NCBI GenBank assembly: GCA_026387795.1
Contig: JAPLLA010000017.1
Coordinates: 30,642 to 87,403, forward strand
Length of the DNA stretch: 56,762 nt
Direction: 5' to 3'
From: Candidatus Saganbacteria bacterium
GTDB lineage: Bacteria > Margulisbacteria > WOR-1 > JAPLLA01
Shown: positions 1 through 56,762 of the stretch, piece after piece
How positions within the stretch are numbered: position 1 is the stretch's first letter
Layout of the letters: each line of letters opens with the position of its first letter
Notes under the pieces: model-generated
Database searches by the model: none
What the model was told of the DNA's origin: nothing
What the model saw: the letters and a program-made list of their open reading frames with translations, nothing else
Made by a program: the position numbers and the translations under genes

Positions 1-348
1 ACACGCGACCCATCACTAGGGGTACCGGTCAAGTTTGCAGAGATCAACAACATTGCAGCTTTGGTAGAAGTGGATGATCCAGCCGGAGGGTTTATGCCTG
101 AGCTTTCTTTTGGCTCCCACTTCTTTTTGGACCTGGTTGAAACCGGGATCTTTTACGTGGCCCTCTTTCTTGAAAATAAAAATGTCTCCTTAAACAAAAC
201 TTGGCTGGACTCTCTGCCCAATAGCATCAAAAAAATCCTCCCTGAAGCAGCGGATTATCAAAAGGTGCTTAAGGTAGTGGATTTTAAAGAAAAACAAATT
301 AGACTGCTTGCAGACATTACTTCCCAAAAAGTGATTTGCCTATTGTAA
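1..348 (+). CDS. C-terminal end of a PEP/pyruvate-binding domain protein (5' truncated by window)
   Basis: Open frame from base 1 (TRDPSLGVPVKFAEINNIAALVEVDDPAGGFMPELSFGSHFFLDLVE...); resembles the PEP synthase/PPDK N-terminal domain family. Confidence 0.6.
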   Translation, partial: TRDPSLGVPVKFAEINNIAALVEVDDPAGGFMPELSFGSHFFLDLVETGIFYVALFLENKNVSLNKTWLDSLPNSIKKILPEAADYQKVLKVVDFKEKQIRLLADITSQKVICLL

Positions 349-353
349 TTTTC

Positions 354-382
354 TACAAATTTGTATACAATACAATATTGTA
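354..382. promoter_or_regulatory. Two tandem palindromes TACAAATTTGTA (354-365) and TACAATATTGTA (371-382) abutting the NifA-like start codon
   Basis: Perfect 12-bp palindromes, 17 bp centre to centre; same TACAA-NN-TTGTA motif recurs upstream of the amt and glnA promoters. Confidence 0.6.
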
Positions 383-1860
383 TGAGCCCAATGCAAGATG
401 TTAAAATAAAATTGCTCATGGAAATTGGGGACGCGCTCTCCTCCTCGCTTGACCTTGAAAAAAGTTTAAATTCCATCCTTAAGGTTTTGTCCGATTCTCT
501 GGAAATGCAGCGCGGCACAATTACTCTTGTTGATCCTTCTACCAACGATTTAAAAATTGAAGTCGCACAAGGGCTTACCAAGGCAGAGAAAGAAAGAGGA
601 AGATACAAGATCGGAGAAGGGATTACGGGTAAAGTTGTAGAAACCGGGCAACCCATGGTTATCCCGGACATTGGCGCAAGTCCGCAGTTTCTAAATCGTA
701 CTCAGGCAAGAAAGGGTTTGGAAGAAAGAAAATTCGCCTTTCTTTGTGTACCAATCAAAGCAAGCAACAAAATTGTAGGAGCACTTTCTGTTGACCATTT
801 ATTTAAGGGAAATATTTCTTATGAGGAAGATATCAAGCTCTTAACCATTGTCGCAACCATGGTTGGCCAAGCAGTCAAAATCAGGGAGCTGGCAGACAAA
901 GACAAGCAAACCATTCTCTCTGAAAATTTAAAATTAAAGCAGCAGTTAAAAGGAAAGCATAAATTCGGCAACATCATTTACACCTCTCCTATTATGGAAG
1001 CTACCTTAGAAGCGGCAATGCAGGTAGCGCAGAGCCAGGCAACGGTAATGATCCGAGGGGAATCTGGTACAGGGAAAGAGCTGGTAGCAGCTGCCATCCA
1101 CTATTCCAGCCCGCGTTCCAATAAACCATTTATTAAGGTGGCTTGTGCCGCACTCCCTGAAAACTTGCTGGAATCCGAACTTTTTGGTTACGAAAGAGGG
1201 GCTTTTACCGGAGCGCTAGAGAGGAAGCTAGGCAGGTTTGAAATGGCTAGCGGAGGCACCATTTTCCTGGATGAAATAGGAGACCTTACGCTTTCTACCC
1301 AAGTCAAACTGCTCCGCGTACTCCAAGAAAAGGAATTCGAACGCCTTGGAGGAAACCAAACCATTAAAACCGATGTCCGGATAATTTGTGCTACCCACAG
1401 GAACCTGGAAGAAATGGTAAAAGAAGGGAAATTCAGGGAGGATCTGTTTTATCGAATCAATGTATTCCCGATTATCCTTCCTCCTTTAAGAGAAAGAAAA
1501 GAAGATCTTCCGCTTTTAGTTGCTCACTTCATCCATAAATACAATAAAGAGAATAAAGCCAATATCGAAGGTGTAGACCGCGCTGCACTGGGAGTGATTA
1601 TGGGATACAATTGGCCAGGCAATATAAGAGAGCTGGAAAACGTAATCGAAAGAGCAGTTATACTTTGCCAGCAGGATTTAATTACCCCAAAACATTTGCC
1701 AATTAATTTAGCAAAAGAAGCAATTGAGGTCCCGCAAGAAGGAGCCACTCTTCCGGAAATAGTAGAAGCCATTGAGAAACAAAAGATCAAAGAAGCATTG
1801 GAAAAACATAAAAGTCAGCGTAAAGCTGCAACAGCACTTGGCCTTACAGACAGAGTGTAG
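382..1860 (+). CDS. NifA-like sigma54-dependent transcriptional activator (GAF + AAA+), C-terminal HTH cut short
   Basis: GAF domain, GESGTGKE Walker A, GAFTGA motif, ...EALEKHKSQRKAATALGLTDRV* ending inside the Fis-type HTH. ORF track start 361 is TTG; ATG at 382 or 391 is more plausible. Confidence 0.85.
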   Translation: MSPMQDVKIKLLMEIGDALSSSLDLEKSLNSILKVLSDSLEMQRGTITLVDPSTNDLKIEVAQGLTKAEKERGRYKIGEGITGKVVETGQPMVIPDIGASPQFLNRTQARKGLEERKFAFLCVPIKASNKIVGALSVDHLFKGNISYEEDIKLLTIVATMVGQAVKIRELADKDKQTILSENLKLKQQLKGKHKFGNIIYTSPIMEATLEAAMQVAQSQATVMIRGESGTGKELVAAAIHYSSPRSNKPFIKVACAALPENLLESELFGYERGAFTGALERKLGRFEMASGGTIFLDEIGDLTLSTQVKLLRVLQEKEFERLGGNQTIKTDVRIICATHRNLEEMVKEGKFREDLFYRINVFPIILPPLRERKEDLPLLVAHFIHKYNKENKANIEGVDRAALGVIMGYNWPGNIRELENVIERAVILCQQDLITPKHLPINLAKEAIEVPQEGATLPEIVEAIEKQKIKEALEKHKSQRKAATALGLTDRV

Positions 1861-1883
1861 GGCAAGGGACAAGTCCTTGCCCT
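1859..1883 (+). repeat. Hairpin AGGGCAAGG-N7-CCTTGCCCT directly at the NifA-like stop codon
   Basis: 9-bp perfect inverted repeat beginning inside the TAG stop. Confidence 0.6.
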
Positions 1884-1919
1884 GCTTACACAAAAAAGTA
1901 GCCTCCCCACTCAAAACCA

Positions 1920-1931
1920 TACAAAATCGTA
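1920..1931. promoter_or_regulatory. Operator-like site TACAAAATCGTA
   Basis: Matches TAC-N6-GTA motif found at other nitrogen promoters in the window. Confidence 0.5.
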
Positions 1932-1963
1932 TCCTTTTCTATCCTTCCACGAAGAAAATCCTG

Positions 1964-1979
1964 TGGCAAGCAAATTGCT
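1964..1979 (+). promoter_or_regulatory. sigma54 (-24/-12) promoter TGGCAAGCAAATTGCT
   Basis: TGGCAA-N5-TTGCT matches the TGGCAC-N5-TTGCW consensus; upstream of OMP-amt-PII. Confidence 0.8.
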
Positions 1980-2061
1980 CCTTACAAAGTACACCAGTGC
2001 ACCTGCCTACGCTAACGCTTCGGCAGGCAAGCCAGAGCACAAGTGAAAAGGGAGGAGAAAA

Positions 2062-2742
2062 ATGGAAACAAAATTAAGCTTATTTTTATTGGCAAGTATT
2101 CTATTAAGCGGGATTTGCTTTGCAACCCCATCCACCCAGATTTGGAATCCGTCAACTGACATCCAAACTACAGGTACTTATCATTTTGGCATTGATAACT
2201 ATGCCACCCTGGTACCGCCATCAGACGGAGGCTACGCTTTTCCAACTGATTTTGGCTTAACCTATGGGGCGCTTCCAGGACTGGAGGTAGGGATCGATTT
2301 ATTTGCCCCACAGGAAAACCCTGCATATTTCAACTTGAAATATGGGATACCTGAAGCAGAAAAACTTCCTGCTTTTGCAGTGGGAGGGTATAACTTTGGG
2401 ACTAAGACCGAAGTAACAGATCAAAATATTGTTTACGGATTAATTGCTAAAACCTTCCCGCTCGGCAGGCTCTCTGCCGGATATTTCAGCGGAAATCCGA
2501 ATTTACTGGTTGATAACAACGGCAATAAAGATAATGCTGGCCTGATTTTAACCTGGGATAAATACATTAATGATAAATTGTGGCTTTGTATAGATTATGC
2601 TGGCACTAAATCTGTAATTGGGTCTACTTTTTACGGATTGTCCTGGGCTTTCTCATCCAACACTTCTGTACTCTTTGCTTACGGCACCTGGAACAACGGC
2701 GCAAAGCCAACTGTCACAACACAATTAGATATCAATTTTTAA
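2062..2742 (+). CDS. Putative outer-membrane beta-barrel protein in the ammonium operon
   Basis: Signal peptide, alternating beta-rich sequence, terminal aromatic (QLDINF*). Confidence 0.6.
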   Translation: METKLSLFLLASILLSGICFATPSTQIWNPSTDIQTTGTYHFGIDNYATLVPPSDGGYAFPTDFGLTYGALPGLEVGIDLFAPQENPAYFNLKYGIPEAEKLPAFAVGGYNFGTKTEVTDQNIVYGLIAKTFPLGRLSAGYFSGNPNLLVDNNGNKDNAGLILTWDKYINDKLWLCIDYAGTKSVIGSTFYGLSWAFSSNTSVLFAYGTWNNGAKPTVTTQLDINF

Positions 2743-2790
2743 ACTGGTGCACCGGTGCTCTGGTGCACTAAATAAAAGGGGGCGAGTAAA

Positions 2791-4002
2791 ATGATAAATG
2801 CAGGAGATACAGCGTGGGTTCTGATTTCTACGGCTCTGGTTATCTTGATGACGCCGGCGGTTGGGTTCTTTTATGGAGGAATGGTAAGAAAGAAAAATAT
2901 CCTTTCTACTATTATGATGTGTTTTGCAATCTTGGCTTTGATCAGCGTGCAATGGGTTCTATTTGGATTTACTTTGGCATTTGCTCCAACCATTGGCGGA
3001 ATCATTGGGAACGGCAAATGGCTAGGACTGCTCGGATTGGGAAGCACTCCCCTAGTAGATTACGCAGCAACTATCCCTGCACTAGCCTTTATCATGTTCC
3101 AGGCAGCATTTGCAATTGTAACACCGTCATTGATCGTCGGAGCTTTTGTAGAAAGGATAAAGTTTTCCGCATTTTTAGTTTTTTCACTGCTATGGGCTAC
3201 CATCTGCTACGATCCAGTTGCACACTGGGTCTGGGGAATCGGCGGATGGCTGCGGATGCTCGGAGCACTCGATTTTGCGGGAGGAACTGTAGTCCACGTT
3301 ACCGCAGGATTTTCCGCTCTAGCAATCGCTCTCATTATTGGAAAAAGAAGAGGCTATGGTAAAGATAATATGGAACCAAGCAACATCCCTTTTGTTGTTC
3401 TTGGCGCAGTTTTACTTTGGTTTGGCTGGTTTGGTTTTAACGGGGGCTCGGCACTCGCAGCAAACGGATTGGCAGCTTCTGCCTTCTTAGTTACTAACAC
3501 AGCTGCAGCTGCTGCAGCCCTCGTTTGGATGCTTCTAAGCTGGATCCACAGAAAACCGAGCGTTTTAGGAGTTGCTACGGGTGCGGTTGTTGGACTCGTG
3601 GCCATTACCCCTGCATCGGGATTTGTTGATCCCCTTTCTTCAATTGCTATTGGCGGTATAGCAGCTCTTATTTCTTATTATATGATCGTATTAAGGATGA
3701 AAATACGGATCGATGAATCGCTGGACGTTTTTGCCTGCCACGGGATGGGTGGTTTTTGGGGTGCGGTTGCCACTGGCATTTTTTGCAGCAAAGCTGTAAA
3801 TCCGGCTGGAGCAGACGGGTTACTGTTAGGCAACGTTCATCAGTTTTGGGTACAACTCCTGGCTGCTTCTGTCACCGCGGCCTTTGCTTTTGGCGTAACT
3901 TTGGTTTTAGCAAAGGGAATAGACATGGTTATGGGACTTAGAGTTGCTGATAATGAGGAATTAGTAGGTTTGGATATTTCCCAACATGCGGAAAGCATAT
4001 AA
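2791..4002 (+). CDS. amt: Ammonium transporter (Amt/MEP/Rh family)
   Basis: [51 protein letters not shown] Amt signatures. Confidence 0.95.
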
Positions 4003-4021
4003 ACATAAGGGGGCGATAAAA

Positions 4022-4360
4022 ATGAAAAAAGTTGAAGCAATTATCCGTTCCGAAAAATTGGAGGAGCTTCGCGAAGCCTTTGATGTCCATGGGTTCTCGG
4101 GCATGACTGTAACAGATGTAAAAGGTAGGGGAACACAAAAAGGGATCACTTTGGAATGGCGGGTAGGTGAATATCACGTAGAATTTTTGCCAAAAACAAA
4201 AATAGAATTAGTTGTTAATGATGAGGATGCGAAAAAGGTCGTTGGAATCATAGAATCTGTATGCGATTCAGGAAATATCGGAGATGGCAAGATTTTTGTC
4301 TCCAATGTGGAAGAGGTAATAAGGATCCGGACCAAAGAAAACGGGATAAAGGCAATATAG
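4022..4360 (+). CDS. glnB/glnK: P-II family nitrogen regulatory protein
   Basis: MKKVEAIIRSEKLEELREAF... T-loop GRGTQKGITLEWRVGEYHVEFLPK, C-terminal GDGKIFVSNVEEVIRIRT. Confidence 0.95.
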   Translation: MKKVEAIIRSEKLEELREAFDVHGFSGMTVTDVKGRGTQKGITLEWRVGEYHVEFLPKTKIELVVNDEDAKKVVGIIESVCDSGNIGDGKIFVSNVEEVIRIRTKENGIKAI

Positions 4361-4377
4361 TTACAGAACAGTTCCAT

Positions 4378-4419
4378 ATTTCCAAAAGGCGAGGATGATC
4401 ATCCTCGCCTTTTGGAAAT
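4378..4419. repeat. 42-bp perfect palindrome downstream of first PII gene
   Basis: ATTTCCAAAAGGCGAGGATGATCATCCTCGCCTTTTGGAAAT; core shared with 6106-6145. Confidence 0.85.
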
Positions 4420-4431
4420 GCAATATGTCCC

Positions 4432-4443
4432 TACAAAAATGTA
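4432..4443. promoter_or_regulatory. Operator-like site TACAAAAATGTA
   Basis: Same motif as 6200-6211, about 35 bp upstream of a -24/-12 element. Confidence 0.55.
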
Positions 4444-4477
4444 CCTCCCCCTCTTCCATTGACGCTCAAGACATCCA

Positions 4478-4493
4478 TGGAAGGCAAATTGCT
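4478..4493 (+). promoter_or_regulatory. Probable sigma54 promoter TGGAAGGCAAATTGCT
   Basis: TGG-N8-TTGCT with correct 16-bp geometry; weaker -24 half. Confidence 0.6.
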
Positions 4494-4531
4494 ACTATAA
4501 GCAGTGTGTTTAACTAAGGAGGCAAATGTTT

Positions 4532-5738
4532 ATGATCAATACAGGAGACACGGCTTGGGTTCTGATTTCTACTGCTTTGGTTATCTTGATGACCCCCGCA
4601 GTCGGGTTCTTTTACGGCGGGATGGTCAGGAAAAAAAGCATTCTTTCCACATTAATGATGTGTTTTGCCGCGCTCTTCTTGATCAGTATCCAATGGGTTT
4701 TGTTTGGCTATACACTTGCATTTGGACCCACTAAATCCGGATTAATTGGGGGGCATGTTTGGCTGGGATGGAGTAGGCCAAGCCCCAAATCTTGCTTATG
4801 CTGCTACTATCCCTGCCCTTGCATTCATGATGTTTCAAGCAGCTTTTGCCATTATTACCCCATCTTTAATTGTAGGCGCATTTGTTGAGAGGATTAAATT
4901 CGCATCTTTTTTGATTTTTACCGGATTATGGGCTACTTTTGTTTATGATCCAGTAGCGCACTGGGTCTGGGGAGTTGGCGGATGGTTGAGGATGATGGGT
5001 TTATTGGATTTTGCAGGAGGAACAGTGGTCCACATTACTGCAGGCTTTTCTGCCTTAGCCATAGCTATGGTTATAGGTAAAAGAATCGGCTATGGAAAAG
5101 ATAACATGGAACCAAGCAACATCCCGCTGGTTGTTTTGGGTGCTGTGCTTCTCTGGTTTGGCTGGTTCGGCTTTAACGGAGGTTCGGCCTTAGGAGCAAA
5201 TGGAATAGCAGTGCAGGCTTTTGTAACTACCAATATTTCCGGCGCAACAGCAGCTCTGGTATGGATGATTTTAAGCTGGCTGCACCGCAGGCCTAGCGTA
5301 TTGGGAGTAGCAACCGGAGCAGTGGTAGGGCTTGCTGCCATCACTCCTGCATCCGGCTTTGTAAGCCCCATGGCAGCTATGGCAATTGGAAGCGTAGCAG
5401 CAGTAATTTCTTATTATATGATCCTCTTGAGAATGCATATACGCATTGACGAATCACTTGACGTGTTTGCTTGCCATGGTATGGGAAGCTTTTGGGGAGT
5501 GGTTGCTACCGGTATTTTTGCAAGCAAAGCCATTAATCCTGCCGGGGCCAATGGATTACTTCTAGGCAACCCCGGCTTAGTATGGACACAGCTTTTTGCT
5601 GCACTGGTAGTAGCGGGTTTCTCTTTTGTGGTAACATATGTCCTGGCTACTTTAATTGATCTTTTTGTCGGCTTACGGGTTAATAAAAACGAGGAAATGG
5701 TTGGACTGGACATTTCGCAGCACGCGGAGAGCGTATAA
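4532..5738 (+). CDS. amt: Second ammonium transporter, apparently frameshifted at a G6 tract (4748-4753)
   Basis: ORF 4526-4888 encodes the Amt N-terminus and ORF 4746-5738 the rest; removing one G joins ...[31 protein letters not shown]. Confidence 0.85.
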
Positions 5739-5751
5739 GGAGGAGATTAAA

Positions 5752-6090
5752 ATGAAAAAAGTTGAAGCAATTATCCGTCCGGAAAAATTGGAAGAATTAA
5801 GAGAAGCCTTGGATGCCAAAGGTTTTTCGGGTATGACTGCAACCGAAGTAAAAGGCCGCGGCGCGCAAAAAGGGATCACATTAGAATGGCGGGTTGGGGA
5901 ATATAACGTTGATTTCCTGCCCAAAATTAAACTTGAGCTCGTAGTAGAAGAAAAAAATGTGGCCAGCGTCATAGAAACCATCCAATCCATCTGTTCTACT
6001 GGAAACATCGGAGATGGGAAAATCTTTATTTCGCCCATTGAAGATGTGATCCGCATACGTACCAAAGAACAAGGGAAAACTGCGATATAA
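5752..6090 (+). CDS. glnB/glnK: P-II family nitrogen regulatory protein (second copy)
   Basis: MKKVEAIIRPEKLEELREALDAKGFSGMTATEVKGRGAQKGITLEWRVGEYNVDFLPK... Confidence 0.95.
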   Translation: MKKVEAIIRPEKLEELREALDAKGFSGMTATEVKGRGAQKGITLEWRVGEYNVDFLPKIKLELVVEEKNVASVIETIQSICSTGNIGDGKIFISPIEDVIRIRTKEQGKTAI

Positions 6091-6105
6091 CAAGCATCGG
6101 TATCA

Positions 6106-6145
6106 TAATTCAAAGGCGAGGATGATCATCCTCGCCTTTGAATTA
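6106..6145. repeat. 40-bp perfect palindrome downstream of second PII gene
   Basis: TAATTCAAAGGCGAGGATGATCATCCTCGCCTTTGAATTA; same 28-bp core as 4385-4412. Confidence 0.85.
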
Positions 6146-6157
6146 GCAATAATGTCA

Positions 6158-6169
6158 TACAATTTTGTA
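6158..6169. promoter_or_regulatory. Operator-like palindrome TACAATTTTGTA upstream of glnA
   Basis: ATACAATTTTGTAT; 42 bp (about 4 helical turns) from the next site. Confidence 0.6.
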
Positions 6170-6199
6170 TAAATGCCCCTCAAACACCACCGTAAAACC

Positions 6200-6211
6200 T
6201 ACAAAAATGTA
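6200..6211. promoter_or_regulatory. Operator-like site TACAAAAATGTA upstream of glnA
   Basis: Identical to site 4432-4443. Confidence 0.6.
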
Positions 6212-6251
6212 TTGCCACAAATCCTCCTATCATGGTTTTTTATTGATCTAA

Positions 6252-6268
6252 TGCCTATTTTTTAGGCA
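6252..6268. promoter_or_regulatory. NtrC-box-like inverted repeat TGCCTA-N5-TAGGCA
   Basis: 6-5-6 dyad, 10 bp upstream of the glnA -24 element; identical arms at 7650-7666. Confidence 0.65.
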
Positions 6269-6277
6269 CACCCCCTC

Positions 6278-6293
6278 TGGCAAGCCAATTGCT
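6278..6293 (+). promoter_or_regulatory. sigma54 promoter TGGCAAGCCAATTGCT of glnA
   Basis: TGGCAA-N5-TTGCT. Confidence 0.8.
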
Positions 6294-6321
6294 CTATAAA
6301 GTAAGCAAAGGGGGTAAAATC

Positions 6322-7593
6322 ATGACTACAAAAGAAGAGATTTTTAAGCAGGTAAAAGAGAACAATGTCGAGTTTATCAGATTATGGTTCACGGATATCA
6401 ATGGGATTCTAAAGAGCTTCGCGATCAGCCCGGATGAATTGGAGGGTGCCTTAACCCAGGGAATGGGTTTTGACGGTTCTTCCATTACCGGCTTCCAGGA
6501 TATCGAAGAATCCGATATGATCGCTATGCCGGATCCGGATACCTTTGCAATCCTGCCTTGGAGACCAGCAGATGCCCCGGTAGCAAGAATGATCTGCGAC
6601 ATCCTCCAGCCTTCTGCAGGAAAACATAAGCCCTATGAAGGAGATCCCCGCTACGTATTAAAAAGAGCTTTAGAAAAAATGAAAAAAATGGGGTTTGACC
6701 ATTTTTACGTAGGACCGGAATTGGAATATTTCTACTTCAAATCTTCCAATGCAACCGAAATCATCGATTCAGGAGGATATTTTGATTTAACTCCTCTTGA
6801 TATGGCCTCGGATCTCCGGAGAGAAACTGTTTTGGCCTTAAGAAAATTAGGCATCAACGTCGAGTATAGCCATCATGAAGTAGCACCCAGCCAACACGAA
6901 ATCGATATGCGTTATGCTGATGGACTTGTGTATGCAACTTTTATGCCCAAACCGATCTTTGGGCAAAACGGTTCAGGAATGCACTGCCACCAATCCTTGT
7001 TCAAAGGAAGCAAGAATGCCTTTTTTGATGATAAAGATAAATATGGTTTATCAGATATAGCAAAAGCCTATATCGCTGGCATCTTAAAACATGCACCGGA
7101 AATGATCTCTGTGCTTGCACCGTGGGTCAACTCTTACAAAAGATTGGTCCCAGGCTACGAAGCACCCGTGTACATTGCTTGGTCCAGGAGAAACCGTTCA
7201 GCCTTGGTCCGGGTCCCAATGTACCAACCAGGCAAAGAAGCAGCCACCAGAATGGAGCTCCGCTGCCCAGACCCATCGGGAAACCCTTACCTGCAATTTG
7301 CGGTAATGTTAAACGCTGGGCTTAAAGGAATAGAAGAAGGGTATAAGCTTGCCGAGCCAATGGAATTAAACCTTTATCACCTTTCTGATGAAGAAAGAGC
7401 AGAGAGAGGGATTAAGTCCCTTCCTGCCAGTCTTGGAGAAGCAATTGCAGTTACAGAAAAAAGCGAACTAATGCGCGAAGCTCTGGGCGACCACTGCTTT
7501 GAACGGTTTATTGCTATTAAAAAGCAGGAATGGGACGACTTCCGCATCCAAGTCACAGAGTACGAACTAAAGAGATATCTTCCTATCTTATAA
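6322..7593 (+). CDS. glnA: Glutamine synthetase type I (GSI-alpha-like)
   Basis: MGFDGSSITGFQDIEESDM, NGSGMHCHQSLF, KRLVPGYEAPVYIAWSRRNRSALVRVP motifs. Confidence 0.97.
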   Translation: MTTKEEIFKQVKENNVEFIRLWFTDINGILKSFAISPDELEGALTQGMGFDGSSITGFQDIEESDMIAMPDPDTFAILPWRPADAPVARMICDILQPSAGKHKPYEGDPRYVLKRALEKMKKMGFDHFYVGPELEYFYFKSSNATEIIDSGGYFDLTPLDMASDLRRETVLALRKLGINVEYSHHEVAPSQHEIDMRYADGLVYATFMPKPIFGQNGSGMHCHQSLFKGSKNAFFDDKDKYGLSDIAKAYIAGILKHAPEMISVLAPWVNSYKRLVPGYEAPVYIAWSRRNRSALVRVPMYQPGKEAATRMELRCPDPSGNPYLQFAVMLNAGLKGIEEGYKLAEPMELNLYHLSDEERAERGIKSLPASLGEAIAVTEKSELMREALGDHCFERFIAIKKQEWDDFRIQVTEYELKRYLPIL

Positions 7594-7604
7594 AGCTGTA
7601 AGGC

Positions 7605-7637
7605 AAAAACGGGGTGCTTCCAAAACATCCCGTTTTT
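7605..7637 (+). terminator. Intrinsic terminator after glnA
   Basis: AAAAACGGGGTG...CATCCCGTTTTTT. Confidence 0.75.
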
Positions 7638-7649
7638 TGTCCCAAGAGG

Positions 7650-7666
7650 TGCCTAAAGAATAGGCA
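7650..7666. promoter_or_regulatory. NtrC-box-like inverted repeat TGCCTA-AAGAA-TAGGCA
   Basis: Same dyad as 6252-6268, ends 12 bp before the Fis-like ATG. Confidence 0.65.
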
Positions 7667-7678
7667 GGATCAAATAAA

Positions 7679-7876
7679 ATGGACATAGATGAATTAATAT
7701 TTATAGAACATAACGGGGAAGCCTATCGATATATAGTAGAATCTATAGAACGCACTCTTTTGGCAAAAGCCTTCACCTATACGCACGGAAACCAACTGGA
7801 AGCTGCCAGGATCCTTGGAATTAACAGAAACACATTACGGACTAAACTAAAAAAACTCGGGATCATCAGGAGCTAA
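7679..7876 (+). CDS. Stand-alone Fis/NtrC C-terminal-type HTH protein (65 aa)
   Basis: YRYIVESIERTLLAKAFTYTHGNQLEAARILGINRNTLRTKLKKLGI matches the HTH_8 domain of NtrC/Fis. Confidence 0.8.
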   Translation: MDIDELIFIEHNGEAYRYIVESIERTLLAKAFTYTHGNQLEAARILGINRNTLRTKLKKLGIIRS

Positions 7877-7880
7877 TACA

Positions 7881-10800
7881 ATGTACGACCAAATTAAAGC
7901 TCAAGGACTTTATGACCCGCGCTTCGAGCACGATAGCTGCGGAGTGGGCTTTGTAGTTAATATCAAAGGGAAACAGTCTAATGAGATAGTAAAACAAGGA
8001 CTGAAGATCTTGGAACGATTAGCTCATCGAGGTGCAGTAGGAGCTGACCCAAAAACTGGGGACGGTGCAGGAATACTCCTCCAAATGCCGCATGATTTTT
8101 TTGCTGCTGTCTGCAAAGAAAACAAAATTAAACTCCCCCACCCTGGAGGCTACGGGACAGGGCTGGTTTTTCTTCCCCAAGACCCCAAAGAAAGAAAAAC
8201 CTGCAAGGCCATCTTCAAAAAACAAATTGAAACAGAAGGACAAATTCTCCTAGGCTGGAGAGAGGTCCCAGTTGATCCCAACCAAATCGGCAAGACCGCA
8301 AAAGAAACCCAACCAGCCATTGAACAGGTTTTTATCCTTAAAGGGAAAAAAATAAGGGCCCAGATCGATTTTGAAAGAAAACTCTATATCATTAGAAAAC
8401 TGGTTGAAAATGAAACAAGAGAAAATAAGCTTTTTCTGTATATTACAAACCTTTCTTCTTTAACCTTTTCCTACAAAGGGCTTTTAATGCCTGAACAAGT
8501 AGAGAGCTTTTTCCTGGACCTGCAAGATCCAAGGCTTAAAAGCTCTATTGCCCTGGTACATTCCAGGTACAGCACCAATACTTTTCCTACTTGGGACCTG
8601 GCGCAGCCTTTTCGTTTCTTAGCGCACAACGGTGAGATTAATACCCTGCAAGGAAACCGCAACTGGATGAAAGCAAAAGAAGGTTTGCTTGCTCCGATGG
8701 AGTCCGAGACTCATCGGAGTCCTCGGACCAGTAAGGTTTTTGGGAAAGAGATTGAAAAGCTAAAACCGGTAATTGTCCCTGGTGGGAGCGATTCTGCAAC
8801 ACTAGATAATGTATTGGAACTTTTAGTGCTAAGCGGGCGTTCTCTTCCCCACGCTATGCTCATGCTGGTCCCACAAGCTTGGGAAAACAACAACTCAATT
8901 GATAAGGAACTAAAGGATTTTTATCGCTATCACGCTTGCTTTATGGAACCGTGGGACGGGCCGGCTGCGATCGCATTTACAGACGGGACTCAAGTTGGTG
9001 CAATTCTGGACAGAAACGGGCTTAGGCCAGCCAGATACATTATTACTAAAAACGATCTCGTAGCCATGGCTTCCGAGGTCGGAGTGTTAGATGTCCCGGC
9101 AGAAGAAATTGTAGCGTCCGGAAGGCTCGAGCCTGGAAAGATGTTTTTCATAGACACCAAAGAAGGCAGGATTATTGGCGACGAAGAGATCAAAGAAACA
9201 CTCTCCAGCCAAAAACCATATGAGAAATGGGTAGAGGAAAATCTGGTGGAAATGGAAAAACTGCTTAAAATCAGCAGCTGCGAAGAAGAAACCCCCCCTC
9301 TTATCTCACGGCTCAAAGCTTTTGGCTACAGCCGCGAAGATATGAAAGTAATTTTGCAGCCAATGGGAGAAAAAGGGAAAGAACCAGTGGGCTCTATGGG
9401 AAACGATACTCCGCATGCAATACTGTCCGAACAGCCGGAACTGCTTTATAACTATTTCAAACAGCTCTTTGCACAAGTGACGAATCCTCCTATTGACTCT
9501 ATCCGCGAAGAATTGGTTATGAGCCTGGAAAGCTATGTGGGCCCGCAAAAAAACATGTTGGACGAAACCCCGGAACATTGCCACAAACTAAAGGTCAAAG
9601 AGCCGATCTTAACCAATGATGAACTGGAAAAAATCCGTTACATCAGGAAAAACAGCTTTAAAACCAAGACCATCTCCATCCTATTCAAGGTAAACAGCAA
9701 AAATGCGTTTACAAAAACCATTGATCGTATCTGCCAAGAATCCAGGCAAGCCATTGCCGAAGGCTATTCATTTATTATCCTAAGCGACCGTGGAACAAAC
9801 AAGGACCTTGCACCTTTGCCTGCATTACTAGCAGTAGGAGCAGTGCACCATTTCCTAATTAAAGAATCCCTGCGCACTCAAATTGGCATCATCGTAGAAA
9901 GCGGCGAGCCCAGGGAGGTCCACCACTTCGCGCTTCTTTTTGGTTATGGCGCAGACTGCATTAATCCTTACCTGGCATACGAAGCCATAGAGCTTCTGGT
10001 TGCGGAAAAAGAACTGGTGCTGGACGGAAAAACTGCAATCAACAACTACCGCCACGCAGTAGAAAAAGGGATCCTAAAAATCCTCTCAAAAATGGGGATT
10101 TCCACTCTTAACAGCTACAGGGGATCGCAGATTTTTGAGGCGCTTGGACTAGCAGACGAAGTCATTGAAAGATGCTTCACAGGGACTGTTTCCAGGATCG
10201 GGGGAGCAGACTTTGAAACCCTGGCAAAAGAAACCATCCTAAGACATAAAGAAGGATTCCCGGATAGAGAAATTGGCACTCCCCTTTTAAAAACCGGCGG
10301 AGTTTACCAATGGAAAAAAGATGGGGTATTCCATTTGTGGAACCCGGAAAGTATTGCTGCGCTACAAGATGCTTCCAGAAATAATGACCCAAAGAAGTAT
10401 GAGGAATTCTCAAAACTCATCAATAATCAATACGGCCATCCGACTACACTCCGAAGCCTTCTAAAGCTGCGGAAAGGAAATCCTCTCCCCATAGAAGAAG
10501 TAGAGCCTATAGAGGAAATTTTGAAACGTTTTGTCAGTGGGGCCATGAGTTTTGGTTCTATCAGCAAAGGGACTCATGAAACCATTGCCATTGCCATGAA
10601 CAGGATCGGCGGAAAATCCAATACCGGTGAAGGGGGCGAAGACCCAACTCGTTTTACCCCTCTTCCAAACGGCGATTCCAAGCGGAGCGCTATTAAACAA
10701 GTCGCGTCTGGAAGATTTGGCGTAACCACAAATTATCTGGTAAATGCAGATGAACTGCAGATCAAAATTGCTCAAGGTGCAAAACCGGGTGAAGGAGGAC

Positions 10801-12425
10801 AACTCCCCGGACACAAAGTAAGCGTGACTATTGCTAAAACGCGTTACACAACCCCTGGAGTAACTTTAATCTCTCCGCCACCTCATCATGACATTTATTC
10901 TATTGAAGACTTGGCACAGCTGATCTTTGACTTAAAAAATGTAAATCCAAAAGCCAGAATTTCCGTAAAACTCGTTTCGGAAGTCGGAGTTGGGACCATT
11001 GCAGCAGGAGTAGCCAAAGGACATGCAGATATGATTTTAATTTCCGGAGGAGACGGCGGAACCGGAGCATCTCCTAGAAGTTCAATTAAACATGCGGGGC
11101 TACCGTGGGAATTGGGCCTTGCTGAAACACATCAAACTTTAGTTCTAAATGATCTGAGAAGCAGGGTCAGGCTGCAAACAGACGGACAAATGCGCACGGG
11201 CCGCGACGTTGCCATTGCAGCATTGCTTGGTGCGGAAGAATTTGGTTTTTGCACTGCCCTTCTTATTACTCTTGGATGCGTAATGCTTAGGCATTGCCAT
11301 CTTAACAACTGTTCTTTGGGCGTTGCCACGCAAGACGATCTTTTATCAAAAAGGTTCCAAGGCAGGCCTGAATACATTATAAATTACCTCCGTTTTGTAG
11401 CTGCGGAGCTCCGGGGCATCATGGCAGAGCTCGGTTTTAGAAAACTTGAGGAGATGGTAGGCAGAGTTGATCTCCTGGAAGTTAATGAAGAGATTGTTCC
11501 ATGGAAAGCAAAAGGGATAGATTATTCAAAAATTCTTTATACACCAAAACACGGTAAAAAAGTAGAAATCCGTTGTACTAAAGCTCAAAATCACGGCATC
11601 GACAAGGTCCTTGACCGGAAATTGATTGAGCTGGCTCTCCCTGCACTGGAAAAAGGAACTATCGTAAATCATTCCTTAGCAATTAGAAACAGTAATCGGA
11701 CCGTTGGGACCATGCTAAGCGGGGAACTGGTAAAAAGATATGGGGAATCGGGACTGCCGGAAGACACTATAAAATTTAAATTTAAAGGCGTGGCTGGACA
11801 AAGCTTTGGGGCATGGCTGGCAAAGGGAATTACTTTTGAGCTCGAAGGTTTTGCCAACGATTACGTGGGCAAAGGGATGTCCGGCGGGAAAATTATCATT
11901 TATCCAGACCAGGACTCTGTCTTAGATGCCAGCAAAAACGTCATCATAGGTAATACCACTTTTTACGGCGCAACTAGCGGCGAAGCTTACATCAGAGGCG
12001 TAGCAGGAGAACGGTTTTGCATCCGTAATTCCGGATTATATGCTGTAGTAGAAGGCGTGGGAGACCACGGCTGCGAATACATGACAGGTGGAAGAGTAGT
12101 CATTCTGGGAAATACCGGCAGGAATTTTGGCGCAGGGATGTCGGGCGGTCTTGCCTATGTGTATGACAAAGACGGGACTTTCAGTGAAAAATGTAATTTA
12201 CAAATGGTGGAACTGCAAACCCTGCAAGAAGAAGATAAGGTGACCATTTTAAGGCTGCTCCATATCCACTTTAAAAGCACCCAAAGCCCAATTGCGAGAA
12301 GAATTTTGGATAATTTTACCAAGGAAGGAAGACGTTTTGTAAAAGTAATGCCTTTGGAATATAAGAGGATTTTGGAAGAAAAGAAATATTCCGCCACTGA
12401 AAACGAGTTGGAAACCGAAGGCTAA
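7881..12425 (+). CDS. gltB: Glutamate synthase large subunit
   Basis: N-terminal CGVGFVVNIKG Ntn-glutaminase, FMN domain GEGGEDPTRF / GAKPGEGGQLPGHKVS, C-terminal GXGXG repeats. Confidence 0.97.
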   Translation: MYDQIKAQGLYDPRFEHDSCGVGFVVNIKGKQSNEIVKQGLKILERLAHRGAVGADPKTGDGAGILLQMPHDFFAAVCKENKIKLPHPGGYGTGLVFLPQDPKERKTCKAIFKKQIETEGQILLGWREVPVDPNQIGKTAKETQPAIEQVFILKGKKIRAQIDFERKLYIIRKLVENETRENKLFLYITNLSSLTFSYKGLLMPEQVESFFLDLQDPRLKSSIALVHSRYSTNTFPTWDLAQPFRFLAHNGEINTLQGNRNWMKAKEGLLAPMESETHRSPRTSKVFGKEIEKLKPVIVPGGSDSATLDNVLELLVLSGRSLPHAMLMLVPQAWENNNSIDKELKDFYRYHACFMEPWDGPAAIAFTDGTQVGAILDRNGLRPARYIITKNDLVAMASEVGVLDVPAEEIVASGRLEPGKMFFIDTKEGRIIGDEEIKETLSSQKPYEKWVEENLVEMEKLLKISSCEEETPPLISRLKAFGYSREDMKVILQPMGEKGKEPVGSMGNDTPHAILSEQPELLYNYFKQLFAQVTNPPIDSIREELVMSLESYVGPQKNMLDETPEHCHKLKVKEPILTNDELEKIRYIRKNSFKTKTISILFKVNSKNAFTKTIDRICQESRQAIAEGYSFIILSDRGTNKDLAPLPALLAVGAVHHFLIKESLRTQIGIIVESGEPREVHHFALLFGYGADCINPYLAYEAIELLVAEKELVLDGKTAINNYRHAVEKGILKILSKMGISTLNSYRGSQIFEALGLADEVIERCFTGTVSRIGGADFETLAKETILRHKEGFPDREIGTPLLKTGGVYQWKKDGVFHLWNPESIAALQDASRNNDPKKYEEFSKLINNQYGHPTTLRSLLKLRKGNPLPIEEVEPIEEILKRFVSGAMSFGSISKGTHETIAIAMNRIGGKSNTGEGGEDPTRFTPLPNGDSKRSAIKQVASGRFGVTTNYLVNADELQIKIAQGAKPGEGGQLPGHKVSVTIAKTRYTTPGVTLISPPPHHDIYSIEDLAQLIFDLKNVNPKARISVKLVSEVGVGTIAAGVAKGHADMILISGGDGGTGASPRSSIKHAGLPWELGLAETHQTLVLNDLRSRVRLQTDGQMRTGRDVAIAALLGAEEFGFCTALLITLGCVMLRHCHLNNCSLGVATQDDLLSKRFQGRPEYIINYLRFVAAELRGIMAELGFRKLEEMVGRVDLLEVNEEIVPWKAKGIDYSKILYTPKHGKKVEIRCTKAQNHGIDKVLDRKLIELALPALEKGTIVNHSLAIRNSNRTVGTMLSGELVKRYGESGLPEDTIKFKFKGVAGQSFGAWLAKGITFELEGFANDYVGKGMSGGKIIIYPDQDSVLDASKNVIIGNTTFYGATSGEAYIRGVAGERFCIRNSGLYAVVEGVGDHGCEYMTGGRVVILGNTGRNFGAGMSGGLAYVYDKDGTFSEKCNLQMVELQTLQEEDKVTILRLLHIHFKSTQSPIARRILDNFTKEGRRFVKVMPLEYKRILEEKKYSATENELETEG

Positions 12426-12495
12426 ATGCCTCGGTTTCCAAAAAAGGTCGCAATGAATAAACGGGAAACCGCGACATTTAGTCGCAGGTTTCCCG
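12408..12495. repeat. Twin-hairpin intergenic element (copy 1)
   Basis: TTGGAAACCGAAGGC-TAAA-TGCCTCGGTTTCCAA (12408-12441) and CGGGAAACCGCGAC-ATTTA-GTCGCAGGTTTCCCG (12462-12495); copy 2 at 26477-26555. Confidence 0.8.
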
Positions 12496-12515
12496 CAACC
12501 TAAGGAGATAGAAGT

Positions 12516-13886
12516 ATGGGAGACACAAAAGGGTTTTTAAAAACGAGCAGGCAAAGCTGCGAGTACCGCGCTGTAGAAGAACGCGTTGCGGACTTTGGCC
12601 AGGTTGCAAAGCCCAGGCCGGACCGTGCTTCCAAAGAACAAGCTTCGCGCTGCATGGATTGCGGAACACCTTTCTGCCATTGGGGCTGCCCGATTGGCAA
12701 CTACATTCCGGAATGGAACGATGCTGTGTTTTCCGACCACTGGGAAAAAGCTTTTGTCCTGCTTAATGCTTCAAATCCTTTGCCTGAAATTACAGGCAGG
12801 GTCTGCCCTGCTCTTTGCGAATATGCTTGCGTGCTGGGGATCAACGACGATCCTGTTACCATCAGAGAAAACGAACTCGCCATTATTGAGCATGCGTTCA
12901 AAAAAGGATTAATTAAGCCAAACCCGCCAAAAACCAGGACCGGTAAAAAAATAGCAGTGATTGGATCCGGTCCAGCGGGATTATCCGCTGCAGCAACCCT
13001 GAATCAAATGGGACATACAGTTACGGTTTTTGAAAAAGATGAGAAGCCAGGAGGGATACTGCGTTTTGGCATTCCGGATTTTAAACTGGAAAAAGAAATT
13101 TTAGACCGTAGGATCAGCATTTGGAAAAAAGAAGGGATTACTTTTAAAACTGGCATCAATGTAGGTAAGGATTATCCTACAGATAAATTGTTAAAAGAAT
13201 TTGATGCGGTTTGCTTGAGTGGAGGCTCTCGACATCCAAGAGACCTAAAAGTTCCTGGAAGAGAATTAAAAGGAATCTATTTTGCCATGGATTATTTAAT
13301 GCAATCGAACCGAAGGGTCGCAGGAACAAAAATACCGGCAAAAGACCTAATCGATGCAAAAGGTAAAAACGTAGTAGTAATCGGCGGCGGGGACACTGGA
13401 GCAGACTGCGTAGGGACTGCACGCCGGCAAGGGGCAAAAAGCATCACTCAAATCGAAGTTCTTCCTAAACCTTCTGCTTGCCGTCCAGAAAATCAACCGT
13501 GGCCAGGGTATCCGGCTATTTTTAAAACTTCTTCCAGCCATGAAGAAGGATGCAACAGGCATTGGGAAGTAGTAACCAAGGAAATTATTGGTAAAAATGG
13601 GCAGGTACAAAAAATAGTGGCTGAAGCTTGCGGAAAAGAGCTCCAAATCGAGGCAGACCTAGTATTACTCGCAATTGGATTTTTGCATCCTGAACAAAAT
13701 GGCCTATTAGAAAATTTAAAAGTGGCTTTTAGCGAACGTGGCAATGTAAAAACCGATGAAAATTATATTACGAGCGTCAAAGGAGTTTTTTCTGCAGGGG
13801 ACATGAGAAGAGGACAATCGCTTGTGGTGTGGGCAATTTACGAAGGCAGGCAAGCCGCACAAGCGATTGATAAATATTTATTATGA
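12516..13886 (+). CDS. gltD: Glutamate synthase small subunit
   Basis: CMDCGTPFCHWGCPIGNYIPEWND, IGSGPAGLSAA, VVIGGGDTGADCVGTARRQGA. Confidence 0.95.
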   Translation: MGDTKGFLKTSRQSCEYRAVEERVADFGQVAKPRPDRASKEQASRCMDCGTPFCHWGCPIGNYIPEWNDAVFSDHWEKAFVLLNASNPLPEITGRVCPALCEYACVLGINDDPVTIRENELAIIEHAFKKGLIKPNPPKTRTGKKIAVIGSGPAGLSAAATLNQMGHTVTVFEKDEKPGGILRFGIPDFKLEKEILDRRISIWKKEGITFKTGINVGKDYPTDKLLKEFDAVCLSGGSRHPRDLKVPGRELKGIYFAMDYLMQSNRRVAGTKIPAKDLIDAKGKNVVVIGGGDTGADCVGTARRQGAKSITQIEVLPKPSACRPENQPWPGYPAIFKTSSSHEEGCNRHWEVVTKEIIGKNGQVQKIVAEACGKELQIEADLVLLAIGFLHPEQNGLLENLKVAFSERGNVKTDENYITSVKGVFSAGDMRRGQSLVVWAIYEGRQAAQAIDKYLL

Positions 13887-14962
13887 AAGCAATTTTAGCG
13901 CTTGAAGATGGGACAATTTTTACAGGGGCTGCATTTGGTGCTACTGGCGAGTCCTATGGAGAAGTAGTTTTTAACACCTCCATGACCGGGTACCAGGAAA
14001 TTTTGACTGATCCTTCTTACAAAGGGCAGATTGTTACCATGACCTACCCTTTGATCGGAAACTACGGCATCAATACAGAAGACTTCGAGTCCGAAAAACC
14101 GCATCTTTCAGGTTTTGTAGTACGGGAAAAAAGCAAAATCGTAAGCAATTGGCGTTCAAGCGAGAGCTTGGATGAATTTCTAAAGAAAAATAGAGTTATC
14201 GGCATTGAGGGGATCGACACCCGTGCGTTAACACTGCACATCCGTTCTTTGGGCGCCATGAAAGGCGTTATTTCAACTGTTGACCTAAGCCCGGAAAGCC
14301 TGGTCAAAAAAGTAAAAGTATCTGAGGGGTTGGTGGGGATCGATTTAGTAAAAAAAGTGACTTGCAAGAAAGCTTATGACTGGAACACCAGTGGGGAATA
14401 TAAGGTGGTGCTTTTAGACTGCGGCGCCAAGTTCAACATTATGCGGGAATTGGCTATGCGCGGGTGCCAGGTTACAGTTGTTCCAGCAAATACTTCTGCA
14501 AAAGAGATTTTAGCCATGAAGCCGGATGGAGTAATGCTCTCCAACGGCCCTGGAGATCCGGCTGCTGTAACCTATGTAATTGAAACCGTCAAAGAACTGA
14601 TCGGCAAAGTCCCGATTTTCGGGATCTGCCTTGGCCACCAAATGCTGGGACTAGCCTTAGGGGGTAAAACCTTTAAATTAAAGTTTGGACATCGCGGAGC
14701 AAACCATCCGGTCATGAACTTAAAAACCCGGAAAGTAGAAATTACTACGCAAAACCACGGCTTTTGCTTGGACCTGGATAGCTTGAATACAAAAGAGATA
14801 GAACTGACCCATGTAAACTTAAATGACCATACTTCTGAAGGAATAAGACACAAGAAGCATCCGGTTTTTTCCGTGCAGTACCACCCGGAAGCAGCAGCAG
14901 GCCCACACGACAGCAGGTATTTGTTTGAGGAGTTTATCCAATGCCTAAAAGAAAAGATATAA
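13883..14962 (+). CDS. carA: Carbamoyl-phosphate synthase small subunit
   Basis: [53 protein letters not shown]. Confidence 0.96.
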
Positions 14963-16575
14963 AGAGCATTCTGATCATCGGCTCGGGTCCGATCGTGATC
15001 GGCCAAGCATGCGAATTTGACTATTCGGGCGTACAAGCTTGCAAAGCCTTAAAAGCCGATGGCTATAAGATTATTCTAGTAAACAGCAACCCTGCCACTA
15101 TCATGACAGACCCTGAAATGGCAGACCGGACTTACATTGAACCGATTACTGCGGATATAGTAGAAAAAATCATTGCCAAAGAGCGTCCTGATGCGCTCCT
15201 TCCTACCCTGGGAGGCCAAACTGCCTTAAATTGTGCGGTAGAACTTTGGGAAAAGGGAGTTTTGCAGAAATATAAAGTAGAAATGATCGGCGCAAATGCC
15301 GAAGTGATTAAAAAAGCAGAAGACCGCGACTTGTTTAAGCAGGCAATGCAAAAAATTGGTATCGATGTCCCTATAAGCGGACTGGCACATACATATAAAG
15401 AAGCCTTAGTAGTATTAGAAAAAATCGGCTTCCCTGTAATTATTCGTCCGGCATTTACACTTGGCGGGACCGGAGGAGGAATCGCTTATAATTTTGAAGA
15501 ATTTAAGGTGCTTGCAAACAGAGGACTTGAAGCCAGCCCAATTTCCGAGATTTTGATCGAAGAATCATTGATCGGATGGAAAGAATTTGAGCTGGAAGTA
15601 ATGCGCGACCTAAACGATAACGTAGTCATCATCTGTTCTATAGAAAACTTTGACCCAATGGGGATCCACACCGGGGACTCAATTACAGTTGCTCCTGCGC
15701 AGACCTTGACAGACAAAGAATACCAAGCGTTGCGCGACCAGTCGATTGCAATTATCAGGGAAATCGGAGTAGAAACCGGAGGATCTAACATCCAGTTCGC
15801 TGTACACCCAGATACAGGCAGGATTGTAATCATAGAAATGAACCCTCGCGTATCCAGGTCTTCTGCCCTAGCCTCAAAAGCTACTGGATTTCCAATCGCC
15901 AAGATCGCTGCAAAGCTGGCAGTTGGCTATACATTAGATGAGATACCAAATGACATTACTAAAAAGACCCCTGCCTCATTTGAGCCTACTATCGACTATT
16001 GCGTGGTTAAGATCCCCAGGTTTACTTTTGAGAAATTCCCCGGGGCTGATCCCAAACTCGGGATTTCAATGAAGTCTGTTGGCGAAGCAATGGCAATTGG
16101 CAGAACTTTTAAAGAAGCACTGCAAAAAGGACTGCGGTCTTTGGAAATCAAGGCCATGGGGCTAGAGGATATGGTCAAAGATGTAAGCCAAGAGGAACTT
16201 GAAGCAGGACTTCGTTTTGCGGGAGCCGAGAGGATCTTTCTTGTTAAACGCGCACTGCAAACAGGGATGTCTTTGGACCAAATCTATGCCCTAAGCAAAG
16301 TAGACCGTTGGTTTCTAAGCAATATGTTGGAGCTGGTGGAATTTGAAAACCATCTCAAAACTTTCAAAGGGAAAAATATCCCTACAGAGGTGCTAAGAGA
16401 AGCAAAGATCATGGGATTTTCTGACATCCAACTTGGCAAGCTTTGGGAAATAACCGAAGAAGCGGTTTTTGATTTAAGAAAAGAAAGAGGAGTAGTACCG
16501 CATTTCAAGCAAGTAGATACTTGTGCTGCGGAGTTTGAGGCATATACTCCATACTATTATTCTACCTACTCGTAA
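14941..16575 (+). CDS. carB: Carbamoyl-phosphate synthase large subunit, N-terminal half only
   Basis: [30 protein letters not shown]...; ends [20 protein letters not shown], at the usual inter-half boundary of full-length CarB. Confidence 0.9.
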
Positions 16576-16718
16576 GAATCAACATAGTCACACCCCAGAA
16601 TAGATTCGCCACATCTCCCACCAGAGCCAACTCTCCCTTTCGCATGATAGTCTAGGGAAAGCCTATTGACTCATATTAATAATTATGTTACTGTTACTGG
16701 AAATAAAAGGAGGGCACC

Positions 16719-17219
16719 ATGAAAAGTAAACTGTTTGTTTCCTTGCTAGTTTCTGCTTTATTTGTCGCATTCTTTGCTGCGGTCGCATTTGGAGCCTTGG
16801 TTCAGAATCCTATACTGCAAGGTTCAGCTATACAAAAAGGGACAGCAGGCTCTATAGTTACACCAATCACTTTTAAAATCACTATTAAGGCAAATCCAAC
16901 AAAGACCATAAGCGCTACGTGGGGAAAGTCTTTTATTCATGCGGTTAATCCGTCTGGAGTAGAATTTGCCCTAGCAGATTATGACGTGGATAATTCTCAA
17001 CCGATCCCTGTTCCGGTTCAATTGGTACCTGGTAAAGACGTGACTTATACTTGGACATTTGGTTTGAAGCCAGCAAATCAACTGACCTACGCTATTAAAA
17101 TTCTTAATCCCTATGGCAATAATGTCACAAAGAAGTGGAAACAGGTAGCTGCTCCAACAAGTTTTGTTTTGAATGGAAATCCACAGACGGTATTAGTGAC
17201 CCTAATTCCTCTGCTATAA
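16719..17219 (+). CDS. Hypothetical secreted protein
   Basis: Signal peptide (MKSKLFVSLLVSALFVAFFAAVAFGA); beta-rich; ribosome site AGGAGGGC upstream. Confidence 0.5.
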   Translation: MKSKLFVSLLVSALFVAFFAAVAFGALVQNPILQGSAIQKGTAGSIVTPITFKITIKANPTKTISATWGKSFIHAVNPSGVEFALADYDVDNSQPIPVPVQLVPGKDVTYTWTFGLKPANQLTYAIKILNPYGNNVTKKWKQVAAPTSFVLNGNPQTVLVTLIPLL

Positions 17220-17236
17220 AATACAGTTAAATAATA

Positions 17237-17269
17237 AAAAGGGCCTCCCAATAAGGGTGGCCTTTTTTA
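17237..17269 (+). terminator. Intrinsic terminator
   Basis: AAAAGGGCCTCCCAATAAGGGTGGCCTTTTTT. Confidence 0.65.
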
Positions 17270-17292
17270 TGTGAATTTGTATTTTCTTCGCT

Positions 17293-18876
17293 TCAACCTA
17301 TTCTTAATTTAGCAATCAAGTTGGAGATTTGGTTGGAATCAGGCTCAATAATAGTTGCAAGCGCTAACAAGGTATCTCCGTCATTGATTGCACCAATGAA
17401 TTCTTCTGCAAAACCTAATTTAACTATAGCTGCGTATAGACGTGTCATTTCATAGGAGTCGGCTACGGAGTAGACTGCAGTAGCTAGCTCTCCTAAAACA
17501 CCTGCGTCCCTAGCTACCCGCAAAAAACAATCAAAAGCCTCACTGGCTTTTTGGGCTTTCGCTGCTGCTTCTTCTCGCCGTTCTGCAGTTATTCTTATTC
17601 CGCTCTCCATCAGGGATATTTCAACACGCAAAAACCCTGCTAACGAACGTTCTGGTTCGTCTTGAGCCAATTTTCTTGCTGCAACCGCTAATTGGCTTAA
17701 AACACCATTAGATCTAGAAGCTTCCATTATTTCCTTAAGAAAGCCCCTTTCGTTTGCAGCTCCAACCAAATATTCTAAAGTGAATGAATCAGAACTTGCG
17801 GCAACCATCACTGCGCCAAGCAACCCGTCACTTTTGGCTGTTTCTACTAAATCGCCAAACCCCTTTTCAAAACGGGTTGTTTCGAATAATTTATTCAGAC
17901 ACCCAATGTTATGACAAACCCTTAGTAATTCGGTCATGGATCCTGGTAATTGCATCAAAGTCTTTAATATGTCTGAATCTTGTTTTACCAAGCGCTTAAA
18001 AATTTGTCTCCCTTCTTTTGATTGGCCCAGCGAAAGTATTCTTCTAAGAAAGGTTTCGCCTCTATCACCTAACCTTAAATGGATTAAATGGATTTGACCA
18101 ATTGACCTTCCCTGTGGAACTGACAAGAGCTCAAGAAAGATCGGTTCACTGGCAGCAGCAAGCAGATTTGGAAGTAGTTTTTCTTTTTCCGCTGCTTCAG
18201 CCAATTCATCCAGACATTCAGCCTCTTGTGCAGCATCCGCCAGTTTTCTAAACCACGCTTCACTTCCTGCATGTTCAAGCACTTTTCTTAACACATCGGT
18301 CCCTCTGGCAGCCAAAACAACCTTTGGCAAAAAATCATTGCCTGCAGCCAAATTAACAATTCGCCGTAAACAATCCTGATCAGATGCCACTGTCACGAGT
18401 AAGGACCTTAAAGCTTCTTGTCCAAATGATTCCAAAAATCCATACCATTTATAATCAGGGACAAAACAGTGCCGGATTAACCCTTTTAACATTTCCTGCC
18501 TGGCAAAACCTTTTATATGCGGGACGATTTTTGCAAAGAAATCAGCAGCTGTCCAGGTTTTTCTCCGTTCAATTAATCCGTTCCCTTCTAAAACTTCTGC
18601 TAACGACATATATGCTTGATCGATAATTGTCGTCCGTTTTCGATGGATCTCCTTTGCTTCGGCAGACGTTCCCTCTGCTAAGTCCCCGCTCCTAACCAGA
18701 CCGGGATTAACTGAATTCGATTGAACTTCAAGAGCTGCTCTTAATCCCGGGAAATTGACCACCCTACTGTCTTTTCTCATTAACACAGTGCGATAAATAT
18801 CGCCATCATCCGGCCTTACTGGAATCCAGACCCGGCTTAATATTTTATAAGGGTATAATCTTGCAACTGCAACCAT
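17293..18876 (-). CDS. Orphan alpha-solenoid-like protein with 13-residue tandem repeats
   Basis: Repeats such as TVASDQDCLRRIV/NLAAGNDFLPKVV/LAARGTDVLRKVL/EHAGSEAWFRKLA/DAAQEAECLDELA/EAAEKEKLLPNLL. Confidence 0.6.
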   Translation of the reverse strand: MVAVARLYPYKILSRVWIPVRPDDGDIYRTVLMRKDSRVVNFPGLRAALEVQSNSVNPGLVRSGDLAEGTSAEAKEIHRKRTTIIDQAYMSLAEVLEGNGLIERRKTWTAADFFAKIVPHIKGFARQEMLKGLIRHCFVPDYKWYGFLESFGQEALRSLLVTVASDQDCLRRIVNLAAGNDFLPKVVLAARGTDVLRKVLEHAGSEAWFRKLADAAQEAECLDELAEAAEKEKLLPNLLAAASEPIFLELLSVPQGRSIGQIHLIHLRLGDRGETFLRRILSLGQSKEGRQIFKRLVKQDSDILKTLMQLPGSMTELLRVCHNIGCLNKLFETTRFEKGFGDLVETAKSDGLLGAVMVAASSDSFTLEYLVGAANERGFLKEIMEASRSNGVLSQLAVAARKLAQDEPERSLAGFLRVEISLMESGIRITAERREEAAAKAQKASEAFDCFLRVARDAGVLGELATAVYSVADSYEMTRLYAAIVKLGFAEEFIGAINDGDTLLALATIIEPDSNQISNLIAKLRIG

Positions 18877-18897
18877 GCCGTTTGCCTCCTGTATATC

Positions 18898-18924
18898 CTG
18901 TCGAATATTTATTGGGTAAATTTC
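18898..18924 (-). promoter_or_regulatory. sigma28-like promoter GAAA-N15-TTCGACAG (weak match)
   Basis: Upstream of the 18876 minus-strand ORF; same spacing as the other sites. Confidence 0.45.
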
Positions 18925-19000
18925 ACTATTTAAAGGGTTTTTTGAGAAAATGCATGTGCATAATCACCCAATTGCCAATCCTCCTTATTACCTGTAAAAT

Positions 19001-19684
19001 ATGGATATGGTTAATATCCTTATTATTGAAGACGAAAAAGACATTGTAGAAGCAATTGAGTACAATCTTAAAAAAGAAGGCTTTAAGGTTTCCCATGCTT
19101 ACGATGGCCCAACCGGTCTCAAACTAGCTAAGGATAAAATCCCGGACCTGATCCTGCTTGATCTCATGCTCCCGGACATTTCCGGATTGGATATATGTAA
19201 AAGCTTAAAAAAAGAGACCCGTACTGCCAACATCCCGATTATTATCTTAACAGCCAAAGGGACTGAAGCAGACAAGATTGTAGGGTTAGAATTGGGAGCA
19301 GATGACTATATTACAAAGCCCTTTAGCATGAAAGAATTAATCACCAGGATCAGAACGATCCTGCGGCGCTATGGCCCTGCAGAAAAAACTTCAGAGAAAA
19401 TCCTTAAATTTGATGATTTAGAAATAAATCCAGACCGGCACGAAGTAAAGGTTGGCACCAAAAATGTGGAACTCACTGCAAAAGAATTTGCACTCCTAGA
19501 ACATCTTGCCAAAAACCCGGGTAGAATATACCGCCGAGAGGGACTTCTAGACACTGTCTGGGGAATAGAAGTAGCAATTGAAACCCGTACTGTGGACGTA
19601 CACATCCTCCGCTTGCGCGAAAAGCTGGGGAAAGCAGGGAAACACCTTCAAACCCTGCGCGGAGTAGGATATAAATTTGTCTAA
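19001..19684 (+). CDS. phoB/phoP: OmpR/PhoB-family response regulator
   Basis: Receiver DLILLDLMLPDISG, K at ITKPFSMKEL, winged-helix VDVHILRLREKLG; next to phoR-like and pst genes. Confidence 0.85.
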   Translation: MDMVNILIIEDEKDIVEAIEYNLKKEGFKVSHAYDGPTGLKLAKDKIPDLILLDLMLPDISGLDICKSLKKETRTANIPIIILTAKGTEADKIVGLELGADDYITKPFSMKELITRIRTILRRYGPAEKTSEKILKFDDLEINPDRHEVKVGTKNVELTAKEFALLEHLAKNPGRIYRREGLLDTVWGIEVAIETRTVDVHILRLREKLGKAGKHLQTLRGVGYKFV

Positions 19685-20813
19685 ATTTCCTTTTCTAATC
19701 ACCTTAACTTCAAAAATAGAGGCTTTAGAAAAAGCGCTCAAGGAAGCAGAGCAAAAGACAGCTGAAACCCTTTCTTTCCTAGAAACCCAGCGCGGCCTGG
19801 CAGGAACAATTTTAAAAAGCATGAACGAAGGAGTTTTGGCAGTTGATGAAAAAGGGAATATTGTTCTTGCCAATCCTGCAATAGAAAAAACTTTTACTGT
19901 AATTGAGCCTGAACTCTTGGGCAAAACCGTACGAGCAGGCCTGCGCAACAACGAAATCGCGGAACTGATCGAAGAAGTCGCAAAAGCAGGAAAAACCATA
20001 GAAAAGGAAATCAGCATTATTGTCCCTATTGAAAAAACTTTTGCAGCCATGGCTAGCCCACTTAAAGAAGGAGAAGAAAAGAAAGGCGTAGTTTGCGTTC
20101 TCCATGACATAACAGAAATAAGAAAACTTGAGCAATATCGCACAGAATTTGTCGCCAACGTCTCCCATGAGTTAAAAACCCCGCTTACCTCTATCCGCAG
20201 CTATGTAGAAACACTTTTAAACGGAGCAATTAATGACAAAGAACACAATTTGGTATTTTTACAAAAAATAGAAAAGCATGCTTTGAATTTATCCCAATTG
20301 ATCGAGGATATCCTTGAAATTTCGGGACTTGAATCAAAAGCTCAGCTAGGACCATTCGTTGAGATTGACTTAAAAAAGACAATCCAAAAAGCAATAGAAA
20401 CCATACATATTAAAGCAGACAAAAAGGGAATTGAAATAGAAAGAAAATGCGGTATAAGCGGAACTGTTTATGTTTTGGGAATTGAAGACCATCTTTACCG
20501 TGCAATCTTAAACTTATTGGACAATGCCGTTAATTACTCCTCTTCCGGAGGGAAAGTAACTGTCAGCTGCAGCCAAGATGGTAAAAAAATAAGCCTGTCT
20601 GTTGCAGATACTGGAATAGGAATACCTCCCGAACATCTCCCTCGTATTTTTGAGCGTTTTTACAGGGTAGACACAGCCAGATCCAGGGAGCTTGGAGGAA
20701 CTGGGCTTGGTCTTGCGATTGTTAAGCATGTGATGAATATACATAATGGGGAGGTAGAGGTCGCAAGCGAACAAGGCAAAGGAACTGTTTTTACGCTGAT
20801 TTTCCCCGGCTAA
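19677..20813 (+). CDS. phoR: PhoR-like PAS sensor histidine kinase without obvious membrane segment
   Basis: PAS, VSHELKTPLTSI H-box, N/G boxes GTGLGLAIVKHVMN. Confidence 0.85.
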   Translation: MSKFPFLITLTSKIEALEKALKEAEQKTAETLSFLETQRGLAGTILKSMNEGVLAVDEKGNIVLANPAIEKTFTVIEPELLGKTVRAGLRNNEIAELIEEVAKAGKTIEKEISIIVPIEKTFAAMASPLKEGEEKKGVVCVLHDITEIRKLEQYRTEFVANVSHELKTPLTSIRSYVETLLNGAINDKEHNLVFLQKIEKHALNLSQLIEDILEISGLESKAQLGPFVEIDLKKTIQKAIETIHIKADKKGIEIERKCGISGTVYVLGIEDHLYRAILNLLDNAVNYSSSGGKVTVSCSQDGKKISLSVADTGIGIPPEHLPRIFERFYRVDTARSRELGGTGLGLAIVKHVMNIHNGEVEVASEQGKGTVFTLIFPG

Positions 20814-20817
20814 AAAG

Positions 20818-20834
20818 TTTACATTCTGTTTACA
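20818..20834 (+). promoter_or_regulatory. Pho-box-like direct repeat TTTACA-N5-TTTACA
   Basis: 11-bp periodic direct repeat upstream of porin-pst genes. Confidence 0.55.
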
Positions 20835-20901
20835 TAGGCTTCACGAGGTTGTCGTCATCTTCTTCTAAGATAGCTATGATTAAGGTTAAAGGAGAATAAA
20901 A

Positions 20902-21519
20902 ATGAAAATATTTTTACGTTTATTTTTAATCCTCGCGGCTATTTCTGCAATAACTTTCCCTACTTTTGCCGGTACAGAGTTCTGGAACCTGGATACCTTT
21001 CAATTTTCACTACAGGAAAAAGTTAAATTCAATGTCATACCAGAGCTCCGCTGGAAGGACAACGCCACTAATTTTTATCTTTATCAGGTTTATCTGGGAC
21101 CGGTTTTTTCTATCAACAAGAATTTTGATTTTGCCGCTTACTATTTGCCCAAAAACAGCAAGAGCGGTACCACCTGGACTTTTTCTAACCTGGGGGTTTT
21201 GGACTTTATTTACAAAAACCCGGATTTTTACTCTTTTTCTGCCCGCAATCGCTTTGAATACGATTCCAGCAACGCAAACTTAAAATACCGCTGCCAGCTG
21301 CAGCTTAAAAACCAAGGCTGGTTTATTTCTGAAGAACCATTTTATAATTTTTCCAAGAACTTTATTGATGAAAACCGGGCTTCTTTTGGATACGGCTTTA
21401 AAGTAGTAAACAATTTTGAGGCTTACTTAGGATACATGCTCCGGTCCCAAAAATCCGTTTCCTTGGCAGACTGGACCAATACAGACGTTTGGTTTGTTAA
21501 CGCCAGCGTCAAATTTTAG
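20902..21519 (+). CDS. Putative small outer-membrane beta-barrel/porin in the Pho locus
   Basis: Signal peptide, amphipathic beta strands, C-terminal ...VNASVKF*. Confidence 0.6.
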   Translation: MKIFLRLFLILAAISAITFPTFAGTEFWNLDTFQFSLQEKVKFNVIPELRWKDNATNFYLYQVYLGPVFSINKNFDFAAYYLPKNSKSGTTWTFSNLGVLDFIYKNPDFYSFSARNRFEYDSSNANLKYRCQLQLKNQGWFISEEPFYNFSKNFIDENRASFGYGFKVVNNFEAYLGYMLRSQKSVSLADWTNTDVWFVNASVKF

Positions 21520-21543
21520 AAAGGGGATCTGTCGCGAAGAGTA

Positions 21544-21563
21544 CCCCAGACTTAAGTCTGGGG
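21544..21563. repeat. Perfect palindrome CCCCAGACTTAAGTCTGGGG between porin and pstS
   Basis: 20-bp inverted repeat. Confidence 0.8.
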
Positions 21564-21581
21564 AATATTCACGATTTTTTT

Positions 21582-22451
21582 ATGAGAAAAAACTATTTAT
21601 TAGTTAGCTGCGTAATAATCCTGGCCTGCTTTTTAGTGTTTAGCATAAGCAGCTGCGCCTCTCGCGGAAAAATCATCAAGATCACGGGCTCTGACACCAT
21701 GGTAAACCTAAGCGAATCGTGGGTAGAAAATTTCATGGCCATAAATCCTACTATCCCAATCGCAATTACGGGCGGAGGGTCTGGCACAGGGATCGCCTCC
21801 CTTATCAGTGGAACCACAGATATTGCACAATCGTCCAGATCCATTGAAAAAAAAGAGTTGGCCATTGCAAAAGAAAAAGGGATGACAGATATAAGAGAAT
21901 TTACCATGGGACACGATGGAATTGTAGTATCGGTCAACCCCAAAAACCCGATCAACCAGCTTACGGAACAACAACTTTCCAAAATCTTCCGCGGAGAAGC
22001 TAAAAACTGGAAAGAATTCGGCGGCAATAACATCAGAATAGTGGTTCTTTCGCGCGAAAGAAATTCTGGGACCCACGTATTCTTCTTGGAAAGAATCGTA
22101 AAGCTTGGAAAAAAGAAAGACCCTGCAGAATTTGGCAACACTGTACTCATGATGCCCTCTTCACAGGCAATTGTAGAAGAGATCAGGCAAAACCCCGGAG
22201 CAATAGGCTACTACGGACTGGGATATTTAACAGATAAGGAAAAAGCCCTAAAAATTGCAAAAAACGAAAAATCTCTCTATATAGGCCCAACCGTTAAAAC
22301 CATTTCAGACAGTATTTATCCAATCTCAAGACCGCTGTATTTTTATACTAACGGAGCGCCATCGGAAAATATTAAAAAATTCATAGCCTTTGCCTTGGGC
22401 CCAGAAGGACAGAAAATCGTTTTAGAAATGGGGTTTGTACCAGGCAAATGA
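21582..22451 (+). CDS. pstS: Phosphate-binding lipoprotein
   Basis: Lipobox-like ISSC, ITGSDTMVNL, GGGSGTGI, SRSIEKKE, RNSGTHVFF. Confidence 0.93.
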   Translation: MRKNYLLVSCVIILACFLVFSISSCASRGKIIKITGSDTMVNLSESWVENFMAINPTIPIAITGGGSGTGIASLISGTTDIAQSSRSIEKKELAIAKEKGMTDIREFTMGHDGIVVSVNPKNPINQLTEQQLSKIFRGEAKNWKEFGGNNIRIVVLSRERNSGTHVFFLERIVKLGKKKDPAEFGNTVLMMPSSQAIVEEIRQNPGAIGYYGLGYLTDKEKALKIAKNEKSLYIGPTVKTISDSIYPISRPLYFYTNGAPSENIKKFIAFALGPEGQKIVLEMGFVPGK

Positions 22452-23320
22452 AAGAATACTTTGAGTGGCTAATAGAAAACCTGATCCTTATTTGCGGCGT
22501 TATTTCTATCGTCTTTGTAATACTGATTTTTATCTTCCTGCTCAAAGAAGGGTCTGGCATATTTTCCCATACTTCGCTTACAGGTTTTATTTTTGGCAAA
22601 GACTGGTATCCAATTTCCGACCCTCCTAAATTCGGAATCCTCCCGCTGATTCTCGGATCTTTTATTGTAACTCTTGGAGCAATTATTATTGCAGTACCAC
22701 TGGGAATCGCTTCAGCAGTATTTCTATCAGAAGTTGTACCCAGAGGAATCGGAGACATCCTTAAGGCCATTATTGAACTACTGGCAGCTATTCCTTCCAT
22801 TGTCTTAGGTTTTATTGGCATTGTAATCCTCTCCCCTATCATTAAAAACATTTTTAACCTGCCAACAGGATTAACTGCTTTGGCTGGTTCTGTAATGCTT
22901 GCTTTTATGGCTTTGCCTACAATTGTAAGCATTATTGAAGACGCAATTAATTCCGTACCCAAAAGTTACCGCGAAGCCTCATACGCCATGGGCGCCACAA
23001 AATGGCAAACTATCCGCAGAGTAATTCTGCCAGCAGCATCTTCAGGGATACTTGCAGCTATTATGCTTGGGATAGGACGCGTGATAGGAGAAACTATGGC
23101 CGTGCTCATGATCACAGGAAATGCAGCAATAATTCCCACCTCGTTCCTCCAGCCTGTGCGCACCATGACTGCAACCATTGCAGCAGAAATGGGAGAAGTA
23201 ATCAGAGGAGATGCGCACTACCAGGCTTTGTTTGGCATTGGGATCGTATTGTTTATTATTACATTCTTAATTAACCTTGTTTCGGACCTCTTCTTGCATA
23301 AAAAAAGGGGGAAAGCCTAA
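22448..23320 (+). CDS. pstC: Phosphate ABC transporter permease
   Basis: EAA loop YREASYAMGATKWQTIRRVILPAASSGI; overlaps pstS by 4 nt. Confidence 0.93.
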   Translation: MKEYFEWLIENLILICGVISIVFVILIFIFLLKEGSGIFSHTSLTGFIFGKDWYPISDPPKFGILPLILGSFIVTLGAIIIAVPLGIASAVFLSEVVPRGIGDILKAIIELLAAIPSIVLGFIGIVILSPIIKNIFNLPTGLTALAGSVMLAFMALPTIVSIIEDAINSVPKSYREASYAMGATKWQTIRRVILPAASSGILAAIMLGIGRVIGETMAVLMITGNAAIIPTSFLQPVRTMTATIAAEMGEVIRGDAHYQALFGIGIVLFIITFLINLVSDLFLHKKRGKA

Positions 23321-24169
23321 ATGCTTGATCCAAGAAAAACAGAAAAAATAATGTTTACCTTATTCGGCCTGGCAACTGCCATTGTCATATTGCCGGTAAT
23401 AATTATTTGCGCTTTTATTTTCATCCAGGGACTTCCTGGAATTTCCCTGCAATTTCTGCTTGATATTCCAAGGCACGGGATGAAAGGGGGAGGAATTGCG
23501 CCTGCAATTGTAGGAACAATCTATCTGACCCTGGCTACTGCTGTTTTTTCTATCCCGCTTGGAGTTTTTGCCGCAGTTTATTTAACAGAATATGCGGGCG
23601 AACACTTTTTAAAAAGATTGATAGAAATCTCAATCGTAAATTTAGCCGGGGTCCCTTCCATTGTTTTTGGATTATTTGGTTTGGGCTTATTTGTAATCTT
23701 CCTTGGATTTGGTCCTTCGATCTTAGCAGGCGCATTAACTCTGGCAGTCATGACCATTCCGGTTATTATTACTGCTTCCAGAGAAGCTTTAACTTCTGTG
23801 CCTAAAACTTATCGGGAAGTAAGTCTATCGTTAGGCGCCACTAAGTGGCAAACTATCCGCCACATTGTACTTCCAAACGCAGCGCCAGGAATTATTACAG
23901 GAGCAATACTGGGATTATCGCGTGCTGCGGGAGAAACCGCCCCAATCCTATTTACTGTAGCAGCCTTTTATCTCCCCTATTTCCCAAATTCCGTATTTGA
24001 CCAAGCTATGGTGCTTCCATATCACATTTATGTACTGGCAACGCAGGTCCCTGGGGTCTCTCCTAAAATACAATACGGCACAGTATTGGTATTAGTCGGG
24101 TTGATATTGATCATGAACTTTTCTGCCGCATACTTGCGTGCAAAGTTTAGGAAGAGAAAAACATGGTAA
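23321..24169 (+). CDS. pstA: Phosphate ABC transporter permease
   Basis: YREVSLSLGATKWQTIRHIVLPNAAPGIITG. Confidence 0.93.
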   Translation: MLDPRKTEKIMFTLFGLATAIVILPVIIICAFIFIQGLPGISLQFLLDIPRHGMKGGGIAPAIVGTIYLTLATAVFSIPLGVFAAVYLTEYAGEHFLKRLIEISIVNLAGVPSIVFGLFGLGLFVIFLGFGPSILAGALTLAVMTIPVIITASREALTSVPKTYREVSLSLGATKWQTIRHIVLPNAAPGIITGAILGLSRAAGETAPILFTVAAFYLPYFPNSVFDQAMVLPYHIYVLATQVPGVSPKIQYGTVLVLVGLILIMNFSAAYLRAKFRKRKTW

Positions 24170-24957
24170 CATTAACAAATCCTAAATCCGAAACTCTAAA
24201 CTCTAAACAAAACATAAAAATTAAAACCAATAACTTGAAAATCTGGTACGGATCCCACCAGGTTATGCATGGGGTAAGTATTGATGTTTATGAAAATGAA
24301 ATTTTAGCTGCCATTGGCCCTGCTAATTCCGGTAAAACCAGTTTTCTAAAATGTATTAACCGCTTAAACGATCTAATTCCTCGTTCAAAAGTAGAGGGAG
24401 AAATCCTACTGGACGATAAAAACATCTATAAGCTCTCTGTCTCTTCGCTAAGAAAAAGAGTGGGCATGGTTTTTGCCCTGCCTTTGCCTCTTCCTTTAAC
24501 TATTTTTGACAATGTAGCTTACGGTCCCAGAATGCACGGAATAAAAGAAAAGAAGAAGCTTTCTGAAATAGTGGAAAGCAGCCTTCGTTCCTCTTCTTTG
24601 TGGGACGAAGTAAAGGACCGTTTAAATTCCCAAGCCATGAAGCTCTCCGGAGGTCAACAGCAAAGGCTTTGTATAGCCCGCACCCTGGCAGTAGAACCTG
24701 AAGTAATTCTTTACGACGAACCCTGTTCAGGGTTGGACCCTATTTCAACCTTAAAAGTTGAAGAAACCATGCGGGAGCTAAAATCCCGTTATACCCAAAT
24801 CCTGGTTACAAATAACGTAAAACAAGCGGCACGGGTTTCGGAGCGTACAGCTTTCTTTTTGATGGGTGAATTGATTGAGCTAGAAGAAACTGCCCAGCTC
24901 TTTACAGCTCCTAAAGATAAGCGTACAGACGATTATATTTCAGGGAGATTCGGTTAA
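24163..24957 (+). CDS. pstB: Phosphate ABC transporter ATPase, paralogue 1 (degenerate Q- and H-loops)
   Basis: GPANSGKTS Walker A, intact LSGGQQQRL, but VFALPLPLPL (no Q) and LVTNNVKQAAR (H to N). Confidence 0.9.
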   Translation: MVTLTNPKSETLNSKQNIKIKTNNLKIWYGSHQVMHGVSIDVYENEILAAIGPANSGKTSFLKCINRLNDLIPRSKVEGEILLDDKNIYKLSVSSLRKRVGMVFALPLPLPLTIFDNVAYGPRMHGIKEKKKLSEIVESSLRSSSLWDEVKDRLNSQAMKLSGGQQQRLCIARTLAVEPEVILYDEPCSGLDPISTLKVEETMRELKSRYTQILVTNNVKQAARVSERTAFFLMGELIELEETAQLFTAPKDKRTDDYISGRFG

Positions 24958-25713
24958 ATGAGTGAAAAAATTGAAATAAAAAAATTGAATCTTTTTTATG
25001 GCGATTTCCATGCCTTAATAGATGTAAACCTTGGCATACCAGAAAAAAGGGTAACCTCTATTATCGGGCCTTCGGGTTGCGGGAAATCAACCTTGCTTAG
25101 ATGCTTAAACAGGATGAACGATCTAGTAGAAGGAGTGCGCGTAACCGGATCGATTAAGATCGATAACATAGAAGTATGCAGCCCAAATACAGACCTTATT
25201 TCGCTTAGGCAAAAAGTCGGGATGGTTTTTCAGCGGCCAAACCCTTTTCCTCTATCTATTTTTGAGAACGTAGTCTATGGCCTGCGCATTAGCGGTACCA
25301 ATAAGCGCTCTGTTTTGGAAGAGGTTGCAGAAAAAAGCCTGTCCGAAGTCCTTCTTTTTGATGATTTAAAAGATAAGCTAAGCGATCCTGCCCTAGGACT
25401 AACCCTGGAGCAGCAACAAAAACTCTGCATTGCCAGGGTTATTGCCATGCGACCGGAAGTCATTCTTTTGGATGAACCCTGCTCCACACTGGACCCGATT
25501 GCAACCTTAAAGATTGAGGATTTAATGCAAATACTGAAAAAAGATTACTCTCTGGTAATTGTTACGCACAACATGCAGCAAGCTGCACGCGCTTCGGACA
25601 CAACCTGCTACATGCTTTTGGGAGAAATGATCGAATGCGGTGAAACCAAGGATATTTTCACTGCACCTAAAGATAAGCGCACAGAAGACTATATTTCCGG
25701 ACGTTTTGGATAA
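24958..25713 (+). CDS. pstB: Phosphate ABC transporter ATPase, paralogue 2 (degenerate signature motif)
   Basis: GPSGCGKST, VFQRPNPFP and VTHNMQQ intact, but signature reads LTLEQQQKL. Confidence 0.9.
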   Translation: MSEKIEIKKLNLFYGDFHALIDVNLGIPEKRVTSIIGPSGCGKSTLLRCLNRMNDLVEGVRVTGSIKIDNIEVCSPNTDLISLRQKVGMVFQRPNPFPLSIFENVVYGLRISGTNKRSVLEEVAEKSLSEVLLFDDLKDKLSDPALGLTLEQQQKLCIARVIAMRPEVILLDEPCSTLDPIATLKIEDLMQILKKDYSLVIVTHNMQQAARASDTTCYMLLGEMIECGETKDIFTAPKDKRTEDYISGRFG

Positions 25714-25783
25714 AAAGCTAGGATATAAATCCTCGCTTTTTTTGATAAGAAGAGATAAAATCTTAAGAAAGGGAGTGGCTTAA

Positions 25784-26452
25784 ATGATCCATCAAAATAG
25801 CTTGTTCGACACTGAATTGGGAGAATTAAAAGAAACCGTCTTAAAAATGGGAATATTGGTACAATCTTTGATCCAAAAATCGGTTGATTCACTGAAAAAT
25901 CAAGACCCAAAATTAGCTCAAAATGTTATTGATGATGATAAAAAGGTTGACCAATTGGAACTGGATATAGATGAAAAGTGCATTAACCTAATCGCCTTAA
26001 GAGAACCCAAAGCCACTGACCTCCGTTTTATCACCATGGCCATGCGGATTGGCACAGACCTGGAGCGTATTGGGGATCTGGCAGAAGACATTGCAGAACG
26101 AACCATAGAACTTGGCAACCAACCCTTAGTTAAGCCTTTAATAGATCTTCCTAAAATGGCACAGCTTGCACAAGAAGCCATTGCCCTGGCCTTGGATGCT
26201 TTTGTAACTTTAAATGTAGAAAAAGCCCGCCTGATTTGGGCAAAAGAAAAAGAAATGGACCAATTAAGAGATAAAGTACAAGAAGAGTTGGAAGAGATCA
26301 TGGCAAAAGACGCTTCTACAGTAAAGCGCGCCCTGCCACTCCTTCTTACTGCCAGGCACCTGGAGCGCATTTGCGACCACGCCACAAATATTGCAGAAGA
26401 TATTATCTATGTGGTGGAAGCCAGGGTAGTAAAACACCAGGGTAAATCGTAG
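25784..26452 (+). CDS. phoU: Phosphate transport system regulatory protein
   Basis: LREPKATDLRFITMAMRIGTDLERIGDLAEDIAER; ARHLERICDHATNIAEDIIYVVEAR. Confidence 0.93.
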   Translation: MIHQNSLFDTELGELKETVLKMGILVQSLIQKSVDSLKNQDPKLAQNVIDDDKKVDQLELDIDEKCINLIALREPKATDLRFITMAMRIGTDLERIGDLAEDIAERTIELGNQPLVKPLIDLPKMAQLAQEAIALALDAFVTLNVEKARLIWAKEKEMDQLRDKVQEELEEIMAKDASTVKRALPLLLTARHLERICDHATNIAEDIIYVVEARVVKHQGKS

Positions 26453-26476
26453 AAAGCCACGAAAGATTCAAAAGCG

Positions 26477-26555
26477 TTGGAAACCGGAGGCTAAATGCCT
26501 CGGTTTCCAAATAGCAATGTTCTGGAAACCGCGACATTCAGTCGCAGGTTTCCAG
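26477..26555. repeat. Twin-hairpin intergenic element (copy 2)
   Basis: TTGGAAACCGGAGGCTAAATGCCTCGGTTTCCAA (26477-26510) and CTGGAAACCGCGACATTCAGTCGCAGGTTTCCAG (26522-26555). Confidence 0.8.
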
Positions 26556-26627
26556 TGATCAGTAATAGTTAATTTTTTGAAGCTTTTTGTTTAATTTGGT
26601 CCGTTTTTTTGGTATGATTCTCTGGTT

Positions 26628-26876
26628 ATGTTTGAAGCAGCAATAAAAATTACCCTCAAAAAGACCGTTGCGGATCCACAAGGATTAACCGTAAAACATG
26701 CCCTGGAATCATTGGGCTTTAACAGTATTGCCAATGTATGGATGGGCAAATTTATCCGTATTACATTAAATGCAAAAGATAAGACTGAAGCAGAAGCAAA
26801 AGTGTCTGAAATGTGCAAAAAGCTTCTCTCTAACCCTATTATCGAAGACTTCTCATTCGAAGTGAGTAATGCCTAA
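26628..26876 (+). CDS. purS: Phosphoribosylformylglycinamidine synthase PurS subunit
   Basis: [25 protein letters not shown]; followed by purQ-purL. Confidence 0.92.
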
Positions 26877-27553
26877 TGAAATTCGGCGTAGTCGTTTTTC
26901 CTGGTTCTAACTGCGATCACGACTGTTACCATGTTGTAAAAGAAGTACTAAAACAGCCGGTAGAATTCATTTGGCACAAAGAAACCAAGCTCGATAATTT
27001 TGATTGTCTCATCATCCCCGGGGGATTTAGTTACGGAGATTATTTAAGATGCGGAGCAATTGCACGCTTTTCTCCAATTATGGAAGAAGTAATTAAATTT
27101 GCAAACAAAGGCGGACTTGTAATCGGCATTTGCAACGGCTTCCAGGTCTTGCTTGAAGCAGGCCTTCTTCCAGGAGCAATGCTTAGAAACAAAAACCTCC
27201 ATTTCATCTGTAAATTCGTGGAATTAAAAGTAGAAAACACAGATACCCCTTTTAGCTCTGAATATAAAAAAGGACAAATTATCCGCATCCCTGTCGCGCA
27301 CAACGAAGGGAATTATTATATTGATGAAAAAGGACTCGCAGAACTAAAAAAGAACAACCAAATCGTTTTCCGCTACGTAGAAAATCCAAACGGAGCGCTT
27401 GATGACATTGCAGGGATTGTAAACAAAGAAAGAAACGTACTCGGCATGATGCCCCACCCTGAACGCTCCTCTGAAATAGAACTAACTTCCAAAGATGGGT
27501 TCCCAATTTTTGAATCCATTAGAAAGTGGCTAAAAGAACATGGTAAGTCCTGA
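26876..27553 (+). CDS. purQ: Phosphoribosylformylglycinamidine synthase, glutaminase subunit
   Basis: [46 protein letters not shown]. Confidence 0.95.
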
Positions 27554-29729
27554 CATTTACAAAGCGTTAGGTTTAACTGATGCGGAATATGGGAAGATCG
27601 AAGAGATTATGGGGCGCGAGCCTTCTTCTACAGAGCTTGCAATGTTTTCAGTAGAGTGGTCAGAGCATTGCGGATATCCTCGTTCACGTAAATATTTAAG
27701 GCTCTTCCCGCAGCAAGGCAAATATCCCTCTTTGGTTGGGGAAGATTCGGGCGGGATCATTGTGGATGACATTGCAATCATCTTTAAAATGGAAAGCCAC
27801 AACCACCCTTCGCAAGTAGAACCAAAACAAGGGGCAGCCACAGGCGTTGGCGGAATTATTAGAGATATTTTTACTGCCGGGGCTAGGCCAATTGCATCGC
27901 TTGATTCGCTCAGATTCGGCCCGCTTAGCGAACCCTACAACCGTTATTTATTAAAAGGTGTTGTAGACGGCATTTCTTTCTATGGAAATTGTTTGGGCGT
28001 TCCCACAGTAGGCGGAGAAATTTATTTTGATGATTCTTACAGCGGAAATTGTTTGGTCAATGCCATGAGCATTGGGATCTGCAAAAAAGAAGATATTGCC
28101 AGGGCCCGTGCAGGCGGAGTTGGCAATCCTATAATGTATGTAGGCTCGAGCACAGGAAAAGACGGGATTGGCGGGTGTTCTGTGCTTGCTTCGCACGAGT
28201 TTTGCGAGGGAGAAGAAAAACGCCCTACCGTACAAATCGGCGATCCTTTTACAGAGAAGTGCTTGATCGAGGCCACTATGGAGACTTTGGCTACAGGACA
28301 TGTGGTAGGGATCAAAGACATGGGTGCTGCTGGACTTACCTGCTCTTCTGCAGAAATGGCTGCTGCGGGCGGGGTTGGGATGGAAATTGATTTAGATAAG
28401 GTGCCGCTGCGTGAAACTGGAATGGAAGCATTTGAGATCATGATGTCTGAATCTCAGGAGCGGATGTTGGTTTGTGTTAAAAAAGGAAAAGAAAAAGAGA
28501 TCAAAAAGATTTTTGAAAAGTGGGACTTGCACGGAGTTGTAATTGGATATGTTACCGAAGGGACAAAGCTCAAAGTAAATTATCAGGGAAAAGTAGTGGC
28601 AGAAATCGAAACGGATGCTTTAGCCAAGGCTCCAATTTATGACATGCCTTTTGAAAAACCGGCTTATTTGGATGAGATGAATCGGTTAGATTTAAATTCT
28701 ATTCCATTGCCAAAAGATCAAAACGATGTTCTTTTAAAATTGCTGGCCTCTCCCACTATTGCCAGTAAAGAATGGGTTTATGAGCAATATGATCATATGG
28801 TACAGATTGGGACTACTGTGCTTCCCGGTTCCGATGCATCTGTACTTAGGCTCAAAGGAACCAAAAAGGGGCTTGCAGCAACCACAGACTGCAACAGCCG
28901 TTACTGTCTTTTGAACCCTTACCGCGGGGCACAGATCGCTGTGGCAGAAGCAGCACGGAACCTGGTTTGTTCGGGTGCAGATCCTGCCGCAGTTACGGAT
29001 TGTTTGAATTTTGGCAACCCTGAAAAACCGGACCGTTTCTGGTACTTTAAAAATTGCGTGGAGGGAATTGCAGATGCATGCAAATCTTTAAACTTACCTG
29101 TAGTTTCCGGCAATGTTTCACTTTATAACGAAAGCCCCAAAGGCCCAATCAACCCCACCCCAACCATCGGAATGATCGGCATTCTTGAGGATATTGATAG
29201 ACGCGTTACCCAATTCTTCAAAGAAGATGGAAACATTATTGTATTATTAGGAGAAACCAAGGAAGAGATTGGCGGAAGCGAATATTTGAAAGTCATTCAC
29301 GAGAAAGTCGCTGGGAATGCCCCGGAACTGGACCTGGAAAAAGAAAAAGCACTACAAAAAACAGTTTACGATGCTATCCAACAAGGTTTAGTAAAATCCG
29401 CGCACGATTGTTCTGAAGGCGGGCTTGCAGTTGCGCTTGCAGAATGTTGTATTTCCAATAAAGATAAAACCGTTGGAGCAGAAATTGCTTTTGGCTCGCA
29501 TCTCCCGACTATACGAACCGATGCTTTGCTGTTTGGAGAATCGCAATCAAGGATTATTGTTTCTTGTACAGAAAAGAATGCGTTAAAAGTTTCGGCTTTG
29601 GCAAAAGAGAATAAAGTGCCATGCAGCATTATTGGAAAAACTGCCGGAAAACATTTAAAAATAGATGGGCTAATTGATCTGCCGCTAGAAAAACTTACGG
29701 GAACCTGGCGCGGAGCTTTTGTGTTTTAG
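27540..29729 (+). CDS. purL: Phosphoribosylformylglycinamidine synthase, PurL subunit
   Basis: [47 protein letters not shown]. Confidence 0.96.
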
Positions 29730-30706
29730 TCCTTGCGACGGTCGGGTTTAATGCGGCGATCCGTAAAACAATGGCTGCGGCGGTCAGGCTCGTGTCCAAA
29801 ATTTACATGCCTGCGTTCTGGTTGGGGTTTGCGACGGTTACTGTTTCCAGATAATTCTAAATTGTTATAGAACTTATAAAGTCCCCAAGCGATTTCTTTT
29901 TTAATTAGGACCAGCTCCGTTGCATTAAGCACTGCAGGAGAAATTTGCCGCTCATCTACCATAGTTAACTCATCAACAATCCTGTCTACGCCTTTTTGGA
30001 TCTCTGCCAAATCAGGTATATGTAAAGATTCTTCCCCGGCTATCGCTGTATGGCGGTCAACATAAAGATGAAAATTATTATCAAAAAATGCCTCGCAGCT
30101 GTCTACCAGCATAATAACCGCGGATTCTTTGGTGCTTGGGGGATCTCCTTCATACTTAAATTCTTCTACAATAATCCCACCCTCGCGGTAAAACCTTTTG
30201 GCATTACCATGGTGCTGTGCTATTGCAGTAAGTGCTTCTTCCGGAAAAACAGGGTCAGCAAAACGGCAGCGTAGCATTGCTACAGATTCCTGAGGGTGTC
30301 TTAATTGAATTTTCAATTGTTCTCTGGTTAAAGGGGGCAAATGTCTGCGTGTTCCCAAATGAGCCTCAGCAAAAACTTCTGGATTAAGCATTTTCCCAAC
30401 ATCGTGATAAAGACCAATGATGCGTACGAGGTCTGCATTTATTTTAGACCCTTGCCGCATAAGCTTAAATGCCACCCCTGCAGCCACATGCGCCACTATC
30501 ACGCTATGACGGAAAGTGCCGTGAATTTTACTTGAAAGCTCTTCTAAAAGAGGGGTATCTAGACTTACAAACGGTCGATAGCGCGTTCCCATTCTCCAAA
30601 TCACTCGCGCCATGGTCTGTCGCAAGGCTTCGGGAGCCCAAGGCATAATTTCGCCGCTGCTTCCTTCTGTTGGAGGTACTTGCATACAAGCTCTTTCTGC
30701 AGACAA
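29726..30706 (-). CDS. Soluble HD-domain phosphohydrolase (PgpH/7TMR-HD-like) with Arg-rich tail
   Basis: FRHSVIVAHVA...LYHDVGKMLNPEVF...IAQHHGNAKRFY; C-terminal DRR repeats. Confidence 0.7.
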   Translation of the reverse strand: MSAERACMQVPPTEGSSGEIMPWAPEALRQTMARVIWRMGTRYRPFVSLDTPLLEELSSKIHGTFRHSVIVAHVAAGVAFKLMRQGSKINADLVRIIGLYHDVGKMLNPEVFAEAHLGTRRHLPPLTREQLKIQLRHPQESVAMLRCRFADPVFPEEALTAIAQHHGNAKRFYREGGIIVEEFKYEGDPPSTKESAVIMLVDSCEAFFDNNFHLYVDRHTAIAGEESLHIPDLAEIQKGVDRIVDELTMVDERQISPAVLNATELVLIKKEIAWGLYKFYNNLELSGNSNRRKPQPERRHVNFGHEPDRRSHCFTDRRIKPDRRKD

Positions 30707-30723
30707 TTCCCCTTACATATTAT

Positions 30724-30750
30724 TTATCGACAAAATTAAGGTCTAATTTC
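30724..30750 (-). promoter_or_regulatory. sigma28-like promoter GAAA-N15-GTCGATAA
   Basis: Minus strand, upstream of HD gene. Confidence 0.65.
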
Positions 30751-30790
30751 AATTTTTAAGCCTACTGAAATATGCTAAAATCCCTAGACT

Positions 30791-31714
30791 ATGCTCAAAA
30801 AACTGTTTATTACTGGAGCCAGCGGATGCGTTGGCCATTATTTGTTTGACGAACTTATTAAAAATAGGGATTACGAGCTCTTCCTGTTGGTAAGAGACCC
30901 GCGAAAATTGCTATTTAATTACAAAAACTATCCAAACGTACACTTGCTGGAAGGGGATCTACAGGGAATAGAAAAATTCAAAGATACGCTAAAAGAAATG
31001 GATTATTTAATACACTTGGCTGTGGACTGGACGCAAGGGGAACCCAATTACCAGCACACCATAAAATTATTTGAATTACTTGATCCTGTGCGCTGCCAAA
31101 AGGCAATCTATTTCTCCACAGCCAGCATACTAAACAGGGAACACCAGCCCTTTAAAGAGTTGCCAGACATAGGCACCTGTTACATTTGGAGCAAGTTCTT
31201 TGCTTATCGTGAACTACCCAAGCTGCCCATTTACCCCAAAATAACCACCCTGTTCCCTACCCTGTTGGTAGGCGGAGACAAAAACCACCCTTATTCCCAT
31301 GTTGCCCACGGGATCCAAATCACCAAAAAGTGGATCCCTTTAATCCGCTTTCTTAATGTGGAGGGCGGCGTCCACTTTATCCACGCAGAAGATGCGGCAA
31401 AAATTGCGGCTTATTTACTAGAAAACCCCTCTCCAGGCAAAGAGCTGGTACTGGGATACGATTACATGTCTGTGAACGAAATCATAAACAGGCTCTGTGC
31501 TTATTTTAAGATTAAACGCTGGTTTAAAATTAAGCTTCCCTTTGTCCTTCTAAAAAAACTAGTCGATTATTTTAATATCCAGGTCTCTCCCTGGGACCTG
31601 TTTTGCGCAGAATATAAATATTTCAAATATAACACTGTGCGGCCCTCTACTTTTGGGCTTGCTTCCAGGTTTCAAGCTTTCGAAGACTTACTAAAAGAGT
31701 ACGCCAAGCCCTAG
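30791..31714 (+). CDS. NAD-dependent epimerase/dehydratase family protein
   Basis: KKLFITGASGCVGHYLFDEL Rossmann motif. Confidence 0.85.
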   Translation: MLKKLFITGASGCVGHYLFDELIKNRDYELFLLVRDPRKLLFNYKNYPNVHLLEGDLQGIEKFKDTLKEMDYLIHLAVDWTQGEPNYQHTIKLFELLDPVRCQKAIYFSTASILNREHQPFKELPDIGTCYIWSKFFAYRELPKLPIYPKITTLFPTLLVGGDKNHPYSHVAHGIQITKKWIPLIRFLNVEGGVHFIHAEDAAKIAAYLLENPSPGKELVLGYDYMSVNEIINRLCAYFKIKRWFKIKLPFVLLKKLVDYFNIQVSPWDLFCAEYKYFKYNTVRPSTFGLASRFQAFEDLLKEYAKP

Positions 31715-31724
31715 GAGGAACATT

Positions 31725-32795
31725 ATGAGGTTTGAAGAATACCGCCAGATTTTTGAAACTGCCCCGGACCCCATTTTTATCGCTGATTCCATGCAGCCCA
31801 AAGGGTGTCTTATAGACGTAAATCAAAAAATGCGTGCCTTAACCGGCTACACAAAAGAAGAGTTGTTGGAAATGGGACTGGCAGACCTTTTCCCAAAAGA
31901 ATCCCACGACACCATACGCAAAGTCTTTAAAGGCCAGGTCCGGGGAGAGATCAAAGAAGCCCAGGACTTGCCAATCTGCAAAAAAAACGGGGAAATTGTT
32001 TATGTGAATGTTTCTGTTAATATCATCGAAAGGGATGAGGAGCGATTGGTTTTTGGGATTTTGAGGGACGTTACCGAAAAAAGGCAGCTCGAAGAACTGC
32101 GGTCCGATTTTCTGCACATGGTTATCCACGATACCCGCGGCCCTTTGTGTACTATCCAGCTCGCTGCAGATACCCTTTGGCACCAGCTCAAAGAAATAGT
32201 CGGCTCGGAACACAAAAAAATCCTTGAAATGATGAATAAAAATGCCCAAGTTCTGATCGACTTAACCAATGACCTTTTGGACCTTTCCAAAATCGAAGCA
32301 GGGATGTTTAAGCTTGATATTAAAAAAATAAAGCCAAAAGAATACCTCGATGAAATATTGGAAGAGATGTTGCTGCTTGCAGAACACAAAAATATCAGCC
32401 TTGACATTTCCCTGCCCGAAAAACCTCCTTTGATCAAGGCCGACCCTTTAAAGCTGCATCAAATCTTTAATAACCTGATCGGCAATGCCATAAAATTCAC
32501 CCCTGCCGGAGGGGGGATAAGAATTACTGTGACTCCCAAAAAAGGATTTGTCCAATTTGAAGTACAAGACACTGGCTGCGGCATCCCCAGAAAAGAACAA
32601 AAAACAATTTTTAACAAATACCACCAGTTTTTAACCAAAAAAGACAAAGCGATAAAGGGAACCGGTTTGGGACTTGCCATTAGTAAGCTTTTAATAGAAG
32701 CTCATGGCGGTAAAATCTGGGTGAAGAGTGTGCCTGGAAAAGGAAGCAGTTTTATTTTTACTTTGCCAAAAGAGCCGGCTTTAACAAATTCATAA
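31725..32795 (+). CDS. PAS-domain sensor histidine kinase
   Basis: PAS; MVIHDTRGPLCTIQLA H-box variant; GTGLGLAISKLLIEAHGG. Confidence 0.85.
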   Translation: MRFEEYRQIFETAPDPIFIADSMQPKGCLIDVNQKMRALTGYTKEELLEMGLADLFPKESHDTIRKVFKGQVRGEIKEAQDLPICKKNGEIVYVNVSVNIIERDEERLVFGILRDVTEKRQLEELRSDFLHMVIHDTRGPLCTIQLAADTLWHQLKEIVGSEHKKILEMMNKNAQVLIDLTNDLLDLSKIEAGMFKLDIKKIKPKEYLDEILEEMLLLAEHKNISLDISLPEKPPLIKADPLKLHQIFNNLIGNAIKFTPAGGGIRITVTPKKGFVQFEVQDTGCGIPRKEQKTIFNKYHQFLTKKDKAIKGTGLGLAISKLLIEAHGGKIWVKSVPGKGSSFIFTLPKEPALTNS

Positions 32796-33915
32796 CAGCC
32801 TCATTTAAAACAAATCCCGAAGTATCCATCGCAGCATAAAACTTCTTTTTGTCCTTCATAAGCCAAGCTGCAACCTTTTCCATGCCAAAAGCATGGGAAC
32901 AAAGCTGAAAAATGCCGTCCGGAAAATTCATGGGAGCAACGGATTTATAGGTCCAGTAAGTAAAGTGGCAGCCAAGCTCATCTATGACTCCCAAAAAATC
33001 CTTGAGCCACACCAGGCCTCCTTTTGCTTCCGTAACAGAGGCAATCCCAAATTCGCCGATATAAATAGGGACGCTAAAATCCGTGTAATGCTTTATTTTT
33101 TTATAAATCAAATCGCGATCCCAGTTTTCTCCCTCGATCAAACCCGGATACACATAAGATGGGTCCCAGTTAAAAACAAACTGTACCGGCTCGTAAAAAT
33201 GGGGGCTAAAAGCAATGTTGTCCCCAAGCAATGGGATCAGCTTTTCAAATTCCCTGGCATAATGGTTCCCTTCCAGAAAAATAATGTGCTTGTCGCCATT
33301 GCCACGGACAGTTTTAATTGCTTCTTCAAAAACTTTTTTGACCAGGTTCCCATCATTGACCACTGGTTCATTCATAATGTCGTAGGCAGCCACCATTTCT
33401 TCGTTTTTAAAGGCGTTTGAAAGCTCTTCCCATAGGAAAAGGTAGCGTTCCTGGCAATTCCTGTCATCCCAGAACAAAACTTCTCCATTTGAGTCCGAAT
33501 GCCAATCAGGGTTTTGGTAACCTGGAACTGCGTGCATGTCCAAAATCACATAAATCCCCAGGTCCCCAAACATTTTTACCGCGTTTTTAAGCAGTTCCAT
33601 CCCATTATGATCAATTTTAAAAGGAGTAGCCTCTATCAACCGATAATTAAAGGGGATACGCACACAATTAAACCCCAATGCCTTGATCTTTTTTGCATCT
33701 TCCTGGGTAATAAAAGAGGAGCGGAAGCGATCGACAAACTCTTGGGCAAGTTCTTTGTCTACAGATTCAAAAAGCTTTTGCTTAAAGATGGTTTCCGGAA
33801 TGTTCTCCCCGCCCAGCATGTAACCTTCCATCATCAGCCATCCCCCTAAGGCTACTCCTTTCAAGTAAATAGGCTTGCCCTCGGAAACTATTTTACTGCC
33901 GCGGACTGAAAGCAC
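32758..33915 (-). CDS. Glycoside hydrolase family 5 (cellulase-like)
   Basis: LKGVALGGWLMMEGYM, DIMNEPV, YIGEFGIAS. Confidence 0.8.
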   Translation of the reverse strand: MLSVRGSKIVSEGKPIYLKGVALGGWLMMEGYMLGGENIPETIFKQKLFESVDKELAQEFVDRFRSSFITQEDAKKIKALGFNCVRIPFNYRLIEATPFKIDHNGMELLKNAVKMFGDLGIYVILDMHAVPGYQNPDWHSDSNGEVLFWDDRNCQERYLFLWEELSNAFKNEEMVAAYDIMNEPVVNDGNLVKKVFEEAIKTVRGNGDKHIIFLEGNHYAREFEKLIPLLGDNIAFSPHFYEPVQFVFNWDPSYVYPGLIEGENWDRDLIYKKIKHYTDFSVPIYIGEFGIASVTEAKGGLVWLKDFLGVIDELGCHFTYWTYKSVAPMNFPDGIFQLCSHAFGMEKVAAWLMKDKKKFYAAMDTSGFVLNEAVMNLLKPALLAK

Positions 33916-33926
33916 TTGGGGCCTCC

Positions 33927-34181
33927 TTAAGATTTACCGGTCCTTGCTTCATTAACCACAATATTGCGGCCACCCCAATTAAAGCCGTTCATGGCGTCAA
34001 TTGCACGGACTGCTTCCGCATCATCTGACATCTCTACAAAACCAAAACCTTTGGCGCGCCCGGTCTCCTTTTCCTTTAAAATCCTTGCATCCGACACCTT
34101 TCCAAACTCTCCAAATTTTTCCAAGAGCTCTTCGGGAGTAACAGACCAGGGCAAGTTCCCTACGTATAGACTCTTCGCCAT
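33927..34181 (-). CDS. RRM-type RNA-binding protein
   Basis: SLYVGNLPWSV (RNP2-like), ETGRAKGFGFVEM (RNP1). Confidence 0.9.
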   Translation of the reverse strand: MAKSLYVGNLPWSVTPEELLEKFGEFGKVSDARILKEKETGRAKGFGFVEMSDDAEAVRAIDAMNGFNWGGRNIVVNEARTGKS

Positions 34182-34270
34182 TTTTCACCCCCGTCTTTGT
34201 ACAGATTACAACTAATTTTAACCAAGGGCTTGTTTTTTGCAAGGGGGATTCAAGTGGTTTTTACTGCTAT

Positions 34271-35524
34271 TTAAGAAGTAAGCCCTAGCTTTCCCCTTAG
34301 TGCAGCGGTCTGAAACTGATCTGGAAGATGGTTAAAAAAACTGCGGCGCAGCTGCTGGTCCGGATATTCACTTGGGTCAAATACGCTTTTCTTAAAAACA
34401 TTGACAACCCTTATCATTGCCTCGCGGCTAAAATCGCCCTTCTGCATAAAAAGCACAAAAGCCCTCTCGCCAAGATCAAAATTTAATTCCCGATCTTCCA
34501 AAATAGACAATAGGTCTTGGGTGGAAACCGCAGAGTCATCCAGCTTCTGGGAAGCGCCGTCTTCTCCCTTCCAATGCTTAATCTTCTGTTCAATAACTTT
34601 CCAGTCTTCTGCTTCTCTGTGTGCAAACCGTAGCTGCAATTCTTCTTTGTCTAAACAACTCGCGAAAGCTCCAAAACGATCAACATAGGCCCACTGCCAG
34701 TATTGTTCCCGGAAATTTGTTTCCAGCTCGGCCAGCGTAATTTGCACTGCACCAAAAGAGTCGCCTTCAACATCTGCACCTCTAGGATATCCGCTATAAA
34801 ATCCCATACTCTTTAATAAGCCGAACATTTTATCTATGCGTGCTTGTACTGCCGGCCGCACAATCCCTTCTTCAAAGCTTTCATAATCCTGCCAACCATA
34901 TAATATATAGAAAGCAAATGCTCCCTGCGGATCTTCTCCCAAGGCGCGTGCAACCTTGGCTGCAGTTAAAAACCCGCGCGCAACCAATTCCCTGGAAAGA
35001 TGCCTCCCCTCACGAATTTTAATTGAGCCGCAAGTATACAAAGACAAAGATCTTGCTGCCCGTTGATACAGGGTATGAAAATACCCCAGTTCATACTCTC
35101 CACCGCTGCCATCGCGATAGATAAACTTAAACACTAAATACGGGTCTTTTCTGTCTGCCACAGAAGGGTCCTGTTTTATTTTCCCGTTCAAACCAATACT
35201 AACACTGGGGAGAATCCCTTCTGGAAGCGGTCGGCCCAATTCTGGGTTTTCTAATTTTACTGTATGGGGTGCTTGTATTAGCTCCAAATCCTGATCCGGA
35301 GCCAGTTGGGCAAAATTAAAGCCAAAAAAATAAAAAGCTTCCAACTTAGCAACCAATGCCCTGTTTTCCGCATCGTTTAATCCTTCTACTTTTGAGGTTT
35401 GTGCTAGGCTGGCCTGGACTTGTGCCAAGTTTCCAATCCTTTTTCCTTTAAAAACCAGGGGTTTTTGGTCCGCTTTTTGGCGGGCTGCGAGTTCAAAAAC
35501 ATTTGCTGCGGGTGTTACGCTCAT
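34271..35524 (-). CDS. Hypothetical protein, translationally coupled to PRPP-synthetase-like gene
   Basis: ATGA start/stop overlap at 35521-35524; no family recognised. Confidence 0.5.
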   Translation of the reverse strand: MSVTPAANVFELAARQKADQKPLVFKGKRIGNLAQVQASLAQTSKVEGLNDAENRALVAKLEAFYFFGFNFAQLAPDQDLELIQAPHTVKLENPELGRPLPEGILPSVSIGLNGKIKQDPSVADRKDPYLVFKFIYRDGSGGEYELGYFHTLYQRAARSLSLYTCGSIKIREGRHLSRELVARGFLTAAKVARALGEDPQGAFAFYILYGWQDYESFEEGIVRPAVQARIDKMFGLLKSMGFYSGYPRGADVEGDSFGAVQITLAELETNFREQYWQWAYVDRFGAFASCLDKEELQLRFAHREAEDWKVIEQKIKHWKGEDGASQKLDDSAVSTQDLLSILEDRELNFDLGERAFVLFMQKGDFSREAMIRVVNVFKKSVFDPSEYPDQQLRRSFFNHLPDQFQTAALRGKLGLTS

Positions 35525-37644
35525 TTTTTAGCTGCCCCTTCATACTCGTGGTCTTCCAAAGAATCTCCTTGTATAATCCTGGTGCAAACTCCAGCCAAGA
35601 GCTCTGCAGTAGAAATAACTTTAATTTTTTCTTTTGCAATAATATTTTCAGCAGGAACATTAATTGAATCCGTAAAAATAATCCCATCTATATAGCGGCT
35701 GGCTTGGAAGCGGATAAGGGCATTAACAGTGAACCCATCTTCTTCTACCTTGACATAATCTTCCAGTTTTTTACCCTGTTTTTTAAAAAATACCTTTAAA
35801 TCCTCAAATTCTTCTTTTGCTTCTGCGTCCTTGGCCTTGTCTTTATTTTCCCAATAAAGCTTAACATCCGAGAACACTCCATGAGTCATGGCTACATACA
35901 CCCCTTTTGCTTTTCCTGCTTCCATAGAGTTGTCAATTCTAATCGTAGTATCATAAAAAGATGAAATATAATCAAAAAGGACTCCCAGGCTTAAAGTAAT
36001 CTCCTCTGCCTTCTCTACCACTCCTTCTTCTGGGGCCTTTCCTCTTGCTGCCAAAAAGCCAACAATTCCAGTAAGCATCTCTCTTACTGCTGGAGTATTG
36101 GGGCTCAGGGCCACAGTAATTCTAAAATTACGGAGGGCTTCGTTGTAAACATCCTCTTTTGTCCATCCATTTTTAAGCGGCCTGGCTGCACCAATAATCG
36201 TGCCGCCGGAATCTACCATATCGTCAAAAATGATAACGTCTCTATCTGCAAATCTTCCTGCAATCGCCAAAGCAAGCGCTTCCCCTGCCCTGGGCCGTTC
36301 TTTGCTCACAGCCACAAAATCCGCTTTCGGGCCAAAAACCTCCAGCCCCATCCAGCGCGCAGATTTGAGCCTCCCTGCATCTGCCGCCCCAACCACAGGA
36401 TCATTCTTAAACCAACCCGAAGCCCCTCTTATTAAATCTTTGATTGTGTCCGCAATTGCTTTAAAAGCTGTAATATGCTGGAAAGGAATATCTACAAAGC
36501 CTTGGGTTGCTGCAGCGTGCAGATCAAGGCTTACAATCTGGGTGGCACCTGCAGTAACCAGCATATTTGCCACTAGTTTTGCCGCAATCGCTTCTCTTAC
36601 CTTTGCCTTTCTCTCCTGGCGGTTATATGGAAGGTACGGAATAACAGCTACAACTTCTTTGGCACCGCGCTTTTTTGCGGTATAAATCATAAGCAATAGC
36701 TCAACTAAATCCCTGTTTACGCTTCCTGTATTGCAGGTTTGAAAAACATAGGCTTTTTTCCCTTTAACACAACTTTCTTTCCCTAGATCCATATTGATTG
36801 CCCCTGTCTTAGCATCACGGGAAACTACTAGGCCTGCTGAATGGGACATGATTCCATTTCTAAACATTTTGCTTACTATTTCCTTACCAATCGCTTTAAA
36901 ATTTTCACCAATAAAATAAACGATTGGCAAATGAGTCTCTAGTGTTTCCTTATCCAAAGAGCATGCTTTGGCAAAAAGGTAAGGCGCAATGGCTTGGCTA
37001 AAAATCTTCCCCTGCAAAAGGAGCAGACTAGTTGCTTTATCTAAGCTAATGTCTCCTACCTTAAGAACATCCAGTCCAGCAGCATTAAAAAGGAGATTTA
37101 ACATCAATTTAAAGAAATCCGCCTCGTAATCACCTGTTCCCGGCTTTTCTTCAATATAGGGGAGCTGCGGGCAGAGCAATTCTACTTTTCTGGCAGAAGC
37201 TCTTTTTGCGGCATCAATTAACAAAAGCGTTTCCATCAGTTTTTCGTTGATGTCCCCTTTGCTAAAATCCTGGACAATAACCACATTTTGCCCTCTTACA
37301 CTTTCTCCAACCCGTGCATAGATTTCGCCGTTTCGAAATCTCTTTATTTCCGCACCTGTGGTCCTATAATGATTGCGCCTTGTAAAGGCTTCGGTTTCTT
37401 CTTGGCAGTCGCTCCCCGCAATAAAAGTAGTATAAGAAACATCTTTAAAATGAAGCGGGGGCTGTTCTTTTAACATCCTGGCAAGCGTAGGCGCGGATTT
37501 TTCACGCCAAGCCGAATATGCTGCTCTGAGCGTAATCGTAGTAAGGCGGTTGGAGGCTAAGCGCACATTGTGCCCTGCCACTTCCAAGGCCCAGGCACCC
37601 GCTATTTTTGCCACTTCTTTAAGTTGTGACCCAGAAACGAACAT
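35521..37644 (-). CDS. Oversized ribose-phosphate pyrophosphokinase-like protein (707 aa)
   Basis: PYLPYNRQERKAKVREAIAAKLVANMLVTAGATQIVSLDLHAAATQGFVDIP; DDMVDSGGTI PRPP loop; additional N-terminal PRPP-like half and large insertion. Confidence 0.75.
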   Translation of the reverse strand: MFVSGSQLKEVAKIAGAWALEVAGHNVRLASNRLTTITLRAAYSAWREKSAPTLARMLKEQPPLHFKDVSYTTFIAGSDCQEETEAFTRRNHYRTTGAEIKRFRNGEIYARVGESVRGQNVVIVQDFSKGDINEKLMETLLLIDAAKRASARKVELLCPQLPYIEEKPGTGDYEADFFKLMLNLLFNAAGLDVLKVGDISLDKATSLLLLQGKIFSQAIAPYLFAKACSLDKETLETHLPIVYFIGENFKAIGKEIVSKMFRNGIMSHSAGLVVSRDAKTGAINMDLGKESCVKGKKAYVFQTCNTGSVNRDLVELLLMIYTAKKRGAKEVVAVIPYLPYNRQERKAKVREAIAAKLVANMLVTAGATQIVSLDLHAAATQGFVDIPFQHITAFKAIADTIKDLIRGASGWFKNDPVVGAADAGRLKSARWMGLEVFGPKADFVAVSKERPRAGEALALAIAGRFADRDVIIFDDMVDSGGTIIGAARPLKNGWTKEDVYNEALRNFRITVALSPNTPAVREMLTGIVGFLAARGKAPEEGVVEKAEEITLSLGVLFDYISSFYDTTIRIDNSMEAGKAKGVYVAMTHGVFSDVKLYWENKDKAKDAEAKEEFEDLKVFFKKQGKKLEDYVKVEEDGFTVNALIRFQASRYIDGIIFTDSINVPAENIIAKEKIKVISTAELLAGVCTRIIQGDSLEDHEYEGAAKK

Positions 37645-37673
37645 GGTAACTCCCTTATAAAATACCTATATAT

Positions 37674-37700
37674 TTATCGGCAGGGGTAGGCCAAAATTTC
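37674..37700 (-). promoter_or_regulatory. sigma28-like promoter GAAA-N15-GCCGATAA
   Basis: Minus strand, upstream of PRPP-synthetase-like operon. Confidence 0.7.
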
Positions 37701-37725
37701 ACTTAAAAAATTTTTTAATTTTGGT

Positions 37726-37752
37726 GAAATCTTACGGGATCTAGGGCGATAA
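37726..37752 (+). promoter_or_regulatory. sigma28-like promoter GAAA-N15-GGCGATAA
   Basis: Plus strand, divergent partner of 37674-37700, upstream of GH77-like gene. Confidence 0.7.
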
Positions 37753-37760
37753 ACAAGTAG

Positions 37761-37796
37761 CGCCAAAAGAGCGGAATGTTCTTTTGGCGTTTTTTT
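37761..37796 (+). terminator. Terminator-shaped hairpin in GH77-like gene leader
   Basis: CGCCAAAAGA-GCGGAATGT-TCTTTTGGCG then T7, between promoter and start codon. Confidence 0.75.
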
Positions 37797-37828
37797 GGGC
37801 TATACATTAAATATAAGGGGGATCGATT

Positions 37829-39949
37829 ATGAATGCCGCATCAGCTGTCAGGGAAAGAAGTTTCATGCCTACATTTTCAATTTTTCAGCTTAGGTCAAAA
37901 GAAGTAAAGGACCTTGGGGCTGGAAATATGACTACTTTTAAAAAAGTAGTGGATCAGTTAATAAAAAGAGGAATTAGGCATATCTGCCTTCAGCCTATAC
38001 ATGAAACCTCTCCAGGCATGGCAAGTTTATTTAGCCGCACCAGCATGAACGCGCTTAGCCATAGAGTATTGGATTTAGCAGAAATACCGGAAATAAAGGG
38101 TTCCCGCCGTTTAAGTGCGGACCTAAGAAAAACCCTGACCCATGCAGAGGGTGTTACTGCCGGATCAAAAACAAATCTCGGGCTGGTAGAAGTAGAACAT
38201 CCTGCTTACTTGAGAAGAGCTTTTATGCGTTTTGCTGCACTTCCGGAAGATGCAGCACGGAAGCAAGAATCTTCTGCTTTTTGCAAAGAAAATTCATGGT
38301 GGCTGGATAAATACGCATATTTTAAAGCCTTAGAAGCATCCTATGGTGCAGTCCCAATGGAACAGTGGGACAAAGCATATGCTGATATGGAAAGCACAAA
38401 AGCAAAAGCTTTTATCCGCACACACCAAAACCAAATAAATTATTTCAAATATGTACAAATGGAAACTTACCGACAAGTAAAAGAAGCTCTTTCATATGCA
38501 AAAGCACAAGGGATGGAAGAAGTGGAGGCCTTGGTAGGAGTTGGAGTTGCAAGGCAAAGTGCTGAAGGATTCTTAATGCCTGAGATGTTTGATTTTACCC
38601 GCCAGATTGGCTGTTTTCCGGAACCGGAAAATGGTTACCCAATCCAGCTTTGGGGATTCCTTGCAGAAAAAGACAATGATGCTCTGCTGGAATTTAAAGT
38701 AAGAAGCTTCCAAGCCTTAAATGCCTTGGGGATTAATAGGATTGGGATTGACCATGCTTGCGGATTCTTGGGCGGATATACAACCTTTCCTGTCTACGAT
38801 CCAACGCTTATGGCCCAAGGAGAATATCGGGTATTAAAAGCAGACAATCCAAATGACGCAGAAGCAGCAGAAGCCGGCGGCCGCTGGGTTTTTAAGCCTG
38901 GGGAAGAGGAAGCGGAAAGAAAAGCATTTGCTAAAAAAGTCCTTTTTGCTTTACTGGAAAGAGTCCCGGGTATGAAGTTTACTGCTGAAACAGTTGGAGA
39001 CAAAAACCGCAGAGAAGCTTCGGAAGGAGCAATAGCTGCAGCAATTGAAGCAGGACACGACCTTACCCTAATGCGCGCACTACCCTGGGAAACTACCCCA
39101 CTTAGAGAATATGAAGCAACGGATCGCTTAAGCCACACCCACGACATGCCAGCATTAACAGGGCTTTTAACTGGTAAAGCCGGAGATCACAGCTATGGAT
39201 GGATTGATGGGGACAGAGTTTCTTCTATTCTTGCACGCTTAGGAATTCTTGCTCCAAAATTAAATGGCCCAATCGATGTTTCTAAGCTAAGCACTGAATT
39301 CATGGCTGAAATTTACAAAAGGGTTGTTGCAGGATCAGGTGCTGGAACAGTAGTTGTTCCTCTTTCTGCGCTATACACATTAACACCAGAACATTTAGAT
39401 GCGGAAAAATGGCAGTATACAAATATTCAGCCAGGTACCTCTGGAGAAGTAAATAACCCTATGGGAAATTGGGAACAAAGACTTCCAGAAATAGAAGATT
39501 TAGCAACTAGCGGAGAAGTTATTGCCCGTGCAACATCTGTAGAATCAAGACCATTTGGAGAAGTTATCACTCTTCATTCCGACACCTTCCAAACCCAGAT
39601 TAAAAAAGTAGAAGCAGAGTCAGTTTCTTACCAAGCTGCAAATGGAAATTGGACAGTATGGCAACCTACTCCTGGCATAAACCCCTTAATGGAAATGGCT
39701 GTCACTTATACCGGGCCAGAAATTACAAAAGGGTTTGAGAATAAAGCGTGGACGAAATATGCTATGTATGCGGTTGGTTTTGATCGTACCAAAGAGTATG
39801 TTTTTTATGACCTGGTTTCTGGTGAAAAACATTCAAGACATGGATCTGAACTTATAGCTCAAGAATTTTCCGTAGGGCTAAATACGGCTACAAAAGAAGA
39901 ACCAAATAGGAATCGCCATCATTTTGTAATTTATGAAGCTGTAGCTTAA
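37829..39949 (+). CDS. Divergent GH77 (4-alpha-glucanotransferase/MalQ-like)
   Basis: NSWWLDKYAYFKALE, YPIQLWGF, INRIGIDHACGFLGG (RIDHFRGF-like), FTAETVGD. Confidence 0.65.
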   Translation: MNAASAVRERSFMPTFSIFQLRSKEVKDLGAGNMTTFKKVVDQLIKRGIRHICLQPIHETSPGMASLFSRTSMNALSHRVLDLAEIPEIKGSRRLSADLRKTLTHAEGVTAGSKTNLGLVEVEHPAYLRRAFMRFAALPEDAARKQESSAFCKENSWWLDKYAYFKALEASYGAVPMEQWDKAYADMESTKAKAFIRTHQNQINYFKYVQMETYRQVKEALSYAKAQGMEEVEALVGVGVARQSAEGFLMPEMFDFTRQIGCFPEPENGYPIQLWGFLAEKDNDALLEFKVRSFQALNALGINRIGIDHACGFLGGYTTFPVYDPTLMAQGEYRVLKADNPNDAEAAEAGGRWVFKPGEEEAERKAFAKKVLFALLERVPGMKFTAETVGDKNRREASEGAIAAAIEAGHDLTLMRALPWETTPLREYEATDRLSHTHDMPALTGLLTGKAGDHSYGWIDGDRVSSILARLGILAPKLNGPIDVSKLSTEFMAEIYKRVVAGSGAGTVVVPLSALYTLTPEHLDAEKWQYTNIQPGTSGEVNNPMGNWEQRLPEIEDLATSGEVIARATSVESRPFGEVITLHSDTFQTQIKKVEAESVSYQAANGNWTVWQPTPGINPLMEMAVTYTGPEITKGFENKAWTKYAMYAVGFDRTKEYVFYDLVSGEKHSRHGSELIAQEFSVGLNTATKEEPNRNRHHFVIYEAVA

Positions 39950-39954
39950 AACCA

Positions 39955-41421
39955 ATGGGAATTAAAGAAGTATCCGGAGTAATCCATGGCCATTTTTACC
40001 AGCCTTGGAGGATCGCACCTTTCAGCCGGATCCCGCATACTTTAATCGCCCGGCAAAAAAAAGAGCCAAACCCTGGTAAATGTTTTAACTGGACCGAACT
40101 GATTGCCCAACAATGTTATCTGGCTTTAATGAATGGGGATCCAGCCCAAAGCGCATACCGCCATATGTCTTTTAACTTTGGCCCAACCTTGATTGAACAG
40201 CTAAAAATATTGTGCCCCGGGTTTTTAGGACAGTTAATAGAAGCTGACAGCTTAAGCAGAAATGCTATTGCCCAGGCATTTTTCCATACCATCCTCCCCT
40301 TGGACATGCCACAGGACCAGCTCATCCAAGTAGCCTGGGGAAAAGATTATTTTAGCCATACATTCAAAAGAACTCCCGAAGCAATGTGGCTGCCAGAAGC
40401 TGCAGTAAGCCTTGAACTTTTAAGCTTTATTGCTGCTTTAGGAATGAAATATGCCATCATTTCTCCTACTGCAGTAAAAAGGGTAAAAGAATTGGGGACA
40501 TGGAAAGATGTCAAACTAACCGCCGAAGGCCGGCCGGATTTATTGCCAGGCCAGCCATATCAAGTGCGGGGTCTGGATCCTAATTTCTACGTTTTTGTTT
40601 TTGACCCGGAACTTTATCATTTAACAGACCAAACCGAATTTTTAAATGCTCCTCCTTCTCCAAATTGGGTGGATGTTTTCAGAAAAAGACTGGGACAAAG
40701 CGGATTTATTACTATGGCAACAGACGGGGAGTTTTTTGGACACCACCGTAAAAAGGGAGCAGAAAACCTTCTCGCTCTATTCCACCAAAAAAATCCCGGG
40801 ATAAGATTTACAAACTATGGGACGGTCTTGGAAGAAGCGCTTTGTCCGCCAAGGGAAGTAGGCGTAATAGAGCTAAATCCTGAATCTTCGTGGAGCTGCT
40901 CTCACGGGTTTGGCCGCTGGGACAATGGCTGCGGCTGTAACAAAGAAAACGAATGGAGAAGGCCGCTTAGAGAAGCACTGCAATGGCTGGCACTGCAGTT
41001 TGACGATACCTTTATTAAGGAAACTCAAACTACCTTCCCATTTCCATTAAAGCCCAAAGTCAAATATATTCAAGTTTTAACTGGGGCAAAAACATTTCAT
41101 CAATTCTTGGCAGAGCAATCTGTTCGGCCAAATTTAACCCCCGCGGAATTTGCCATTCATTCTGCACTTTGTAACGCCATGGTGCCAAGGTATGCCATGT
41201 TTGTGAGCTGCGCTTGGTTTTTTGAGGGGATGGGGCTTGAAGCCGATATCTCTCTAGGTTTTGCTGCAGAACTGGCAAGAACACTTCTCCCTTTTAAACC
41301 AAAAATAGAACAGGAGCTTAGATCAAGGCTTGCTCTGGTTAAAAATCCCGGGCATGAAAAAAGGCATCAGCTTCCAGACGCCGCCCATATTTATGACAAT
41401 ATAATTGCTCTTGCTGCATAA
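39955..41421 (+). CDS. GH57-family/DUF3536-like glycoside hydrolase
   Basis: GVIHGHFYQPWR, MWLPEAAVSLELL, TMATDGEFFGHHRKKGAENL. Confidence 0.7.
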   Translation: MGIKEVSGVIHGHFYQPWRIAPFSRIPHTLIARQKKEPNPGKCFNWTELIAQQCYLALMNGDPAQSAYRHMSFNFGPTLIEQLKILCPGFLGQLIEADSLSRNAIAQAFFHTILPLDMPQDQLIQVAWGKDYFSHTFKRTPEAMWLPEAAVSLELLSFIAALGMKYAIISPTAVKRVKELGTWKDVKLTAEGRPDLLPGQPYQVRGLDPNFYVFVFDPELYHLTDQTEFLNAPPSPNWVDVFRKRLGQSGFITMATDGEFFGHHRKKGAENLLALFHQKNPGIRFTNYGTVLEEALCPPREVGVIELNPESSWSCSHGFGRWDNGCGCNKENEWRRPLREALQWLALQFDDTFIKETQTTFPFPLKPKVKYIQVLTGAKTFHQFLAEQSVRPNLTPAEFAIHSALCNAMVPRYAMFVSCAWFFEGMGLEADISLGFAAELARTLLPFKPKIEQELRSRLALVKNPGHEKRHQLPDAAHIYDNIIALAA

Positions 41422-41493
41422 AATTTAAGCGCCCCATAAGTATTTACATTTAATATTTATCGGAGCTATAATCTACTCCGAAAGGGGTGGTTT

Positions 41494-42342
41494 ATGAAAT
41501 TTTGGAAGCCTATTTTCCTTTGCCTCGCGTTAATTATGACTCTTTCTGTTTCCGCCTCCATTGCTTCTGCTGCTAATAACGAGATTACCAAAATCGGGTC
41601 CGACGTATTTATTGCCAAAGATGTAAGCGTAGATAAGGTTTCGGTCATTGGGGGCTCGGCAAAAATCGACGGACAAATTCAAGGAGACGTAGCAGCAATT
41701 GGTGGTTCGGTAATTTTGGGAGATACCGCCACTGTGCTTGGGGACGTTGTTGCCATAGGTGGAACCGTACAAAAAGCACCAAATACGATCATTAAAGGTG
41801 ACATTGTGGAAATCGCCATCCCTGGACACCAAGCTGTAGTTGGCGCCATGAATAAAGGGGAGCTCCCTCTTCTTGGCATAAGCATTGCGATCTTTTGCCT
41901 TTTGGCTTTTGTATGTGCATTAATCCTGGCTTTAGTCGTAGTAGGCTTTTATACCAAACAAATCGGGAACGCTTCTTTTGCTTGTGAAAAAAGCGCTTGG
42001 AGATGTTTCTGGGCTGGGGTATTAGGATTAATCCTTATTGTCCCCATTACCTTACTTTTGTTAATCAGTCTGATAGGGATTGTATTTATCCCTCTCTGGA
42101 TCATGTTGGTAGTAGCAGCTCTCTTCTTTGGCAAAGTTGTCATGTCCCAGCTAATCGGGAAAAAACTGCTACACTTCTTTAAAGTTGCCAAAAAACCGAT
42201 GATGCTTGAAGTGGCTTTTGGAATAATAGTTTTGGCTTTTATTTCAATGATCCCGTTTATCGGCGGATTGATTAAAATGATTCTTATTACCATTGCCTTG
42301 GGAGGAGTAATCCTTACCAGGTTTGGAGCGGAAAAAGCGTAA
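41494..42342 (+). CDS. Bactofilin-like (polymer-forming) membrane protein
   Basis: Signal peptide; VSVIGGSAKIDGQIQGDVAAIGGSVILGDTATVLGDVVAIGG repeats; C-terminal TM segments. Confidence 0.65.
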   Translation: MKFWKPIFLCLALIMTLSVSASIASAANNEITKIGSDVFIAKDVSVDKVSVIGGSAKIDGQIQGDVAAIGGSVILGDTATVLGDVVAIGGTVQKAPNTIIKGDIVEIAIPGHQAVVGAMNKGELPLLGISIAIFCLLAFVCALILALVVVGFYTKQIGNASFACEKSAWRCFWAGVLGLILIVPITLLLLISLIGIVFIPLWIMLVVAALFFGKVVMSQLIGKKLLHFFKVAKKPMMLEVAFGIIVLAFISMIPFIGGLIKMILITIALGGVILTRFGAEKA

Positions 42343-42368
42343 CGGTTAACTGTAACGAAACATAAACA

Positions 42369-42404
42369 AAGGCGCCCCGACGTAACGTCGGGACGCCTTT
42401 GTTG
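42369..42404 (+). terminator. Intrinsic terminator-like hairpin
   Basis: AAAGGCGCCCCGACGTAACGTCGGGACGCCTTTGTT. Confidence 0.65.
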
Positions 42405-42415
42405 TATCCAAATTG

Positions 42416-43612
42416 TTAACTGCTCCCCTTCACCTTCCCCGCAAACTGCTTCCCAAACTCAAAACACGCAGCTAATTCTGATTCACTTGGAGCAAATCTC
42501 ACGGTCTGCGCAGGCATAACGATCTGCATCCCGGACAGCGTAAGTTGTTCTTCAATGGCTTTGGTTGCTCCCCCAGCCCATCCATAGGATCCAAACGCAG
42601 CCCCCACTCTTGCGCGGGGCTTGAGTCCTTTGAGCTCCTCCAAAAGCGGGACCACTCCTGCCAGCAAATCATTGTTTACAGTTGAAGAACCCAGGATAAA
42701 CCCTTTTGAAAAAACAATTTCTTTGATCAAGTCGCTTAATGGTGTTTCGGAAATTTTTGAAACGAACACCGGAACCCCTGCACTAGCCACTCCTTCTGCA
42801 ATTGCTTTAGCCATTTTCTTGGTACTGTCCCAAATTGTTTCGTAGAGGACTACCACTTTTTCTTCTGCCCAACCCCCTGACCATTTAAGATAAAATTGGA
42901 TGAGTTTATCCAAATCTTTTCTCCAAATTGCACCGTGGCTTGGAGCAATGATTTTAGGTGTAACCCCCAACGGAGCCAATTCTTCTATTTTCTTTGGGAT
43001 CAACCTGCTTAACGGGTAAAGAATGTTTGCATAATACTTTTTCAATTCTTCTTCCAGGATCGCTGGATCAATTTCATCGGCAAAGCGCTGGGAAGAGGCT
43101 AAGTGCTCCCCAAAAGCATCATTTGGAAACAAGATTTGGTCTTCTACTGCATAGGTAAACATGCTGTCCGGCCAATGAAGCATTGGGGCTTCGATGAATT
43201 TCAGGTTTCTCTTGCCCAGGTTGAGGGTATCTCCGGTTTTAACTACCTGAAAATCCCATTTGTCAGAATAATACTTACTTAAACCTTCTTTCCCTTTTCC
43301 GCTGCAGATAACTTTTGCTTTGGGGTTAATATTTAACATTGCCGGAAGGGACCCAGAGTGGTCGGGCTCTGTATGGTTGGATATTATATAATGTATGTCC
43401 TTGGGATCGATGATTTTGCCAATCCGTTCAAGCATTTCCCCTGCAAAAGAGTCACGGACTGTATCAATTAAAGTCGGTTTTTCATCCAGGATTAAGTAAG
43501 CATTATAAGTAGTGCCTCGAGGTATGTGGTAAGTACTCCCATGAAATTCCCTTACTTCCCAATCGATTGCCCCAACCCAATATACGTTTTCCGCTATTTT
43601 TACTGGTTCCAT
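42416..43612 (-). CDS. Flavodiiron protein (A-type flavoprotein)
   Basis: Beta-lactamase-like di-iron domain NHTEPDHSGSLP plus flavodoxin domain. Confidence 0.9.
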   Translation of the reverse strand: MEPVKIAENVYWVGAIDWEVREFHGSTYHIPRGTTYNAYLILDEKPTLIDTVRDSFAGEMLERIGKIIDPKDIHYIISNHTEPDHSGSLPAMLNINPKAKVICSGKGKEGLSKYYSDKWDFQVVKTGDTLNLGKRNLKFIEAPMLHWPDSMFTYAVEDQILFPNDAFGEHLASSQRFADEIDPAILEEELKKYYANILYPLSRLIPKKIEELAPLGVTPKIIAPSHGAIWRKDLDKLIQFYLKWSGGWAEEKVVVLYETIWDSTKKMAKAIAEGVASAGVPVFVSKISETPLSDLIKEIVFSKGFILGSSTVNNDLLAGVVPLLEELKGLKPRARVGAAFGSYGWAGGATKAIEEQLTLSGMQIVMPAQTVRFAPSESELAACFEFGKQFAGKVKGSS

Positions 43613-43658
43613 AAAAACCTCCCTTCATTAAGGATTTAATTATAATCTAACCTGCTGT

Positions 43659-43685
43659 GAAATTCTTCTCTCTTTTTTACGAAGT
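43659..43685 (+). promoter_or_regulatory. sigma28-like promoter GAAA-N15-TACGAAGT (weak match)
   Basis: Upstream of 43707 gene. Confidence 0.4.
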
Positions 43686-43706
43686 ATATAAAGAGGAGCG
43701 ATCATC

Positions 43707-44819
43707 TTGTCCATTCATATCTTTAGAGAAAAACCCATAGGCTTGGGCCCTTTTTATCATAAACCTCCAGAAGAGGTCCCTCCTACTGGAAGAGTTAGAG
43801 GAGGAGCCAAGGTTGGCCCTGCATTACTAAAAGAAAAAGCAAAAGAAGCCTTGCTTAGGCTTCCACAATTAAAACCCACAGAAAAGGTTTGTGTCATTTA
43901 TGATTCGGAAACCGCTGCAGTAGCCGAGGCTTTTATGGCTGCTGGCAGAGAGATTGGGAGCAAAGCAATTTTTTATAAATTAACAGAAGGAGTAGCCCGG
44001 TTAGAAGACCCTGCGCTATTATCTTTTATCGACGGCAGCTCTTCTTGCGTGTTTATAAATGCTTTTACAGAAAAAACCGGAGAATCTCCGCAAAGGATGG
44101 CTTTGCTAGGTAAAGAATATTCCCACCCGGAAGCACGTATGATACATTGCCCAGGCATAACCCCCCAAACTCTTAGTTTGGACTTGGATTATGATGCCAT
44201 GGTAGCAAGAGCACGCAAGATCATGCCTTTGCTTGCAGAAGCGGAAGAAGTAGAAATATCCACTGCCAGCAGAACTTCTTTCAGGCTTAAAATCAGCGGC
44301 AGACCGGTTGTAACTGAATTCAGGGAAATCCACCCGGATAGAAGAAGATTTGATTTGCCGCTGGGAGAAGTGTTTTGCGCCCCAATCGAAGAGAGTGGAA
44401 ACGGTGTTTTGGTGGTGGATGGGACCATTGGCGAATTTGGGATCCCCTCTCCACCATTAAGGATAACCGTAGTAAATGGACATATTGATTTTGCCCAACT
44501 GGAAAAAGACAATCCTTCTTATCCCCGCCTAGCCGAACTTATAACCCAGCTTAAGATTGATCGCTGCGCCTCTATCCTGGCAGAATTTGGGATTGGACTG
44601 CTTGGCCCCCACCCCCTAAGCGGTCATATTGTAGTAGACGAAAAATGCTTAGAAACCATCCATATTGCTTTTGGGAAAAACTACCAGCCAGCACAATTGG
44701 GCGGGAAAAATGTTTCGGAGGTACATCGTGATTTTGTAATTGCAAAGCCTACTGTAGTTCTCGTTATGAAAGATGGTTCCAGGCTTGTACTTCTCAAGGA
44801 TGGAAAACTACAAGTCTAA
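43707..44819 (+). CDS. M29-like leucyl aminopeptidase family protein
   Basis: LPLGEVFCAPIEESGNGVLVVDGTIG; AEFGIG; AFGKN; HRDFVI. Confidence 0.7.
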   Translation: MSIHIFREKPIGLGPFYHKPPEEVPPTGRVRGGAKVGPALLKEKAKEALLRLPQLKPTEKVCVIYDSETAAVAEAFMAAGREIGSKAIFYKLTEGVARLEDPALLSFIDGSSSCVFINAFTEKTGESPQRMALLGKEYSHPEARMIHCPGITPQTLSLDLDYDAMVARARKIMPLLAEAEEVEISTASRTSFRLKISGRPVVTEFREIHPDRRRFDLPLGEVFCAPIEESGNGVLVVDGTIGEFGIPSPPLRITVVNGHIDFAQLEKDNPSYPRLAELITQLKIDRCASILAEFGIGLLGPHPLSGHIVVDEKCLETIHIAFGKNYQPAQLGGKNVSEVHRDFVIAKPTVVLVMKDGSRLVLLKDGKLQV

Positions 44820-44845
44820 TTCCCCAAAAAAAATCGTTCCAAACT

Positions 44846-44872
44846 GAAATTTTCTAAAGCCCCAAACGATAA
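44846..44872 (+). promoter_or_regulatory. sigma28-like promoter GAAA-N15-AACGATAA
   Basis: Upstream of Glu dehydrogenase-family gene. Confidence 0.65.
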
Positions 44873-44932
44873 AACTATAGCCAATGAGCTCCCAGAGTTT
44901 ATTAGCTTTTTTGTTTTAAAAGGAGGATTTTT

Positions 44933-46339
44933 ATGTCTAGTTTTGAACTATTGGGTGGAGGGGGAACAGCAAGATTAAGATATGAGCTTCAAAAACACTC
45001 TCCGGTTACTACTTTACTAAGGGATTCTATGTTGTCCAATTGGAGCGAAATTGCTTTTCAAGTTGGCCAGCGTCTTACTTTCGGCAAAAAAGGTCTCCCG
45101 GCTTTTGTTTCGGACCAATTGCATCAAGCAGGTCTTCGTTTGGCTTCTCCGGATGTTTTGGAAATCCCCAGCAGCGGAATACACGTTGGCGGCGGCATAT
45201 GGATTAGACGTGTTATGCCTGAGTCTCTTGGAGAAGTTTCGCGTCCGTATTTTGAACATGTGCGGTTGTTTGAGATTCTTGGTCCGCGCATTAAAGGTGA
45301 GCCTGGGCTGCATGCATTTATTGGCGTGCATTCAATGATGGCGGTTAATGGGAGGCCCTGGTGCATTGGGGGAACTAGGATGAGAGGAGATTATGCATCC
45401 GTAGATGAAGCGGCCAGAGATGTGCTGCGTCTTTCCCGTGCTATGACTTATAAATGCGCTGCTGCAGGAATCCCGATTGGCGGCGGCAAATGCGACATTA
45501 TGTTTGACCCAAAATCTCCGCACCGAGATCTGGTCATTAAACAATTTGCCCTGGCTTTGGAATATTTAAAAGTAATCTTTACCGGGCAGGACATGAACAT
45601 TTCTCCCAGAGACGCTGTTAATATGGCTTTAGTAGCCCAACATTCAATTATTGGCCCATCTGATCTGTCTATGGGAGGAATTCCACCTACCCCACCTACT
45701 GCTAAAGGGGTTTTTCTGGCAATTAAAAAAGCTGCGGAGCTAAAAGGAATCGCTATGGATAAACTCGCTATAGCATTGCAAGGTTTGGGAGGCGTTGGCG
45801 GGAATTTAATCCCATATCTTTTGGAAGCAGGCGTAAAAATAGTTGCTACCGATGCAAAACCCGAAACCAGAGCAGCCATGAAAGAAAAGTTTGGAGGGAA
45901 AATTTCTGTTTTAGATAATCCGGATGATATTTATGCTGTAAAAGCGGATGTGTTTTCCCCTTGTGCCAGAGAAGATGTGCTAAACGATGACACTATCCCC
46001 AGAATCATTGCTGCAGGAGTAAAACTGGTCATTGGCGCCGCAAACAATCCTCTAAGGGACGATGTAAAACACGCGGAAATGTTAAGAGATGCGGGAATTT
46101 TGTATTTTCGGGACTTTGTAGTCAATGGCGGAGGACTCATGGGAGTTGCTTCCGGAGTTATGCGGTTTGATCCTATGCAAAGAGTAGAAACTATTTCCAG
46201 GTCAACCGAAAGATTGCACCAGTTTATGACTAGGGAAGGTTTAACCGGCCACGAAGCAGGAGAAAGATTGGCAGAAGAGCAGCTGGCACAGTGGAACCGG
46301 TTTGCACAGTTTGGCTGGCAGGGGCCAGAGGTTGGGTAA
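44933..46339 (+). CDS. Glu/Leu/Phe/Val dehydrogenase family protein
   Basis: MTYKCAAAGIPIGGGKCDIM; ALQGLGGVGGNLIPYLLEAGVKIVATD; NPL...VVNGGGLMGVASG. Confidence 0.85.
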   Translation: MSSFELLGGGGTARLRYELQKHSPVTTLLRDSMLSNWSEIAFQVGQRLTFGKKGLPAFVSDQLHQAGLRLASPDVLEIPSSGIHVGGGIWIRRVMPESLGEVSRPYFEHVRLFEILGPRIKGEPGLHAFIGVHSMMAVNGRPWCIGGTRMRGDYASVDEAARDVLRLSRAMTYKCAAAGIPIGGGKCDIMFDPKSPHRDLVIKQFALALEYLKVIFTGQDMNISPRDAVNMALVAQHSIIGPSDLSMGGIPPTPPTAKGVFLAIKKAAELKGIAMDKLAIALQGLGGVGGNLIPYLLEAGVKIVATDAKPETRAAMKEKFGGKISVLDNPDDIYAVKADVFSPCAREDVLNDDTIPRIIAAGVKLVIGAANNPLRDDVKHAEMLRDAGILYFRDFVVNGGGLMGVASGVMRFDPMQRVETISRSTERLHQFMTREGLTGHEAGERLAEEQLAQWNRFAQFGWQGPEVG

Positions 46340-46396
46340 AGTCTCTCAACTCGTCCCGGCAAGCCGGGCCTCGCTCGAGACAAGGAGGAAAAGAAA

Positions 46397-47845
46397 ATGG
46401 GTGGAACAGGCAGAGTGGTTACTCCAGGAAGAATAGATATTCCAGCAGCAGAGGTTAGGAGGTTTGGTTTAGGGCACATTATAAAAGTGGCCAGGCAGGA
46501 AGCTATCAACCGGGTTATTGGACCGCAAGCACATTGGTATCCAGGCTCCATGCCTTTTTGCACAGAAAGCGCTTTTGAGTTTTTAGAGGTTGAGCAACGC
46601 GTTGCAGAAGCAGCACAAAGACAAGGCGCAACAGAAGTAGGTGCAGATGCATTTGCAAATTTCAGCCTCCCGGACGGAGAACTTGGCCACCATTATATTT
46701 ACCAAAGATTAGACGGACCAAACGACACAGCCTTAAAAAGAACCATTGCAAAAGCATTAAGCATTATTAACTATGGGAAAAACATCCTTGCAGTAGTATT
46801 TAATAACGGCATGTCGGGTTTTACCGCTATGTTCCGCTTGTTGCGACCCGGAGATATTCTCTTTTACCATCCAGTATGTTATGGCTGTACAAAAAACGAG
46901 ATCGTATCAGGTCTCCCATTATTGGGCATAAAAACTCAACCAGAAAAATTTGAGAACTTAAGCACTTTTAGGCACGCCCTCTTAACTACCAAAAAAGCCA
47001 GAATGGTTTTTTTGGAAACGGAACTAAATCCCCTTATGCATATCCCTCCTCTGGAAGAGATCGGAGCCATGATTGAAGAGGTTAATGCAAAGCGAATTGC
47101 AAAAGGATGGCGCCCCATAATCGTATTTGTTGATAACACTTTCCCAACCTTTGCAAATATGAATCCCTTGGGCATACCAGGAATACACATAGAATTAGAA
47201 AGCATGACCAAGTTTGTTGCCGGGGATGGGGAAAATATGGGCTGTTTTGTTGCTATTGATGCCGACCATGATTTCAGATTAGGCCCGGAAGATTACGGGA
47301 CACTTTACCAGGCACTCATGATGAGACAAAAAGACTTGGGGCTCTCTATGTCCCCCTTTCCAGCTTGGGATTTATTAAGAAGATTGCCGAGCATGGAAAT
47401 GCGCAGAAGCTGGGTACAAGCAAATGCACAAAAAGTAGCCGAGTTTTTAAAACATCATCCAAAAGTAGCCAGTGTTAATTATCCCGGAATGATGGAAGAT
47501 AATGCGCAAAACGATCGTGCACATCGTTTGATGGTTGATGAACAAGGAAACTTTGCCCCCGGCTATCTGGTTTATTTCGTTCTTAAGGGCGAGGGGGAAG
47601 AAGCAAAAGAGAATGCAAGAAAACTCCTCAATTGGCTTAGCGTAAACACCTCTATAAGGGTAAAAGTCAGCTTTGGTCAACAAGAAACACTAATAGAGGT
47701 CCCCTCCCTTATGACCCACTCTTCTTATTCTCTTAATGAGCTATTGGCCGCAGATATAGATCCAGGCGGAATCCGTCTGGCCATGGGGTGGGAAGATGCG
47801 TCATATGTTATGTATGCACTAGAAGAGGGATTAAAGCAGATTTAA
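46397..47845 (+). CDS. Cys/Met metabolism PLP-dependent enzyme family protein
   Basis: NNGMSGFTAMFRLLRPGD; VDNTFPTFANMNPLGIP; SMTKFVAGDGENMGCFV. Confidence 0.85.
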   Translation: MGGTGRVVTPGRIDIPAAEVRRFGLGHIIKVARQEAINRVIGPQAHWYPGSMPFCTESAFEFLEVEQRVAEAAQRQGATEVGADAFANFSLPDGELGHHYIYQRLDGPNDTALKRTIAKALSIINYGKNILAVVFNNGMSGFTAMFRLLRPGDILFYHPVCYGCTKNEIVSGLPLLGIKTQPEKFENLSTFRHALLTTKKARMVFLETELNPLMHIPPLEEIGAMIEEVNAKRIAKGWRPIIVFVDNTFPTFANMNPLGIPGIHIELESMTKFVAGDGENMGCFVAIDADHDFRLGPEDYGTLYQALMMRQKDLGLSMSPFPAWDLLRRLPSMEMRRSWVQANAQKVAEFLKHHPKVASVNYPGMMEDNAQNDRAHRLMVDEQGNFAPGYLVYFVLKGEGEEAKENARKLLNWLSVNTSIRVKVSFGQQETLIEVPSLMTHSSYSLNELLAADIDPGGIRLAMGWEDASYVMYALEEGLKQI

Positions 47846-47877
47846 TTTTCGCATATTCAGATTTGCCGATAGAGTCT

Positions 47878-49200
47878 TTATAAAAACTCATGCGCAGGCA
47901 AGCCGGGATCCTTGATTACCATTGCCATGATTTTTTCTGCATCCACCTCCGGCATAGCCAAAAGCAACCTCAAAACATTTTCTGACAAAGAAGCCGAAGT
48001 CGTAGTGAAAAGGCTGTCTGTACCCAAAACTACTTTTACCCCTCTCCCCAACCAATAAAATAAAGGCAAGTTACGATATCTGCTCACTTGGACCGCTCCA
48101 TTATCCCACCTCTTTTTTCTGGCTGTAACCGCAGGACAAACCTCCATTGTTATATCGTTTGCAATAATATCTTGTAACATAGCCTGCATTTCAGCATTAA
48201 ATCGGGGAGGAAGTAGTTTATCTTGCAATCCTCTTGGCGCCAACAAAGGATAGGGTGACAATAGATATCCATGCCCTATCCTAAACCTGTGTTCAGGATA
48301 ATCCATTTTCAGCCCAATAATAACATCCAAGAATTTTCGAAAGTATCGATAATGTTTAGCATAATATTTTTCACGGTCGCACGGAAATTTTAGCTCTTCT
48401 AATTTCCCGGCTCGATTACTCGGATCACCAAGATGAACAGTTACTAAAAATCGTTCTGCCCAACCTAATTGCAAAACCCTTCTTAAGGCTTCTCCCCACT
48501 TTTGCGGTGATTGGCCCTTGTCTTTAACAGCATATTCCGGACCACTAATATCAATACCTCCAATTAAACCAGCATGACTAGAGCGATGCAGTTGCCCCAT
48601 CGCTGCAATTACAGCTTCGCGGTTATTGTACCCCACAATTTTATTTTCTTTCCCTCTATTGAAACTGGGGATTAATCTTACTTGTGCCCCCCTCTCTTGA
48701 ACAATTGGGGCAGCTGCAGCATCCGCAAACCATTCAAGAGAAGTGGCAACCGTTGTTTCCAATTCGGATAAAGAATAAGGGCCTTTGCCTAATAATTTTA
48801 TTGGGGACATCGGATTCAATCTTAAGCCAAATCCAACAATTTGATCGCTTTCTAATATTGTGGCAACGGCATTTGCAATGGCTAGCCTTAACAATTTGGG
48901 AGTATCGAGATGGTCGTCTCTCGCCCAATCATGCAGATATTGATTTCGGCTTACGACAGGTTTATTGGGATCTTGTAATCGTGCCTCTAATTTCTTTTTA
49001 ATTTCTTCATCTTCCGTCTTTCCATTAAATTCCCCCGCAAGAAACCGTTCAGATATGGCGCAAGTTAAATGCACATGATGATCAACTTTTGGAATTCCTC
49101 TTAAATGTTGCAACAAAGGGCGGCACTCTTTCTTTGACGGAAAGCGATCCTGCAATAATCTTGGTGATTGTCGCAATTCTGCAAGCCCTGGTAAATACAT
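47878..49200 (-). CDS. Adenosine deaminase-like metal-dependent hydrolase (divergent)
   Basis: PKVDHHVHLTCA; LIGGIDISGPE; VTVHLGD; RIGHGYLL; VVLGTDSLFTT. Confidence 0.75.
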   Translation of the reverse strand: MYLPGLAELRQSPRLLQDRFPSKKECRPLLQHLRGIPKVDHHVHLTCAISERFLAGEFNGKTEDEEIKKKLEARLQDPNKPVVSRNQYLHDWARDDHLDTPKLLRLAIANAVATILESDQIVGFGLRLNPMSPIKLLGKGPYSLSELETTVATSLEWFADAAAAPIVQERGAQVRLIPSFNRGKENKIVGYNNREAVIAAMGQLHRSSHAGLIGGIDISGPEYAVKDKGQSPQKWGEALRRVLQLGWAERFLVTVHLGDPSNRAGKLEELKFPCDREKYYAKHYRYFRKFLDVIIGLKMDYPEHRFRIGHGYLLSPYPLLAPRGLQDKLLPPRFNAEMQAMLQDIIANDITMEVCPAVTARKKRWDNGAVQVSRYRNLPLFYWLGRGVKVVLGTDSLFTTTSASLSENVLRLLLAMPEVDAEKIMAMVIKDPGLPAHEFL

Positions 49201-49224
49201 CGATTATTCTCCTGTCTATTATTA

Positions 49225-49251
49225 TTATCGCCTAATTTTTGCTATAATTTC
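49225..49251 (-). promoter_or_regulatory. sigma28-like promoter GAAA-N15-GGCGATAA
   Basis: Minus strand, upstream of deaminase-like gene. Confidence 0.65.
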
Positions 49252-49258
49252 AACGAGT

Positions 49259-49753
49259 ATGTTAAATAAAATAGTAGAAAAAACCCACAACTGGCAAACC
49301 AGATTCAGCTTTGGATCAACTTCCGCAATCATTACAGGACTTGCTTTAATGGCTGGGCTACATTCGGAACCCAACGCAAAAATAAGCATTATCGGGGGGA
49401 TCTTGGTCATTGCCCTAGCAGACAACATTTCGGATTCTTTTGGCATTCATATCTATCAGGAATCGGAAAAAATCGAAACCAGAGAAGTTTGGACTTCTAC
49501 TATTTTCAATTTTATTGCCAGGCTCATTGTTTCTTTGAGTTTTATAGCTTTGCTATGGCTCTTGCCACTAAACACAGCAATAATTTCCTCACTTATTTGG
49601 GGATTAATGCTTCTGGCCATGATCAGCTACATGGTCGCTAAAAATGAATCAGCTAACCCTTATTTATCCGTCCTAACCCATCTTCTGATCGCGGTCGGAG
49701 TAATCTTTTTAAGCAATCTGGTAGGCGACTTGCTTATCAACCGGTTTGGCTAA
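49259..49753 (+). CDS. Small membrane protein, VIT1/CCC1-like
   Basis: TRFSFGSTSAIITGLALMAGL...ALADNISDSFGIHIYQESE; multiple TM segments. Confidence 0.55.
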   Translation: MLNKIVEKTHNWQTRFSFGSTSAIITGLALMAGLHSEPNAKISIIGGILVIALADNISDSFGIHIYQESEKIETREVWTSTIFNFIARLIVSLSFIALLWLLPLNTAIISSLIWGLMLLAMISYMVAKNESANPYLSVLTHLLIAVGVIFLSNLVGDLLINRFG

Positions 49754-49775
49754 TGAATATCAGCTTTTGATGAAT

Positions 49776-50462
49776 TTATTCCTCAATCTCGAGTTTAAAC
49801 AGAGTATTGTCCAGAAACCTTGGGCTGCGAAATAATACTTTGGGAAGCAGGTCCGGCTTGAATGGATATCCAAGGAAAGGTTCATTATCGCATAGCGGGA
49901 GTTCTGCTCTCCTGCCTTGCTGGTCAGTTACATTGCCCCACAAATATCCTCCTTTTATTGGATAAAATTCCAGCCTCACATTCGCCGGTAAACCTCGACC
50001 AAGCACAGAAACAATTTGGACCATCTGAAAATCAGTTAAAGCCCTGCCGGGTAAATGCCATTCATTTGGGTCGCAATAATCTTCAACCGTGACTTCTGAA
50101 ACCCCGTGCCTTGCCTGGTTTACATCTACTAAGTTTGTATCTTCAGAAACTGCAGCTAATAATTTTTCATCTTCTTTCAAATTCTCGTTTATCGGAGTAA
50201 ACACAATAATAAGTTGCTCTCTTTGAATATTTACTAGCCATACCGGTTGCCCATTTCCCCTCCACGTATTACTCTTTGGGGTTAGATCGAGCGGGTATTT
50301 TACCCCGGAAGCGTCAATCCTATCGCGGATTGCAATTTGCCCAGTACTGGATAAAGCCATTAAGTTCCTATGCAAATTTCCGGGCGCCCCTTTTACCATG
50401 CCAGAGGTGCCAGGTTCTAAATATAAAGTCGAATAAGCGGCTCTTCCATTTACAATATACAT
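49776..50462 (-). CDS. Hypothetical protein (228 aa)
   Basis: ORF with its own sigma28-like promoter. Confidence 0.45.
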   Translation of the reverse strand: MYIVNGRAAYSTLYLEPGTSGMVKGAPGNLHRNLMALSSTGQIAIRDRIDASGVKYPLDLTPKSNTWRGNGQPVWLVNIQREQLIIVFTPINENLKEDEKLLAAVSEDTNLVDVNQARHGVSEVTVEDYCDPNEWHLPGRALTDFQMVQIVSVLGRGLPANVRLEFYPIKGGYLWGNVTDQQGRRAELPLCDNEPFLGYPFKPDLLPKVLFRSPRFLDNTLFKLEIEE

Positions 50463-50479
50463 ACAATATCCTTGGTATG

Positions 50480-50506
50480 TTTTCGTTCATTATTTGTTAT
50501 AATTTC
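50480..50506 (-). promoter_or_regulatory. sigma28-like promoter GAAA-N15-AACGAAAA
   Basis: Minus strand, upstream of 50462 ORF. Confidence 0.45.
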
Positions 50507-50546
50507 AATAATTATGATGGTTTTTTCTATTGAAACATCGTGCGAG
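50498..50546 (+). pseudogene. tsaD 5' remnant: TATAAT element plus MMVFSIETSCE
   Basis: Aligns with MLILSIETSCD (53778) and [11 protein letters not shown] (56337); upstream TATAATTTCAATAATTAT shared with 53758 region. Confidence 0.6.
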
Positions 50547-50577
50547 CAACACTTACCTGCCTGCCGACAGGCAGGTC

Positions 50578-50632
50578 CGCCGAAGTCCCGGTAAAACCGG
50601 GACGAAGGCGGAAACACATCGGCAGATTTTTG
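50578..50632. repeat. 55-bp direct repeat, copy 1
   Basis: CGCCGAAGTCCCGGTAAAACCGGGACGAAGGCGGAAACACATCGGCAGATTTTTG; near-identical copy 51440-51494. Confidence 0.85.
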
Positions 50633-50634
50633 AC

Positions 50635-51339
50635 CTACTTCTTTACCAAGATGCTGAAACTGTCCGAAGTTGCTGGCCCACCATCAACAACAGGGAAACT
50701 AACCTCCCTAAGCATCTGAGTTGTATATCCCCTTTTGCTAAGCTCGGTATTAACTCCAGGAACACAACCCATAGTAGGATCCCCCCAAAAATATGACAAA
50801 TAAAACAGTTCACCAAAGCAAGAAATACGCGATACTCCTAAGGACAGCAATACCTGCCCGAAATGGTCCCATTTCTTTTGCTTAAATGATTCCTTTTCTG
50901 GAGAAGAATCTGACCACTCGCTTAGCCCGGAAGGGTTAGGCAAATTAAATATTGAATCATGAGGCGTTGGCCCTTTATATTCTGTATCAATTAACACTAT
51001 TTTTTGTTGAAGAGTAAGATTGCCAAGCCATTTCTCGACCTCAATGCGGTAACCAGATTGAACAAATACAAACAGCGGAATATGGGGACGGCTCATCAAA
51101 TATCGGATCATTTTTTCTTGATATGATTGATAATGCGTATCGCAAAGACGCGCTCCACCAAGGATTTCATCTCCGACTTTTTTTGCTCCTCCATAAGCTA
51201 CTGTAAAAAGGGGGTGAACCAAAACATCTATTTCTCCCCCACTTTTTCGGATTGCAGTTTTAAGCTTACCATGTAAAGCTCTATTGAATAGTTCATTATT
51301 GGGAACAAAGGTTCTAAACTCTAATTTAACTATATCCAT
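50635..51339 (-). CDS. Hypothetical protein (234 aa)
   Basis: ORF bounded by the direct repeats, with its own sigma28-like promoter. Confidence 0.5.
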   Translation of the reverse strand: MDIVKLEFRTFVPNNELFNRALHGKLKTAIRKSGGEIDVLVHPLFTVAYGGAKKVGDEILGGARLCDTHYQSYQEKMIRYLMSRPHIPLFVFVQSGYRIEVEKWLGNLTLQQKIVLIDTEYKGPTPHDSIFNLPNPSGLSEWSDSSPEKESFKQKKWDHFGQVLLSLGVSRISCFGELFYLSYFWGDPTMGCVPGVNTELSKRGYTTQMLREVSFPVVDGGPATSDSFSILVKK

Positions 51340-51392
51340 TCTAATCCTCCGGCAATATCAAATACTACTTAAATCCAATCCCCTATATTCCT

Positions 51393-51419
51393 TTATCGTT
51401 AACTTTCAACCGATATTTC
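51393..51419 (-). promoter_or_regulatory. sigma28-like promoter GAAA-N15-AACGATAA
   Basis: Minus strand, upstream of 51339 ORF. Confidence 0.65.
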
Positions 51420-51439
51420 ACCATAAAGACATGCATATT

Positions 51440-51494
51440 CGCCGAAGTCCCGGTAAAACCGGGACGAAGGCGGAAACACATCAGAAGATTTTTG
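51440..51494. repeat. 55-bp direct repeat, copy 2
   Basis: CGCCGAAGTCCCGGTAAAACCGGGACGAAGGCGGAAACACATCAGAAGATTTTTG. Confidence 0.85.
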
Positions 51495-51548
51495 GCTTAA
51501 TAGTGTTATAATCTGCGTAGCTTTTTTAAATAAAGGAGGTGAAATAAT

Positions 51549-51980
51549 TTGAAAAAACTAACTCTATTCTTAATAGGAATGGCATTGATGATAACCGCAT
51601 CCAGCGCCAGCGCACTGCAGCTGTCAGTTGGTACCTGGGGAGATTGGGCAACAGTTGGTTTCCATTTTAATGATAAGGTTTCCGGCTATCTTGGCTACAG
51701 CTATAATGGCAATACCAAAGTTAATTGGATGCTGGCAAAAGTTGATGTTAACCTGGCTAAGATAAAAGATGTACAGACCAAAGCTGGTATAGCTTATTAT
51801 ACAACGTCTCCTAATAATGGAAGCTCACTCGGTCTTACTTTAGGAGCATCTGTTATGGTATTGCCAAATGCTTCCATTGGAGGAGACATCATGCTCGCAG
51901 ACTTTAATACAAGCGCAGGCGGAGCAAACACAACCGACATCCTTCCAACCGCCTTAATGTCCTTTAATTTGTACTTATAA
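51549..51980 (+). CDS. Small outer-membrane beta-barrel protein (TTG start)
   Basis: AAAGGAGGTG ribosome site; signal peptide; C-terminal aromatic-rich SFNLYL*. Confidence 0.6.
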   Translation: MKKLTLFLIGMALMITASSASALQLSVGTWGDWATVGFHFNDKVSGYLGYSYNGNTKVNWMLAKVDVNLAKIKDVQTKAGIAYYTTSPNNGSSLGLTLGASVMVLPNASIGGDIMLADFNTSAGGANTTDILPTALMSFNLYL

Positions 51981-52042
51981 GGTGTTTGGCCATGGGAGCT
52001 TTTTTCCTTCAATGCAATAATATCGTAGGGAGGCAAAAAAAT

Positions 52043-53140
52043 ATGTCTTATTCTAAAAAAGCGGTAAAGTTTTTCCTTTTGGCGATTTTATTGTCCGGAT
52101 TTGTCCTGTTCCTTAGCCGCAACACCGTTTTGGCTTGTAGCCGCGTTTTGTCTGCAAACAACGGACAAGCAGTTTTATGCGGACGGAACATGGATTGGCC
52201 TGAAAATATGGCCACTTCTTTGTGGATTTTTCCCCGTGATATAAAACGCAGCGGCTTAGTCAAAAATAATTCTCTTACCTGGGCCTCAAAATACGGCAGC
52301 TTAGTAAATGTATCCAGCGCAAAAGATTTAGGGTTGGTCAGCGACGGCATGAATGAAAAAGGTTTGGCCGCCAATTTACTTTGGCTGGATGAAAGTGATT
52401 ACGGAATACGTGACACTCGCCTTCCGGGACTATCGGTCAGTTTATGGGCGCAGTATTATCTTGATAGCTTTGCCACGGTCGCCGAAGCGGTGCAGGCCTT
52501 CAAAAAATCGCCTTATCAGATCATTACTTTATCTGTTCCTCAAGGAAAGATCTCTAAAATTGCCGCGCTTCACCTCTCGTTGGCGGATAAAACCGGGGAT
52601 TCGGCAATTATTGAGTTCATTGGCGGCAAAGCGGTAATTCATCACGACCGGAATTATGCCGTTATGACCAACTCGCCTGCTTATGAAAAGCAGTTAGGGA
52701 ACCTCAAACAGTATGATGGCTTTGGCGGAAGCAAACCCCTGCCTGGAACGACCAAGCCGCAAGACAGATTTGTTCGCGCGGCTTACTATTTAAAATATTT
52801 GCCGAAACCTCACGATTTACGAGAAGCACTGGCCGGAGTTTTTAGCATCATGCGCAATATTTCCCAACCTTTTCATATTGCCTTTGATCCCAAGCACCCC
52901 TCCTCTTCTGCGACCATTTGGCGGGTAGTTGCCGACCTTACCAATGGGACCTATTACTTCGAATCAACCGTAAACCCTAACATTGTTTGGGCCGACCTGA
53001 ACAAGTTTGATCTAAAATCTGGTTCGTCTGCCATGAGGATCGACTTAAGCGCCAATTCCGAACTGGTTGGGAATATCACCAAACAGTTTGTTAAAGCTAA
53101 ACCGTTTGAATTTATATCAAATGAAACAACATTAAGATAG
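52043..53140 (+). CDS. Exported choloylglycine hydrolase/penicillin acylase-type Ntn amidohydrolase
   Basis: Signal peptide then predicted nucleophile Cys (ACSRVLSANNGQAVLCGRNMDWPE); GLVSDGMNEKGLAANLLWL; NRNYAVMTNSP-like motif. Confidence 0.85.
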   Translation: MSYSKKAVKFFLLAILLSGFVLFLSRNTVLACSRVLSANNGQAVLCGRNMDWPENMATSLWIFPRDIKRSGLVKNNSLTWASKYGSLVNVSSAKDLGLVSDGMNEKGLAANLLWLDESDYGIRDTRLPGLSVSLWAQYYLDSFATVAEAVQAFKKSPYQIITLSVPQGKISKIAALHLSLADKTGDSAIIEFIGGKAVIHHDRNYAVMTNSPAYEKQLGNLKQYDGFGGSKPLPGTTKPQDRFVRAAYYLKYLPKPHDLREALAGVFSIMRNISQPFHIAFDPKHPSSSATIWRVVADLTNGTYYFESTVNPNIVWADLNKFDLKSGSSAMRIDLSANSELVGNITKQFVKAKPFEFISNETTLR

Positions 53141-53224
53141 CTTTGGGCCATGGGGGCTTTTTTTATTCTACAATTGTAGTACAATAGCCACAGGCCTAAT
53201 TAAAAAAGAGGAGGACAAATTATC

Positions 53225-53716
53225 ATGATAAAGAAAGCGTTGGCAGTTTTGTTCCTGGTTACTTTGCTTGCAGGCATGGTGGAAGCTCAAGATTTAGCAG
53301 GTAAGGTAGGGATTGGGTTGAGGGCGGATACTTTTTCGATCCGCAAATTCGTTAGTAATAATTTGGGACTGGATGTTTTTGCTGGCTATGTAGGCTCCAC
53401 CCGGACTGGTCAGACGGATGCCAATATGCTTGGTTATGGTTTGGGCGGTTTTTATGCCAATGAGATTTATAAAGACGTTTTGCTGGAAGCTGGCGCGGTA
53501 CTCCATGGCTGGCAGGGAATAGATGGTACTACCGGGAATTCTTATACCGGCGCAGCAATAATTCCTTTTATCGGCGCGGAATGCTTTATCAATAGCCACT
53601 TTTCTTTAGACGGCCAGGTAGAACTGGGCGCTTATGGCTGTACTATGATGGGTAATACCCGGTCAACAAGCTTGAACGTCTTGACCGGCAGCTTGGGCGC
53701 GCATATTTATTTCTAA
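53225..53716 (+). CDS. Small outer-membrane beta-barrel protein
   Basis: Signal peptide, OmpW/OmpX-like strands, C-terminal LGAHIYF*. Confidence 0.6.
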   Translation: MIKKALAVLFLVTLLAGMVEAQDLAGKVGIGLRADTFSIRKFVSNNLGLDVFAGYVGSTRTGQTDANMLGYGLGGFYANEIYKDVLLEAGAVLHGWQGIDGTTGNSYTGAAIIPFIGAECFINSHFSLDGQVELGAYGCTMMGNTRSTSLNVLTGSLGAHIYF

Positions 53717-53777
53717 GGAAGGGATCCACAGTTCCTCTTGTGTTCCGCTTGCCGCTTAGTATAATTTTAATAATTAT

Positions 53778-53905
53778 ATGCTAATTCTTTCTATCGAAAC
53801 TTCTTGTGACGATTCATCGGTTGCCGTCATTTACGATGGACAAATAAATCTTTCTGATGTAGTCACTTTTTAAACTAAATTTCAAAAGAAGAATGGCAAG
53901 ATTTA
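53778..53905 (+). pseudogene. tsaD 5' remnant with in-frame stop
   Basis: [39 protein letters not shown] aligns through the stop with intact ...[16 protein letters not shown]. Confidence 0.75.
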
Positions 53906-53933
53906 TGCAATAGTATATCGTTTAGAAGCCCCT

Positions 53934-56219
53934 TTAGTGGACCGTCTCTGCAATTGACGCATAAAGCATTGATCCTGCATTCGCTCCAGCGAGGGAAATT
54001 TCTGTTTCCGGACCTGCGTCTGGGATATAAAAAACCTTTGCACCTACTGCTCCCCAAAAAGAGAGCAGCTCCTGCTTGGGCAACAGGCTTTGCATAGCCA
54101 TTTCTGTAACCGTAGAATCATAATTTTTCCAGCGATAATAACGAACCAGACCATGCATAAATAATGGAAAGGTTTCGTAGTCTTCTTTACCTAATTGTTG
54201 TTTTCGGGTTAGGCCGAGTGCTTCCTTAAATTGAGCTTTTATTGCACCGGGCAAGCTAAATATGCCAATAGCATCAAGGTGGGAAAACCCTTCAATAAAA
54301 GCATCGGTCATAATAGTATCTGCTTCAAGTCCATACTCCAGATGTATCAGTTCCTGCAGGGAACCATTAAAAGGGGTTTCCATGTCTTTTTGGGCTACTA
54401 TTGCCAGACCCAGCGTCCCGTAAAAGTGATAATATTGCCCCATTTTTTCCTTGGGGTCGCTAGTGCTCATGCCTAAGTTGGGCAAATTATTGTCAAGAAT
54501 ATCCTTAACATTAAACCGTTCTCCATTAACCTCAACATAAAAAACGTTATAACGGAGGGTTTTGCTTATATCCTGCATAATCATGATCGCCTGAAAAACA
54601 TCCCCATGGAATAAATTCAGAGAAAAGGCGAATAATTCCCCCAAATACTCCGCGGCACTAGAATATTCACCTTTTGAATAAGGATGTTCTTGTACCCATA
54701 GAATGAGGTCTTTTGACTCTTTGATCAACAAATCTTCTTTCACATTATTTTCCAAGAAGAAGGTCCCATTAGTAGGAGGAACCGGATCCAGTGATAAAAG
54801 AATAAACGTTTTCCTTAAGGAGGGAAAACGAAGTAGCACTCCCTCCTCTTCAGCATAGATCCTGATTTTTTCTCCAAATGTTTTATTTGTTTCTTCTGAA
54901 GAGATAAAAACATCCAGAGAGGCTTTTGCCTCAACCTTGCTACCGTCAGTCATTAAGGCCAGGGTTTCTCTTTCTATAACGGAGCGGGCCGAAAGCTCCT
55001 CTGAACCAAGCAGTCTGGCAAAAGCCCCGTTCATATTGTCCCTTCTTGTTCTAAAACGGATGGTTGTTTCGTTGATCGTCACGGTTTTGGGATCCTGCCA
55101 ATAATAATTCCCATAGTTATCAATTCCTCTTTGGCCAAAATCCAAAGCAATGTATTCGCGAGACATATAATTATCTACATATTGCCAGGCAGAACCAGTA
55201 TAGGCTTCTTCATCCAAAGTCTGTCCTTTGCTTTTACTGCTAACAGAAGAATAGATAGAATCCTTGGACAGTTTTTCTACCTCCCCTGCCAAAAACGCAA
55301 GTAGCTCCTTGTCTTCAACTGTTCTCCCCATACAAAAACCGGTCCCCCAATCATTAGAATATGAAAGAACACCTACCGGGATAACTTCCAGGTACAATTC
55401 ACCATCTCTAAAAGAACGAAATTGGGCAATATCAACCAAATTTGTTATTCCTGTTTCTTCCAGAAAAGCCCTTTTATCAAGAAACAAGCTTTCATCTGTT
55501 ATTTCGGCCCTTGCTGTTCCGTCTTTAGGACGCAAAAATAAATGGCCGAGGTTTTTTCTAATATCATATTGCATGTCTTCTAATAGCGCTTCCCATCTTG
55601 CCTCGCCATAGTTACCGATAACATACTGTCTTACCCCTTCGAATTCCAAAGGAGAATTAAGCGTTTCAAACAAGGCCCCCATTTGCCAGCCTGTATTGGC
55701 GTTTGCTTCAAAAGCCAGATCAATTGCTTGGGCTACATCTTCCGCAGGAAAAATTATCTCTTCAGCTTCGATGGAATATATCCTCTGAAGGCTTCCTGCC
55801 ACAAAGGTAGTTAACACACTTCTAACGTATACATCTTCTGAAAAAACCAGCCTTTGCCAAGCCTCATCACCAAAAGAACATTCTATAAAATCTTTTAGCC
55901 TTCTTAGGTCTTCTCTGGTTTTCACTTGATTAAATAGTTGTTCGAAAGCCTTTGTTTCAGCCCTAAAAAAACTTAGAATGTCCAAACAAATTCCCGGCTC
56001 AACGGAAAGAAACACGTTCGGGATCTGCAAGCCAATATCTGAACAGGCTATTGTTTGTGGCTGCCAATTTAGCTGATAAGGTTGGGTTTCGCAAAACAAG
56101 CTCGTTCCATAAGACAGAGAAAAGGTGTTTTCCTCGCAATTATCTTCTGCCCTTCCAGGATTAAAATCACCATTATTGGGAGCAAACATATAATGAAGGC
56201 CTAAAGCTCCTACAATCAC
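53934..56219 (-). CDS. Large orphan protein (761 aa)
   Basis: Long ORF, AAGGAGC ribosome site, no family recognised. Confidence 0.5.
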   Translation of the reverse strand: MIVGALGLHYMFAPNNGDFNPGRAEDNCEENTFSLSYGTSLFCETQPYQLNWQPQTIACSDIGLQIPNVFLSVEPGICLDILSFFRAETKAFEQLFNQVKTREDLRRLKDFIECSFGDEAWQRLVFSEDVYVRSVLTTFVAGSLQRIYSIEAEEIIFPAEDVAQAIDLAFEANANTGWQMGALFETLNSPLEFEGVRQYVIGNYGEARWEALLEDMQYDIRKNLGHLFLRPKDGTARAEITDESLFLDKRAFLEETGITNLVDIAQFRSFRDGELYLEVIPVGVLSYSNDWGTGFCMGRTVEDKELLAFLAGEVEKLSKDSIYSSVSSKSKGQTLDEEAYTGSAWQYVDNYMSREYIALDFGQRGIDNYGNYYWQDPKTVTINETTIRFRTRRDNMNGAFARLLGSEELSARSVIERETLALMTDGSKVEAKASLDVFISSEETNKTFGEKIRIYAEEEGVLLRFPSLRKTFILLSLDPVPPTNGTFFLENNVKEDLLIKESKDLILWVQEHPYSKGEYSSAAEYLGELFAFSLNLFHGDVFQAIMIMQDISKTLRYNVFYVEVNGERFNVKDILDNNLPNLGMSTSDPKEKMGQYYHFYGTLGLAIVAQKDMETPFNGSLQELIHLEYGLEADTIMTDAFIEGFSHLDAIGIFSLPGAIKAQFKEALGLTRKQQLGKEDYETFPLFMHGLVRYYRWKNYDSTVTEMAMQSLLPKQELLSFWGAVGAKVFYIPDAGPETEISLAGANAGSMLYASIAETVH

Positions 56220-56261
56220 AATAAACCTAGCTCCTTTTACGGGGGGAGTCTCCCTATATAT

Positions 56262-56288
56262 ATATCGACAAAAAACAACCTGAGTTGC
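56262..56288 (-). promoter_or_regulatory. sigma28-like promoter GCAA-N15-GTCGATAT (weak match)
   Basis: Minus strand, upstream of 56219 ORF. Confidence 0.45.
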
Positions 56289-56336
56289 AGCTCCCGGGGT
56301 TTTTAATTATCTCTTCCCCCGTGTTAGAATACCAGC

Positions 56337-56762
56337 ATGAAGATTTTAGCCATTGAAACTTCTTGCGACGACTCGTCTGTAGCCTTAGTCAAAGACGGTA
56401 AGGAAATACTTTCAAATGTAATCTCATCCCAAGCCGAATTCCACAAAAAATATGGCGGGATCGTTCCTGAAATCGCAGCTAGAAAACATGTTGAAGTGAT
56501 AAATCCTTTAATCCAAGAAGCACTTGAGCAAGCAAAAGTAACGCTTAAAGAAATTGATGCAGTAGCAGTAACTTATGGGCCAGGACTAGTGGGCTCTCTG
56601 CTGGTTGGATTGTGTGCTGGTAAAGCATTGGCGGTTGCAATTAATAAGCCGCTTATTGGAGTTAATCATTTAGAGGGGCATATTTATGCTAATTTTATTA
56701 ACTCACCCCCTTTCACCCCCTCTCTTATTAAGAGAGGGGGTGCCGAGCGTAGCGAGGCAGGG
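56337..56762 (+). CDS. tsaD: tRNA threonylcarbamoyladenosine modification protein TsaD (3' truncated by window)
   Basis: [21 protein letters not shown]...[12 protein letters not shown]...[13 protein letters not shown]. Confidence 0.93.
56714..56742. repeat. Palindrome CACCCCCTCTCTTA-T-TAAGAGAGGGGGTG inside tsaD
   Basis: 14-bp perfect arms, at the point where TsaD homology is lost. Confidence 0.75.

Follow-up and report, generated by a model that had tools for sequence, protein, structure and literature searches.

The window, by which we mean the whole 56,762-nt stretch of DNA that was analysed, contains six strong copies of an element, here called the class-A promoter, of the form TGAAATTT-N13-NCGATAA, with TGAAATTT as the -35 and CGATAA as the -10. 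Four of these are on the minus strand: TGAAATTAGACCTTAATTTTGTCGATAA (30724..30751) precedes an HD-domain protein gene (29726-30706(-), PF01966); TGAAATTTTGGCCTACCCCTGCCGATAA (37674..37701) lies 29 nt before the gene for a 707-aa PRPP-synthetase-like protein (35521-37644(-)), which has Pribosyltran_N and an N-terminal extension of ~250 aa; TGAAATTATAGCAAAAATTAGGCGATAA (49225..49252) lies 24 nt before a 440-aa gene (47878-49200(-)) whose product has no Pfam match; and TGAAATATCGGTTGAAAGTTAACGATAA (51393..51420) lies 53 nt before a 234-aa orphan gene (50635-51339(-)). On the plus strand, TGAAATCTTACGGGATCTAGGGCGATAA (37725..37752) is divergent from the promoter at 37674..37701(-) and precedes a GH77 gene (37829-39949(+)), after which comes a GH57/DUF3536 gene (39955-41421(+)), while TGAAATTTTCTAAAGCCCCAAACGATAA (44845..44872) precedes a GDH-family gene (44933-46339(+)). 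All six had been listed in a first-pass annotation of this DNA and all six were found, compared with 0.16 matches expected from 100 shuffles, the largest of which gave 3. Each has a T before and after the GAAA, i.e., TGAAAT, and among spacings of 12-20 the combination of TGAAAT and CGATAA occurs in the window only at N16, six times as against 0 in the reversed sequence.

Four weaker sites had also been proposed, and these fare unequally against a matrix for which only three other class genomes served as training data. Two degenerate sites on the minus strand fall in the score range of perfect sites or close to it and are retained: TGAAAT-N16-CGAAAA (50480..50507, score 16.5), 17 nt before a 228-aa orphan gene (49776-50462(-)), and TGAAAT-N16-CGACAG (18898..18925, score 13.6), 21 nt before a 527-aa gene (17293-18876(-)) whose product has 6 Arg among residues 2-40 and is possibly HEAT-like, with a CNOT1_HEAT match below the cut-off. 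The site TGAAAT-N16-CGAAGT (43658..43685, plus strand), before an M29-peptidase-like gene (43707-44819(+)), is marginal with a score of 7.2, and GCAA-N15-GTCGATAT (56262..56289, minus strand), before 53934-56219(-), is unsupported, its score of 4.1 being at background level. Because N16 sites with two mismatches allowed are no commoner in the window than in its reversed sequence (6 vs. 8), matrix score and gene position alone speak for the weak sites.

The 2.04-Mb Margulisbacteria/Saganbacteria (WOR-1) MAG as a whole carries ~60 copies of the element. With gaps of 4-30 nt allowed between TGAAAT and CGATAA we find 75 matches, about 60 of them at N16 and 5 at N15, and GAAA-N17-CGATAA gives 70 matches compared with 12 in the reversed control. 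Two expectations attached to the original proposal, an excess of the motif before ORFs and its conservation in related genomes, are both borne out. Specifically, an ORF starts no more than 60 nt downstream of 83% of class-A sites but of only 6% of random positions (p about 1e-52, for site-centred loci and 176 kb of background, made up of the window and six 20-kb stretches). In E. coli, by contrast, over half of the FliA sites are intragenic (PMC4183435). Each of the 30 same-class genomes searched shows enrichment of the motif; three relatives have 39, 22 and 36 matches, and the reversed control has 0. A pyrimidine-purine, initiator-like step is found 6/7 nt past CGATAA at 103 of 138 sites, marking predicted starts, and some sites stand exactly 6 nt from a start codon, i.e., they would be leaderless. 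The shuffle, reversed-control and ORF-position counts rule out a chance origin, and judged by these sequence statistics the class-A sites are a genuine sigma28-type promoter family.

FliA/SigD promoters have a TAAA-type -35 at a fixed spacing from the -10, and the element had been likened to this form. The likeness holds for the CGATAA core and for its fixed distance from an AAA-containing -35; it fails for the -35 itself, which is TGAAATTT and not TAAA-type, and for the extended -10, whose GC is lost (G 31% and C 38% at those positions). Compared with the E. coli FliA (sigma28) consensus, TAAAGTTT-N11-GCCGATAA (PMC2859248), the -35/-10 geometry is nearly the same, and the CGATAA core and the A/T-rich TTT tail of the -35 are shared, but TGAAATTT takes the place of TAAAGTTT and the two positions ahead of CGATAA, GC in E. 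coli, are nearly free.

The genes behind these promoters are almost all genome-specific and often orphan. In BLAST comparisons among four genomes nearly all regulon members are singletons, so that a conserved regulon is rejected, and only rpoD, a zinc-ribbon protein of ~70 aa, the orf-sigma operon and a kinase family recur across the four. The members include enzymes of recognisable cytoplasmic type (transaldolase, aldolase, phosphofructokinase and GDH) and a LacI-like protein, and further RelA/SpoT-like, histidine-kinase, protein-kinase, ROK, PRPP-synthetase-like and GH77 proteins. Otherwise unrelated regulon proteins have in common an excess of Arg at the N-terminus (9.6% vs. 4.2%; p = 7e-12), which does not reach beyond roughly the first 40 residues and is not accounted for by G+C in a composition control on the site-centred loci, six 20-kb stretches, the window, L221 and L105. 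Degenerate motifs are also commoner at non-seed ORFs with Arg-rich N-termini (6/20 vs. 2/118, p = 1e-4). The bias resembles an export signal but does not establish one.

As rpoD has its own class-A site, these bacteria could in principle be using the motif as their general housekeeping promoter. We consider this very improbable and reject it on frequency: there are just about 60-70 exact sites per 2 Mb, and not even a degenerate site is present before most other ORFs, only 2 of 118 ORFs with Arg-poor N-termini scoring at least 10. The site-bearing genes also differ from the rest in N-terminal composition.

A sigma28-family gene was to be expected if the promoters are of this type, and genes for two FliA-related sigma factors are present in the genome. 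The gene for the first, of 209 aa, is at the distal end of a flagellar export operon; the order flhA-orf-orf-sigma is found in many class genomes, and homologues with 61-73% identity occur in 27 of 30 other class genomes. The second, a full-length FliA homologue of 238 aa, is encoded within flgI-flgJ-sigma-flgB-flgC, aligns end to end, has region 3 and is kept in 29 of the 30 at 63-69% identity. Both are below the TIGR02479 (FliA/WhiG) cut-off of 189.6 bits, with 82.4 bits for the 209-aa and 145.6 for the 238-aa factor. The profile of the 209-aa sigma matches FliA chains in the PDB best (E = 5.6e-16), in two stretches that correspond to regions 2 and 4; only about 40 residues join these, and region 3 is absent. 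Its AlphaFold model is modest (pLDDT 71.6, pTM 0.44), and a Foldseek search with the model returns sigma factors including WhiG and FliA, with poor whole-chain superposition.

Because nearly every class genome has both factors, their co-occurrence with the motif does not tell which of them reads it: draft G018 has 80 class-A sites with no 209-aa sigma detected, and draft G024 has 33 with no close 238-aa FliA. Other sequence features make the 209-aa FliA-derived factor quite likely to be the reader. An exact class-A site is present upstream of its operon in this genome and in at least four relatives, although such exact sites number only five among the operons examined. Region 3 of sigma28 is linked to recognition of the extended -10, reportedly in the model of Koo et al. 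from 2009, and the degenerate extended -10 seen here fits a sigma without region 3 and thus counts for the 209-aa factor. The 238-aa homologue, though it matches the FliA/WhiG model better, over its full length, and is so widely kept, is an unlikely reader: it has region 3, yet class-A sites lack the extended -10 GC, and its recognition helix (LSRSKVNRLL) strays further from the FliA pattern than that of the 209-aa sigma (LSESQVSRIC). Flagellar operons, moreover, are preceded by another promoter type, with CCCGAT/GCCGAT: in this genome the fliK operon has GCAAGTTT-N13-CCGAT upstream of it, and so does the flgF operon in a relative. The flagellins of flagellated relatives have TAAAGTTT-N12-CCGA upstream, a motif that is not enriched in class genomes. 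On this pattern, the GCAAGTTT-N13-CCGAT promoters are more likely to be read by the full-length homologue. The earlier proposal of a FliA/WhiG-class sigma with a large non-flagellar regulon is thus supported, with the short sigma a more probable reader than a full-length FliA homologue. The protein of 80-139 aa encoded before the 209-aa sigma gene has no Pfam match and no fold match at E <= 0.001, and FlgM homology is rejected; AlphaFold predicts a confident helical C-terminal half and a disordered N-terminus, and its position is the sole ground for guessing at an anti-sigma role.

As the first-pass annotation remarked, nothing in the window is flagellar, but the genome does have flagellar basal-body and export genes. 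The class retains the rod, rings, export gate and FliI. Specifically, FlhA, FlhB, FliP, FliR and FliI accompany the rod and rings, hook and P/L-ring genes are retained, and five relatives also have FlgG/H/I and FliE/F/H/I/J. Flagellin (PF00669) was detected in 0 of 31 class genomes but in 8 other genomes of the phylum, and the MotB stator (PF13677) in 0 of 31 but in 29 other genomes of the 75 searched. FliG lacks the C-terminal torque domain in all six genomes examined: here it has FliG_N/FliG_M only, in 171 aa, and the frames of five relatives are about 156-210 aa.

In flagellated bacteria, sigma28 turns on the late, exported flagellar proteins once the hook-basal body is built. Since filament, stator and FliG torque domain were not found and rod, rings and gate are kept, we infer that this timing logic may have been reused for cargo. 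The 209-aa sigma would transcribe roughly 60 or more genes here, including rpoD, and its own operon in this genome and at least four relatives, with transcription from class-A promoters beginning 7 nt past CGATAA. The flagellar timing logic would now drive a set of fast-turning-over proteins, many of them marked by Arg-rich N-termini as candidate export substrates. Taken whole, this account of a class-wide sigma28-type regulon, a 209-aa sigma and candidate export substrates seems to us fairly probable. Alternatively, a genuine regulon may work inside the cell, as a growth-phase, dormancy or stress programme that calls on additional metabolic and regulatory proteins and in which Arg-rich N-termini bind, for example, nucleic acid or membrane. 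We give this nearly an even chance, given the RelA/SpoT-like, histidine-kinase, protein-kinase, ROK, aldolase, transaldolase, phosphofructokinase, PRPP-synthetase-like, GH77 and rpoD members, but content that differs almost wholly between genomes would be unusual for a core physiological programme, and the N-terminal bias is sharp and common to otherwise unrelated proteins. Export of the regulon products by a non-motile flagellar T3SS is possible, if somewhat doubtful, and some members (transaldolase, aldolase, phosphofructokinase, GDH, the LacI-like protein and RpoD) are unlikely substrates.

Partial parallels are known. The FliA attack-phase regulon of Bdellovibrio bacteriovorus (motif TTAAG-N16-CCGATA) likewise combines a sigma28-type motif with a large, mostly non-flagellar gene set and many uncharacterised proteins (PMC3627812), but Bdellovibrio is flagellated and its regulon includes flagellar genes, whereas searches of the present class found neither flagellin nor stator, region 3 is missing from the candidate sigma, and related genomes share hardly any targets. 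The filament-less basal bodies of Buchnera also pair basal-body and flagellar type III export genes with absence of motility, and have no recognised secreted proteins (PMC8109811); here, a sigma28-type regulon of candidate substrates has been inherited along with such genes throughout the class. In the model for non-flagellar T3SS, a flagellum loses motility genes and keeps export (PMC3459982), as here, but the FlhA fragment fits the flagellar model better than HrcV/SctV (170 vs. 146 bits), and the genes for rod, P/L-ring and hook are still present. The Saganbacteria system would thus stand apart from the non-flagellar systems, which are reported to be monophyletic (PMC3459982). A separate class-wide conversion of a flagellum into a non-rotating export machine, in which a region-3-less sigma28-derived factor couples completion to rapidly diversifying cargo with Arg-rich N-termini, is a reading that we advance only tentatively.

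Large sigma28 regulons are already known from Bdellovibrio; what is new is the region-3-less sigma, the variable content and the filament-less context. The pairing of a region-3-less sigma28 relative with a lost extended -10 provides a natural test of the role of region 3 in promoter specificity, and for a class that is uncultured the class-A promoter offers a sequence handle for listing candidate cargo genome by genome. Arguments about how secretion machines evolved from flagella usually start from end states. A class in which gate, rods, rings and sigma28-type control are present, and in which filament, stator and FliG torque domain have not been detected, would represent a living intermediate.

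The pattern GAAA-N17-CGATAA, identical to the GAAA-N15-NNCGATAA that the first-pass annotation had taken for a FliA-like (sigma28) promoter family, occurs six times in the window against an expected 0.16, each time where one of the six strong sites had been placed. All six sites begin with TGAAAT, with N16 between this and the CGATAA (–10) box; no other spacing from 12 to 20 was found in the window. Four weaker sites proposed at the same time fared unequally when scored with a matrix trained on three other genomes of the class (WOR-1/Saganbacteria): those at 50480 and 18898 are supported, 43659 is marginal and 56262 is unsupported. Across the source genome (2.04 Mb, 66 contigs, 93% complete) GAAA-N17-CGATAA has 70 matches, compared with 12 in the reversed control, and when the gap in TGAAAT-CGATAA is left free from 4 to 30, about 60 of the 75 matches fall at N16 and five at N15 (our own count). 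Three relatives have 39, 22 and 36 matches to TGAAAT-N16-CGATAA, with none in the reversed control, and the motif is enriched in every one of the 30 same-class genomes searched. Beyond the class its enrichment is patchy; it extends to some Margulisbacteria of other classes with no flagellin detected (families f16, f18 and f28), among them G043, with 93 sites against 8 reversed.

The claim that the element stands upstream of genes holds against background: 83% of the 63 exact sites of the source genome have the start of an ORF of at least 100 aa no more than 60 nt downstream, compared with 6% of random positions (p about 1e-52). A pyrimidine-purine step is found 6/7 nt past CGATAA at 103 of 138 sites in four genomes (other positions, 13–57), which is where an initiator should lie. 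Several ORFs begin exactly 6 nt downstream of a site, implying that their predicted mRNAs would be leaderless.

A search for the sigma28-family gene that such promoters presuppose found two FliA-related sigmas in the source genome, which also encodes RpoD and one ECF-type factor. The 238-aa sigma matches FliA/WhiG end to end, lies in the order flgI-flgJ-sigma-flgB-flgC and was found in all but one of the 30 other class genomes. The 209-aa sigma, encoded downstream of flhA with two small genes in between, is FliA-like in regions 2 and 4 and lacks region 3; relatives at 61–73% identity occur in 27 of the 30 (of the other three, all drafts, G030 has a short fragment, and G018 and G028 yielded nothing), making both sigmas near-universal in the class, and identity is 31–40% across most of the phylum. 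Named-species relatives of a sigma factor of the source genome belong to Candidatus Saganbacteria/WOR-1 and other Margulisiibacteriota, including Termititenax. Many genomes of the class share the flhA-orf-orf-sigma order, and exact copies of the motif stand upstream of the sigma operon in the source genome and four relatives. Between flhA and the sigma gene lies a conserved helical protein of 80–139 aa (7486–7887(–) in L221, a stretch outside the window, and orthologues), a candidate sigma regulator that had no match in family and fold searches. Two short ORFs on contigs of G000 (C43:484–630(+), 94 aa; C53:7669–7815(–), 79 aa) match only sigma region 4.

Indirect evidence favours the 209-aa sigma as the reader of the motif. 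Whereas classical FliA promoters carry GC before CGATAA (consensus, PMC2859248), here these two bases are nearly free, as expected if the sigma has no region 3. Within the phylum, flagellated relatives have TAAAGTTT-N12-CCGA at the two flagellin promoters that were read directly. Upstream of the fliK operon of the source genome (L221:17315–17340(–)), of two genes on another contig (L223:16882–16907(–) and 11970–11995(–)) and of a relative's flgF operon (L237:4483(+)) lies a third motif, GCAAGTTT-N13-CCGAT, of a second sigma28-like type; it would suit the full-length FliA and is a candidate target of that sigma.

One contig of the source genome carries fliK, flgD, flgE, fliM/N, fliO, fliP, fliR, flhB and flhA, and another flgG, flgA, flgH, flgI, fliE, fliF, fliG, fliH, fliI and fliJ (some named by eye). 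Flagellin_N was found in none of the 31 class genomes and in eight other phylum genomes, MotB_plug in none of the 31 and in 29 other genomes among 75 searched, and FliG is short, without its C-terminal (torque) domain, in 6/6 class genomes (L105:7954–8469(+) and loci in L235–L239); these absences are in draft genomes, several of the class set being 95–100% complete. FliI is 79–85% identical to its relatives. The literature searched yielded no paper on Saganbacteria flagella, which does not prove that none exists. Buchnera has basal bodies without a filament (PMC8109811), and the NF-T3SS is thought to have derived once, from a flagellum minus its motility genes (PMC3459982). From gene content, we infer a non-motile, export-capable remnant, any actual export being conjectural.

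FliA is a global regulator in Bdellovibrio (PMC3627812). Among 50 proteins scanned behind exact sites outside the window in the source genome, 29 are without a Pfam match at E ≤ 0.01; divergent enzymes, kinases and a RelA/SpoT-like protein are among the others. In a comparison of four genomes, the recurring members are limited to rpoD, a small zinc-ribbon protein, the orf-sigma operon and a protein-kinase family. A series of methyltransferase-like, radical-SAM-like and YcaO-like genes (by eye) with degenerate sites, L221:565–5885(+), may be a peptide-modification cluster. The N-termini of regulon proteins contain 9.6% Arg, and those of the 156 other ORFs used for comparison 4.2% (p = 7e-12). 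This excess holds against G+C-matched controls; in three genomes it does not reach beyond roughly residue 40, and in the fourth it is weaker. As a separate line of evidence, degenerate motifs precede 6/20 non-seed ORFs with Arg-rich N-termini, compared with 2/118 others, which links promoter and N-terminus. Mainly because of this link, we suspect that the regulon proteins may share a common fate, such as export.
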